A DNA stretch of 51,682 nt, taken from the NCBI RefSeq assembly GCF_012912105.1, contig NZ_QMEA01000032.1, positions 1 through 51,682 on the forward strand, read 5' to 3'. The notes under the pieces were generated by a model. That model was given only the letters and a program-made list of their open reading frames with translations. It searched no databases and was not told the origin of the DNA. Shown here piece by piece: positions 1 through 51,682 of this stretch (the stretch's first letter is position 1; every line of letters starts with the position of its first letter). The DNA comes from Brasilonema sp. UFV-L1 (GTDB lineage Bacteria; Cyanobacteriota; Cyanobacteriia; Cyanobacteriales; Nostocaceae). The position numbers were made by a program, and so were the translations under genes.

Positions 1-130
1 TCTGAACTTAACCTTTCTTTACACAGTCTTATTTATTTCTGTCCAGCTACTTAATCGCAAAAATTCTATCTTACGTTTTTCAATGTTGACCTACTTATCC
101 ACATAATTCTGCTCAACTTTCATGAACCTA

Positions 131-1005
131 TCCCACTAAAGTAAAAATCTGGTAATCTAGTTCTCACTTGAGTTGGATGTATCAGTTAATGGCTGGACGT
201 TTTGAAGGATTGAGCGACCTGGAATGGAAGTTGTTTGAGGATATATTTCCCCAGGAACCATCCAAGCGTGCTAAAGGAATGCCTCATGCACCATATCGCC
301 ATGTATTAAATAGTCTGCTGTACATTCTAATTACTGGGTGTCGATGGTGTGATTTACCACGGGGCAATACATGGGCATCAAAAAGCTCGTCCCACCGATG
401 GTTAAAACGGTGGCGCTCCGATGGAACATTTGAACATTTACAGAGGCGTATTTTAGCGATCGCAGATGAGAAAGGACTAATAAATTGGGACTTTGGCGCG
501 GTTGACGGGTCTTTTTCCCCCTGGGAAAGGAGGAGGTGAAGAAGTTGCGTATGGAGGGAAAGGCAAAGGTATTCTTATTCACACCCTTAATGAAGGTAAT
601 GGAATGCCCCTGGCCAACTCCACTACTCCAGCGAACGGTAACGAGAGAGAACAAGTGTTACCTTTACTAGATAAAGTAAAATTAAAAACTTTGAAGCGCG
701 GCAGACCACGTAAACGACTTAAGGTATTGGCTGCTGATAAAGGGTATGACTCGAAACAACAACGTACAAGTCTACGCAAACGAGGGATCCGACCTCAGAT
801 ACCAAAACGAGTTTGGAAAACTAAGAAAAACAAAGGCAGACCCATCAAAATTTCTGTTCCACGATTTCAGCAAGAACGTTGTTTTGCTTGGTATCAACGT
901 AAATCTCGTCGTTTAGCTGTTCGCTGGGAACGCCAAAAAGTATATTTTGATGCATTCGTTGACCTTGCTACTATCCATATCTGGGTTCAGAGAATATTAG
1001 TGGGA
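131..1005 (+). mobile_element. IS5-family (IS427-like) insertion sequence
   Basis: The element is bounded by imperfect inverted ends: TCCCACTAA at 131-139 and its complement TTAGTGGGA at 997-1005. It sits between C-TA (128-130) and TA-G (1006-1008), which fits insertion into CTAG with duplication of TA; that target habit is known for IS427-like members of IS5. It carries a DDE transposase split over two overlapping frames (177-539 and about 493-1008). No passenger genes are seen. It lies about 0.8 kb outside the biosynthetic cluster and may mark its left edge. The family call rests on protein motifs and target habit, not on a database match. Confidence 0.8.
177..539 (+). CDS. IS5-family transposase, N-terminal frame
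   Basis: This frame encodes the N-terminal part of a DDE transposase, including the DUF4096-type helix-turn-helix region. Features are LSDLEWKLFEDIFP near the start, a YILITGCRWCDLP block and the first catalytic Asp in FGAVDGSF near the end. The ATG at 177 is preferred over a TTG at 168. The frame runs out at 539 while homology continues one frame over, in the frame ending at 1008. A switch near 517-525 (C-rich run TTTTTCCCCCTGGG) would join ...DGSFSP to GKGGGEE, as in intact relatives. Either programmed +1 frameshifting or a one-base mutation could explain this; I cannot tell which. Confidence 0.75.
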   Translation: MYQLMAGRFEGLSDLEWKLFEDIFPQEPSKRAKGMPHAPYRHVLNSLLYILITGCRWCDLPRGNTWASKSSSHRWLKRWRSDGTFEHLQRRILAIADEKGLINWDFGAVDGSFSPWERRR

Positions 1006-1008
1006 TAG
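493..1008 (+). CDS. IS5-family transposase, C-terminal frame
   Basis: This frame carries the rest of the transposase: GKGGGEEVAYGGKGKG, the second catalytic Asp in LAADKGYDS, and the catalytic Glu region QQERCFAWYQRKSRRL followed by AVRWERQ. It has no convincing start of its own; the listed 493 is only the first TTG in the open frame. It is probably translated, if at all, by frameshifting from the frame ending at 539. The stop codon TAG (1006-1008) is made from the duplicated target TA plus the flanking G, so the stop is contributed by the insertion site rather than by the element. Confidence 0.7.
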   Translation: MARLTGLFPPGKGGGEEVAYGGKGKGILIHTLNEGNGMPLANSTTPANGNEREQVLPLLDKVKLKTLKRGRPRKRLKVLAADKGYDSKQQRTSLRKRGIRPQIPKRVWKTKKNKGRPIKISVPRFQQERCFAWYQRKSRRLAVRWERQKVYFDAFVDLATIHIWVQRILVG

Positions 1009-1649
1009 CTTCGAAATTTTTCTGAAAAATTATTTATTTTTTTGAGCAATCACTGCATAAACAATTTATAGAAATACCCACTAAATAAATAGGAGGGCAT
1101 TGTTGAATTTCAACTGTACTCACATGCTGTTCCACAAGACCCAATTATTTAAAGGAGAAAAATAATTGTCAGTTCTACGTCCTCGTCCGTGTCCTTGAAA
1201 TTACCAGCCACTACGTCAGTGACTTTCAGTAGACCGAAAAGTTTTGTCAGTCAACGCAAGAATCAGGGTTTCAAGCAACGTTTTTGGAATGGATCACAGC
1301 GAGTAAAAGCGATAAGCCGGAGGCTTGACGCTTCGGGTACGGAACCCTTGGCGTCCACGAGCCTGTTGCCCAAAAGGCAGATTATGGAAGGATTTCGGCT
1401 TTATTGTGTTTCCTCGCTCAAATGAAGGGCGCTTAAGTCTTTTAGAAAAGTTTTCAGTCTACTGACTTTGATATGACCAGCCATTACATCAACGACACTG
1501 ACCACACATTGCAGCATAAGCTGCAACAACTCAAAGACCAACTTCCTAACCTAGAGAGTCATTCAGAGGAGTACTGAAACATATTTAGAAGTACGATTTA
1601 TTTGCTCAAAACTCATTCCTATTGCCCAATACCTTCGCCAAAATAAAGA
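1009..1649. other. Gene-poor spacer with repeat fragments
   Basis: No credible gene is seen here. The stretch 1310-1370 contains short repeat-like text (GGCTTGACGCTTCGGGTACGG followed by AACCCTTGGCG) of a kind common in cyanobacterial intergenic DNA. A 34-codon frame at 1473-1577 (begins MTSHYINDTDH, ends SHSEEY) has a weakly coiled-coil composition but no recognisable family and no clear ribosome-binding site, so I do not call it. I found no convincing promoter or Fur box by eye, although a promoter for the long downstream operon would be expected in or near this spacer. Confidence 0.5.
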
Positions 1650-1710
1650 GGGCTTTCCGTAGTAGAGTTATTGTTTACCACAACTACAACTCAATCACGA
1701 CAGAAAGCCC
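1650..1710. repeat. Inverted repeat (GGGCTTTC / GAAAGCCC)
   Basis: Arms are GGGCTTTC at 1650-1657 and GAAAGCCC at 1703-1710, separated by 45 bases. The right arm ends immediately before an ATG (1711) that opens a truncated transposase-like frame. The pair could be the leader or end of a degraded insertion sequence, or a hairpin in the leader of the biosynthetic operon. Confidence 0.5.
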
Positions 1711-1797
1711 ATGCCAGATACATTACCACTGTTGGAATGTTTGCAGCGATATACGATAAGAACGACATTGAGACGGTGGAGTCGAATTATATGCTGA
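1711..1797 (+). pseudogene. Truncated transposase N-terminus (probable)
   Basis: A 28-codon frame begins MPDTLPLLECLQRY and continues TTLRRWSRIIC before a stop. From memory this resembles the N-terminus of a cyanobacterial DDE transposase family whose members continue with AMLAMTGRVTMLGI; here the continuation is lost and the FAAL gene starts in another frame. Together with the inverted repeat just upstream, this suggests that an old insertion sequence decayed at the very start of the cluster. The identification is tentative because it rests on a short stretch. Confidence 0.35.
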
Positions 1798-1820
1798 AAC
1801 CTTATAAAGATGAGAAGAAA

Positions 1821-4800
1821 ATGGATAATTTTTCTACCTTTTTAGATATCTTGCAATACCGAGCCATACATCAGTCCGAACAAATTGCCTATACCTTTTT
1901 AATAAACGGAGAAACAGAAAGCGTAAGTCTTACTTATCAAGAATTGGAGCGAAAAGCGCAAGCGATCGCCGTTCGACTTCAAGACCGAGTTAAAGTTCCT
2001 GGTTCGCGAGTCTTGTTGCTGTTTCCACCAGGTCTAGATTTTATTACTGCGTTCTTTGGCTGTTTATACGCTGGATTTGTCGCCGTTCCCGCCTATCCGC
2101 CTCGACGCAATCAAAAACTATCCAGACTGCAAGCTATTATATTGGATGCCCAAGCGTCGGCGGCGCTTACTACAACATCCGAATTGACTAGCATGGAAAG
2201 TCAATTGGTTCGGAATCCAAAATTATCTGCCATACACTGGCTAGCTATCGATAAGATTGACAGCGACTGTGCATCAGACTGGCAAGATCCAACTGCGAGC
2301 AGCGACACTCTCGCTTTTCTCCAGTACACTTCAGGTTCTACCGGAACGCCGAAAGGAGTAATGGTCACTCACGGCAATCTCTTGCACAACGAGCAAATAA
2401 TTCAAAGAGCATTTGGACATACGCACAATACTATTTTTGTCGGTTGGTTGCCTTTATTCCACGATATGGGATTAGTTGGCAATGTGTTACAGCCCCTATA
2501 TTTGGGAATACCGTGTTTTCTCATGTCGCCTGTAGCATTTCTGCAAAAACCAATTCGCTGGCTAGAGGCAATTTCACGCTACAAGGCAACTACTAGTGGA
2601 GGTCCTAATTTTGCTTACGAGCTTTGCGTTCGCCAAATTACGAAAGAACAGCGCGAGCGACTCGATCTAAGTAGTTGGGAAGTGGCTTTTAGCGGAGCCG
2701 AACCAATCCGAGCTGAGACACTAGAGCATTTTACTAGCACTTTCGCCGATTGCGGCTTTCGCCACGAAGTATTTTATCCTTGCTATGGGATGGCTGAGAC
2801 AACTTTATTTGTCTCTGGAGGCTTGAAAACGCAACCTCCAGTGATTTGCCAAGTCGAGAGAACTGCTCTCGAAAAAAACAAAGCAATAGTTGCGACTGAC
2901 GATCGCTCGGATATTCAAAAAATAGTCGGCTGTGGTCGGAGTTGGTTGGATACAAAAATCGTGATCGTCGAACCCAAATCTTTAACTCGGCTTACAGATG
3001 GACAAGTGGGAGAGATTTGGGTATCGAGTCCGAGTGTGGCTAGTGGCTACTGGAATCGACCATCGCAGACAAAAGATACTTTCCATGCTTATCTTGACAC
3101 GAATGAAGAACCGTATCTACGCACGGGAGATTTAGGGTTTTTGCAGGATGGCGAGCTATTTGTTACGGGTCGGTTGAAAGATTTGATTATTATCTTGGGT
3201 CGCAATCATTATCCTCAAGATATCGAACTAACAGTAGAACAAAGCCATCCAGCACTACGTCCTAGTTGTGGAGCGGTTTTTTCTGTCGAAATTGCTGGTG
3301 TAGAACAATTGGTGATCGTCCAAGAGGTAGAACGAACTCACCTGCGGAAGTTAAATGGCAATGATGCGATCGCGGCAATTCGCAAAGCAGTGGCAGAAGA
3401 GCACGATTTACAAGCTTACGCGATTTTGCTGCTCAAAACTGGAACGCTTCCAAAAACTTCTTCTGGGAAAGTGCAGCGTAGTGCTTGTCGAGAAGGTTTT
3501 CTGGCTGGTAGTTTGGATGTAGTGGCAGACTGGAGTGTAAATCCCCAATACAAAAACCATTTTCGGCATCTGGAATCAGAAGTAGAATCCCTGTGGCAAA
3601 AACTGCAAACGGATAATTTGTCAGCCAACTCTTCAGGGAGTACAAACGATCAACTACCAGCACTCAACGATCAACCAAAATCTAAAAATGTAGAGGCGAT
3701 CAAAGCTTGGTTAGTGGCAAAAATTGCCGAACATCTGCAAGTATCACCTGTAGAGATAGATATTCGCCAAGCTCTAGCTCAATATGGTTTAAATTCTCTG
3801 GCAGCAGTGAGAATTTCGGGCGAACTACAAGAATGGCTTGGACGCGAATTTTCTCCCACCTTACTATACGATTATCCTACCCTTGAAGGCTTAGCTCGAC
3901 ATCTAGTAGATGAAACTTCTGCTTGCGAAGGCTTTGCTCCGCAAAAAATTAAAACTGAAAGTAGGAAAGAAACTGAAGAGATCGCGATTGTTGGAATGGG
4001 TTGTCGTTTCCCAAAAGCCAACAATCCAGATGCTTTTTGGCAGCTATTACGCAACGGAGTCGATGCGATCGCTCTTGTACCCGCATCGCGTTGGGACAAC
4101 TATGCTTGCTATGGTGGCTTTTTGGAGCAAGTGGATCGATTCGAACCGCAGTTTTTTGGAATATCCCCACGTGAAGCAGAAAGTATGGATCCCCAACAGC
4201 GTCTGCTACTAGAAGTAAGCTGGGAAGCTCTAGAACACGCTGGCAAGGCACCAGATAAGTTAGCAGGAAGTCAGACAGGGGTTTTCTTTGGCATCAGCAA
4301 CTTTGATTATTCTCAGTTACAGTTCGACTTGAAGACTAGATTGGATGCCTATTTTGGAACTGGTAATGCTTTTAGTATTGCCGCTAATCGCCTATCTTAT
4401 CTTCTAGATTTGCGGGGTCCAAGCTGGGCAGTAGATACAGCCTGCTCTTCATCTCTAGTGGCAGTTCATCAGGCTTGTCAAAGCTTGCGCCAAGGAGAAT
4501 GCGAACTAGCATTAGCTGGAGGAGTCAATCTCATTCTCACTCCCCAACTGACTATGTGTTTCGATCAAGCAGGAATGATGGCTGCTGACGGTCGCTGTAA
4601 GACCTTCGATACGAATGCGGATGGTTATGTTCGTGGAGAAGGTTGTGGTGTAGTGGTTCTCAAATGTCTGTCCAACGCGCTTAGGGATGGAGATAAAATT
4701 CTGGCGATCGTTAAAGGTTCGGCAGTCAATCAAGATGGCCGCAGTAATGGACTTACGGCTCCTAACGGTGCTGCTCAACAGGCGGTCATTCGTCAAGCTT

Positions 4801-7800
4801 TAGCCAATGCTGGCGTAACACCAGCACAGATCGGTTATGTAGAAACTCATGGTACTGGCACTTTTTTAGGAGACACCATTGAACTGAATTCTCTTAAAGA
4901 AGTGTTGACGCACGAATGCTCGCATCGACAACCTTGCACGATTGGCTCGGTTAAAACCAATATAGGTCATTTGGAGGCTGCTGCCGGTATTGCTGGTTTA
5001 ATTAAAGTAGTGCTATCTTTACTTCATAAAGAGAAGTTTCCTCATCTACATCTGAAACAGAGAAATCCTCATATTTCTCTTGAAAGCACTTCATTATCGA
5101 TCGCTACCGAACTTCAACCGTGGTTACATGATAAAGAGCAACGTCTTGCTGGTGTATCTTCATTCGGTTTTGGCGGCACTAACGCTCATGTAATTTTGGA
5201 AGAAGCACCTATCTTTGATCCTTCTTTTCCCGTTACAGAAAGCGATTCTCCACAGGAGACGCTACGCGAACGCCCCAAACATTTGTTGACTCTCTCGGCA
5301 AAAAATGAATCGGCTTTGCAGGAGTTAGTACAAAAGTATCAAACTCATCTAGAACAAAATCCCCAAGAGTCTTTAGCAGATGTTTGCTTCACAGCCAATA
5401 CTGGACGAACGCATTTTGACCATAGATTGGCTGCGATCGTTGAATCTCGACAGCAATTGCAAACGACATTGAATGATTTTATTCTTGGCAAAGAGAATTC
5501 TGGGGTAGCAAGCGATTGCTCGCTCGGTCAAAAGTCTCCTAAAATTGCCTTTTTGTTTAGCGGTCAGGGTTCCCAGTATTTAGGGATGGGACGACAACTT
5601 TACCAAACTCAACCTACTTTCCGCAACTGTTTAGACCACTGCCAAGAAATTCTGTCTTCTTATTTAGAAAAGCCGCTACTATCAATTTTATATCCCGAAT
5701 CAGAGAGTGATTCTCCCCTAAATAAAACAATTTATACTCAACCATCATTATTTGCTTTAGAATACGCACTTTTCGAGTTATGGAAATCTTGGGGGATAAC
5801 TCCAGATGTAGTTATGGGTCATAGTGTGGGTGAATATGTCGCTGCATGTGTAGCGGGAGTATTCAGCTTGGAAGACGGACTCAAACTGATTTCCGAACGG
5901 GCAAAATTGATGCAGACACTGCCTCCTCAAGGTGAGATGCTAGTTGTATTTGCTGATGAAGCACAAGTAGCAACAGCCATTCAACCTTATACCTCAGAAG
6001 TAGCGATCGCCGCCATCAATGCCCCCAAAAATATTACGATATCTGGGCGTATACCAGCGATCGCCTCAATCGCTGATGCCTTGGAAGCACGAGGAATTGA
6101 GACTCGAAGCTTAAAAGTGTCTCATGCCTTTCACTCTCCTTTAATAGAAGATATTTTGGATACCTTTGAGTTACAAACCAGTCAAATCCAATTTCGCGCT
6201 CCAAGTATTCCCCTGATCTCCAATTTGACAGGGCAAATGATGTACTCAGAGTTTATCCCCGATGCCAAATATTGGCGACAACACACTCGCCAAACAGTAC
6301 AATTTATGGCAGGGATAAAAACTCTATTCGCACAAGGATACGAACTATTTTTAGAAATTGGCCCCAAACCAATCCTGTCGAGCTTAGGTAAACGCTGTCA
6401 ACAAGAAGAAAAGGCGGTTTGGCTACCTTCTCTAGCACCGCAGAAAGAGGATTGGCGAGTGATGCTGGAAAGTTTATCCGCATTATACATAAGCGGAGCA
6501 GAGATTGACTGGCTGGGATTTGATCGAGATTATTCACGTAGCCTACTTTCGCTTCCCACCTATCCTTTCCAAAGAAAACGCTACTGGATTCAAGAACAAA
6601 GCACAATGCCAAACCAGTTATCCAAGCCTATAAAGACAAACGCGATCGCTACTAACGGTTTAAATCCTGCTTTGACTACATTCACCAAAACGAACCAAAA
6701 AGAAACAATTCTCACAACCTTGCGAACTCTGGTTGCGAATTTACTTAAAGCAGAACCATCTGAGATAAATATAAACGCTCCTTTCTTAGAAATGGGCGCT
6801 GATTCTATAGTCCTTATTGATGCCGTTAACAGCATTGAAACAACCTATGGAATAAAAATTACTATTCGCCAATTATTTGAGGAGTTGACGACCCTTGATG
6901 CCTTGGCAAATTATCTAAACGAGCAGATCGTCCCAAAAGATTTAATTTTAAATGAGATAGAAACTAAGGTACTGTCGCCGCAAATATCACAACCAAGCGA
7001 GCGAGCGACAGTAGAGCAACAGATGGGATCCCAGAAAGCGATGGAAGCAATTATTCAGCAGCAGCTTCAGCTTATGTCTCAGCAATTAGAAGTGATGCGG
7101 GGTAATGGTTTATCCACAGTTCCCAATTTTTCTGCCCACAACGGACACTCAAAACCCGCAGTCGAAACACTTAAGCCAACACTACCCAAACCAATTGCTC
7201 AAGAAACATTTTCGCCCTTGCCCCCCTGGAAAGTCAGCGAAATTCGCCATCGAGGACTCAACCCGCAACAACAGCGTCACTTAGAAGATCTCATCGTTCG
7301 TTATACCCAGCGCACTCAAACCTCAAAACAACTAACGCAAACCTATCGACCAATTTTGGCAGACAATAGGGCTTCGGCGGGCTTTCGTTTCTCTACCAAA
7401 GAAATGCTCTATCCGATTGTGGGAGAACGTTCTCAGGGTTCGAGAATTTGGGATATCGATGGAAATGAGTACTTAGATCTGACAATGGGATTTGGGGTGA
7501 ATTTGTTTGGACACCAGCCCGATTTAGTGATCGCCGCTTTAAAAGAGCAGGTTGATCGAGGAATACAAATTGGACCCCAAACCCGTCTGGCAGGAGAGGT
7601 AGCGCAGCTAATTTGCCAAATTACGGGAATGGAACGAGTTACTTTTTGTAATTCTGGAACCGAAGCGGTGATGACAGCACTGCGCTTGGCACGCACAGTT
7701 ACAGGTCGTCAAAAAATTGCTTTGTTTGCTGGTTCTTATCACGGTCACTTTGATGGGACTTTGGCAATAACTCAAACGAGCGGCGACAGTTTAAATGTAG

Positions 7801-10800
7801 TACCAATTGCTCCAGGGATTACATCAAATACAGTCGCAGATGTTTTGGTGCTTGACTATGGCAATCCTCATTCCTTAGAGATACTCGAAGCCCACGCACG
7901 CGAACTGGCAGCCGTTTTAGTCGAACCAGTACAAAGCCGCCGACCCGATCTCCAACCGAGAGAATTTCTCCACCAACTGAGACAGTTAACGCGAGAAAAG
8001 GGAATCGCATTGATAATTGATGAAATGATTACTGGTTTTCGCATTCATCCTGGTGGAGCGCAAGCATGGTTCGGTATTGATGCAGATATTGCTACCTACG
8101 GCAAGATCGTCGGGGGGGGAATGCCTATCGGTGTCGTTGCTGGTAAAGCTATTTATATGAATAGTCTTGACGGTGGGATGTGGAACTATGAAGATGCATC
8201 CTATCCTCAAGCAGAGACGACATTTTTTGCTGGCACTTTCTGCAAACATCCTCTAGCTCTAGCTGCTGCGAGTGCTGTCCTCAAAGAAATAAAGATGCGC
8301 GGATCTACTTTGCAAGAGAATTTGAATCAGCGCACAGCTAAGTTAGCGGACACGCTGAATGCTTATTTTGAAGGCGAGAATTTACCCATTCGTATCGTTT
8401 ATTTTGGCTCGTTGTTCCGTTTTGCTTTTTCGAGCAATATGGACTTGTTATTTTATCATTTGCTCGAAAAGGGGATTTATGTTTGGGAGGGGCGCAATTG
8501 TTTTCTGTCTGCGGCGCATACTGACGAAGATATAGATTACCTAATTCAAACAATTAAAAATATTGTCGCCGAACTGCGAGAAGGTGATTTTTTACCAAAT
8601 TCTGACAGTAATAGCAGCCAAAAAGAGCAAAAATTAATACAAACATCGGAAAAAATAAGTGAATCTAACTTAGTAAAAGAAGGCGAAGTCGAGAAAGAAA
8701 CAGACAAAATCCTTTTAACTAAAGCTCAACAGCAACTCTGGATTTTGGATCAGATCGGAGACGATAGCACGCTCGCTTACAAAATCTCGATCGGTCTGCA
8801 ATTAAAAGGTTCGTTAAATCTGGAGGCGATGAATCGAGCCGTACAGCAAGTTGTAGATCGCCATGAGGCTTTACGGACAAAGATCGACAGTCAGGGTAAT
8901 TTTCAGCAGATTTTGCCATCTCTAAAGATAGATATTTCGTTAATTGATTTATCTAATGCAGGCGATGCTCCCCTTGGGAGCCGCCCTTTGGGCGATCGCG
9001 ATTTTCAAGTAACACAGTGGTTTAAACAAGAAAGCCTAAAACCTTTTGACCTGACTCAAGGACCTCTGTTCCGTTGTTACGTTCTTAAATTAGAAGAACA
9101 GCTACATCTACTGGTTATGACAGCTCATCACATTGTCGTCGATGGCTGGTCAATAAACGTTATCTTGCAAGAATTAGGTGCATTGTATTCACAAGAGTGT
9201 CAGGGTGAAGTTTATCAACTCAAGCCACCGATGCAATTTAGGGAATACATTAATTGGCAGGAACAGCAAAGTCAAACTGAGGAAATGGCAGCCCATGAAT
9301 CCTATTGGTTGGAAAAATTTGCAAGTTTAACTCCTGTTTTAAACCTGCCAACAGATCGTCCTCGTCCTCCAATAAAAACCTATAGGGGTAATAGGCAAAC
9401 GCTGCGGCTGAATGCAAGCCTTTATCGTGAAGTGAAACAGTTCAGCACAACAAAGGGTTGCACCCCGTTTATGACTCTCCTGTCTGCATATACGGCTTTT
9501 CTTCACCGATTGACAAGCCAAGAGAATATTGTAGTAGGTATTCCTTCTGCTGGGCGGTCTTCTGCAGGTAGTGAAAAGCTTGTTGGGTACTGTGCTCACC
9601 TACTACCCATCAGAAGTTGTGTTGTTGAAAATTTGACATTTTCCGAATATCTTGGCAAAATGAAGGGTGTCTTGTTAGAGGCTTACGAAAATCAAGATTA
9701 TCCTTTCGCTTGGTTGCTTAAACAGCTGAAATTAGGTCGGGACGCAAGCCACTCCCCTCTGATTGCAACCATATTTAACTTGGAGCGACCTGCAGCTGTG
9801 CCAAAAATGTTTGGACTGGAAACAGAGATTTTCGCTCCACCTATCAGTTTTACTGGATTTGATATCAGCTTTAATGTTATTGAGATCAGCGATGAGCTGA
9901 TATTGAATTGTGAGTACAACACAGACTTATTCGATGCTGCCACAATTAGCCGGATACTAGGTTATTTCCAGACCTTGGTAGAGGGGATTATCACTCATCC
10001 TGAACAACGGCTTTTTGAATTGCCTCTGCTGAGTGAAGCTGAGCAACATCAGTTACTTGTGGAGTGGAACAACACTCAAGCAGATTATCCCCAGGACAAG
10101 TGTATTCATCAGTTGTTTGAGGCTCAGGTAGAAAAAACACCGGATGCTGTAGCAGTGGTTTTTGAGGAAGAACAACTTACTTATCGAGAACTGAACGTAA
10201 GGGCAAATAAACTAGCGCACCATTTGCAAACTTTAGGTGTAAAACCAGAAGTACTGGTAGGAATTTGTGTAGAGCGATCGCTCTCCATGGTTATCGGACT
10301 ATTAGCCATCCTCAAAGCAGGTGGTGCATACATACCACTAGACCCGAGCTATCCTAAGGAACGCTTGGCTTATATGTTAGAAGACTCGCAACCAAGCGTC
10401 TTATTAACACAACAGCACCTAATAGAAAATTTACCAACTTATCAGGCAAAATTAGTTTGCACAGACAGTAACTGGGAACTTATCGCTCAACAGAGGACAC
10501 AAAACCCAGTTTGCAACGTTACATCCGATAATTTAGCTTACGTCATTTACACCTCTGGTTCTACGGGTCAACCAAAAGGAGCGATGAATACCCATAGGGG
10601 AATTTGTAATCGCTTATTGTGGATGCAGGATGCTTACCAATTGACAGCAGCAGATTGCGTATTGCAGAAAACCCCTTTCAGTTTCGACGTGTCAGTTTGG
10701 GAATTTTTCTGGACGTTGATTACAGGTGCACGTTTAGTAGTAGCTCAACCAGAAGGGCATCGAGATACCAGCTACCTAGTTAATTTAATTTTACAGCAGC

Positions 10801-11969
10801 AAATTACGACCTTACATTTTGTACCATCAATGCTGCAAGTGTTTCTGGAAGCAGAAGGTTTAGAAAAATGTCAGTCTCTCAAACGGGTGATAGCAAGTGG
10901 TGAGGCATTGCCAGTCCAACTTCAACAACGCTTTTTTCATCGACTTGATGCCCAACTGTATAATTTCTATGGCCCAACAGAAGCTGCGGTAGATGTCACC
11001 TTTTGGCAGTGTAAAGATAGTCTTACCAACCAAAAGACAGTACCTATTGGTCGCCCAATTGCAAATATCCAAATTTATCTGCTTGATAAATATCTAAACC
11101 CTGTTCCTGTGGGTGTCACGGGTGAAATTTATATTGGTGGTGTTGGAGTAGCTCGCGGCTATCTCAACCGCCCAGAGTTAAGCGCCGCTAAATTTATCAC
11201 CAACCCCTTTAGCCACGAAGAGGGGGCACGGCTATACAAAACTGGAGACTTAGCCCGGTATTTGCGCGATGGCAACATTGAGTATCTCGGTCGAATTGAT
11301 AACCAGGTGAAGATTCGCGGCTTTCGTATAGAGTTGGGAGAAATTGAAGCAGTGTTGACCGAACATCCTAAAGTGCAGGAGGCGGTGGTCATTGCCCGCG
11401 AAGACCAACCGGGTGAGAAGCGCTTAGTGGCATATTTGGTTCCCTACCAGGAGCAAGTCCTTAACACTAGTGAACTGCGCCGCTTCCTCAAGGAAAAACT
11501 GCCCGACTACATGGTGCCGTCAGTTTTTGTCATGCAGTCGGTTTTGCCTCTAACACCTAACGGTAAACTAGACCGCAACGCTCTACCTACACCAGATTTA
11601 TCTACAAGTGATTTGGAAGAAGGCCTCGTTGCACCTAGTACTCCTACAGAGGAAATATTAGCTCAGCTTTGGATGGAAGTTCTCGGGCGAAAACAAGTAA
11701 GCATCTACGACAACTTTTTTGATATTGGTGGTAATTCACTCCTTATAATTCAAGTAGGGAACAAAGTGAGAGAAATCTTCAATAGCAATATCTCAGTCAC
11801 TGACTTGTTTAAGTATCCAACTATAAGTAATTTGGCTAAATATTTAAGCCAAGAAAATAATGTAGAACAAACTGCCCTTGCCCCAATTGATGAATTAGCC
11901 AAAAAGCAAAAAGAGGCTATCAAAAGACAAAAGCAACTCATAAAGCAGAAGAGGAAAGCAAATGTATAA
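1821..11969 (+). CDS. Hybrid PKS/NRPS loading and first module: FAAL-ACP-KS-AT-ACP-AMT-C-A(Ser)-PCP
   Basis: Starts the chain. Domains (3382 residues from the ATG at 1821): fatty acyl-AMP ligase 1-575 (YTSGSTGTPKG near 170), ACP near 655, KS 719-1135 with Cys875 in DTACSSS, AT 1243-1550 with Ser1335 in GHSVGEY and a malonyl-type HAFH motif, ACP with Ser1662 (GADSI), class III PLP aminotransferase 1813-2245 with Lys2095, C with HHIVVDG at 2436, A 2780-3255, PCP Ser3306. The adenylation code reads DVWHISFVDK, close to serine codes. Expected product on the PCP: beta-amino-fatty-acyl-Ser, as in mycosubtilin-type starters. In-frame TTG (1671) and ATG (1791) lie upstream; the family N-terminus (FSTFLDILQYRA) fits 1821. 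The C-terminal tail is strongly basic. The last 8 bases overlap the next gene (ATGTATAA). A short repeat has entered the KS-AT linker (5248-5275) and another the C domain (8963-8999). Confidence 0.93.
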   Translation: MDNFSTFLDILQYRAIHQSEQIAYTFLINGETESVSLTYQELERKAQAIAVRLQDRVKVPGSRVLLLFPPGLDFITAFFGCLYAGFVAVPAYPPRRNQKLSRLQAIILDAQASAALTTTSELTSMESQLVRNPKLSAIHWLAIDKIDSDCASDWQDPTASSDTLAFLQYTSGSTGTPKGVMVTHGNLLHNEQIIQRAFGHTHNTIFVGWLPLFHDMGLVGNVLQPLYLGIPCFLMSPVAFLQKPIRWLEAISRYKATTSGGPNFAYELCVRQITKEQRERLDLSSWEVAFSGAEPIRAETLEHFTSTFADCGFRHEVFYPCYGMAETTLFVSGGLKTQPPVICQVERTALEKNKAIVATDDRSDIQKIVGCGRSWLDTKIVIVEPKSLTRLTDGQVGEIWVSSPSVASGYWNRPSQTKDTFHAYLDTNEEPYLRTGDLGFLQDGELFVTGRLKDLIIILGRNHYPQDIELTVEQSHPALRPSCGAVFSVEIAGVEQLVIVQEVERTHLRKLNGNDAIAAIRKAVAEEHDLQAYAILLLKTGTLPKTSSGKVQRSACREGFLAGSLDVVADWSVNPQYKNHFRHLESEVESLWQKLQTDNLSANSSGSTNDQLPALNDQPKSKNVEAIKAWLVAKIAEHLQVSPVEIDIRQALAQYGLNSLAAVRISGELQEWLGREFSPTLLYDYPTLEGLARHLVDETSACEGFAPQKIKTESRKETEEIAIVGMGCRFPKANNPDAFWQLLRNGVDAIALVPASRWDNYACYGGFLEQVDRFEPQFFGISPREAESMDPQQRLLLEVSWEALEHAGKAPDKLAGSQTGVFFGISNFDYSQLQFDLKTRLDAYFGTGNAFSIAANRLSYLLDLRGPSWAVDTACSSSLVAVHQACQSLRQGECELALAGGVNLILTPQLTMCFDQAGMMAADGRCKTFDTNADGYVRGEGCGVVVLKCLSNALRDGDKILAIVKGSAVNQDGRSNGLTAPNGAAQQAVIRQALANAGVTPAQIGYVETHGTGTFLGDTIELNSLKEVLTHECSHRQPCTIGSVKTNIGHLEAAAGIAGLIKVVLSLLHKEKFPHLHLKQRNPHISLESTSLSIATELQPWLHDKEQRLAGVSSFGFGGTNAHVILEEAPIFDPSFPVTESDSPQETLRERPKHLLTLSAKNESALQELVQKYQTHLEQNPQESLADVCFTANTGRTHFDHRLAAIVESRQQLQTTLNDFILGKENSGVASDCSLGQKSPKIAFLFSGQGSQYLGMGRQLYQTQPTFRNCLDHCQEILSSYLEKPLLSILYPESESDSPLNKTIYTQPSLFALEYALFELWKSWGITPDVVMGHSVGEYVAACVAGVFSLEDGLKLISERAKLMQTLPPQGEMLVVFADEAQVATAIQPYTSEVAIAAINAPKNITISGRIPAIASIADALEARGIETRSLKVSHAFHSPLIEDILDTFELQTSQIQFRAPSIPLISNLTGQMMYSEFIPDAKYWRQHTRQTVQFMAGIKTLFAQGYELFLEIGPKPILSSLGKRCQQEEKAVWLPSLAPQKEDWRVMLESLSALYISGAEIDWLGFDRDYSRSLLSLPTYPFQRKRYWIQEQSTMPNQLSKPIKTNAIATNGLNPALTTFTKTNQKETILTTLRTLVANLLKAEPSEININAPFLEMGADSIVLIDAVNSIETTYGIKITIRQLFEELTTLDALANYLNEQIVPKDLILNEIETKVLSPQISQPSERATVEQQMGSQKAMEAIIQQQLQLMSQQLEVMRGNGLSTVPNFSAHNGHSKPAVETLKPTLPKPIAQETFSPLPPWKVSEIRHRGLNPQQQRHLEDLIVRYTQRTQTSKQLTQTYRPILADNRASAGFRFSTKEMLYPIVGERSQGSRIWDIDGNEYLDLTMGFGVNLFGHQPDLVIAALKEQVDRGIQIGPQTRLAGEVAQLICQITGMERVTFCNSGTEAVMTALRLARTVTGRQKIALFAGSYHGHFDGTLAITQTSGDSLNVVPIAPGITSNTVADVLVLDYGNPHSLEILEAHARELAAVLVEPVQSRRPDLQPREFLHQLRQLTREKGIALIIDEMITGFRIHPGGAQAWFGIDADIATYGKIVGGGMPIGVVAGKAIYMNSLDGGMWNYEDASYPQAETTFFAGTFCKHPLALAAASAVLKEIKMRGSTLQENLNQRTAKLADTLNAYFEGENLPIRIVYFGSLFRFAFSSNMDLLFYHLLEKGIYVWEGRNCFLSAAHTDEDIDYLIQTIKNIVAELREGDFLPNSDSNSSQKEQKLIQTSEKISESNLVKEGEVEKETDKILLTKAQQQLWILDQIGDDSTLAYKISIGLQLKGSLNLEAMNRAVQQVVDRHEALRTKIDSQGNFQQILPSLKIDISLIDLSNAGDAPLGSRPLGDRDFQVTQWFKQESLKPFDLTQGPLFRCYVLKLEEQLHLLVMTAHHIVVDGWSINVILQELGALYSQECQGEVYQLKPPMQFREYINWQEQQSQTEEMAAHESYWLEKFASLTPVLNLPTDRPRPPIKTYRGNRQTLRLNASLYREVKQFSTTKGCTPFMTLLSAYTAFLHRLTSQENIVVGIPSAGRSSAGSEKLVGYCAHLLPIRSCVVENLTFSEYLGKMKGVLLEAYENQDYPFAWLLKQLKLGRDASHSPLIATIFNLERPAAVPKMFGLETEIFAPPISFTGFDISFNVIEISDELILNCEYNTDLFDAATISRILGYFQTLVEGIITHPEQRLFELPLLSEAEQHQLLVEWNNTQADYPQDKCIHQLFEAQVEKTPDAVAVVFEEEQLTYRELNVRANKLAHHLQTLGVKPEVLVGICVERSLSMVIGLLAILKAGGAYIPLDPSYPKERLAYMLEDSQPSVLLTQQHLIENLPTYQAKLVCTDSNWELIAQQRTQNPVCNVTSDNLAYVIYTSGSTGQPKGAMNTHRGICNRLLWMQDAYQLTAADCVLQKTPFSFDVSVWEFFWTLITGARLVVAQPEGHRDTSYLVNLILQQQITTLHFVPSMLQVFLEAEGLEKCQSLKRVIASGEALPVQLQQRFFHRLDAQLYNFYGPTEAAVDVTFWQCKDSLTNQKTVPIGRPIANIQIYLLDKYLNPVPVGVTGEIYIGGVGVARGYLNRPELSAAKFITNPFSHEEGARLYKTGDLARYLRDGNIEYLGRIDNQVKIRGFRIELGEIEAVLTEHPKVQEAVVIAREDQPGEKRLVAYLVPYQEQVLNTSELRRFLKEKLPDYMVPSVFVMQSVLPLTPNGKLDRNALPTPDLSTSDLEEGLVAPSTPTEEILAQLWMEVLGRKQVSIYDNFFDIGGNSLLIIQVGNKVREIFNSNISVTDLFKYPTISNLAKYLSQENNVEQTALAPIDELAKKQKEAIKRQKQLIKQKRKANV
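5248..5275. repeat. In-frame cyanobacterial repeat in KS-AT linker
   Basis: The stretch CTCCACAGGAGACGCTACGC followed by GAACGCCC matches a repeat text that is very common between genes in cyanobacteria. Here it is read through as part of the KS-AT linker (SPQETLRERP). The equivalent linker of the PKS at 11962-16641 lacks it, which supports insertion without loss of frame. Confidence 0.5.
8963..8999. repeat. In-frame double-hairpin repeat in C domain
   Basis: Two tandem mini-palindromes lie in the C domain: CTCCC/GGGAG (8968-8980) and CGCCC/GGGCG (8982-8994), followed by a GCGATCGC octamer. They encode an extra loop (AGDAPLGSRPLGDRD) ahead of the HHIVVDG motif that the other C domains of the window lack. 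It looks like an in-frame palindromic repeat insertion. Confidence 0.55.
11951..11957 (+). promoter_or_regulatory. Ribosome-binding site for the KS-AT-KR-ACP gene
   Basis: GAGGAAA lies four bases before the ATG at 11962, inside the end of the preceding gene. It supports this start and coupled translation across the 8-base overlap. Confidence 0.6.
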
Positions 11970-14900
11970 TTGGGAAACTCAGGACTCTTTAGAACCTATA
12001 GCCATAATTGGCATGACTGGTCGTTTTCCGGGAGCTAACAACGTTGATAAATTTTGGCAAAATTTAGTCAACGGTGTAGAGTCAATTACATTCTTCACGG
12101 ATGAAGAACTCATCGCTTCAGGTGTAGACCCGGCTTTACTAAATTCTCCTAACTATGTCAAAGCCAAAGGAGTGTTGGAAAACATCGAAATGTTTGACGC
12201 TCTATTCTTTGGCTTTACACCCAAGGAAGCTGAGTTGATGGACCCCCAGCACCGTTTCTTCCTAGAGTGTGCTTGGGAAGCTCTTGAAAATGCTGGTTAT
12301 GACTCTCAAGCATACGACGGTCGAATTGGTGTTTACGCTGGCGCTGGTTTGAATATTTACCTGGCAAGAAACTTAATTTCAAACCACGACCTCATCGAAT
12401 CAGCAGGCAATTTACAAGTTTCAATTGGCAATGATAAAGATTATGTGCCTACACGGGTTTCTTATAAATTGAACCTGACAGGACCCAGTATTAACGTTAA
12501 CACTGCCTGTTCTACTTCGTTGGTTACTGTTCATTTGGCGTGCCAAAGCTTGCTAAATTATCAATGCGATATGGCACTGGCAGGTGGTGTTTCCATTTAC
12601 ACTCCACAAAAAGAAGGTTATTTTTACCAAAATGGCGGTATTGCCTCTCCTGACGGACACTGCCGAGCTTTTGATACTCGTGCTCAGGGAACTGTCGATG
12701 GCAATGGTGTAGGCATTGTTGTGCTGAAGAGGTTAGAGGATGCTTTGGCAAATGGTGACTACATTCATGCAGTTATCAGAGGCTCTGCTATCAATAACGA
12801 TGGTTCGTTGAAAGTGGGCTACACTGCTCCAAGTGAGTCCGGTCAGGCGGCAGTAATTTCAGAGGCTCTGGCAGTAGCAGGGATTGAGGCTGAGGACATT
12901 TCATATATAGAAGCACACGGAACTGGAACAACTCTTGGAGATCCGATTGAAATTGCAGCACTGACTCAAGCTTTTCGGACCAGTACTCAGAAGAAGGGCT
13001 TCTGTGCTATTGGTTCAGTAAAAACAAATATCGGACATCTTGATGCAGCCGCTGGAGTGGCGGGTCTAATTAAGACTACCTTAGCGCTGAAACACAAGTT
13101 GCTGCCTCCTAGCTTGAACTTTGAAAAACCATCACCCAATATTGATTTTGCTAATAGCCCATTTTACGTCAATAAGACGCTGTCCAAATGGACAACAGAC
13201 GGAACACCCTGCCGTGCTGGGGTCAGTTCCTTTGGCATCGGGGGTACTAATGCCCATATTGTCTTAGAAGAAGCACCTGTTGACCAGACGCAAGATATCG
13301 CATCTCGACATTCCAGACCTTGGCAACTACTATCGCTGTCTGCTAAAACCAGTTCTGCGCTGGATGAAATGACTGCAAATCTAGCTGCGTACTTAAAACA
13401 GCATCCCGATCTTGACCTTGCTGATGTAGCTTACACGTTTGCTGTTGGTCGTAGAGCTTTTGATCGCCGACGGATTGTAGTTTGCCAAGAGCTTAATGAA
13501 GCTGCAAACGCATTGGAGTCAGCTGATCCGCAACGAGTTTTTACAAACTTTCAGGAATTCAAAGAGCGGTCTGTGGTGTTTATGTTTTCAGGGCAGGGTT
13601 CTCAATATGTGAATATGGGGCACGAACTCTACCAGACTGAACCTACATTTCGCAAGCACATCGATTTGTGTTCGGAAATCCTCAAACCTCATTTAGGATT
13701 TGACCTACAATCTATATTGTATCCTCAAGAGGAATTAGCTGAAGAAGCAGCACAACAACTTAAACAGACAGCTATTGCACAGCCAGCTTTGTTTGCGATC
13801 GCCTACTCCCTAGCTCAACTCTGGATGTCTTGGGGCGTGCATCCAAAAGCAATGATTGGTCACAGTATCGGTGAATATGTAGCAGCAACTCTGGCTGGTG
13901 TTTTATCTTTAAAAGATGCCTTAGCTCTAGTAGCTTTACGAGGGCAGCTCATGCAACAACTGCCAACAGGGGCAATGCTTGCTATTCATCTTCCAGAAAA
14001 AAAGGTGCAAGCCCTCCTAAATGTAGAGATGCATGCAACGTCTCTACAAATTGCTGCAATTAACGGACCATCCCTTTGTGTGGTTTCAGGTCGCACGGAT
14101 GATGTGGAGGCATTGCAGAACCAGCTTGCAGAAAAAGGCTTAAACTGCCGACGTCTGCATACTTCCCATGCATTCCATTCTGAGATGATGGATCCTATTT
14201 TGGAACCCTTCACCCTTGCAGTCAAAAAAGTAACTCTCAATCCCCCACAAATTCCATACTTGTCTAATGTCACTGGCACTTGGATTACAGCGTCACAGGT
14301 AACAGACCCAAATTATTGGGCAAAGCATTTGCGATCCTGTGTGCGCTTTTCGGAAGGACTGCAACAGTTGTTGAAAGAACCCGAACAAATCCTGCTAGAG
14401 GTTGGTCCTGGAAGGACGCTAAGTACGTTAGCCACACAGCATTCAGATCAGACAGTAAAGCAAGTTGTGCTAACTTCGTTACGTCATCCGCAAGATCGTC
14501 AATCAGATGTAGAGTTTTTGCTCACTACATTAGGCAAGCTTTGGCTTTTTGGCGTAAAAGTGGATTGGTCTGGATTTTATAACCACCAAAAACATTTTCG
14601 TGTTCCCTTACCAACATACCCTTTTGAGCGTCAGCGTTATTGGATTGAATCTCAAAAACAGTTAGACAATAACCGTAAATCTCAGGTATCACTGGGCAAA
14701 AAACCAAATGTCGCTGACTGGTTTTACTTACCTTCTTGGAAGCAATCCTTACCACCATTGTCTCTTGCAGATGAAGAGTTAGTGGAGAGTAAATCATCCT
14801 GGCTAGTGTTTATTGATGATTGCGGCTTGGGTTCCCAAATTGTAGAACGATTGGAACGGGATGATCGTGATGTTATTAGTGTTAAAATTGGAGCAGAGTT

Positions 14901-16641
14901 TACTCAGCATAGCGATTGTGCATATACTCTGAACCCTCAACAACCTGATGACTACCATACTTTAGTCAAAGAAATTTTAGCGCAAAGAAAGTTCCCAAAC
15001 ACAATTGTCCATTTGTGGAGTGTCACAAAGAACAGCCAAACAGTATCAAGGCTTGAAGAGGTTGACAAAGCTCAAGATTTAGGTTTGCACAGTCTTATCT
15101 TTCTAGCGCAGGCACTTGGGAAACACAATGTGATGGATGAGATTCAACTGACTGTTATTTCAAATAATGTGCAGCCAGTAACTACAGAAGAAGAACTGTG
15201 TCCTGAGAAAGCGACCATGTTGGGAGCAATTAAGATTATTCCGCAAGAATACTCCTCAATTAGCTGTCGTAACATTGATGTTGTCCTTCCCAAATCAGGA
15301 ACTAGAAGTGAACGCAAGCTTATAGACCAGCTATTCAACGAACTACAAGCAAAATTCTCCGACTTGTTTATTGCCTACCGTGGTCTTCACCGTTGGGTAC
15401 AAACTTTTGAACCAGTCCAATTAAATAAGCCCAGTGAAACAAATATAAGGTTAAAGGAACAAGGAGTTTACTTGATTACAGGTGGCCTTGGAGGCGTTGG
15501 ATTTGTGCTAGCAGAAAATCTGGCGAAGACTGTAAAAGCCAAATTAATTCTGTTAGGTCGTTCAGCTTTTCCGGCACCAGATGAGTGGGTCAAATGGCTT
15601 ACTAATTACGGTGAAGACAATGATATCAGTCGTAAAATTCAGAAAATTCAAAAACTCGAACAGTTTGGAGCTGAGGTTTTAGTTATCAGCGCCGATGTAG
15701 CTAACTTTGAACAAATGCAAGCAGCGATCGCCAAGGCTCAACAGCGGTTTGGTCCAATAAATGGTGTTATCCATACTGCTGCTGTTGTTGATTATGCAGG
15801 TGTTATTCAAAGAAGAACAAAAGAAATAACAGAAAATGTTCTAGCACCCAAAGTGAGGGGTACATTGGTACTCGCTAAGCTATTAGAACACGTTGAACTA
15901 GATTTTTTAGTTCTTTGTTCATCTATAGGTGTTGCACTGTATAAAACAAAATTTGGTGAGGTTAGCTATGTTGCTGCTAACGAATTCCTTGATGTTTTCT
16001 GTTATTACAATACTTGTCAAAATAGAACTTTTACAGTTAGTATTGATTGGGATGATTGGCAAGAAGTTGGAATGTCAGTAGAGGCAGTCAAAAACGCTGC
16101 CAAAATTAATTCTAATATTCTTGAAGAAGAATACCTCCAGAATGCACTACTTCCTTCAGAAGGTGTTGAGGTTTTTCTGCGTATTCTGGATAGTCCATCT
16201 CCCCGATTTACAGTATCAACTGAAGATTTAACGACTAGAATTAAGCTAAATAATTCCTTTTCAAAAATTTCTTTTGAAAGCTTAGAAAAAGTTAATAGAT
16301 CCCAAGATACACACCCACGACCTGAACTCAGTAATGTTTATGTTGCTCCTCACAATGAGCTTGAGCAAACTATTGGTGAAATCTGGCAACAATTACTTGG
16401 TATTGAGAAAGTGGGTATCTACGACAACTTTTTTGAACTAGGGGGACATTCATTACTAGCCACTCAAGTTATTTCTCGGGTTCGTGAAGCCGTTCAAGTA
16501 GAACTTTCCTTAAATAACCTGTTTGAAGAACCTACAGTAGCTGGCATATCTGCTTTAGTAGATAAAATTCTTTTAAAAACCCAAAAACGACAGATAACGA
16601 CTAGTGATTTTGTGGGTGAGCGAGAAGAGATAAGGCTATGA
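11962..16641 (+). CDS. Type I polyketide synthase module: KS-AT-KR-ACP
   Basis: One elongation module that adds malonate to the beta-amino-acyl-Ser chain and reduces the beta-ketone. KS 10-430 has Cys183 (NTACSTS), EAHGTGT and NIGHLDAAAG. AT 540-850 has Ser635 (GHSIGEY) and HAFH, a malonyl-CoA signature. A structural KR half occupies roughly 905-1165 and the catalytic KR follows, with GGLGGVG at about 1175, a Ser pair near 1320 and Tyr1336 in SYVAANEF. ACP Ser1497 lies in GGHSLLA. No dehydratase (HxxxGxxxxP) is visible, so the hydroxyl should remain. With Ser as acceptor the segment becomes a statine-like 4-amino-3,5-dihydroxypentanoyl unit. The stop overlaps an ATG (ATGA, 16638-16641) that opens a decayed docking domain rather than a live gene. 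Confidence 0.92.
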   Translation: MYNWETQDSLEPIAIIGMTGRFPGANNVDKFWQNLVNGVESITFFTDEELIASGVDPALLNSPNYVKAKGVLENIEMFDALFFGFTPKEAELMDPQHRFFLECAWEALENAGYDSQAYDGRIGVYAGAGLNIYLARNLISNHDLIESAGNLQVSIGNDKDYVPTRVSYKLNLTGPSINVNTACSTSLVTVHLACQSLLNYQCDMALAGGVSIYTPQKEGYFYQNGGIASPDGHCRAFDTRAQGTVDGNGVGIVVLKRLEDALANGDYIHAVIRGSAINNDGSLKVGYTAPSESGQAAVISEALAVAGIEAEDISYIEAHGTGTTLGDPIEIAALTQAFRTSTQKKGFCAIGSVKTNIGHLDAAAGVAGLIKTTLALKHKLLPPSLNFEKPSPNIDFANSPFYVNKTLSKWTTDGTPCRAGVSSFGIGGTNAHIVLEEAPVDQTQDIASRHSRPWQLLSLSAKTSSALDEMTANLAAYLKQHPDLDLADVAYTFAVGRRAFDRRRIVVCQELNEAANALESADPQRVFTNFQEFKERSVVFMFSGQGSQYVNMGHELYQTEPTFRKHIDLCSEILKPHLGFDLQSILYPQEELAEEAAQQLKQTAIAQPALFAIAYSLAQLWMSWGVHPKAMIGHSIGEYVAATLAGVLSLKDALALVALRGQLMQQLPTGAMLAIHLPEKKVQALLNVEMHATSLQIAAINGPSLCVVSGRTDDVEALQNQLAEKGLNCRRLHTSHAFHSEMMDPILEPFTLAVKKVTLNPPQIPYLSNVTGTWITASQVTDPNYWAKHLRSCVRFSEGLQQLLKEPEQILLEVGPGRTLSTLATQHSDQTVKQVVLTSLRHPQDRQSDVEFLLTTLGKLWLFGVKVDWSGFYNHQKHFRVPLPTYPFERQRYWIESQKQLDNNRKSQVSLGKKPNVADWFYLPSWKQSLPPLSLADEELVESKSSWLVFIDDCGLGSQIVERLERDDRDVISVKIGAEFTQHSDCAYTLNPQQPDDYHTLVKEILAQRKFPNTIVHLWSVTKNSQTVSRLEEVDKAQDLGLHSLIFLAQALGKHNVMDEIQLTVISNNVQPVTTEEELCPEKATMLGAIKIIPQEYSSISCRNIDVVLPKSGTRSERKLIDQLFNELQAKFSDLFIAYRGLHRWVQTFEPVQLNKPSETNIRLKEQGVYLITGGLGGVGFVLAENLAKTVKAKLILLGRSAFPAPDEWVKWLTNYGEDNDISRKIQKIQKLEQFGAEVLVISADVANFEQMQAAIAKAQQRFGPINGVIHTAAVVDYAGVIQRRTKEITENVLAPKVRGTLVLAKLLEHVELDFLVLCSSIGVALYKTKFGEVSYVAANEFLDVFCYYNTCQNRTFTVSIDWDDWQEVGMSVEAVKNAAKINSNILEEEYLQNALLPSEGVEVFLRILDSPSPRFTVSTEDLTTRIKLNNSFSKISFESLEKVNRSQDTHPRPELSNVYVAPHNELEQTIGEIWQQLLGIEKVGIYDNFFELGGHSLLATQVISRVREAVQVELSLNNLFEEPTVAGISALVDKILLKTQKRQITTSDFVGEREEIRL

Positions 16642-16775
16642 AAAGTACAAAGAGTTTTTGTCCTATCTTAACAACTTAGACGTCAGGCTTTAGAGCATAA
16701 ACAATGGTTCCGCTCTAACGCTGCTAAAAGAACATTGACATCAGATTTGCACGGGAGATATATCAATAGGAAGTG
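16638..16775 (+). pseudogene. Relic of a TubC-type N-terminal docking domain
   Basis: Read across a frame change, this stretch recovers a docking domain. One frame (16646-16690) gives YKEFLSYLNNLDVRL and then a stop; the adjacent frame (16693-16773) gives EHKQWFRSNAAKRTLTSDLH and onward. Together these parallel the live TubC domain at 17061 (IEDFLSDLDDLDIKLW ... LRCNAPKGTLIPDIRAELAERK). The relic starts at an ATG overlapping the previous stop as ATGA, the natural place for the next NRPS gene. I infer that an NRPS 5' end once began here and decayed. Confidence 0.6.
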
Positions 16776-17060
16776 GTTCGTATTTTGTGGCAAAAAGGAG
16801 ATCTATTGATGTTAAATAATATGTTATTGACACATGAAAACCTGCCGATTTTTGTTACCTACATTGTAGGAGGCATGGCATAATTCTCTAATTTGAATAC
16901 TTTTTGTTCAAAAAGAGTGCAATTGATTAAAATAAATATTAATGCTCTGGTGTTAGGAGGGAGATTTCAATCTGATTAATCAGGGGTTTTTAGACAGGGT
17001 TAGCGTATCCCCCTATTATCTACATAGTTTTTGAAGAAGTAATTTTTAGAAAATAAAATT
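16776..17060. other. Non-coding spacer before the second NRPS gene
   Basis: No gene is seen. It holds a perfect 12-base palindrome, CTGATTAATCAG (16972-16983), and a repeat-like text CAGGGTTAGCG (16995-17005) that reappears at the right edge of the window (51656-51666). An internal promoter is plausible because this is one of the two larger gaps in the operon, but no clear -35/-10 pair stands out. Confidence 0.4.
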
Positions 17061-20000
17061 ATGAAACCCATAGAAGATTTTTTGTCGGATTTAGATGACT
17101 TAGATATTAAACTTTGGATTGATGAAGTTAACGGATCTCCTGCACGAGATGTTAGCCTGCGCTGTAATGCCCCTAAAGGAACACTAATACCAGACATACG
17201 TGCTGAGTTAGCTGAACGTAAAGATGAAATTATCGCGTTTTTGCAAAAGACCAATCTCGCCTCAACTTTCACTATTGAACCCATTCGACCCATTTCCAGG
17301 AACGGAACTATCCCTTTGTCGTTGAATCAGCAAAGATTGTGGTTTCTACACCAAATTGAGGGAGAAAGTACTACCTATAACGAGTTTTTTGCCGTGAGCA
17401 TTAAGGGTTTGCTTCAGATAAGTCATTTGGAGCAGAGCTTGCAAGAAGTTATACAGCGTCACGAAGTTCTCCGCACCACTTTTCCCAATCAGGATGGGTA
17501 TCCTATCCAGGCGATCGCTCCCACGTCGGAAATAACCTTACCAGTAACGGACTTGCAGGCATTGCCAACAGTTGAGCAGTCTGCTCTCATACAACAGTTA
17601 TCTAAAAAAGTTCAACGACCCTTTGACCTAGTCAATGGTCCGTTGTTGCGAGTTACTTTGGTGCAACTAGAGAAAGAGTCTTATGTGTTGCTACTTTGTA
17701 TGCACCACATTGTTTATGATGGTTGGTCAATGGGGATATTCATTCAAGAACTATCTAGTTTATATCAAGCCAGTTGTGCTGGAGTTCCATCTCCTTTACC
17801 AAAATTACCAATCCAGTATGCCGACTTTGCAGTTTGGCAGAGACAATGGTTGAGTGGAGAAGTCCTAAAAACTCAACTAAATTACTGGCGTTCTCAATTG
17901 CATGGTGCTCCATCCCTATTACAATTACCTACTGACCGGACTCGTCCAAGTGTGCAAACTTACCAGGGTAGGACTGAAAGTTTTACGTTAAATAGGGATT
18001 TAACTCAGAAATTGCAAACCCTATCTGGTAAATCGGGTACAACCTTATTTATGACCCTGCTGGCAGCGTTTGCCACTTTACTATATCGTTACAGTGGTGA
18101 ATCAGACATTTTAATTGGTTCACCAATTACCAATCGAAACCGCAGTGAAATAGAGTCACTGATTGGCTTTTTTGTGAATACTTTGGTGTTAAGAACCATT
18201 TTTGAAGCGAATCCCAGTTTTGAGAACTTACTGGCACAAGTGCGGGAAACTACACTCAAAGCTTATGAACATCAGGATGTACCTTTTGAACAGGTAGTTG
18301 AGGCATTGCAACCACAACGCTCCTTGAGTCATTCCCCCCTGTTCTGTGTGATGTTTGTATTGCAAAATACACCAATGAGTGAATTAGAATTACCTGGTTG
18401 TACTTGGTGTGAGTTAAATCCAGAAAGCACCATTGCTAGGTTTGATTTAACACTGTCAATCACCGAAACCTCTGAGGAATTGGTGGGGTCATGGGAGTAC
18501 AACACAGATTTATTTGATCGGTCAACCATTGAACGCATGGCGGCTCATTTCCAGAACTTGTGTAGCGCAATTGTGGAAAATCCAGTAGCAACTGTGGGTG
18601 AATTACCCCTGTTGAGTGAAGCAGAACGCCATCAGTTGTTAGTGGAGTGGAATGATACTGCGTCAGTATATCCCACTGATAAATGTATTCATCAGTTATT
18701 TGAGGAGCAGGTAGAGAGAACACCCGATGCGGTGGCAGTGGTATTTGAGAATCAGCAGTTGAGTTATGTTCAATTAAATCAAAGAGCCAACCAACTAGCA
18801 CATCACCTGCTTTCCCTCGGTGTAGGACCAGAGGTGCTAGTGGGTGTTTGTGTAGAACGTTCGATTGAGATGGTGGTAGGACTGTTGGGGATACTTAAGG
18901 CTGGTGGTGCTTATGTACCCCTTGACCCCAATTATCCCCAAGAACGGTTGAGTTATATGTTGGCAGATTCACAATTACCAATACTACTCACTCAACAGCA
19001 CTTATTCAAACAACTTCCACAACACCAAACACAAACAATTTGTTTGGATGAAGATTGGCAAAACTTTGCTGATTACTCTCAGGATAACCCTTGTAGGCAA
19101 GTCAAATCAGATAATTTAGCTTACATAATTTATACTTCTGGTTCTACCGGAAAACCCAAGGGAACAATGATTCTCCATAGTGGTATAGTGAATTATTTAA
19201 GCTGGTGTATAAAAGCTTATAATGTTGCTGAGGGAGAAGGTTCTACTGTCAATTCTTCTATTAGCTTCGATGCCACTATTACCAGTTTATTTTCTCCTTT
19301 ATTGATAGGACTAATGGTAGTTCTTTTACCAGAGAAAGGAGAAATTGAAGCACTTAAAACAGCATTGTGTTCTGGTACTAAGTTTAGCCTTGTAAAGATT
19401 ACCCCGGCTCATTTAAAAATACTCAGCCATTTATTTGCCTCAGAACAAGTAAACATTCAAACTCAAGCATTTATTATTGGTGGGGAAGCCTTATCAGAAA
19501 AAGTTACTTCTTTCTGGCAAAAACACGCACCAGCAACTAGATTGATTAACGAATATGGTCCTACAGAAACTGTAGTAGGATGCTGTATTTACGAAGTAGG
19601 AAAACAAAGCTTAAGAGGAGGTGATATTCCCATCGGTCGCCCCATAAGTAACACCCAAATCTACATCTTAGACTCACACCTCCAACCAGTACCAGTGGGA
19701 GTGGCAGGAGAACTCTACATTGGAGGTGATGGCTTAGCCAGAGGTTACCTCAACCGCCCAGAACTAACCCAAGAAAAATTTGTCCCAAATCCCTTTGACT
19801 TTTCAAAAGTCAAAAGCATGCCCTTGAGCGAAGCGAAGGGTCAAAAGTCAAAATTATATAAAACAGGGGATTTGGCTCGATATTTGCCTGATGCGAAGAT
19901 TGAATTTCTTGGTCGCATAGACCAGCAAGTCAAGGTGCGGGGCTTCCGCATTGAGTTGGGAGAAATTGAAGCAGCCCTCAACACTCATCCCCAAATCCAA

Positions 20001-20594
20001 CAAGCTGTAGTTATTGCAACAGAAGATATTTTTGATAAAAAACGCTTAGTTGCCTATTTTGTCAGTTCTGATGAATCACTTACTACCAATCAAATACGTG
20101 AATTCCTCAAACAGAAGCTACCAGAATACATGGTGCCAAATGTCTTTGTCACCTTAGACACCCTACCGTTAACATCTAACGGCAAAATAGACCGCTTTGC
20201 ACTACCAGCACCTGATAAGGAAATTACGCTGTCAACTGAAGCTTATGTAAAACCGCAAACTGAGCTAGAACGAATGATTGCAACTATTTGGCAAGAGGTG
20301 CTTCAAGTAGAGAAGGTGGGTCTATATGACAGTTTCTTTGATCTCGGTGGTCACTCATTACTTCTTATTAAGGTTCATAATAAGCTACGGGAAATTTTTA
20401 ATCAAGATATATCAATACTCGAAATGTTTAAACACCCAACCGTAAGCTCTTTCGCTCAATATCTGAATCAGGAAAAGAGTGACTACTTATCTTCTTTGGA
20501 CAAAAGCAAAAATCAGCTTGAAGACATGAAAGAAGGGAGAAACCGTCTAAAAAAAAGGTTGGTGCGTTCATCAGTAGTCAATCAAGAAAAATAA
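17061..20594 (+). CDS. NRPS module: TubC docking-C-A(Asn-like)-PCP
   Basis: A single elongation module of 1177 residues. A TubC-type docking domain (1-62) is expected to receive the upstream PKS. C 80-520 has an intact HHIVYDG near 215. A 545-1050 has YTSGSTGKPKG near 692 and NGKIDR near 1040. PCP follows with GGHSLLL near 1095. The adenylation code reads DATKIGEVGK, which matches the Asn pattern (DLTKIGEVGK) except for Ala at the second position, so Asn is the best guess with some doubt. The tail after the PCP is basic and helical (RNRLKKRLVR), like the tail of the first gene, and both precede a PKS protein. Start ATG 17061 has only a weak ribosome-binding site. A repeat insertion occupies 19797-19850. 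Confidence 0.9.
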   Translation: MKPIEDFLSDLDDLDIKLWIDEVNGSPARDVSLRCNAPKGTLIPDIRAELAERKDEIIAFLQKTNLASTFTIEPIRPISRNGTIPLSLNQQRLWFLHQIEGESTTYNEFFAVSIKGLLQISHLEQSLQEVIQRHEVLRTTFPNQDGYPIQAIAPTSEITLPVTDLQALPTVEQSALIQQLSKKVQRPFDLVNGPLLRVTLVQLEKESYVLLLCMHHIVYDGWSMGIFIQELSSLYQASCAGVPSPLPKLPIQYADFAVWQRQWLSGEVLKTQLNYWRSQLHGAPSLLQLPTDRTRPSVQTYQGRTESFTLNRDLTQKLQTLSGKSGTTLFMTLLAAFATLLYRYSGESDILIGSPITNRNRSEIESLIGFFVNTLVLRTIFEANPSFENLLAQVRETTLKAYEHQDVPFEQVVEALQPQRSLSHSPLFCVMFVLQNTPMSELELPGCTWCELNPESTIARFDLTLSITETSEELVGSWEYNTDLFDRSTIERMAAHFQNLCSAIVENPVATVGELPLLSEAERHQLLVEWNDTASVYPTDKCIHQLFEEQVERTPDAVAVVFENQQLSYVQLNQRANQLAHHLLSLGVGPEVLVGVCVERSIEMVVGLLGILKAGGAYVPLDPNYPQERLSYMLADSQLPILLTQQHLFKQLPQHQTQTICLDEDWQNFADYSQDNPCRQVKSDNLAYIIYTSGSTGKPKGTMILHSGIVNYLSWCIKAYNVAEGEGSTVNSSISFDATITSLFSPLLIGLMVVLLPEKGEIEALKTALCSGTKFSLVKITPAHLKILSHLFASEQVNIQTQAFIIGGEALSEKVTSFWQKHAPATRLINEYGPTETVVGCCIYEVGKQSLRGGDIPIGRPISNTQIYILDSHLQPVPVGVAGELYIGGDGLARGYLNRPELTQEKFVPNPFDFSKVKSMPLSEAKGQKSKLYKTGDLARYLPDAKIEFLGRIDQQVKVRGFRIELGEIEAALNTHPQIQQAVVIATEDIFDKKRLVAYFVSSDESLTTNQIREFLKQKLPEYMVPNVFVTLDTLPLTSNGKIDRFALPAPDKEITLSTEAYVKPQTELERMIATIWQEVLQVEKVGLYDSFFDLGGHSLLLIKVHNKLREIFNQDISILEMFKHPTVSSFAQYLNQEKSDYLSSLDKSKNQLEDMKEGRNRLKKRLVRSSVVNQEK
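19635..19795. repeat. 161-base segment nearly identical to 28315-28475
   Basis: This segment of the A domain (A7-A8 region) matches 28315-28475 in the glycine-module gene with two mismatches by eye (one C/A and one G/A), while surrounding sequence diverges strongly. It points to recent recombination or gene conversion between modules. Confidence 0.85.
19797..19850. repeat. In-frame palindromic repeat in A domain loop
   Basis: It contains the palindrome GACTTTTCAAAAGTC (19797-19811), the stem CCCTT/AAGGG (19821-19840) and a further CAAAAGTC copy. It adds about a dozen residues (FSKVKSMPLSEAKGQKS) between NPF and LYKTGD, where the sister A domains have a short loop. Reading frame is kept. Confidence 0.6.
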
Positions 20595-20606
20595 GAATAA
20601 TGCAAT

Positions 20607-23600
20607 ATGAATAACTTTACAACATATGATTATAATACTGGTTTAGAAGTAGCTATTGTTGGCATGGCTGGTCGTTTTCCAGGAGCAAAAAATGTTAATG
20701 AGTTTTGGTACAATCTACTCGATGGAGTTGAGTCTTTATCAGTTTTCTCAGACGAGGAATTATTATCTTCTGGTATAGATCCTGCTGTACTGAGTCATCC
20801 TCGGTACGTCAAAGCAGGGCCTGTGTTGGATGATGTAGAGATGTTTGACGCTTCATTCTTCGGCTACACGCCCAGAGAAGCTCAAATTACAGATCCTCAA
20901 CACCGCTTATTCTTAGAGTGTGCTCAAGAGGCTCTTGAGAACGCTGGCTACAACCCCCAAACATATAAAAGTCCAATTGGTGTCTACGCTGGTGCAAGCA
21001 CGAACACTTACTTACTCAAAAACCTTGCTTCCAACCTTGAGTTGATCGAATTGGTGGGAAATTTTCAAACGATGATTTCCAATGAGAACGACCACCTTAG
21101 TACCCTCGTATCTTATAAATTAAATCTCACCGGACCAAGTGTCACAGTCCAAACTGCCTGCTCTACAACATTAGTTGCTGTGCATTTAGCTTGTCAAAGC
21201 TTGTTGAGTGGGGACTGCGAGATCGCTTTGGCTGGTGGTGTTTCACTACAATTGCCACAAAAGACTGGTTATCTATATCAAGAGGGCGGGATTTTATCTC
21301 CCGATGGACATTGTCGCGCCTTTGATGCTAAGGCACAGGGAACGGTTGGTAGTTCAGGTGTAGGCATTGTTGTACTCAAGCGGTTATCTGTTGCTCTGGC
21401 AGATGGGGATCACATTTATGCAGTCATTAAAGGCTCAGCAACTAATAACGATGGTTCGTTAAAAGTTGGTTATACTGCTCCCAGTGTTGAAGGTCAAGCA
21501 AAGGTAATTCGATCTGCTCAAGTTACGGCTGAGATTGAAGTCGAAACACTGACCTATGTTGAGGCACATGGGACTGGAACAATTTTAGGCGATCCCATTG
21601 AAATCGCAGCGCTGACACAAGCTTTTCGCTCCACAAACAAAAAGAACTTTTGTGCTATTGGTTCAGTAAAAACCAATATCGGTCACCTGGATGCTGCAGC
21701 GGGTATTGCAGGTTTAATCAAAACCGTTCTAGCACTCAAACACAAACAGATACCACCCAGCTTGCACTTTCAACAGCCTAATCCCAAAATTGACTTTGCT
21801 AACAGCCCCTTCTACGTCAATTCCACGCTTTCAGAATGGAAGTCGAATGGTACTCCCCGCCGTGCTGGAGTTAGTTCCTTTGGTATCGGTGGCACTAATG
21901 CCCATGTCATTCTTGAAGAAGCCCCTGTGGAGGAGCAGGGGAGGCAGCGCCGTGCGGGGGTTCCCCCCGTTGAGGCGACTGCCGTGGAGCAGGGGAGGAA
22001 ATATCAGCTGTTAGTTCTTTCTGCGAAAACGGTATCAGCACTAGAAAGTGCTACTACAAATTTAGTTCAGCATCTCAAGCAGCATCCCAATCTTAACCTC
22101 GCTGATGTCGCTTACACCCAGTGTGTGGGTCGTCGAGCTTTTGACCATCGCCGGACAGTGGTTTGCCAGAATCTTGACGATGCAGTAAAAGTTCTAGAAC
22201 CCCCAGATCCGCAACGGGTTTTTACTCACTACTCCGAACCCTGTGCGCGGCAGGTTGCATTTATGTTTCCTGGACAAGGTGCCCAGTATGTGGACATGGC
22301 TAGAGAGTTGTACGAAACTGAGCCAATTTTCAGTGAACAGATTGATGAGTGTTCATACCTTCTCAAATCTTACTTGGGGTTAGACCTGCGTACATTACTG
22401 TATCCGGATGTGGAACAAAAAGAAGTTGCAGCACAGCAGCTCAAGCAGACTCATATTACCCAGCCAGCACTGTTTGTGATTGAGTACGCCTTGGCTCAAT
22501 TGTGGATGGCTTGGGGTATACGTCCTTCTGCAATGATTGGTCATAGCATAGGAGAATATGTTGCAGCTTGCTTAGCTGGGGTGTTCTCTTTAGAAGACGC
22601 CTTGGTGCTGGTAGCGACTCGCGGGCGACTGATACAGCAACTTCCTTCGGGGACAATGCTAGCAATACCACTATCTCAGAAAGAAATTCAACCCTTGCTG
22701 GGCGAGAAACTCTCCTTAGCTGCAATCAACGGATCAAATCTGTGTGTGGTTTCTGGAGTGGAAGAAGCGGTAGATGACTTACAAAAACAATTGACCGACC
22801 AAGGTGTGGACTGTCGCCGTCTGCATACTTCCCATGCCTTTCATTCCCAAATGATGGACTCAATTCTAGAGCCATTCAAGCAGCTGGTCAGCAAAATCAG
22901 CCTTAATTCTCCAAAAATTCCTTTTGTATCTAACGTCACTGGTACTTGGATAACCGCAGCACAAGCAACAGACCCGAAATACTGGGCAAGACATTTACGA
23001 CAAACAGTACGCTTTAGCGAGGGAATCGCTGAATTGCTGCAACAGCCGGAGCAAATTCTCTTGGAGGTTGGTCCTGGGAAGACATTGAGTACCTTGGCTA
23101 ACAAGCAAAAAGCGTCTGAACAAGTAGTTCTTTCTTCACTAAGACATCCACAGAACCAACAATCAGATGTGGCGTTTTTACTAAATACATTGGGCAGACT
23201 CTGGCTAGAGGGAATAAATGTTGATTGGTCAGAATTTTATGCTCATGAGCAACGTCATCGTATTCCCTTACCAACATATCCTTTCGAGCGAAAAAGATAC
23301 TGGATTGAGCCTCTCTTAGCTAATGATGACAATCCATCGCCTAAAAAGGAAATTTCTGTGTCTCAACCAAAAGATATCATAACCAACTCAAAGCCACCAT
23401 CATCAATCAAAGCTCCAGATATGCAAGTCGTCAACCAAAAAGACGAGAAACCTGTAGCAAATACAGGTATTGAACAGATCATTTCACAGCATCTTCACGT
23501 GATGTCTAAACTGGTAGACTTATTACCACAGGGAAGTTTACCCAAGGAAGTTTTGCCTTCATCGGAAGCGATCCAATCTTTTCCTCTCCATCAAAATGGG

Positions 23601-25568
23601 CAAATTGCTCAAACCCCAACCAATGCCTCTGCGTTGAGTGTAAATCAGTCTACATTTACTAAGACAGAGTCCCAGCAACAAATCAAAGACCGGAAAATTG
23701 CTCCTACACCCAAAGCTACTTCCCAACAAACCGAGAAAGAATCGATGACTCTGTTGAGTTCCCGTCAGCAGAAACATCTGGATGCATTAATCGCACGTTT
23801 TGTCAAGCGTACCCAAGAATCCAAACGACTCACACAAGCTTATCGTTCTTACCATGCCAATAGCAGAGCGGTATCAGGGTTTTTTCCGTTTATTAAGGAG
23901 ATGATATATCCAATCCACGCACAGCGTGGAGAGGGTGCTAGACTCTGGGATGTCGATGGCAATGAATACGTAGACATTTCAATGGGGTTTGGTACGCTTT
24001 TATTTGGTCATTCGCCATCTTTTGTTATTGAAGCGATCCAGCAGCAGAGCAAGCAAGGCATACTAAATGGTCCACAATCGCGTCTTTGTGGTCAATTAGC
24101 TGAGTTAATTTGCGAGTTAACGGGTGCGGAACGGACGGCTTTTTGTAATGATGGCACAGAAGCAGTGATGGGAGCCATACGCATAGCACGTTCTGTGACA
24201 GGACGCTCAAAAATTGCTTTATTTGCTGGTTCTTATCACGGCGGTTCTGACGGAGTTTTGGTAAAAGGAGTCACAACCAACGATGGAACGCTGCGTTCTG
24301 TCCCGATGACTTCAGGTCTTCCATCATACTTGGCTGAGGATGTGATGGTGTTGGAGTATGGTACTCCCGAATCTCTGAATATTCTTAAAGAGCATGCTCA
24401 TAACTTAGCAGCAATTTTAGTTGAGCCGATACAAAGCAGTCGCCCAGATTTGCAGCCCAAAGAATTTCTCTTTCAGCTCAGACAATTAACTCAAGAAACT
24501 GGAACTGTTTTAATTTTTGATGAAGTAATTACTGGCTTTCGGATGCACCCAGGCGGTATCCAGGCTTTATGGGGTATTCAAGCAGATATCACAACCTACG
24601 GTAAAGCTGTTGCTGCTGGCATACCTATTGGGGTAGTAGCTGGCAAAGCTGCTTTCATGGATGCATTGGACGGAGGTATGTGGAACTATGGAGATGAGTC
24701 TTATCCCCAGGTGAAAACAACTTTTTTCGCTGGTACTTTTTTCAAGCATCCTCTCGTCATGGCTGTCGCCTGGGCTGCACTCAATCACATCAAGAACAGG
24801 GGTGCCAAACTTCAGGAGGAGTTAAATCAACGGACAACGCAATTAGCCAAGACTCTTAATAGTTACTTTGAACAAAAACAAGTACCAATTCGAGTCGTTC
24901 ATTTTGGCTCTCTCTTCCGTTTTAATTGTCAGACTCAACTTAGTAATTTGCTTTTCTATCACTTGCTTGAAAAAGGGATTTATGTCTGGGAAGGACGTAC
25001 CCTTTATCTATCGACAGCTCATACTGATGAAGATATTGAGCAGGTGATTTGGGCAGTCAAGGAAAGCGTTGTTGAAATGCAAGAAGGGGGATTTTTACTA
25101 TCTGAAGACATTTTAATAAATAGCGGAGAGCCAGTGATTCATCAAACTGGCGGATTCTCAAATAACTTGACTGGTTCATCCTTGAACTTAGCTACTGAGT
25201 CTTTCACGGTTACTTCAAACGCAAAGTCCGCAAAGGAGTTGTTTGAAACCCTGGTTGAGCAAATGCCTGACACTTTGGAGAATACTTATGTTGCTCCTCG
25301 CAATGAACTCGAGCAAACTATTGCTAACATTTGGCAACAGTTACTGGGAATTGAGCAAGTGGGCATTCACGACAACTTCATTACCTTGGGAGGACATTCT
25401 TTGCTAGCTACTCAACTCATTCATAGGATGCACAAAACCTTCCAAGTTGAGTTACCCTTTAGTAGCTTTTTTGAAGCGACTACTATTGCAAAGTTGGCCG
25501 AACTGATTGAAGAGATGATAATCGAGAAAATTGAAGAATTACCTGAAGAAGAAGTTGGTCTTCTTTAA
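20607..25568 (+). CDS. PKS module with aminotransferase: KS-AT-AMT-PCP
   Basis: Adds malonate to the Asn-like residue and should convert the new beta-ketone to an amine. KS 10-430 has Cys185 (QTACSTT). AT 553-870 has Ser647 (GHSIGEY) and HAFH (malonyl type). After a Q/S/T/P-rich linker of about 170 residues comes a class III PLP aminotransferase (about 1045-1480; FCNDGTEA near 1178, DEVITGFR near 1303, Lys1333 in TYGKAV). One carrier domain with Ser1598 (GGHSLLA) follows. Unlike the first gene, there is no ACP between AT and aminotransferase. The C-terminus is acidic (EEMIIEKIEELPEEE). Predicted product is a 3,4-diamino acid segment. The gene starts 12 bases after the previous stop. An internal repeat lies at 21927-22000. 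Confidence 0.9.
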   Translation: MNNFTTYDYNTGLEVAIVGMAGRFPGAKNVNEFWYNLLDGVESLSVFSDEELLSSGIDPAVLSHPRYVKAGPVLDDVEMFDASFFGYTPREAQITDPQHRLFLECAQEALENAGYNPQTYKSPIGVYAGASTNTYLLKNLASNLELIELVGNFQTMISNENDHLSTLVSYKLNLTGPSVTVQTACSTTLVAVHLACQSLLSGDCEIALAGGVSLQLPQKTGYLYQEGGILSPDGHCRAFDAKAQGTVGSSGVGIVVLKRLSVALADGDHIYAVIKGSATNNDGSLKVGYTAPSVEGQAKVIRSAQVTAEIEVETLTYVEAHGTGTILGDPIEIAALTQAFRSTNKKNFCAIGSVKTNIGHLDAAAGIAGLIKTVLALKHKQIPPSLHFQQPNPKIDFANSPFYVNSTLSEWKSNGTPRRAGVSSFGIGGTNAHVILEEAPVEEQGRQRRAGVPPVEATAVEQGRKYQLLVLSAKTVSALESATTNLVQHLKQHPNLNLADVAYTQCVGRRAFDHRRTVVCQNLDDAVKVLEPPDPQRVFTHYSEPCARQVAFMFPGQGAQYVDMARELYETEPIFSEQIDECSYLLKSYLGLDLRTLLYPDVEQKEVAAQQLKQTHITQPALFVIEYALAQLWMAWGIRPSAMIGHSIGEYVAACLAGVFSLEDALVLVATRGRLIQQLPSGTMLAIPLSQKEIQPLLGEKLSLAAINGSNLCVVSGVEEAVDDLQKQLTDQGVDCRRLHTSHAFHSQMMDSILEPFKQLVSKISLNSPKIPFVSNVTGTWITAAQATDPKYWARHLRQTVRFSEGIAELLQQPEQILLEVGPGKTLSTLANKQKASEQVVLSSLRHPQNQQSDVAFLLNTLGRLWLEGINVDWSEFYAHEQRHRIPLPTYPFERKRYWIEPLLANDDNPSPKKEISVSQPKDIITNSKPPSSIKAPDMQVVNQKDEKPVANTGIEQIISQHLHVMSKLVDLLPQGSLPKEVLPSSEAIQSFPLHQNGQIAQTPTNASALSVNQSTFTKTESQQQIKDRKIAPTPKATSQQTEKESMTLLSSRQQKHLDALIARFVKRTQESKRLTQAYRSYHANSRAVSGFFPFIKEMIYPIHAQRGEGARLWDVDGNEYVDISMGFGTLLFGHSPSFVIEAIQQQSKQGILNGPQSRLCGQLAELICELTGAERTAFCNDGTEAVMGAIRIARSVTGRSKIALFAGSYHGGSDGVLVKGVTTNDGTLRSVPMTSGLPSYLAEDVMVLEYGTPESLNILKEHAHNLAAILVEPIQSSRPDLQPKEFLFQLRQLTQETGTVLIFDEVITGFRMHPGGIQALWGIQADITTYGKAVAAGIPIGVVAGKAAFMDALDGGMWNYGDESYPQVKTTFFAGTFFKHPLVMAVAWAALNHIKNRGAKLQEELNQRTTQLAKTLNSYFEQKQVPIRVVHFGSLFRFNCQTQLSNLLFYHLLEKGIYVWEGRTLYLSTAHTDEDIEQVIWAVKESVVEMQEGGFLLSEDILINSGEPVIHQTGGFSNNLTGSSLNLATESFTVTSNAKSAKELFETLVEQMPDTLENTYVAPRNELEQTIANIWQQLLGIEQVGIHDNFITLGGHSLLATQLIHRMHKTFQVELPFSSFFEATTIAKLAELIEEMIIEKIEELPEEEVGLL
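21932..21998. repeat. In-frame direct/palindromic repeat in KS-AT linker
   Basis: Two copies of GGAGCAGGGGAGG (21932-21944 and 21986-21998) lie 54 bases (18 codons) apart and flank a CGGGGG-TT-CCCCC palindrome. The linker is about 11 residues longer than that of the PKS at 11962-16641 and locally much more GC-rich. Reading frame is kept. Confidence 0.6.
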
Positions 25569-25727
25569 CAGTGAACAGTGAACAGTAAACAGTTATCAGT
25601 TAAATCCTTGGGTCGCGCGTCCCCCACCAATTGGACCGTTCGTCGTCAGACGTGCCGTAGGTATAGGCGTTGGTGGCGGTGAGCGCATCCCCCACCAGCC
25701 CGCCTGATAACTGATAACTGATAACTG
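25569..25727. repeat. Heptad repeats flanking a GC-rich core
   Basis: Left block: GTGAACA GTGAACA GTAAACA GTTATCA. Right block: CTGATAA repeated three times plus CTG (25704-25727). CAGTTATCAG (25590-25599) is the complement of CTGATAACTG on the right, so the two blocks can pair. Between them, TCCCCCACCA occurs twice (25620-25629, 25688-25697). Such heptad blocks are typical cyanobacterial spacer repeats. The remaining spacer to 25840 shows no gene. Confidence 0.75.
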
Positions 25728-25840
25728 GTTTAAGACTTATTTCATCATCTTTAGCTTGTACTTGTAACAGCTAATTTTTGACGAGAGGTTGTAAAAAAGC
25801 TATAGTTTCAAACTGTTTTTCTCCAATTATCTTCCTAAGA

Positions 25841-25845
25841 AGAGG
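25841..25845 (+). promoter_or_regulatory. Ribosome-binding site deciding a GTG start
   Basis: AGAGG lies six bases before GTG 25852. The nearby ATG at 25850 is in another frame and soon closes, so GTG is the start of the glycine-module NRPS. Confidence 0.6.
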
Positions 25846-25851
25846 TGCAAT

Positions 25852-28800
25852 GTGTCTAAACAAAATAATCTTTCCAGACGGCGAGCTAATCTTTCACCAG
25901 CAAAGCAAGCGCTTCTGGAAAGGTTGACGCGAGGTGAACATAAAACCAAATTGAGTGTTATCGAGCCGCGAAAAGAGCAGGCTCCTCCTCCACTGACTTT
26001 TGCCCAACAGCGGCTGTGGTTTCTTAACCAGTTGGAACCCAACAGTACTGGCTATAACATCCCTGTCACCATTCGCGTTACAGGGAGGCTTAACCAGGCA
26101 GCGTTGGAGCAAAGCTTCAACAAAATTGTGCTGCGTCATGAAGTCTTACGGACTACCTTTGCCGTTATAGATAGCCAACCCGTCCAAGTCATTCACTCTG
26201 CCCCCACCTCCACCATATCAATAGTGGATCTCCGGAATCTGCCTGTTATTAAGCGTGAAACTGAGGTAAAGCAGCTGATTATTGAGGCGGCTCAATGTCC
26301 TTTTGACTTGGGTGTCGGTCCATTGCTACGTACAACCTTACTGTGGCTGGATGAGGAGGAATACATCCTGCTAGTAGTAATGCATCACATTGTTACTGAT
26401 GAATGGTCAATGGGGGTATTCATTCAAGAACTATCGACTTTATATCCAGCTTTTTGTGTTCAAGAATCATCCCCTTTACCAGAATTACCTATCCAGTATG
26501 CAGACTTTGCAGTTTGGCAAAGACAACGCTTGAGTGAGTCCGTCCAAGAAACTCAACTCAATTATTGGCTTTCTCAATTAGATGGTGCGCCACAATTGTT
26601 ACAATTGCCCACTGACCGCCCTCGTCCAAGTGTGCAGACTTACCAAGGTACAGCTCAAAGTTTCACTATAAATACTGATTTAACCCAAAAGTTGCAAACC
26701 TTGTCTCAAGAGTCGGGTACAACCTTATTTATGACCCTACTGGCGGCGTTTGCCACTTTATTATATCGTTACAGTAATGAATCAGATATTTTAATTGGTT
26801 CACCCATTGCCAATCGCAACCCCAGTGAAACTGAGTCTTTGATTGGCTTTTTTGTGAATACTTTGGTGTTGAGAACCCGTTTTGAAGATAATCCTAGTTT
26901 TGAGAAGTTGCTTACACAGGTTAGGGAAACCACACTCAAAGCTTATGAACATCAGGACGTGCCTTTTGAACAAGTAGTAGAAGGATTGCAACCACAACGT
27001 TCTTTGAGTCATTCCCCCCTGTTTCAGGTGATGTTTGTGTTGCAAAATGCACCCAGGGGTGAACTAGAATTACCTGGTGTTACCTGGTGTGAGTTAAATC
27101 AGCAAAGCACAACTGCTATGTTTGATTTAACAGTGTCAATGATCGAAACTGACCAGGGATTGGTGAGTAAATGGGAGTACAATACTGACTTGTTTGATGG
27201 GTCAACCATTGAACGCATGGCTGCTCATTTCCAGAACTTGTGTAGAGCGATTGTGGAAAACCCAGTAGCAGCAGTGGGTGAATTACCCCTATTGAGTGAA
27301 GCAGAATGCCATCAGTTATTGTTGTCGTTTAATGATACTGCGTCAGTATATACCACTGAAAAATGTATTCATCAATTGTTTGAGTCGCAGGTAGAGAGAA
27401 CACCCCGATCTGTAGCGGTGGTGTTTGAGAATCAGCAGTTGAACTACGAGCAATTAAATCAAAGAGCCAACCAATTAGCACATCACCTGCAAACCCTGGG
27501 AGTGGGACCAGAGGTGCTAGTGGGTATTTGTGTAGAACGTTCGATGGAGATGGTGGTGGGACTGTTGGGGATACTTAAGGCTGGTGGTGGTTATGTACCC
27601 CTAGACCCCAATTATCCCCTTGAACGGTTGAGTTATATGTTGGCAGATTCGGGTGTGGAGATGTTGCTTACTCACAGGTCTTTGCTTGAATCTTTGCCGT
27701 CACATACTGCACAGGTGGTTTGTTTGGATAGCGATTGGGGGGCAATAGAGCAACACCAGAAGGATAATCTTGATGTTGGCGTATGTTCGGATAATTTGGC
27801 TTATGTGATCTACACTTCTGGTTCTACTGGACTGCCGAAGGGGGTTCAAATTTGCCACTACAGTGTGGTCAACTTCTTAAATTCTATGAGTCATTTTCTG
27901 AGATTAACTCAGGAAGATACTTTCAGTGCAGTTACCACTATTTCCTTTGATATTGCAGCCCTTGAACTTTATCTGCCATTAATGGTAGGCGCAAAAGTTA
28001 TCGTGGTTCCCCGTGAAATAGCTACTAATGGGGATTTGCTGTTTTCTGAATTATTCGAGTCGAAGACAACCGCTATGCAAGCTACACCAGCTACTTGGCA
28101 AATGCTATTAACTGGTGGTTGGTCTTCTCATTATCCCTTGAAAGTATTTTGCGGTGGTGAAGCATTACCAGCTCAATTAGCTCATCAAATTCTAGAAACT
28201 GGTAGCGAATTGTGGAATTTGTATGGTCCAACAGAAGCAACTATCTGGTCTACAATTTACCAAGTAGGAGCAAACAAAACAGTAGCAAGAAACGAAGATG
28301 CTTCTTCTTTTATTGGTCGCCCCATAAGTAACACCCAAATATACATCTTAGACTCACACCTCCAACCAGTACCAGTGGGAGTGGCAGGAGAACTCTACAT
28401 TGGAGGTGATGGCTTAGCCAGAGGTTACCTCAACCGCCCAGAACTAACCCAAGAAAAATTTATCCCAAATCCCTTCTCTAATTCTAAATCAGAGCGCCTT
28501 TACAAAACAGGCGACTCGGCCTGCTATGATAGTAATGGTGAGATTAAATTTCTTGGTCGCATTGACCAGCAAGTGAAAGTACGGGGCTTTCGCATCGAAC
28601 TCGGAGAAATCGAAGCCGTCCTCAACACCCATCCGCAAATCGAACAAGCTGTAGTTATTGCAAAAGAAGATATTCCTGGTAACAAACGCTTAGTTGGCTA
28701 TGTAGTTACTTATAATGAATCACTCACTACCAACCAACTACGTGAATTCCTCATACAGAAGCTACCAGAATACATGGTGCCAAATGTCTTTGTCACTTTA

Positions 28801-30564
28801 GACACTCTACCGTTAACACCCAACGGCAAAGTAGATCGCAAAACACTACCAGCACCTGAAACTGTAAGAGATGAATTATCAGGGACTTTTGTTGCACCTC
28901 AAACTCCAGTAGAAAAAATCCTAGCCAAAATTTGGACTCAAGTTCTCCGCATCGAACAGGTAGGCATTCACGATAACTTCTTTGAATTCGGTGGAGATTC
29001 AATTACCAGTATTCAGATTGTAGCCAGAGCCAAAAAGATGGGTTTGGAACTAACTCCCAGGCATATGTTTTCTCACCAAACAATTGCCAAATTGGCCGAA
29101 GTCACTACAACAACCCAAAATATTCACTTGGCGACTGGGGAGATACCGCTTACCCCCACCCAACAATGTTTCTTCCAGCAAAATTTACCTAACCCAGCAC
29201 GCTGCGCTCAGACAATTTTACTGGAAGTGCAACAAGCAATTGCACCCGAGCTTATAGCGCAAGTCGTGCAGCAGTTACTGTTGCAGCATGATGCACTCCG
29301 TTTGCGTTTTAGAAACGAGGAATCTGGATGGCGGCAATTGCTAGCCGATCGCGATGATGTTTTACCAATTACAAAACTGGATTTTTCCACACTGGCTGAA
29401 GTAGAGCAAGAATCGGCACAAAAAGAAGCGATCGCCCAATTACAAGCAAGTCTAAATTTATCAGATAAACCACTAATACAGTTTGCTCTTTGCGATCTAG
29501 GTAAGCAAAAGCCTCAGCGTATATTCATAGTCATTCACTCTTTAATTGTCGATCCGGCTGCTTGGCAGATTTTGCTAGAAGATTTCCAAACGGCTTGCAA
29601 CCAAGTTATACTTGGAGAAACGATACACTTGCCACCAAAAACAAGCTTATGGCAACACTGGGCTAACCGCATCCATCAGTACGCTCGATCATCAACCATT
29701 CAGCAAGAACTAGATTACTGGTTGGCAGAGTCTCGCAGGCAGGTACAGCCTTTACCAATAGACTTCTATGAGGGTAAAACACAAGTAAAAAATATTACTA
29801 CAAGCTCAGTTGTCCTAAGCGCGGCACAGACGCAAGCCCTTTTACAGGAAGTACCTAAGGCTTATAAAACCCAAACTAATGATGTCTTGCTGACAGCACT
29901 GGTGCAGGCTTTTGAGCAGTGGACGGGAGAAAGTAAACTGCTGGTAGATTTGCAATATCAAGGGCGGCAAAAAATCTTTGATAATATAAATGTATCGCGT
30001 ACTGTCGGCTGTTTTACTAGTACCTTCCCAGCGTTATTAGATGCTAGAGAGAATAGCGATTTTGGAGAGACATTGAAGGCAATTAAAGAGCAGTTACGTT
30101 TGATACCAAATAAAGGTATAGGCTATAGCGTATTGCGCTATCTCTGCGGTGAAAGCATCGCCATAGAAATGCAAGCTCTACCGTCAGCAGAGGTGAGATT
30201 TTATTACCAAGAGCAATTTGATCAAGTTTTTCCTCAATCATCTCTGTTAACACAGACGAAACAATCCACTGATTTGAACCCAAGTATAGAAGAAAAGGGC
30301 AACTATTTACTGGATATTAGTTGGTCGATTGTTCATAACCAGTTGCAATTGAATTGGACATATAGCAAAGATATTTATCGCCAAAGCACGATAGAAAGAT
30401 TGATTGAAACTTTCATGGAGGCATTGCGATCGCTCATCAGCCATTGTCAATCGAGTAAAGCACACTATACACCTTCTGACTTTCCGCGCGCGAATTTGAG
30501 TCAAAAAGACTTAGATCGACTCCTAGCACCAATCAACCGCAAGAGCAGAAACGCGAGTAATTAA
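25852..30564 (+). CDS. NRPS module: C-A(Gly)-PCP-degenerate E
   Basis: A module of 1570 residues with a GTG start. The N-terminus is basic and helical (RRRANLSPAKQALLERL) and faces the acidic tail of the preceding PKS. C 45-490 has HHIVTDE near 178: both His and the Asp are kept but the usual Gly is Glu. A 515-1000 has code DILQFGLIWK, a glycine pattern (DILQLGLIWK). PCP near 1050 has GGDSI, the form usual before epimerases. From about 1095 an epimerase-like domain follows (LTPTQQCFFQQ, VGCFTSTFP), but its HHLxVDGxSW motif reads IHSLIVDPAAW and the EGHGRE region is unrecognisable (DLQYQGRQ). Epimerisation is not expected, and glycine would not need it. It may serve as a docking platform for the free C domain two bases downstream. 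Confidence 0.9.
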   Translation: MSKQNNLSRRRANLSPAKQALLERLTRGEHKTKLSVIEPRKEQAPPPLTFAQQRLWFLNQLEPNSTGYNIPVTIRVTGRLNQAALEQSFNKIVLRHEVLRTTFAVIDSQPVQVIHSAPTSTISIVDLRNLPVIKRETEVKQLIIEAAQCPFDLGVGPLLRTTLLWLDEEEYILLVVMHHIVTDEWSMGVFIQELSTLYPAFCVQESSPLPELPIQYADFAVWQRQRLSESVQETQLNYWLSQLDGAPQLLQLPTDRPRPSVQTYQGTAQSFTINTDLTQKLQTLSQESGTTLFMTLLAAFATLLYRYSNESDILIGSPIANRNPSETESLIGFFVNTLVLRTRFEDNPSFEKLLTQVRETTLKAYEHQDVPFEQVVEGLQPQRSLSHSPLFQVMFVLQNAPRGELELPGVTWCELNQQSTTAMFDLTVSMIETDQGLVSKWEYNTDLFDGSTIERMAAHFQNLCRAIVENPVAAVGELPLLSEAECHQLLLSFNDTASVYTTEKCIHQLFESQVERTPRSVAVVFENQQLNYEQLNQRANQLAHHLQTLGVGPEVLVGICVERSMEMVVGLLGILKAGGGYVPLDPNYPLERLSYMLADSGVEMLLTHRSLLESLPSHTAQVVCLDSDWGAIEQHQKDNLDVGVCSDNLAYVIYTSGSTGLPKGVQICHYSVVNFLNSMSHFLRLTQEDTFSAVTTISFDIAALELYLPLMVGAKVIVVPREIATNGDLLFSELFESKTTAMQATPATWQMLLTGGWSSHYPLKVFCGGEALPAQLAHQILETGSELWNLYGPTEATIWSTIYQVGANKTVARNEDASSFIGRPISNTQIYILDSHLQPVPVGVAGELYIGGDGLARGYLNRPELTQEKFIPNPFSNSKSERLYKTGDSACYDSNGEIKFLGRIDQQVKVRGFRIELGEIEAVLNTHPQIEQAVVIAKEDIPGNKRLVGYVVTYNESLTTNQLREFLIQKLPEYMVPNVFVTLDTLPLTPNGKVDRKTLPAPETVRDELSGTFVAPQTPVEKILAKIWTQVLRIEQVGIHDNFFEFGGDSITSIQIVARAKKMGLELTPRHMFSHQTIAKLAEVTTTTQNIHLATGEIPLTPTQQCFFQQNLPNPARCAQTILLEVQQAIAPELIAQVVQQLLLQHDALRLRFRNEESGWRQLLADRDDVLPITKLDFSTLAEVEQESAQKEAIAQLQASLNLSDKPLIQFALCDLGKQKPQRIFIVIHSLIVDPAAWQILLEDFQTACNQVILGETIHLPPKTSLWQHWANRIHQYARSSTIQQELDYWLAESRRQVQPLPIDFYEGKTQVKNITTSSVVLSAAQTQALLQEVPKAYKTQTNDVLLTALVQAFEQWTGESKLLVDLQYQGRQKIFDNINVSRTVGCFTSTFPALLDARENSDFGETLKAIKEQLRLIPNKGIGYSVLRYLCGESIAIEMQALPSAEVRFYYQEQFDQVFPQSSLLTQTKQSTDLNPSIEEKGNYLLDISWSIVHNQLQLNWTYSKDIYRQSTIERLIETFMEALRSLISHCQSSKAHYTPSDFPRANLSQKDLDRLLAPINRKSRNASN
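28315..28475. repeat. 161-base segment nearly identical to 19635-19795
   Basis: Partner of the segment in the Asn-like A domain; two mismatches by eye over 161 bases in a region that encodes the A7-A8 stretch. Confidence 0.85.
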
Positions 30565-30565
30565 A

Positions 30566-31978
30566 ATGAAAACAGAAAACATCGAAGATATCTACGAACT
30601 GACACCCATACAAAAGGGTCTGCTGTTCCAAAGTTTGTACGAGCCGGAATTGGGAGTTTATTTTTTCCAGGTGAGGTTTGCTATACGTGGCAATTTGAAC
30701 GTTGTCGCTTTCGATCACGCCTGGCAGCAAGTTGCAGCAAGGCATACGGCCTTACGTACAGGCTTTTACTGGGAAAATCTTGATAAACCGCTACAAATTG
30801 TCTACCGACAAGTCAAAGTCCCTTTAGAAGAGCTTGATTTGCGAGGAATAGATTCAGTAGAACAGCAAAAACGCTCTTCTTCTTTTTTGGAAAGCGATCG
30901 CCAAAAGGGCTTCGATTTGTCCCAAGAATGCCTGATGCGCCTAACTTTAATTCGTTTAACCGATGACTCTTACCAATTTGTCTGGAGTCACCACTTTATT
31001 ATCATTGACGGCTGGTCAATACCGTTAATCTTCAAGGACTTGATTGAATTTTACGAAGCACAGTGCCGAAGTCAAGATTTACCTATAGAACCAGGTGTTC
31101 CCTATCGATACTACATTGACTGGTTGCAACAGCAAGACATATCTAAAACCGAGAAATTTTGGCAAGAAGCACTCAGCGGCATACAAGCGCCTACTCCTGT
31201 GACTAACCTAGATACGGATCGTCAGTCGAGTTTAGAAGAAAGATTTGATGAGCAAAACCTTTATTTATCAGCAGCAACTACAGCAGCATTGCTATCATTG
31301 GCAAGACAGCATCAACTCACCCCAAGTACCTTATTCCAAGGAATTTGGGCTTTACTTCTAAGTCGTTACAGTTGTCATCGCACCGTAGTTTATGGCTGTA
31401 CTGTTTCTGGTCGTCCAACAGATTTAGAAGGGGTAGAGTCGATGGTAGGGATGTTAATCAACACTTTGCCTGTAAAAGTGACAATTGATACTGAAAAATC
31501 TTTACTGCAATGGCTCAAACAGCTGCAAGCTCAACTGGCGGAAATGCGTCAGTATGAGTACAGCCCATTAGTAGAAATTCAAGGCTGGAGTCAAGTACCA
31601 AGAAACTTACCCTTATTTGAGAGCATAGTAGTGTATGAGAGATTACCAGTAGATCCAATTTTAGAGCAATGGCAGGGAGATTTAGAAGTTTCTTCAGGCA
31701 CATTTTATTACAAAACTAATTATCCCTTAACTATAGCAATTTATCCTGGTTCAGAGTTTTGTATCGCCATCAATTATGATTTCCGCCGTTTTGATGCTGC
31801 CACAATTAGCAACATTCAGGAAGATTTTGAGATATTGCTTCAAGGTATGGTGAATCATCCTGATGTGCTATTAAAAGACTTTTTATTACTTTTAGATCGA
31901 GAACAGCATATTTCTTCTTTGCTGGAAAAAGAAGTAACATTTGATTTTGATTTTGACAAAATAGCAACAGTTTATTAA
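30566..31978 (+). CDS. Free-standing NRPS condensation domain
   Basis: A complete 470-residue C domain with no attached A or PCP. LTPIQKGLLFQSLYEPE at the start is the signature of C domains that normally follow an epimerase (DCL type). The catalytic motif HHFIIIDG is intact near 142. The gene begins two bases after the degenerate-epimerase gene. Its likely job is to join the upstream peptidyl-Gly to Dab, because the Dab-loading protein at 33451 keeps only the C-terminal half of a C domain. The role in trans is an inference from gene order and complementarity; the fold and motif are directly visible. Confidence 0.88.
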   Translation: MKTENIEDIYELTPIQKGLLFQSLYEPELGVYFFQVRFAIRGNLNVVAFDHAWQQVAARHTALRTGFYWENLDKPLQIVYRQVKVPLEELDLRGIDSVEQQKRSSSFLESDRQKGFDLSQECLMRLTLIRLTDDSYQFVWSHHFIIIDGWSIPLIFKDLIEFYEAQCRSQDLPIEPGVPYRYYIDWLQQQDISKTEKFWQEALSGIQAPTPVTNLDTDRQSSLEERFDEQNLYLSAATTAALLSLARQHQLTPSTLFQGIWALLLSRYSCHRTVVYGCTVSGRPTDLEGVESMVGMLINTLPVKVTIDTEKSLLQWLKQLQAQLAEMRQYEYSPLVEIQGWSQVPRNLPLFESIVVYERLPVDPILEQWQGDLEVSSGTFYYKTNYPLTIAIYPGSEFCIAINYDFRRFDAATISNIQEDFEILLQGMVNHPDVLLKDFLLLLDREQHISSLLEKEVTFDFDFDKIATVY

Positions 31979-32054
31979 AAGACACTGTTTATTGCTATTC
32001 TGGTTTATTCATCTACAAAATTCCCTACAGCCTAATCTACATCACCTGAAAACT

Positions 32055-32059
32055 GAGGT
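32055..32059 (+). promoter_or_regulatory. Ribosome-binding site of the aminotransferase gene
   Basis: GAGGT lies four bases before ATG 32064. It selects this start over the open frame that extends upstream to 31992, whose extra residues do not resemble the family. Confidence 0.6.
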
Positions 32060-32063
32060 ATTT

Positions 32064-33356
32064 ATGAGTTTCATGTCCATAAAACAAGAAAGTAATCATC
32101 TGAATATTTTTGCAGAAAAAGAATCTAACGTTAGAAGTTATTGTAGAAACTTTCCGGAGATTTTTCATCGAGCTAAAGGTTCTATCATCTATTCTGAGTC
32201 TGGTAAAGAATATATTGATTTTTTAGCTGGTGCCGGAGCTTTAAATTATGGTCATAACAATGACTATATCAAACAAAGAGTCATGTCTTATTTAGATTCA
32301 GATGCGATCGCGCATGGTCTAGATATGTATACATCAGCAAAAAAAGAGTTTTTAGAAAAGTTTTCAAGTAGTGTATTAACCCCAAAAAACTTAGATTATA
32401 AAGTTCAATTTTGCGGACCAACTGGTACAAACGGGGTAGAAGCAGCTTTAAAATTAGCCCGAAAAATCAAAAAACGACCTGGTATTTTCTCTTTTATGGG
32501 AGGATATCATGGGATGACTTTGGGGAGCTTATCTGCTACCAGTAATATCAAGATGCGATCTGGATTTGGTGTGACAGCAAATCATGTGACATTCATGCCT
32601 TATCCATACGGATTTATGGAAAGCTTTGACACTATAGGCTTTATTGAATCTGTACTCAGTGATGTCAATTCTGGAATTGAAAAACCAGCCGCAATTCTCT
32701 TTGAAACAGTACAAGCTGAAGGGGGGATAATTGTAGCACCTGTTGAGTGGATACAAAAACTCAGAAATTTATGTGCTCGCCATGATATTTTACTAATTTG
32801 TGATGATATTCAAGTTGGTTGTGGTCGCACTGGTCCGTTCTTTTCATTTGAAAGAGCAAATATTGTTCCTGACATGGTAGTGCTGTCAAAATCCATCGGT
32901 GGTTATGGATTTCCCATGTCGTTATTATTAATTAAACCAGAGTTAGATATTTGGGAGCCTGGAGAGCATACTGGCACTTTTCGGGGAAATCAACTAGCTT
33001 TCGTTGGTGGTGCAGCTGCCTTAGAATATCGAGATAATTGCCATCTTGAAAATGAAGTTAAACTTAAAGGTTTTTTCTTACAAAAGTTTTTAAATCAGGA
33101 AATATTGCCAATTAATGAAAGCATTAATATCCGAGGAATAGGAATGATTTGGGGAATCGATATAGCAAATTTTGGTGATGCTAGTCTTGCTAAAAATATA
33201 GCTGATCGATGCTTTGAACTAGGATTAATAGTAGAGCGAGTTGGAAGAAACGATACAGTTATAAAAATTTTACCACCATTGACAATTGAAATATCAACAT
33301 TACAAACCGGATGTTCAATTATAAAACAAGCTTTTTTTGATTGTTTATTACATTAA
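32064..33356 (+). CDS. Diaminobutyrate--2-oxoglutarate aminotransferase (EctB-like)
   Basis: A class III PLP aminotransferase of 430 residues, the usual length for EctB/DABA aminotransferases. It converts aspartate semialdehyde and glutamate to 2,4-diaminobutyrate (Dab). Family landmarks: ESNVRSYCRNFP near the start, KEYIDFLAGAGALNYGHNN, FCGPTGTNGVEAALKLAR, CDDIQVGCGRTG and the PLP lysine Lys276 in LSKSIGGYGFPM. No ectA or ectC lies nearby, so ectoine synthesis is not indicated. It sits directly before an NRPS whose adenylation code fits Dab, which makes precursor supply its likely role. Other class III aminotransferases cannot be excluded from motifs alone, but the match to the EctB pattern is close. 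Confidence 0.9.
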   Translation: MSFMSIKQESNHLNIFAEKESNVRSYCRNFPEIFHRAKGSIIYSESGKEYIDFLAGAGALNYGHNNDYIKQRVMSYLDSDAIAHGLDMYTSAKKEFLEKFSSSVLTPKNLDYKVQFCGPTGTNGVEAALKLARKIKKRPGIFSFMGGYHGMTLGSLSATSNIKMRSGFGVTANHVTFMPYPYGFMESFDTIGFIESVLSDVNSGIEKPAAILFETVQAEGGIIVAPVEWIQKLRNLCARHDILLICDDIQVGCGRTGPFFSFERANIVPDMVVLSKSIGGYGFPMSLLLIKPELDIWEPGEHTGTFRGNQLAFVGGAAALEYRDNCHLENEVKLKGFFLQKFLNQEILPINESINIRGIGMIWGIDIANFGDASLAKNIADRCFELGLIVERVGRNDTVIKILPPLTIEISTLQTGCSIIKQAFFDCLLH

Positions 33357-33437
33357 AAAGAAAATTTTCTCTTTGATAACAAGCAGTTGATCAATACAAG
33401 CCTAGATATTGAACAGAGAACCCACACAATACTTCTC

Positions 33438-33442
33438 AGGAG
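33438..33442 (+). promoter_or_regulatory. Ribosome-binding site fixing the start of the Dab NRPS
   Basis: AGGAG lies eight bases before ATG 33451. It supports that start rather than a TTG at 33409, and so confirms that the protein begins in the second half of a C domain. Confidence 0.65.
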
Positions 33443-33450
33443 ACATAATA

Positions 33451-36400
33451 ATGCTTGCTAATGAAATTAAAACGAACCCGATATCTCAAAATTCTTTTTC
33501 TCAAAAAATCTACTGGTTAAATAAATTATCTGGAGAGTTACCAGAGACAAATATCCTACCAGATTATATCAGAGCCAACTTAGATAATGACAAAAATCAA
33601 AACTTCACATTTGAGTTATCAGATGTTGTATCTCAGAAAATCATTAAATTCACTAAAAAATCTGAATTATCTATATATTTGTTTTTGTTAGCAGTAGTGA
33701 GCATCTTGCTACATAAATATATTGGTAACCCTGATATAATTGTCGGTTCACCTACTTATTACCCAAGAAGTAGCAAAGAATTGATTAATAAGTTTGTACC
33801 GTTACGTTTTCAGATTACAAATCAACTTACTTTCAAAGAACTTATACTACAAGTGAAAAATACTACTGTTGATGCTTATAGCCATCAAAATTATTCATTG
33901 GATGAATTAGTGCGCTTGTTACAAGTTTTCCCAAGTCAAAACCGCTGTCCCATTTTTGATATCGTGGTTTTATTAGAAAATATTCATACACAAGCAGCGC
34001 TATCTCAACTGAAAAATGATATTACTTTTGTTTTTACAGTTGAACATAACCATATTAGCGGTAAAATCATTTATAAAAAATCTCTTTTTGATAAAGAAAC
34101 TATCAAAAGAATAGTCAAACATTCTGTAACTATAATGGAGTGTGTAACCGATAACTTTGATTTAAAAATCTCAGATATTGATTTCTTAAAAGATGAGGAA
34201 AAATATCAATTGTTAAAAGTTTTTAACGATAATAGCCGAATTTATCCATTTGAACAGACAATTCACCAATTATTTGAAAATCAGGTACGGCATGCACCTA
34301 ATAAAATTGCTATAGTCTATCAAGATACTGAAGTTACATATAATGAACTTAACGAAAAAGCCAATAGACTAGCTTGGTTCCTTCAAAAATTAGGAGTAAA
34401 ACCAGGCGATTTTGTAGGAATTTTGCATCATCGTCATCCAAATTTTCTCATAGGAATGCTTGCTATCCTAAAGGCGGGTGGAGCTTATGTACCTATTGAT
34501 AGCAGTTATCCTCAAGAAAGAATCATATATATGCTATCTAATAGCAAAGTTCAAATTCTTTTAACAGAATCTGCATTGTTAAATGCATTAAATGGCGGAA
34601 CCAAAGACGAGCAATATTTAAAATGCTTAGTTTGTTTAGACATTGAAGATAGTCATCAAGTAATTTCTCCTTTAGCTGGAATAAATATCTACGGACAGAG
34701 TGACTTTGAACAATTATCAAAATATAATCCGGCAGCTATAAATAATAGCGGTATCGCTCCGGCTTACACGATGTATACTTCCGGTTCTACCGGCTTACCA
34801 AAAGGAGTCATTATTAGGCATGGAGGTGCGATTAATCATATCTATGCCCAATTTGAGGCTTTAGAGTTAACTGAAGAATTGGCTTTTCTGCAAAGCGCTC
34901 CTGCTTCATCAGATATTTCCGTTTGGCAATTTTTAGCACCCATACTGATTGGAGGAAAAACTGTCATTGTAGATACGGAAACTGTTTTACAACCGTCAAA
35001 ATTATTTCAGGTCGTTCAAGCACAAAAGCTAACTCTCATTGAACTCGTCCCGGTTGTACTCAAAGGATTACTTGACTATATCTCCAGTTTATCGATGCAG
35101 CAAAGATTATTACCGCATCTGAAATGGATGATGGTAACGGGAGAATCTGTATCGGTAGAATTAGTAAATTATTGGTTGAGTATCTATCCAGAAATTGGGG
35201 TTGCTAATGCTTACGGACCAACGGAAGCAGCTGATGATATTACTCAATTTATTATCAAAAAACCTTTACCAGAAAATCAACGAAGCGTTCCGATTGGTAA
35301 ACCATTAGCAAACTTAAATCTCTATATTCTTGATTCTGAGATGAAATTACTCCCGATTGGTGTTCCGGGAGAAATTTGTGTATCGGGATTTGGGGTTGGC
35401 AAAGGATATTGGAAAAATGAAGCAAGTACCAAGTCAAGTTTTATTCCCAACCCATTTTTAGATACTGCCAAACCCTTACCAGGCACTGAACAAGACTTCA
35501 TCTACAAAACTGGAGATTTAGGCAGGTGGCTTGCTGATGGAACTATCGAATTTTTAGGACGCATAGATCACCAAGTCAAGATTCGTGGCTTCCGCATTGA
35601 GCTAGGAGAGATTAAGGCGCTACTGGCACAACATCCAGCAGTACGTGAGACTGTGGTGATAACTAGGGAAGATAGTCCTGGAAACAAGCGCTTAGTAGCT
35701 TACGTTGTGCTTCAAACAGAAGTTGTAGGAGTCCAGCATAATCTGCGGTGTTTTATGCATGAGAAACTGCCAGAACACATGATACCCTCAGCTTTTGTGG
35801 CATTGGAGGCACTGCCATTAACACCTAACGGCAAAGTAGATCGCCGCGCTTTACCAGCACCAGAACAAACACAGCAATTATTGTCAGAAACATTTATACC
35901 ACCGCGCACATTTGTTGAGGAAATGGTGGTTAATATCTGGTCTAAAGTCTTGGGTGTTGAACATATCGGTATTAACGATAATTTCTTTGAACTGGGGGGA
36001 CACTCGTTGCTGGCAACAATGGTGATTGCTCGCCTCAGAGAAGCATTTAAGATTGAATTACCTCTACGCTGTTTATTTGAAGCACCTACTGTAGCTAGTT
36101 TAAGCGATCGCATTGGGCGCACAGACCAAAAACTTCAGGCTCCTCCCATTCAACAAGTATCGCGGGATCAAGAACTACCTCTGTCTTTCGCTCAACAGCG
36201 ACTTTGGTTCCTCGACCAATTACAACCCGGTAACTCTTCCTATAACATCCCAATAGGAGTGCGTCTGCAAGGTGTACTCAATATATTGGTGCTACAGCAA
36301 AGTTTCCAAGAAGTTATTAACCGTCACGAAGCCTTGCGGACAGTCTTTACCACGGCGGCTGATCAACCAATTCAGATGATTATCCAGTCTCATAGCTTCA

Positions 36401-38550
36401 CTTTGTCAGTGGTAGATTTACAGCATTTACCACCAACAGAACAAGAAGCCAAAGCTCTACAACTAGCTAAAGAGGAGGCACGAAAACCCTTTACACTAGA
36501 TCAATGGCCATTGCTGCGGGTAACTTTACTACAGCTAAATGATACAGAATATTTACTACTGCTGACAATACATCATATTGTGGCTGATGGCTGGTCAATG
36601 GGAGTACTTGTTCGCGAAGTAGCTACACTCTACGAAGCCTTCTGTGCTGGTAAACACTCTCCACTTAAGCGTCTTTCTATCCAATACGTTGATTATGCTG
36701 TCTGGCAGCGACAATGGTTACAAGGAGAAGTTCTAAAGACGAAGCTTTCCTACTGGAAGCAGCAATTGGGTCACAACTTGCCGACGTTAAAACTACCAAC
36801 GAAACAAAACGCCACTATTTCCCACTTCCAGAGTGCAATCCACGACTTTCAATTCTCTCCACAACTGTCCGCAGCACTGAATAAACTGAGCCGCCAAGAG
36901 TCTGTTACGCTATTTATGACACTGCTAGCAGCTTTTCAGACACTGCTATACCGCTACACAAATCAAGATGACATCATCGTTGGTACCGATCTGGCTAACC
37001 GCACTCAGTCTGAGACTGAACAATTAATAGGTTTCTTTATCAATCTCCTGGTTTTACGCACCGATATGAGTGGGAATCCCACTTTCTACGAATTGTTAGA
37101 GCGAGTCCGGGAGGTAACATTAAAAGCCTATGCTTATCAAGATTTACCTTTCGAGAAACTGGTAGCAGAACTGCGTCCAGAACGGAGCCTGAGTCAAACA
37201 CCATTATTTCAAGTTTTGTTTGTCATGCAAAATGCATCCATGCCGACTTTAGAAGTTAGTGGGTTAACTCTCAGTCCGTGGGATATTGAGAACGAAACAG
37301 CAAATTTTGATTTAGCTGTCTTCATTGCGGAAACAGAAAATCAAATTGTAGGTAGTTGGAAATACAATGCTGACTTATTTGATGCTGCCACTATCACTAA
37401 AATGTCAAGTCATTTTGAAACTTTATTAGCCAGTATTGTCAAGCAACCTGATGCTCGTTTGGACACATTAGAAATACTTACTGAATCAGAAAAGCAGCAA
37501 CAAGCTATGGAAAAAATTAAACAGGAAAAAAGTGATTTTAGCAGGTTTAAATCTATTAAACCTAAAGCAATACGTCTGTCAGAAAAGGAGTTAATCGAGA
37601 CAGAGTATTTGCACCCAGGACAGACATTACCTTTAGTAATCAAACCTGTTGCTGACGATATCGAGTTAGTAGATTGGGCAAAGAGCAGTCGCGCTCTTAT
37701 CGAAAGTAAATTATTACAGCATGGTGCAATTTTATTTCGAGGTTTCAATCTTAAATCGGTTTCTGAATTTGAAAGAGTAGTTAGTGCTATTTGTCCTCAA
37801 TTATTTGCTAACTATGGAGATTTGCCCAAAGAAGGCATTAGCGAGCGAGTTTATAGTTCTACTCCTTACCCTTGTGATCAAGCGATTCTTTTCCACAATG
37901 AAAGTTCTCATCTACACCAATGGCCGCTAAAAATCTGGTTCTTTTGTTTGCAACCAGCCCAACAGGGAGGGGAAACACCGATTGTTGACTGCCATAAAGT
38001 TTATCAACTTCTCGATCAAAAACTACGAGAAAGATTCGAGCAAAAACAATTAATGTACGTCCGCAATTACATTGAAGGTTTAGATGTAAGTTGGCAAAAC
38101 TTCTTTCACACTGATGATAAAACAGTTGTCGAAAAAGCTTGCCGTCAGTCTAGTATGGATTTTGAGTGGCTTCCCAATAATGGCTTGAGAACTCGTAAAG
38201 TAAGACCTGCAATATCTTACCATCCCCAGACGGGAAAACCTCTATTTTTCAATCAAGTGCAACTGCATCACATTTCTTGTCTGGAATCAGATGTCAAGGC
38301 ATCTCTCCTATCTACTCTGGGAGAAGAAAATTTACCGCGCAATATCTATTACGGAGATGGTTCTCCTATCGAAGACTCAGTTATGGCAGAAATCGACGCA
38401 GTTTATCAGCAAGCCAAAGTCAGCTTTCCCTGGCAACAAGGAGACATATTGATGCTGGACAATATGCTGACTGCCCACGGACGCAATCCCTATAAAGGTT
38501 CTCGCAAAATTGTCGTGGCAATGGGCGAAATGATTTCTAGCATAAAATAG
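33451..38550 (+). CDS. NRPS: half C-A(Dab)-PCP-C-TauD hydroxylase
   Basis: 1699 residues. The first 260 match only the C-terminal half of a C domain (QKIYWLNKLSGELP, then DIIVGSP near 93); the HHxxxDG half is absent. A 275-800 has code DIWEMTADDK, close to the Dab code DIWELTADDK. PCP near 850 (GGHSLLA). A complete C domain spans 905-1345 with HHIVADG near 1041. The last 310 residues are a TauD/SyrP-like Fe(II)/2-oxoglutarate dioxygenase: His1482 and Glu1484 (FHNESS) and distal His1676 (TAHGRNP) form the metal triad. The hydroxylase sits beside the C domain that feeds the Asp module at the start of the next protein, so it probably makes beta-hydroxyaspartate there. The chain peptidyl-Gly must be passed to Dab by another C domain, probably the one at 30566-31978. 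Confidence 0.9.
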   Translation: MLANEIKTNPISQNSFSQKIYWLNKLSGELPETNILPDYIRANLDNDKNQNFTFELSDVVSQKIIKFTKKSELSIYLFLLAVVSILLHKYIGNPDIIVGSPTYYPRSSKELINKFVPLRFQITNQLTFKELILQVKNTTVDAYSHQNYSLDELVRLLQVFPSQNRCPIFDIVVLLENIHTQAALSQLKNDITFVFTVEHNHISGKIIYKKSLFDKETIKRIVKHSVTIMECVTDNFDLKISDIDFLKDEEKYQLLKVFNDNSRIYPFEQTIHQLFENQVRHAPNKIAIVYQDTEVTYNELNEKANRLAWFLQKLGVKPGDFVGILHHRHPNFLIGMLAILKAGGAYVPIDSSYPQERIIYMLSNSKVQILLTESALLNALNGGTKDEQYLKCLVCLDIEDSHQVISPLAGINIYGQSDFEQLSKYNPAAINNSGIAPAYTMYTSGSTGLPKGVIIRHGGAINHIYAQFEALELTEELAFLQSAPASSDISVWQFLAPILIGGKTVIVDTETVLQPSKLFQVVQAQKLTLIELVPVVLKGLLDYISSLSMQQRLLPHLKWMMVTGESVSVELVNYWLSIYPEIGVANAYGPTEAADDITQFIIKKPLPENQRSVPIGKPLANLNLYILDSEMKLLPIGVPGEICVSGFGVGKGYWKNEASTKSSFIPNPFLDTAKPLPGTEQDFIYKTGDLGRWLADGTIEFLGRIDHQVKIRGFRIELGEIKALLAQHPAVRETVVITREDSPGNKRLVAYVVLQTEVVGVQHNLRCFMHEKLPEHMIPSAFVALEALPLTPNGKVDRRALPAPEQTQQLLSETFIPPRTFVEEMVVNIWSKVLGVEHIGINDNFFELGGHSLLATMVIARLREAFKIELPLRCLFEAPTVASLSDRIGRTDQKLQAPPIQQVSRDQELPLSFAQQRLWFLDQLQPGNSSYNIPIGVRLQGVLNILVLQQSFQEVINRHEALRTVFTTAADQPIQMIIQSHSFTLSVVDLQHLPPTEQEAKALQLAKEEARKPFTLDQWPLLRVTLLQLNDTEYLLLLTIHHIVADGWSMGVLVREVATLYEAFCAGKHSPLKRLSIQYVDYAVWQRQWLQGEVLKTKLSYWKQQLGHNLPTLKLPTKQNATISHFQSAIHDFQFSPQLSAALNKLSRQESVTLFMTLLAAFQTLLYRYTNQDDIIVGTDLANRTQSETEQLIGFFINLLVLRTDMSGNPTFYELLERVREVTLKAYAYQDLPFEKLVAELRPERSLSQTPLFQVLFVMQNASMPTLEVSGLTLSPWDIENETANFDLAVFIAETENQIVGSWKYNADLFDAATITKMSSHFETLLASIVKQPDARLDTLEILTESEKQQQAMEKIKQEKSDFSRFKSIKPKAIRLSEKELIETEYLHPGQTLPLVIKPVADDIELVDWAKSSRALIESKLLQHGAILFRGFNLKSVSEFERVVSAICPQLFANYGDLPKEGISERVYSSTPYPCDQAILFHNESSHLHQWPLKIWFFCLQPAQQGGETPIVDCHKVYQLLDQKLRERFEQKQLMYVRNYIEGLDVSWQNFFHTDDKTVVEKACRQSSMDFEWLPNNGLRTRKVRPAISYHPQTGKPLFFNQVQLHHISCLESDVKASLLSTLGEENLPRNIYYGDGSPIEDSVMAEIDAVYQQAKVSFPWQQGDILMLDNMLTAHGRNPYKGSRKIVVAMGEMISSIK

Positions 38551-38570
38551 TTAAAGGATTGGAACGAGCA

Positions 38571-41500
38571 ATGCAAAATCAAAGTTTTGAAGGCTTTCGG
38601 CTTTCTCCTCAGCAAAAACATCTTTGGTTATTACAACAAAATAGTATGGCAGATCGCGCCCAGTGCGTTCTTCTGCTGGAAGGAAGGCTTAAAATAGAAA
38701 TTCTCAAAGAAGCGTTAGAGAAAATCGTTAATCGACATGAAATTCTTCGCACGATATTTCATCGGCGATCAGGATTAAAAATTCCTATTCAAGTCATAAA
38801 CGATAGCAGCAAACCATCCTGGCAAACTTTTAATCTAAGTGACATAGATGCAAGGCAACAGCAAGTCAAAATTGAGGAATTATTTTTGGAGGAGAGAAAA
38901 TTTCCATTTGACCTCGAAGGAGATTCTCTGCTGCGTGTATCCTTACTGATTTTGTCAGCTAATCAGCATATGTTACTGATTACTCTACCATCTCTATGTG
39001 CGGATAGCTGGACGCTAAAAAATCTAGTCAAAGAAATCGCTTATACCTATGGTCAATGTTTAAATGATGAGGAATTGTACGATGAACCAGTGCAATATCT
39101 CCAATTCTCTGAATGGCAGAATGAACTACTAGAAGATGAGGATGCAGAAGCTGGAAGAGACTACTGGCGACAGCAAAGCTCCAAGTCACCTCCATTGCTA
39201 ACTCTTCCTTTTGAGAAGCAATCTAGTGGCGAAACAAAATTTGAACCCAATGTTTTGTCTTTAAGAATTGAGTCAGCAGTAGTAGCAAGGCTTGAAAATA
39301 TAGCTAAATTAAATAACAACATAAAAATTACAGAATTCTTATTTGCTTGTTGGCAAACATTAATTTGGAGATTAACAAGACAGCCAAATATTGTCATTAA
39401 TACTATTTTTAGTAGCAGGCAATATGAAGAACTGCATGAGACGCTAGGGCTGCTAGCAAAATGGTTGCCTATCCGCTGTGATTTTCAAAATGATTTTAAA
39501 TTCAACGAAATTCTGACTAAGATTAGCAAGTCATTGCACGATGGCGACCAATTGCAAAAATATTTTATGTGGGAACAGAATATAGAAACTACTAGTAAAG
39601 CTGTCAATTTCCCACTAGCTTTCGAGTTTCAAAAATGGTCAAATAAATATGATGTAGGTGGAGTTTCATTTTCAGTTGAGAAGCAGTATGTCTGCTTTGA
39701 GAGATTCAAAGTAAAGCTTACCTGTGTGCATAGAGAAGAATTCCTAACAGCAGAAATTCATTACGATCCTGAAACAATTGACTTAGAAGGCATTCAGTAC
39801 CTGGGACAACAATTTAAGACTTTAGTAGAAAGTGCAGTTAACAATCCAGAAGCTGAAGTTAGTAAATTAGATATTTTTCGCGCTCGCGAGCGCGAAAAAC
39901 TGCTATTTGATTTCAATCAAACCCGAATCGATTTTCCTTTAGATAAATGTATTCACCAACTTTTTGAAGAACAAGTAGAAAAAACACCTAATAGTATTGC
40001 AGTTATCTTTGAAAACCAGCAATTAACTTATGCTGAGCTAAATGCTCGTGCTAATCAGCTTGCTCGTTATTTACAAAACTTGGGAGTGAAACCAGAAGAT
40101 CTGGTGGGGATTTATTTGGAGCGATCGCCTTTAATAACTATCGGTCTTCTCGGAATTCTTAAGGCTGGAGGAGCTTATCTTCCCTTAGATCCAACCTTAC
40201 CAATTTCTGGCTTAGATTTTCGGTTGCATGATGCTGGAGCTAAAATATTGCTGACGCAAGAGCAACTAGTAAAAAATCTTCCTGAGTCAGAAACAAAAGT
40301 AGTTTGCTTGGAAAGGGACTGGGACATTATTGCTAATGAAGCCAGCAATAATCTCCATTGTGAGCTAACACCTGATAATTTAGTCTATGTAATTTACACC
40401 TCTGGCTCTACAGGAAAGCCCAAAGGTGTAGCTATAGAGCATCGGCAACTTCTCAACTACCTATATGGCATACAAAAAATACTAAATCTGACCCCAGGTA
40501 ATAGCTTTGCTCTTGTTTCTACTTTTGCTGCTGACTTAGGCAACACCGTTATCTTTCCTGCTCTTTGTACTGGCGGGTGTTTGCATGTAATATCTTTTGA
40601 ACGAGCTTCTGATGCACAAGCCTTAGCGGATTACTTTCAAGAGCATCCCATCGACTTTCTCAAGATTGTTCCTTCTCATTTAAAAGCTCTATTATTATTT
40701 GAATACCCAGCCAAAATTCTGCCTCGTCGGCAACTGATTCTTGGGGGAGAGGCAACAAACTGGAAGTTAATCGAACAAATTCAGCAATTAGCTCCAGAAT
40801 GTCAGATTATCAATCACTACGGACCAACGGAAACTACGGTAGGAGTTCTTACTTACCAAGTTGAAAAAGTACCTGACTCTCGACAATCTTCAACTGTTCC
40901 CATCGGTTGCCCCCTAGCCAACACTCAAATTTACATACTTGACTCCAAAAAACAGCCGACACCAATTGGTGTTCCTGGGGAAGTATACATTGGTGGTGCA
41001 GGATTAGCCAGAGGCTATCTCAACCGTCCCGAACTGACGGCAGAAAAATTTATCCTCAACCCCTTTAATGATGACCCCCAAGCCCGATTGTATAAAACAG
41101 GAGACTTAGCTCGGTACTTAAGCAATGACAACATTGAATTCCTCGGACGCATCGACCAACAAGTCAAAATTCGGGGGTTTCGGATCGAACCTGGAGAAAT
41201 CGAAGCAGTTCTCAGTAGTTATCCCCACATTGAACAAGCCGTAGTCATAGCGACAGAGGATACTCCTGATGATAAACGGTTAGTAGCTTATATAGTAAGT
41301 GATAATCAAGACATCAGCATTCATCAACTACGGGAATTTCTCCAACAGGAACTCCCCGCCTACATGGTTCCTGCAGCCTTTGTTATCCTTGACACCTTGC
41401 CCTTAACTCCCAACGGCAAAATAGATAGACTTGCTCTACCCGCGCCAGAGGAGAAGACCAGAACTGGAGAATATGTAGCTCCCCACACGCCAAGCCAAGA

Positions 41501-44500
41501 AATCATCGCCCACATTTTTGGTGAGCTATTGGGGGTAGAAACCGTCAGCATTCATGACAACTTCTTTGAACTGGGAGGACATTCCCTCCTAGCTACCCAA
41601 TTAATCTCCCGACTCAGACACAGCTTTGAAGTAGAAATTCCCCTCAAAGCTATCTTTGCAGCGCCTAGCGTCGCGCAACTCGACCAAACCATCGCTCAAT
41701 TACGGACACAGGGACAAAGTTTGAATCTGCCACCGATAGAGCGAATTGCCCCAAACACAGAGAAAATCCCCCTCTCCTTTGCCCAAGAAAGACTGTGGTT
41801 CCTCAACCAACTCGAGGGAGCATCGGCAACTTATAATACGCCTGCCGCCCTACGCCTGAGTGGAGCATTAAATCTTAATGCCTTGCACCAAGCCCTAGCC
41901 GAAATCATCCGTCGCCACGAGGCACTCCGTACCAGTTTTGCCAACATCAATGGCACACCTATGCAAGTGATTCACCCAGAAGCCAGTATGGATATAGAGG
42001 TGGTGAATTTACAGCACTTAGAACAAAGCGAACGAGAACTAGTTGTAGAGCAACAATTACAACGAGCGGCTTTAGCTCCCTTTAATTTAGAGAGCGCTCC
42101 CTTAATCCGGTGCAGTTTATGGCAATTATCAGACAGCGATTACGTATTCGGCATTAATATGCACCATATAGTCTCGGATGGGTGGTCGATTGGCGTGTTG
42201 ATTCAAGAACTATCAGCGCTGTATAAAGCTTTTTGTACTGGAGAATCATCACCCCTACCAAATCTAGAGATTCAATATGCCGACTTTGCCCTGTGGCAGA
42301 GACAATGGTTGAGTAAGTCAGTACTAGAGAAGCAAATGCAATACTGGGTATCGCAATTACAGGGTGCACCAGAATTGCTGCAACTGCCCACTGATCGACC
42401 GCGCCCGAGCATGCAAACCTATAAAGGTGCAACGCAAAGCTTTGGATTGAATCAGGAATTAACCCAGAAATTAAAATCATTGTCGCGGCGGGCGGGCAGT
42501 ACGTTATTTATGACTTTGTTGAGCGCTTTCGCCACCTTACTGTATCGTTACAGCGGCCAGTCAGATGTGGTAATTGGTTCACCAATCGCCAATCGCCACC
42601 GCAGTGAAATAGAGCCATTGATTGGCTTTTTCGTGAATACCTTAGTTTTGAGAACTCAATTAGATGATAATCTGAGTTTTCAGCAGTTGCTGGCGCAAGT
42701 CAGAGAAACCACCCTCCAAGCTTATGAGCATCAGGATGTACCCTTTGAACAGGTAGTAGAAGCCTTACAACCTCAACGCTCTATGAGTCACTCCCCGCTG
42801 TTCCAAGTGATGTTTGTCTTGCAAAATGCACCGATGGGCGAGCTGGAACTACCTGGAGTGTCGTTGAGTGGGTTAGAACAGGAGAGGACGATTGCTAAGT
42901 TTGATTTGACCGTATCTATGTCCGAAACTTCGGCGGGATTGGGGTGTGAATGGGAGTACAACACTGACTTGTTTGATCGCTCAACCATCGAGCGGATGAC
43001 GAGTCATTTTGAAAACTTGTTGTCAGCCATTGCCTCTAATCCCCAGCAAAGAGTGAGTGAATTACCCTTACTGAGTACCGCCGAACGCCAGCAGTTGTTA
43101 TTCGAGTGGAATGACACCAACCGGGAATATCCACTAGACAAATGTATCCATCAATTATTTGAGGAGCAGGTAGAGCGCACCCCAGATGCGGTGGCAGTAG
43201 TATTTGAAAAGCAGCAATTGACTTATCAACAGTTAAACGCAAGGGCGAATCAACTGGCTCATTACCTGCAAACCCTTGGTGTTGGGCCAGAAGTACTCGT
43301 GGGCATTTGTGTCGAACGTTCTGTTGAGATGGTGGTAGGATTGTTAGGGATTCTCAAGGCTGGTGGTGCGTATGTGCCTGTTGACCCCACGTATCCTCAA
43401 GAACGATTGAGTTATATGTTGCGTGATGCTGGGGTGAAAGTGTTGTTGACGCAAGAAAACTTGTTGTCATCTGTGCCATCTCATACTGCCCAAATGGTTT
43501 GTTTAGATACTGATTGGCAACCGATCAAGCAGCATAGTCAGGAAAATTTAATTACTGGTGCGGGTGCAGAGAATCTGGCTTATGTCATCTATACTTCTGG
43601 CTCCACCGGACAACCCAAGGGGGTAATGAATACCCGTCAGGGAATTCGGAATCGGTTACTGTGGATGCAAGAAGCTTATCAATTAACGAGTAGCGATCGC
43701 GTTCTACAAAAGACACCTTTCAGTTTTGATGTTTCAGTATGGGAGTTTTTCTGGCCTTTATTAACCGGTGCTAGGATTGTAGTTGCTAGACCAGAAGGAC
43801 ATAAAGATAGTAATTATCTGATTAATCTAATTGCCCAAGAGCAAGTTACGACCATACATTTTGTCCCGTCTATGCTGCAAGCTTTTCTGCAAGAAGATAG
43901 TTTAGAAGATTGCAGTTCTTTGAGGCGAGTTTTTTGTAGTGGAGAGGCATTGTCATTTGAACTGAAGGAACGTTTTTTTGAATACTTTGAATGTGAATTT
44001 TACAATCTTTACGGACCTACAGAAGCAGCAATTGATGTGACTTTTTGGCGATGTCAGCCCCAATTAAATTGTCAGCTAGTCCCCATTGGTCGTCCAATTG
44101 CCAATACTCAAATCTACATTTTAGACCAACAAATGCAGCCAGTACCAATCGGAGTAACTGGAGAACTCTATATTGGTGGTGATGGCTTAGCCAGAGGCTA
44201 CCTGAACCGTCCCGAATTGACTCAAGAAAGATTCGTCCTCAACCCCTTCTCGCCTGACAAATCGGCACGCCTGTATAAAACTGGCGACCTCGCTCGTTAT
44301 CTTTGTGATGGTAACATCGAGTATATTGGTCGCATCGACCATCAAGTTAAGATTCGCGGCTTTCGTATCGAATTGGGAGAGATCGAAGCAGTGCTGAGTA
44401 GTCATCCCCAAATTCAACAAGCTGTGGTCATTGCAAGCGTTGATAATTTTGGAAACAAACGTCTCATCGCTTATGTAGTCAGCGAGTCAGAAACTTTTAG

Positions 44501-46388
44501 CACCCATCAACTGCGGGAATTTCTGCAACAGCAACTCCCCGCTTACATGATGCCCTCTGCCTTTGTCAGCCTCAATGCCCTGCCCTTATCGCCCAATGGT
44601 AAAATAGATAGAAAACCCTTACCTACACCCGATGGCGACATCGAACGAGAGGGAGAATATGTAGCTCCCCGCACGCCAAGTGAAGAAATCATCGCCCACA
44701 TTTTTGCTGAGGTGTTGGCGATAGAAACCGTCGGCGTTCATGACAACTTCTTTGAACTGGGTGGACATTCCCTCCTGGCTACCCAATTAGTCTCCCGACT
44801 CAAACAAAGCTTTGAAGTAAAAATTCCCCTCAAAGCCGTCTTTGCAGCGCCCAGCGTCGCGCAACTCAACCAAGCGATCGCTCAATTACGGGCAGAGGGA
44901 CAAAGCTTGAATCTGCCACCGATAGAGCGGATTGCCCCAGACATAGAGAAAATCCCCCTCTCCTTTGCCCAAGAAAGATTATGGCTTCTCGATCAGTTAG
45001 AGTCAGATAGTGTAGCATACAACATGCCTGCCGCCGTCAGAATAGAAGGAAAGTTACAGCCGACGGCTCTTGAAAGGAGTATCAGTGAAATTATTCGTCG
45101 TCATGAAGTCTTACGCACCAACTTTGTCAAACAAGACGGGCAAGCAATACAAATCATTCATCCCGTAAGTGACTGGCAAATGACCACCATTGACTTACAA
45201 TCTCTGTCAGCCAACCAGCGAGAAACCGAAATTCAAAGCCTAGCCACCACCGAAGCGGCCAAGCCTTTTAACTTGGCAACAGACTCTTTAATTAGAGGTA
45301 CACTACTCGCATTATCAGATAGCGAGCATGTCTTGTTACTAACAATGCATCATATTGTCTCTGATGGTTGGTCAATCGGAGTATTCATCCAAGAATTGAC
45401 CACCCTCTACTGTGCATTTGTAGAAGGGAAACCTTTACCTCTGCCGGAATTACCAATTCAGTATGCAGACTTTGCAGTATGGCAACGTCAATGGTTGCAG
45501 GGAGAAGAACTACAAAAACAACTGAACTACTGGCAAAAACAACTGGCTGGCGCACCAGCCTTATTAGAATTACCTACCGACTACCCTCGTCCAGCAGTGC
45601 AAACCTTTCGAGGAGCGAGGCAATCTCTGCAATTATCAAAGACTTTGATTGAGGAAATTAAGACGTTAAGTCGTCAAGAGAGAGTCACTTTGTTCGTGAC
45701 ACTATTTGCGACATTTACATGTTTGCTGTATTACTACACTGGTCAGGAGGATATAGTTGTAGGTACTGCTGTCGCTAACCGCAATCGTGCTGAAATTGAG
45801 AAATTAATCGGTTTCTTTGTTAACCAGCTAGTCTTCCGAATCGATCTCACTGGCAACCCTACCTTCGGAGAATTATTAGAGCGAGTTCGAGAGGTGGCAC
45901 TGGAGGCTGATGCTCACCAAGATTTGCCATTTGAAACGCTGGTAAGAGCCATGAAATTAGAGCGAAATCCAAGTCGAACTCCTCTGTTTCAGATAAAACT
46001 CGTTTTCCAAAATACTCCCGTATCAGATCTAAATCTTTCAGAGCTAAATGTAAATTTGATAGAGGTTGATAACGAGACGACGAAATTCGATCTTCTTTTA
46101 AATATGGAGGAGACACAACAGGGATTGTCTGGCTCCTTGCAATACAATACAGCCCTCTATGAATCTACTACCATCACGCAGTTTTTAGAACAATTTAAGA
46201 CACTTTTGAGCAAAATTGTAGCACAGCCTAATATCAGATTGAACACCATCAAAGAAATACTTTCTGAGGCAGACAGACAAAGGCAATTGGTAAAAGAACA
46301 AGAAGTAAAAAAGGCTGCCGTTCAAAAACTAAAAAAATCGAACAGACGTATCTCGAACAACTCAACTGAAAAGAAGTACAGATTATGA
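38571..46388 (+). CDS. NRPS: interface domain-A(Asp)-PCP-C-A(Ser)-PCP-C
   Basis: 2605 residues from ATG 38571 (a TTG at 38559 is too close to its AAAGGA). Residues 1-455 form a C-like domain whose HHxxxDG reads PSLCADS, as in the 'interface' domains of beta-hydroxyaspartate siderophore NRPSs. The first A (470-960) has code DLTKIGHVGK, an aspartate code. PCP near 1004. C 1060-1520 has HHIVSDG near 1199. The second A (1535-2020) has code DVWHFSLIDK, a serine code. PCP near 2066. The final C (2125-2577) has HHIVSDG near 2261 and should join Ser to the Asp of the last protein. The basic C-terminal tail (KKLKKSNRRI) parallels the C-TauD linker of the preceding protein. The stop overlaps the next start as ATGA. 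Confidence 0.93.
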   Translation: MQNQSFEGFRLSPQQKHLWLLQQNSMADRAQCVLLLEGRLKIEILKEALEKIVNRHEILRTIFHRRSGLKIPIQVINDSSKPSWQTFNLSDIDARQQQVKIEELFLEERKFPFDLEGDSLLRVSLLILSANQHMLLITLPSLCADSWTLKNLVKEIAYTYGQCLNDEELYDEPVQYLQFSEWQNELLEDEDAEAGRDYWRQQSSKSPPLLTLPFEKQSSGETKFEPNVLSLRIESAVVARLENIAKLNNNIKITEFLFACWQTLIWRLTRQPNIVINTIFSSRQYEELHETLGLLAKWLPIRCDFQNDFKFNEILTKISKSLHDGDQLQKYFMWEQNIETTSKAVNFPLAFEFQKWSNKYDVGGVSFSVEKQYVCFERFKVKLTCVHREEFLTAEIHYDPETIDLEGIQYLGQQFKTLVESAVNNPEAEVSKLDIFRAREREKLLFDFNQTRIDFPLDKCIHQLFEEQVEKTPNSIAVIFENQQLTYAELNARANQLARYLQNLGVKPEDLVGIYLERSPLITIGLLGILKAGGAYLPLDPTLPISGLDFRLHDAGAKILLTQEQLVKNLPESETKVVCLERDWDIIANEASNNLHCELTPDNLVYVIYTSGSTGKPKGVAIEHRQLLNYLYGIQKILNLTPGNSFALVSTFAADLGNTVIFPALCTGGCLHVISFERASDAQALADYFQEHPIDFLKIVPSHLKALLLFEYPAKILPRRQLILGGEATNWKLIEQIQQLAPECQIINHYGPTETTVGVLTYQVEKVPDSRQSSTVPIGCPLANTQIYILDSKKQPTPIGVPGEVYIGGAGLARGYLNRPELTAEKFILNPFNDDPQARLYKTGDLARYLSNDNIEFLGRIDQQVKIRGFRIEPGEIEAVLSSYPHIEQAVVIATEDTPDDKRLVAYIVSDNQDISIHQLREFLQQELPAYMVPAAFVILDTLPLTPNGKIDRLALPAPEEKTRTGEYVAPHTPSQEIIAHIFGELLGVETVSIHDNFFELGGHSLLATQLISRLRHSFEVEIPLKAIFAAPSVAQLDQTIAQLRTQGQSLNLPPIERIAPNTEKIPLSFAQERLWFLNQLEGASATYNTPAALRLSGALNLNALHQALAEIIRRHEALRTSFANINGTPMQVIHPEASMDIEVVNLQHLEQSERELVVEQQLQRAALAPFNLESAPLIRCSLWQLSDSDYVFGINMHHIVSDGWSIGVLIQELSALYKAFCTGESSPLPNLEIQYADFALWQRQWLSKSVLEKQMQYWVSQLQGAPELLQLPTDRPRPSMQTYKGATQSFGLNQELTQKLKSLSRRAGSTLFMTLLSAFATLLYRYSGQSDVVIGSPIANRHRSEIEPLIGFFVNTLVLRTQLDDNLSFQQLLAQVRETTLQAYEHQDVPFEQVVEALQPQRSMSHSPLFQVMFVLQNAPMGELELPGVSLSGLEQERTIAKFDLTVSMSETSAGLGCEWEYNTDLFDRSTIERMTSHFENLLSAIASNPQQRVSELPLLSTAERQQLLFEWNDTNREYPLDKCIHQLFEEQVERTPDAVAVVFEKQQLTYQQLNARANQLAHYLQTLGVGPEVLVGICVERSVEMVVGLLGILKAGGAYVPVDPTYPQERLSYMLRDAGVKVLLTQENLLSSVPSHTAQMVCLDTDWQPIKQHSQENLITGAGAENLAYVIYTSGSTGQPKGVMNTRQGIRNRLLWMQEAYQLTSSDRVLQKTPFSFDVSVWEFFWPLLTGARIVVARPEGHKDSNYLINLIAQEQVTTIHFVPSMLQAFLQEDSLEDCSSLRRVFCSGEALSFELKERFFEYFECEFYNLYGPTEAAIDVTFWRCQPQLNCQLVPIGRPIANTQIYILDQQMQPVPIGVTGELYIGGDGLARGYLNRPELTQERFVLNPFSPDKSARLYKTGDLARYLCDGNIEYIGRIDHQVKIRGFRIELGEIEAVLSSHPQIQQAVVIASVDNFGNKRLIAYVVSESETFSTHQLREFLQQQLPAYMMPSAFVSLNALPLSPNGKIDRKPLPTPDGDIEREGEYVAPRTPSEEIIAHIFAEVLAIETVGVHDNFFELGGHSLLATQLVSRLKQSFEVKIPLKAVFAAPSVAQLNQAIAQLRAEGQSLNLPPIERIAPDIEKIPLSFAQERLWLLDQLESDSVAYNMPAAVRIEGKLQPTALERSISEIIRRHEVLRTNFVKQDGQAIQIIHPVSDWQMTTIDLQSLSANQRETEIQSLATTEAAKPFNLATDSLIRGTLLALSDSEHVLLLTMHHIVSDGWSIGVFIQELTTLYCAFVEGKPLPLPELPIQYADFAVWQRQWLQGEELQKQLNYWQKQLAGAPALLELPTDYPRPAVQTFRGARQSLQLSKTLIEEIKTLSRQERVTLFVTLFATFTCLLYYYTGQEDIVVGTAVANRNRAEIEKLIGFFVNQLVFRIDLTGNPTFGELLERVREVALEADAHQDLPFETLVRAMKLERNPSRTPLFQIKLVFQNTPVSDLNLSELNVNLIEVDNETTKFDLLLNMEETQQGLSGSLQYNTALYESTTITQFLEQFKTLLSKIVAQPNIRLNTIKEILSEADRQRQLVKEQEVKKAAVQKLKKSNRRISNNSTEKKYRL
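39874..39899. repeat. 26-base perfect palindrome inside the interface-A linker
   Basis: TTTTTCGCGCTCGCGAGCGC continues as GAAAAA; the whole 26 bases equal their own reverse complement. It encodes FRAREREK between the interface and A domains. The sister linker near 48790 has no such palindrome. Confidence 0.85.
40881..41007. repeat. 127-base segment closely matching 49796-49922
   Basis: This stretch of the first Asp A domain matches the Asp A domain of the terminal gene (49796-49922) with five mismatches by eye. Both encode the stretch around STVPIGCP and PTPI.VPGEVYIGGAG. It indicates duplication of the Asp module with later homogenisation. Confidence 0.8.
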
Positions 46389-47410
46389 TAAAAACTGAAG
46401 AAAACAACATCAATAAGTTACGTCAAGCTAAGCGAAAGCCGATAAATCAAGAGCGAGGAAAATTAATTGAGGAAAAATTTATTAACTCTGATAACTTTTT
46501 TCCTTTAGTTATTTCACCCATTGTAGATGGAGTTAATTTAGTAGCATGGGCTGCCAAAAATCAGGATTTTATTGAAGATCGTTTACTAAATTATGGAGGT
46601 ATACTGTTTCGGAATTTTAATGTGAATGGAGCGCAAGAGTTCCAGGAATTTATCGAGGCAATTTCTAGAGAAAAATTAGTAGAGTACAATTATCGTTCAA
46701 CTCCACGCACTCAGGTAAACGATAAAATCTATACTTCAACTGAATATCCTCCCAACCAATCGATCCCTCTCCATAACGAGAAAGCTTATTCTTCTGTTTG
46801 GCCGATGAAAATTTGTTTTTTCTGCGCCCAACCTGCCCAACAAGGTGGCGAAACACCGATTGCTGACAGTCGAAAAGTTTTTGCAAAACTTGATTCTGCC
46901 ATAAAAGAAAAGTTTATGCAGAAGAAAGTGATGTACGTTCGTAACTACGGTGACTTAGATTTGTCCTGGCAAGATGTTTTTCAAACCACAAACAAATCAG
47001 AAGTAGAAAATTTTTGCCGTAAAGAAGGCATTGAATTTGAATGGAAAAATGATCGCCTCACAACTCGTCAAGTTTGTCAGGCTGTTGCCAAACATCCTCA
47101 TACAGGTGAAATGGTTTGGTTCAACCAAGCTCATTTGTTTCACATTTCAAGTTTGCAAACAGAAATACGCGAATCATTATTCTCTTTATTGGCAGAAGAT
47201 ACTATTCCACGCAATGCTTATTACGGTGATGGTTCAACCATTGATCCCTCTGTGATCGAGGAGATTAATCAGATCTATCAACAAGAAAAAGTTGTTTTTT
47301 CTTGGCAGAAAGGAGATATTTTGGTACTGGACAATATGTTAAGTGCTCATGGACGTATGCCCTTTGTCGGCACGAGAAAGGTTTTGGTAGGTATGTCTGA
47401 ACCTTGTTAA
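46385..47410 (+). CDS. TauD/SyrP-like Fe(II)/2-oxoglutarate beta-hydroxylase
   Basis: A stand-alone enzyme of 341 residues, predicted to hydroxylate the beta-carbon of PCP-bound aspartate using Fe(II), O2 and 2-oxoglutarate. Metal ligands are visible as His130 and Glu132 (PLHNEKA) and distal His322 (SAHGRMP). FCAQPAQQGGETPIAD and YGDGS blocks are shared with the hydroxylase fused to the protein ending at 38550, so the two are paralogues. It overlaps the upstream stop by four bases (ATGA), giving tight coupling, and precedes the terminal interface-A(Asp)-PCP-TE gene, its probable partner. The basic N-terminal 40 residues resemble the linker that joins C to TauD in the fused version. Confidence 0.9.
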   Translation: MIKTEENNINKLRQAKRKPINQERGKLIEEKFINSDNFFPLVISPIVDGVNLVAWAAKNQDFIEDRLLNYGGILFRNFNVNGAQEFQEFIEAISREKLVEYNYRSTPRTQVNDKIYTSTEYPPNQSIPLHNEKAYSSVWPMKICFFCAQPAQQGGETPIADSRKVFAKLDSAIKEKFMQKKVMYVRNYGDLDLSWQDVFQTTNKSEVENFCRKEGIEFEWKNDRLTTRQVCQAVAKHPHTGEMVWFNQAHLFHISSLQTEIRESLFSLLAEDTIPRNAYYGDGSTIDPSVIEEINQIYQQEKVVFSWQKGDILVLDNMLSAHGRMPFVGTRKVLVGMSEPC

Positions 47411-47432
47411 TTGACAACATTTTTAATTCAAG

Positions 47433-47437
47433 AAGGA
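47433..47437 (+). promoter_or_regulatory. Ribosome-binding site of the terminal NRPS
   Basis: AAGGA lies nine bases before ATG 47447. The start aligns with the MQNQSFEGFRLSPQQKHLW start of the paralogous protein at 38571; a TTG at 47411 would add an unsupported extension. Confidence 0.55.
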
Positions 47438-47446
47438 TTTGGAGAT

Positions 47447-50400
47447 ATGCAAAGTGCAATTATTGATGGATTTCGTATTTCACCTCAGCAGAAGCATTTA
47501 TGGGTTCTACAGCAAAGCGATTACGCTAGTCGCGTAAGCAGAAACAATCACCAGATCGCTTATTATTCTCAAATTGGTATACGTATTGAGGGAAATATCG
47601 CTCCAAAAATTTTAAAAGCTGCCTTAGAAAATATCATTGAGCGACAAGAAATTTTTCGTACCGTTTTCAATTGCTTGCCTGAAATGTCAATACCACTTCA
47701 GTTCGTAACCGAAAACAGTATACTAATGTTTGAAGAGCGCGATCTAAGCGGTTTGACTTCCCAAGAACAAAAGATTCAGATCGATGCACTTTTTCAAGCT
47801 CGAAGTTGGCAAACTTTCGATTTGGAAAAAGGACCTCTTTTATATACAGTATTAAACAAGCTATCATCATGCGAGCAGATCTTATTTATCAGCTTACCTG
47901 CCGTTTGCAGCGATCTAACAACACTTCATAATTTGGTAAAAGAAATTTGTCATTTTTATGAAGCATACTTGGACGGGAGAGAATTTTCTGATGAATTGAT
48001 GCAGTACGCAGATATATCTGCATGGCTAAATGAATTATTGGAATCAGGGGACACAGAAACAGGAAGAGAGTATTGGCGAAAACAGAATGTTTTTTCGGTT
48101 TTAAATAAGAAAATTCCTTTAGAAAATTATTCATCTGCAAAAGTACAATTTGAACCCCAATCTTTAACACTAGAAATTAATTCCGATACGGTAACAAAGT
48201 TAGAAATGCTTGCTCGCAAGTATGACACTTCGATTTCTGTATTCTTACTAGCTTGCTGGCAAATTCAACTCTGGCGTTTCACCGAACAGTCAGATATTGT
48301 TGTCGGCACTGCCAGCGATGGGCGTAAATATCAAGAATTAGAAGATGTCTTAGGATTATTGACCAAGTATCTACCCATCCATTCCCATCTTGAAGAAAAT
48401 CTTCATTTCAAAAAACTGCTGGAAAAAGTTGAGGAAACTTTAAGCTCTGGTCACGAATGGCAAGAATATTTTAGCTGGGAGCAAGTTACTGCTAAGAATG
48501 GAAATGGGATAGAACCACCCTTTTTTCCTTTTTGTTTTGATTTTCAAGAACAGCCTGCAAATTGTCTTGTTAGTAACGTCTTATTTTCTATATACAAAGA
48601 ATATACTTGTATTGATCGCTTTAAAGTAAAACTTTCTGGGGTTCGTCTCGACGAGCGCTTGTTGCTGGAGTTTCATTATGATTCCAACTTATTTCCCTTC
48701 AAAAATATCAAAATCCTTTCAGAACAATACCTGACTTTACTCGAAAGCGCGATCGCTTACCCAGATAACGCGATCGCCGATTTAGAAATGTGTAGCGATC
48801 GCGAACGACAGCAATTGCTAATTGAATTCAACGATACTCATACCGATTACTCAAAAGATAAGTGCATTCATTCTTTGTTTGAGGAGCAAGTAGAACGTAC
48901 TCCAGAGGCAGTGGCGGTAGTGTTTGAAAACCAGCAACTGACCTACAGGGAATTGAACAATCGCGCTAATCAACTGGCACAATACCTGAAAACATTGGGG
49001 GTAGAAACAGAAACATTGGTAGCTATTTGTGTAGAACGCTCATTGGAGATGGTGGTAGGTATATTGGCAGTACTCAAAGCAGGAGGAGCTTATGTGCCAC
49101 TTGACCCTAATTATCCATCAGAGCGTTTAGTCTATATGCTGCAAGATGCTCGAATTTTAGTATTATTGACTCAACAGAAACTACAAAAAAATCTTACTGA
49201 TTGTCAAGTTAATATTATCTGCCTTGACACAGACTGGGGGAAAATAGCTAGCGAAGCAAACGACAATCCCAACACTCAGGTAAAACCAGAAAATCTAGCT
49301 TATGTGATTTACACTTCTGGTTCTACTGGGTTGCCTAAAGGTGTAGCTATCGAACATCGGCAATTGTTTAACTATCTCAACAGCATTCAAACAATACTGA
49401 ATCTTCCTTTAGGAGCGAATTATGCGACAGTTTCTACCATAGCAGCAGACTTAGGTCACACTGTTATCTTCCCTTCCTTGTGCGGTGACGGATGTCTACA
49501 TATAATCTCTTCCGAGCAAATCATTAATGCCAAAGACCTGGCCGATTACTTCGAGCACAATTTAATCGATTGTCTTAAGATTGTTCCCTCCCATTTAAAA
49601 GCGTTGTTAACATCAGAAGCTGGCGCGCAAATTTTGCCACGTCAGCGTTTAGTTCTTGGTGGAGAATCAACCAGTTGGGAGTTGATCGAACAAATTCAAC
49701 AACTAGCTCCAAAATGTCAAATTATCAATCACTATGGGCCGACTGAAACTACGGTAGGGGTTCTTACTTACCAAGTCGAAGGAGTACCCGACATTCGACA
49801 ATCTTCAACTGTTCCCATCGGTTGCCCCGTAGGCAACACTCAAATTTATATACTTGACTCGAAAAAACAGCCGACACCAATTAGTGTTCCTGGGGAAGTA
49901 TACATTGGTGGTGCAGGATTAGCTAGGGGCTATCTCCATCGTCCCGAACTGACAGCAGAAAAATTCATTTCCAACCCCTTCAGTGATGATCCACAATCGC
50001 GACTATACAAAACAGGGGACTTAGCTCGGTATCTACCAGATGGCAATATTGAGTATATCGGTCGTATTGACAACCAAGTCAAAATCCGTGGTTTTCGGAT
50101 TGAGTTGGGCGAAATTGAAGCAGTTTTGAGCCAATATCCCCACGTACAGCAGGTTACGGTAATTGCCAGCGAAGATACCCCAGGTGATAAACAATTAGTA
50201 GCCTATCTAGTGAGCGATGCCGAGGAGAATCCTAGTATTAGTGACTTGCGACAATTCTTGAAAGAGAAGTTACCAGGGTATATGGTTCCTGCTGCTTTCG
50301 TGTACTTAGATGCGCTCCCCTTGACTCCCAATGGCAAAATAGATCGCCGTGCCTTACCCGCACCCGATCTTAATAGCATTGCTGTGGACAATCGCTTTTT

Positions 50401-51493
50401 TCGATCGCTCGATCTCGTAGAACAGCAACTTGCAGAAATATGGTCAGAAGTTCTAAATCTTTACCCCATCGGAGTCAAGGATAACTTTTTTGAGCTTGGC
50501 GGACATTCCCTTTTAGCTGTCCAACTGATGGCCAAAATTGAACAGCAATTCCGAATCAATTTACCCTTGTCAGTACTCTTTCAAAACTCGACTATTCAAC
50601 AACTAGCGACTTTTTTGCGTCAGCCAGTAGATACATCGATCTGGTCTCCCTTGGTGGCAGTTAAGCCCAGTGGTTCCAACAAACCTTTCTTTTGTGTGCC
50701 TGGAGCGGGTGGCAATCCTATGTATTTCTACAATCTTGCTCATCATTTAGGTCGAGAACAACCTTTTTATGGACTACAAGCACTCGGTCTTGATGGGGAA
50801 TCAGAACCACACACACAAGTTGAGATTGCGGCAACATTTTACATTCAAGCAATACAGTCTATTCAACCGAAAGGACCATATTTGTTAGGAGGTCATTCTT
50901 TTGGATCTAAAGTAGCTTTTGAGATGGCGCAGCAGTTACAAAAACTAGGTCACGAAGTAGCACTTTTGGCTCTTTTCGATACTACTGCACCAAATGTTGA
51001 TGATGTTGATGCCAAATCGCAACATGTTGAGGTGGAAAATGCTTTTTGGTTAAATAAAATTGGCTTAGTATTGGAAGAACTTTACGAAACAAGCTTAGAT
51101 ATATCCTACGAAGTTCTTAAATCCTTTGAGTCAGAAGAAGAACAATTAAAGTATTTTCAAAAGCAATTACAGCTAGCCAATGTCTTACCCGCTGAGATTG
51201 GAATCAAGCAACTGCGGGGACTAGTTAAAGTTTATAAAACTCAGGTTAATACTATCTATCAACCAAGAGAGACAGAGACTATAAATCAAATTACTTGTTT
51301 TATGGCTAGTGGTGAGAATAAGTCTTCTGAAGATTTAGAAAATAAAGCTTTAACCTGGAGAAAATTTTCCAAGTTACCAGTGAATATCCAAGTTGTTCCG
51401 GGCAAACACATAACAATGCTTAATGAACCTCATGTTCGAGTTTTAGCAAACAAAATAAGAGACTGTCTTGAAAAAACTCAGGAAACTGGTTAG
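47447..51493 (+). CDS. Terminal NRPS: interface domain-A(Asp)-PCP-TE
   Basis: 1348 residues. The first 470 form a second interface-type C-like domain (FRISPQQKHLWVLQQ), with HHxxxDG replaced by PAVCSDL near 151. A 485-975 has code DLTKVGHVGK, an aspartate code. PCP Ser1021 (GGHSLLA). A type I thioesterase follows from about 1075: FFCVPGAGG, nucleophile Ser1151 in GGHSFG and His1321 in GKHITML. It ends the line by hydrolysis or cyclisation; the beta-amine of the fatty acid and the Dab side chain are both possible nucleophiles, and the sequence does not decide. The upstream C domain of the protein at 38571 should supply the peptidyl chain, and the hydroxylase at 46385 should oxidise the bound Asp. 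Confidence 0.93.
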   Translation: MQSAIIDGFRISPQQKHLWVLQQSDYASRVSRNNHQIAYYSQIGIRIEGNIAPKILKAALENIIERQEIFRTVFNCLPEMSIPLQFVTENSILMFEERDLSGLTSQEQKIQIDALFQARSWQTFDLEKGPLLYTVLNKLSSCEQILFISLPAVCSDLTTLHNLVKEICHFYEAYLDGREFSDELMQYADISAWLNELLESGDTETGREYWRKQNVFSVLNKKIPLENYSSAKVQFEPQSLTLEINSDTVTKLEMLARKYDTSISVFLLACWQIQLWRFTEQSDIVVGTASDGRKYQELEDVLGLLTKYLPIHSHLEENLHFKKLLEKVEETLSSGHEWQEYFSWEQVTAKNGNGIEPPFFPFCFDFQEQPANCLVSNVLFSIYKEYTCIDRFKVKLSGVRLDERLLLEFHYDSNLFPFKNIKILSEQYLTLLESAIAYPDNAIADLEMCSDRERQQLLIEFNDTHTDYSKDKCIHSLFEEQVERTPEAVAVVFENQQLTYRELNNRANQLAQYLKTLGVETETLVAICVERSLEMVVGILAVLKAGGAYVPLDPNYPSERLVYMLQDARILVLLTQQKLQKNLTDCQVNIICLDTDWGKIASEANDNPNTQVKPENLAYVIYTSGSTGLPKGVAIEHRQLFNYLNSIQTILNLPLGANYATVSTIAADLGHTVIFPSLCGDGCLHIISSEQIINAKDLADYFEHNLIDCLKIVPSHLKALLTSEAGAQILPRQRLVLGGESTSWELIEQIQQLAPKCQIINHYGPTETTVGVLTYQVEGVPDIRQSSTVPIGCPVGNTQIYILDSKKQPTPISVPGEVYIGGAGLARGYLHRPELTAEKFISNPFSDDPQSRLYKTGDLARYLPDGNIEYIGRIDNQVKIRGFRIELGEIEAVLSQYPHVQQVTVIASEDTPGDKQLVAYLVSDAEENPSISDLRQFLKEKLPGYMVPAAFVYLDALPLTPNGKIDRRALPAPDLNSIAVDNRFFRSLDLVEQQLAEIWSEVLNLYPIGVKDNFFELGGHSLLAVQLMAKIEQQFRINLPLSVLFQNSTIQQLATFLRQPVDTSIWSPLVAVKPSGSNKPFFCVPGAGGNPMYFYNLAHHLGREQPFYGLQALGLDGESEPHTQVEIAATFYIQAIQSIQPKGPYLLGGHSFGSKVAFEMAQQLQKLGHEVALLALFDTTAPNVDDVDAKSQHVEVENAFWLNKIGLVLEELYETSLDISYEVLKSFESEEEQLKYFQKQLQLANVLPAEIGIKQLRGLVKVYKTQVNTIYQPRETETINQITCFMASGENKSSEDLENKALTWRKFSKLPVNIQVVPGKHITMLNEPHVRVLANKIRDCLEKTQETG

Positions 51494-51532
51494 TCATATA
51501 ACTCCACACAAAATTAGATTACTCTCAAAAAG

Positions 51533-51655
51533 ATGCTTAAATCTTTATCTCTTAACCAAACAATCAAAACTCTGAAACCATTTTTGATTGTTTGGCTTGG
51601 ACAATCAATTTCTCTAATTGGGTCTAATCTTAACAGTTTTGCTTTAGATCTTTAG
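51533..51655 (+). pseudogene. Broken MFS-type exporter, N-terminal fragment
   Basis: The frame opens at ATG 51533 and encodes 40 residues before TAG. The piece FLIVWLGQSISLIGSNLNSF matches the first membrane helix of MFS drug/siderophore exporters, which often lie beside cyanobacterial NRPS clusters. Homology stops where the text AGCAGGGTTAGCG begins (51654), a sequence also present at 16993-17005. I infer that a repeat or mobile element interrupts the gene here; the window ends too soon to see whether the rest follows. Confidence 0.5.
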
Positions 51656-51682
51656 CAGGGTTAGCGCGTCTCAAACACTGTT

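Follow-up and report, generated by a model that had tools for sequence, protein, structure and literature searches.

The window, i.e., the complete 51,682-nucleotide contig NZ_QMEA01000032.1 of Brasilonema sp. UFV-L1 (one of 337 contigs in an 8.31-Mb assembly), carries a chimeric PKS-NRPS assembly line whose product, as far as it can be predicted from the genes, is probably an amphiphilic, photoreactive, cyanochelin-like beta-hydroxyaspartate (OHAsp) chelator built on a beta-amino lipid. Eleven co-directional long open reading frames, P0001 to P0011, extend along the plus strand from 1671/1821 to 51493 (about 50 kb), and Pfam profiles together with HMMs built from the window revealed a line that is colinear across all 11 genes. 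The domain string reads FAAL-ACP-KS-AT-ACP-AMT-C-A-T / KS-AT-KR-ACP / C-A-T / KS-AT-AMT-ACP / C-A-T-E / C in its first half and class-III transaminase / half C-A-T-C-TauD / I-A-T-C-A-T-C / TauD / I-A-T-TE in its second, with seven A-domain codes read in order as Ser, Asn/Asp, Gly, Dab, Asp, Ser, and Asp. No gene has a top Pfam match weaker than E = 1.7e-44, so this domain content is not due to chance. All 11 reading frames are intact, and the remaining catalytic motifs checked are present with small departures (HHIVTDE as the C3 motif and QTACST as the ketosynthase motif of P0004). Domains, codes, and motifs confirm the lipopeptide line with two OHAsp modules that had been proposed in a first-pass annotation, and the colinear residue order given there is supported by the domain map and the A-domain codes. 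Gene order, domains, codes, catalytic motifs, and the hydroxylase-interface pairing were established directly, while we infer substrates, stereochemistry, metal binding, cyclisation, and function.

P0001 (1821..11969, +) comprises FAAL (1821-3521), ACP, KS (3975-5426), AT (5550-6494, with a malonyl motif), ACP, AMT (7410-8594), C1 (8703-10058), A1 (Ser; 10116-11567), and T; the ATG at 1821 chosen by the first-pass annotation is the most likely FAAL start. The FAAL would load a fatty acid, KS-AT would add malonate, and the AMT would convert the beta-keto group into an amine, giving a predicted 3-amino-fatty acyl group joined to Ser; C1 clusters with two C domains that sit after an AMT (support 99). 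The iturin-type order FAAL-ACP-KS-AT-ACP-AMT-C, plus a terminal TE, is present in the window. The iturin/mycosubtilin MycA and puwainaphycin starters likewise combine FAAL, ACP, PKS, and AMT to form a beta-amino fatty acid (PMC4219810), whereas the peptide part is unrelated and contains no OHAsp. In P0002 (11962..16641, +; KS-AT-KR-ACP, KR at 14833-16065), Ser would be extended with one malonate and then reduced to a predicted 4-amino-3,5-dihydroxypentanoyl unit. P0003 (17061..20594, +) consists of a TubC_N docking domain, C2, A2 (18699-20186), and T. Its code, DATKIGEVG, had been assigned with a question mark to Asn, which stands as one possibility, but it should be read as Asn or Asp, since in the tistrellabactins the code DATKIGEVG(K) loads both (PMC10391617). 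Once joined, this residue would be malonate-extended and transaminated by P0004 (20607..25568, +; KS-AT-AMT-ACP, AMT at 23907-25106) into a predicted 3,4-diamino acid.

Gly would follow from P0005 (25852..30564, +), in which C3, A3 (27379-28830, code DILQFGLIW), and T precede an E domain (29134-30456) that is, by its motifs, catalytically dead: VIHSLIVDPAA stands in place of HHxxxDG and QYQGRQ in place of EGHGRE. The first-pass annotation did not mention this dead domain. The Dab module is split, its C domain being a separate gene, P0006 (30566..31978, +; HHFIIIDG, after-epimerase type), which should condense in trans the Dab predicted to be supplied by P0007 (31992..33356, +). The latter is an EctB-type diaminobutyrate-2-oxoglutarate transaminase scoring above the NCBIfam Dab-transaminase cut-offs (TIGR02407, 567.7 bits vs 552.2; NF006733, 608.2 bits vs 438). 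P0008 (33409..38550, +) has at its N-terminus only a half C domain (33499-34215), followed by A4 (Dab; 34273-35835, DIWEMTADD), T, C5 (36172-37500), and a fused TauD Asp hydroxylase (37591-38538). Apart from the interface domains and the half C domain, every C domain of the window keeps HHxxxD. Both the split C domain and the MFS start behind the TE (see below) are absent from the first-pass annotation.

The iron-binding core would be written by the last three genes together with the fused hydroxylase. P0009 (38559..46388, +) contains I1 (38592-39923), A5 (Asp; 39963-41420, DLTKIGHVG), T, C6, A6 (Ser; 43158-44603, DVWHFSLID), T, and C7 (44946-46283); P0010 (46385..47410, +) is a standalone TauD-type Asp beta-hydroxylase; and P0011 (47411..51493, +) contains I2 (47468-48838), A7 (Asp; 48878-50338, DLTKVGHVG), T, and TE (50663-51457). 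The two Asp codes match those reported earlier (here without the final K), and motifs and domain map agree with the two interface domains and two TauD hydroxylases noted at the time. Each hydroxylase, one fused and one standalone, lies between a C domain and a catalytically dead interface domain, ahead of an Asp module, and both retain the HNE and AHGR motifs. The interface domain, attributed to Reitz et al. in 2019, is reportedly a C-like member of the NRPS condensation superfamily, without HHxxxDG, beside a hydroxylase and an Asp module; the motif is missing from I1 (LPSLCADSW) and I2 (LPAVCSDLT), and among the relatives H[HF]xxxD was found in 0 of 25 I domains vs 69 of 70 C domains. I1 and I2 both fall inside the I clade (27 members, support 99, FastTree).

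The pairing itself proved consistent in related cyanobacteria, where all 37 full hydroxylases (>300 bits) from 21 loci are followed by an interface domain; this count excludes TauD matches of 300 bits or less, namely an 81-bit match in G361:C84 (with an AMT next) and partial ones in G361:C450, and it passes over domains covering <60% of their model. Interface type also follows whether the hydroxylase is fused or standalone: nearest-neighbour tests agreed in 39 of 39 cases, a count inflated by near-duplicate loci such as G197/G161, against a mean of 20 and a maximum of 31 in 2000 label shuffles; the window holds one hydroxylase-interface pair of each type. The rule is not general outside cyanobacteria, since the majority of Pseudomonadota enzymes occupy the first place in their clusters: for 63 TauD matches in 52 loci from all phyla, the next domain was interface in 19, FAAL in 24, and other or none in 20. 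The fused hydroxylase of P0008 belongs to a 23-member clade with the fused enzyme of cyanochelin B (100/99), P0010 forms no well-supported group with the standalone one, and the standalone hydroxylase of NIES-3756 adjoins the fused clade in the tree. Modules at OHAsp-X-OHAsp spacing occur in 10 of the 13 relatives having at least two hydroxylated modules. Asp would be loaded and beta-hydroxylated in-module by the fused TauD held by I1, Ser would come next, and the final Asp would be hydroxylated by P0010 with I2, after which the TE would release the chain, either linear or possibly cyclised onto the beta-amine. The first OHAsp would be L-threo (2S,3S) and the second, since no epimerase follows, L-erythro (2S,3R); with both predicted in one chain, the stereochemistry rule becomes directly testable.

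The closest known parallel to this core is the cyanochelin B cluster of Leptolyngbya sp. NIES-3755 (AP017310.1), which shares the FAAL start, Gly followed by OHAsp-Ser-OHAsp made by a fused and then a standalone hydroxylase, and interface domains (PMC12628792); its codes are near-identical overall (Asp DLTKIGHVG, Ser DVWHFSLID). The two OHAsp residues and the kinship to cyanochelins suggested earlier are both upheld by this likeness. Unlike the window, the cyanochelin B cluster has thiazoline-Phe in front and lacks Dab, and no AMT was found in it; its Ser module and its second Asp module contain epimerases, it ends in a reductase that yields ethanolamine, and a TonB/ABC/MFS/Dev cassette adjoins it. 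The tistrellabactins similarly share DLTKVGHVGK (L-erythro OHAsp, standalone hydroxylase) alongside the A2-type code, whereas graminine and a hydroxamate complete their iron site and they are not cyanobacterial (PMC10391617). In the window, OHAsp-Ser-OHAsp would provide four of six Fe(III) ligands in a photoreactive complex. The earlier remark that a third bidentate ligand is not evident holds, as the 11 genes include none for a catechol or a hydroxamate and no third hydroxylase; hydroxyl or amine groups contributed by the PKS units could take this role instead, and the third iron ligand of cyanochelin B is itself unproven.

Less probable, and somewhat doubtful in our judgement, is that the cluster makes an exported, probably macrocyclic beta-amino lipopeptide of the iturin/laxaphycin/puwainaphycin kind, directed at membranes or competitors, with incidental OHAsp and ring closure by the TE onto the beta-amine, and that it is not a siderophore. 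Assembly lines for cyclic beta-amino lipopeptides typically begin with FAAL-PKS-AMT (PMC4219810), and the best matches to FAAL, ACP, KS1, AT1, AMT1, C1, C2, A2, P0010, I2, and TE all come from one beta-amino lipopeptide family of five loci, G440, G384, G481, G529, and G430. These G440-type loci have the same FAAL-ACP-KS-AT start, continued by ACP-AMT-C-A in 4 of 5 as read, and finish alike with TauD / I-A-T-TE and then an MFS gene; they carry MFS and DevABC, and the stretches read contain no TonB gene. In the window, too, an MFS exporter gene begins right behind the TE, with its initial 40 codons present (51533..51652, +; best match the G529 MFS, E 2e-5, with 0 of 200 shuffled peptides at E <= 0.01). 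On the other side, each G440-type locus has a single hydroxylated module, whose code is Asn-like (DATKxGEVG), specifies no more than three amino acids in the part read, and has neither Dab nor a fused hydroxylase, whereas the window has two Asp-code modules at the i,i+2 spacing of cyanochelin-type clusters, and its Dab cassette, C5, fused TauD, I1, A5, and A6 are nearest to clusters with two to three hydroxylases. The frame thus matches the exporter-type family and the core matches cyanochelin-type clusters, which, with the dead epimerase and the recurring split Dab cassette, is new relative to the first-pass annotation. A natural graft is a tentative further proposal: the cyanochelin iron-binding core, built into a frame that otherwise serves an exported, macrocyclic beta-amino lipopeptide, might give a cyclic, UV-reactive, iron-dependent lipopeptide with 4-amino-3,5-dihydroxy and 3,4-diamino units, in which two orthogonal hydroxylase-interface pairs would write two OHAsp stereochemistries in one chain.

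As for the chelator reading, the candidate siderophore function proposed earlier is favoured by the cyanochelin-type OHAsp core but not by the neighbourhood, where the end domains are nearest to the exporter-bearing clusters and homology queries detected no TonB, ABC/FecCD, or binding-protein homologue on a contig that ends, in a dispersed repeat, 189 bases past the TE. The same genome has five TonB genes at other sites, and of the 23 relative loci, 9 include a TonB receptor in the portion retrieved. No uptake-query homologue was found in the 10 contigs covered (whole or in one stretch) of the 20 sharing the end sequences of the window (8 + 12), and searching the genome with the MFS protein of G384 turned up six sites, of which none evidently continues the truncated gene. 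No Fur box matched in the window using a consensus that may not suit cyanobacteria. Two other FAAL clusters in this genome that are linked to TonB, C77 and C287, have no TauD match and were set aside.

A decaying or silent cluster is unlikely. It would account for the dead E domain, the half C domain, the MFS gene cut after 40 codons by a stop just ahead of a dispersed repeat starting at 51656, and the repeats at both contig ends, with an upstream transposase remnant at the contig start that is 84% identical to another copy. All 11 genes are nonetheless open with the other motifs in place, a dead epimerase suits Gly, and the half C domain is ancestral because it recurs beside a lone C domain and a Dab transaminase in 5 of 23 relative loci.

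The syringomycin-like alternative raised earlier fares worst. Calcium-dependent lipopeptides carry an Asp-X-Asp-Gly motif, and the syringomycin family employs a chlorothreonine pathway towards a terminal OHAsp-ClThr; an antibiotic of either sort is highly improbable here, for although Dab adjoins OHAsp-Ser-OHAsp and the D-X-D spacing resembles that motif, the second Asp is not followed by Gly, the window contains no halogenase family match and no Thr code or module, and both hydroxylases fall outside the clade of 32 standalone Pseudomonadota enzymes (99/99) in a tree without a labelled SyrP.

Cyanobacterial peptide metallophores have been called understudied (PMC12971057), and under UV light OHAsp siderophores can make iron available to an entire community (PMC12628792). 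The cluster suggests a modular kit in which fused and standalone hydroxylases each come with their own interface-domain type, offering matched parts for assembly-line engineering, and in which a Dab cassette, made up of a lone C, an EctB-type transaminase, and a half C-A-T, reappears from cluster to cluster. The search for a known cluster with this module order found none: all 23 annotated relative loci differ from the window, matches among plasmids spanned no more than 8% of the query, and no ortholog was found in 217 genomes of the family. In the near-duplicates G197/G161, as in the window, a PKS module is followed by an AMT unit and then by fused TauD, I-Asp, Ser, TauD, and I-Asp (G197 also shows KS-AT-KR), whereas in them the hydroxylated Asp comes immediately after the AMT unit, a Dab cassette is not seen, and a terminal epimerase replaces the TE. 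The best identity to P0010 was 64% in 388 sampled genomes of the order and 65% in the 217 of the family, and a scan of genome contigs gave at best 69%, in one segment of a Richelia MAG (L096) with different neighbours. The P0004 AMT region is 91% identical in G361:C450, and the gene is 81% identical in DNA.

The window spans the whole of contig G000:C232 in a cyanobacterial assembly of 8.31 Mb, and 1821-51493 is filled by eleven same-strand genes, for which Pfam and HMMs trained on domains of the window itself gave the same domain order. The line runs from P0001 (FAAL-ACP-KS-AT-ACP-AMT-C-A-T, with a fatty-acyl-AMP ligase starter and a PKS-linked aminotransferase domain, AMT) through P0002 (KS-AT-KR-ACP), P0003 (docking-C-A-T), P0004 (KS-AT-AMT-ACP), P0005 (C-A-T-E), P0006 (C), P0007 (transaminase) and P0008 (half C-A-T-C-TauD) to P0009 (I-A-T-C-A-T-C, I being an interface domain), P0010 (TauD) and P0011 (I-A-T-TE). 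Between P0004 and P0005, at 25576-25730, lies an inverted repeat, its arms of 24 bases separated by 104 bases, together with two 15-base direct repeats.

Aligned on motif anchors, the seven A domains (A1-A7) yielded DVWHISFVD, DATKIGEVG, DILQFGLIW, DIWEMTADD, DLTKIGHVG, DVWHFSLID and DLTKVGHVG, of which the Ser, Gly and Dab (diaminobutyrate) assignments are taken by us from established codes. Dab at position 4 is supported by P0007 passing the cut-offs for Dab transaminase, and the HAFH motif present in all three AT domains presumably denotes the malonyl type. The two Asp codes claimed by the first-pass annotation were recovered (DLTKIGHVG, DLTKVGHVG) and match modules of cyanochelin B and the tistrellabactins (accessible parts of PMC12628792 and PMC10391617). 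By code alignment, cyanochelin B, whose product is solved, shares DLTKIGHVG and the Ser code DVWHFSLID with the window, its Gly code being one letter away; in the tistrellabactins, DLTKVGHVGK leads to β-hydroxyaspartate (OHAsp) and DATKIGEVGK to Asn or Asp.

The two interface domains and two TauD-type hydroxylases announced alongside these codes are likewise in place: HNE and AHGR motifs are kept in both TauD proteins, and P0009 and P0011 each open with a member of the condensation superfamily that lacks HHxxxDG. In a FastTree phylogeny of 123 C-type domains, both of these domains share one clade (support 99) with 25 interface domains of relatives, none of which carries H[HF]xxxD, whereas 69/70 C domains and 18/18 E domains do. 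An interface domain directly follows all 37 hydroxylases above 300 bits in the 21 cyanobacterial loci that encode a full-length enzyme, weaker TauD matches being excluded (one of 81 bits in G361:C84, with AMT next, and fragments in G361:C450). An earlier count over 15 of those loci gave 31/31, with a C domain before 30 of the hydroxylases and the remaining one lacking any preceding domain in its stretch. Outside the cyanobacteria the layout around the hydroxylase is often different; hydroxylase then interface domain was also seen in Acidobacteriota, Pseudomonadota and Bacteroidota loci (L055, L063, L093, L094).

When each interface domain was set beside its closest counterpart at another locus, the two agreed in partner type (fused or standalone hydroxylase) in 39/39 cases, a figure inflated by near-duplicate loci, compared with a mean of 20 and at most 31 under 2000 label shuffles. 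The same split appears in the C-domain tree, apart from two fused-type partners, those of cyanochelin B and L. boryana, which branch off beneath both groups. A hydroxylase tree of 92 rows puts the TauD domain of P0008 in the fused clade together with that of cyanochelin B (100/99) and joins P0010 to G384 and Scytonema sp. NIES-4073 alone (91/90), no well-supported set linking it to the standalone enzyme of cyanochelin B. The window carries one hydroxylase-interface pair of each type, so one hydroxylation would be placed on each Asp. The accessible part of an eLife survey (PMC12971057) already names CyanoBH_Asp1 and 2 as cyanobacterial classes of Asp hydroxylase, which may be the counterparts of the fused and standalone types. 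At the β carbon, fused enzymes give S and standalone ones R (PMC12628792, accessible part, citing Reitz et al. 2019). Since both Asp modules are without an epimerase, the OHAsp residues are predicted to be L-threo first and L-erythro second; tistrellabactin OHAsp, whose enzyme is standalone, is L-erythro (accessible part of PMC10391617).

In a comparison of 33 window domains with 23 annotated relative loci, in which best matches depend on the loci fetched, FAAL, ACP, KS1, AT1, AMT1, C1, C2, A2, the standalone TauD, I2 (opening P0011) and TE were closest to a five-locus β-amino lipopeptide family (G440, G384, G481, G529, G430). Its members have a FAAL-KS-AT start (AMT module seen in 4/5) and a TauD / I-A-T-TE end, with an MFS gene after TE plus DevABC genes. 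The Dab cassette, C5, fused TauD, I1 (opening P0009), A5 and A6 matched best in clusters with two or three hydroxylases, and A7 in G406, a locus with one hydroxylase in view. At the DNA level, P0004 is 81% identical to a G361:C450 gene whose downstream neighbours differ. An MFS gene starts about 40 bases past the window's TE gene and is cut after 40 codons (by an insertion or a break), just ahead of a repeat also present at other contigs' ends. The short β-amino lipopeptide cluster, ending TauD / I-A(DATKxGEVG)-T-TE with MFS and DevABC, recurs in L200-L202 (Scytonema sp. NIES-4073), L132-L134, L203-L204, L208-L210 and L211-L213. The left contig end bears a 47-base dispersed repeat (1-100) and a transposase remnant (168-1008) that shares 84% identity with another copy, on C272.

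The product is, on balance, probably a cyanochelin-like chelator. Counted for a siderophore were the predicted OHAsp-Ser-OHAsp core, i,i+2 spacing in 10 of the 13 relatives with at least two hydroxylated modules (G197 and G161 being near-duplicates) and TonB genes in 9/23 relative loci within the fetched stretches. Counted against it were a homologue search finding no uptake genes on the window contig and the third bidentate ligand, which, as first annotated, is not evident in the window; the last two donor positions of cyanochelin B are likewise unproven. The frame, derived from the five-locus family, whose stretches as read contain no TonB gene, was also counted against a siderophore and speaks for an exported non-siderophore lipopeptide, a real but minor possibility.

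That the cluster is silent or decaying seems doubtful. The Gly-module epimerase carries VIHSLIVDPAA and QYQGRQ (the relatives' epimerases keep HHxxxD in 27/27 and ExHGxE in 25/27) and is, judged by these motifs, dead, which fits a Gly module. P0006, the lone C domain, is of the after-epimerase type and clusters with four lone C domains adjoining Dab modules (support 100, FastTree of C-type domains). The row of lone C, Dab transaminase and half C-A(DIWEMTADD)-T recurs in 5/23 relative loci (Nostoc UHCC 0926 locus 2, G225, G292, G446 and G011, the last with a lone C of ordinary type), which marks the split Dab module as a conserved cassette rather than damage; L053 and L096 hold the same Dab transaminase and half C. 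A calcium-dependent or syringomycin-like product is hardly to be expected.

No cluster with this module order was found among relatives from 388 genomes sampled across the taxonomic order, 217 of the family, the genome-contig scan and the plasmid collection. The literature covered describes cyanobacterial metallophores, cyanochelins A and B among them, and no β-amino-lipid OHAsp siderophore, the cluster lists of Galica 2021 and Reitz 2019 lying outside the comparison.

Elsewhere in the genome, another FAAL-led PKS-NRPS cluster (G000:C77, ~22,800-60,000; L183, L184) stands back to back with a divergent TonB receptor gene (19,485-22,220); it contains no TauD match and is possibly a second siderophore cluster. 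At G000:C287:5,000-26,700 (L185, L166), a FAAL-NRPS cluster and MFS gene share a strand, with TonB, FecD-like and ATPase genes on the opposite one. An acylase gene in L. boryana (L016, 34777-36918), absent from the window contig, has homologues 65-71% identical in the β-OHAsp clusters of G383, G292, G011 and G406; we suppose that its role may be fatty-acid trimming, of the kind that occurs when pyoverdine matures. In G383 (62444-66787) and G011 (40977-46748, joined coordinates), interface modules with the code DSALIAEVW, which we take to specify probably β-hydroxyhistidine, follow a standalone hydroxylase, a reading that would give these clusters three hydroxylated ligands.
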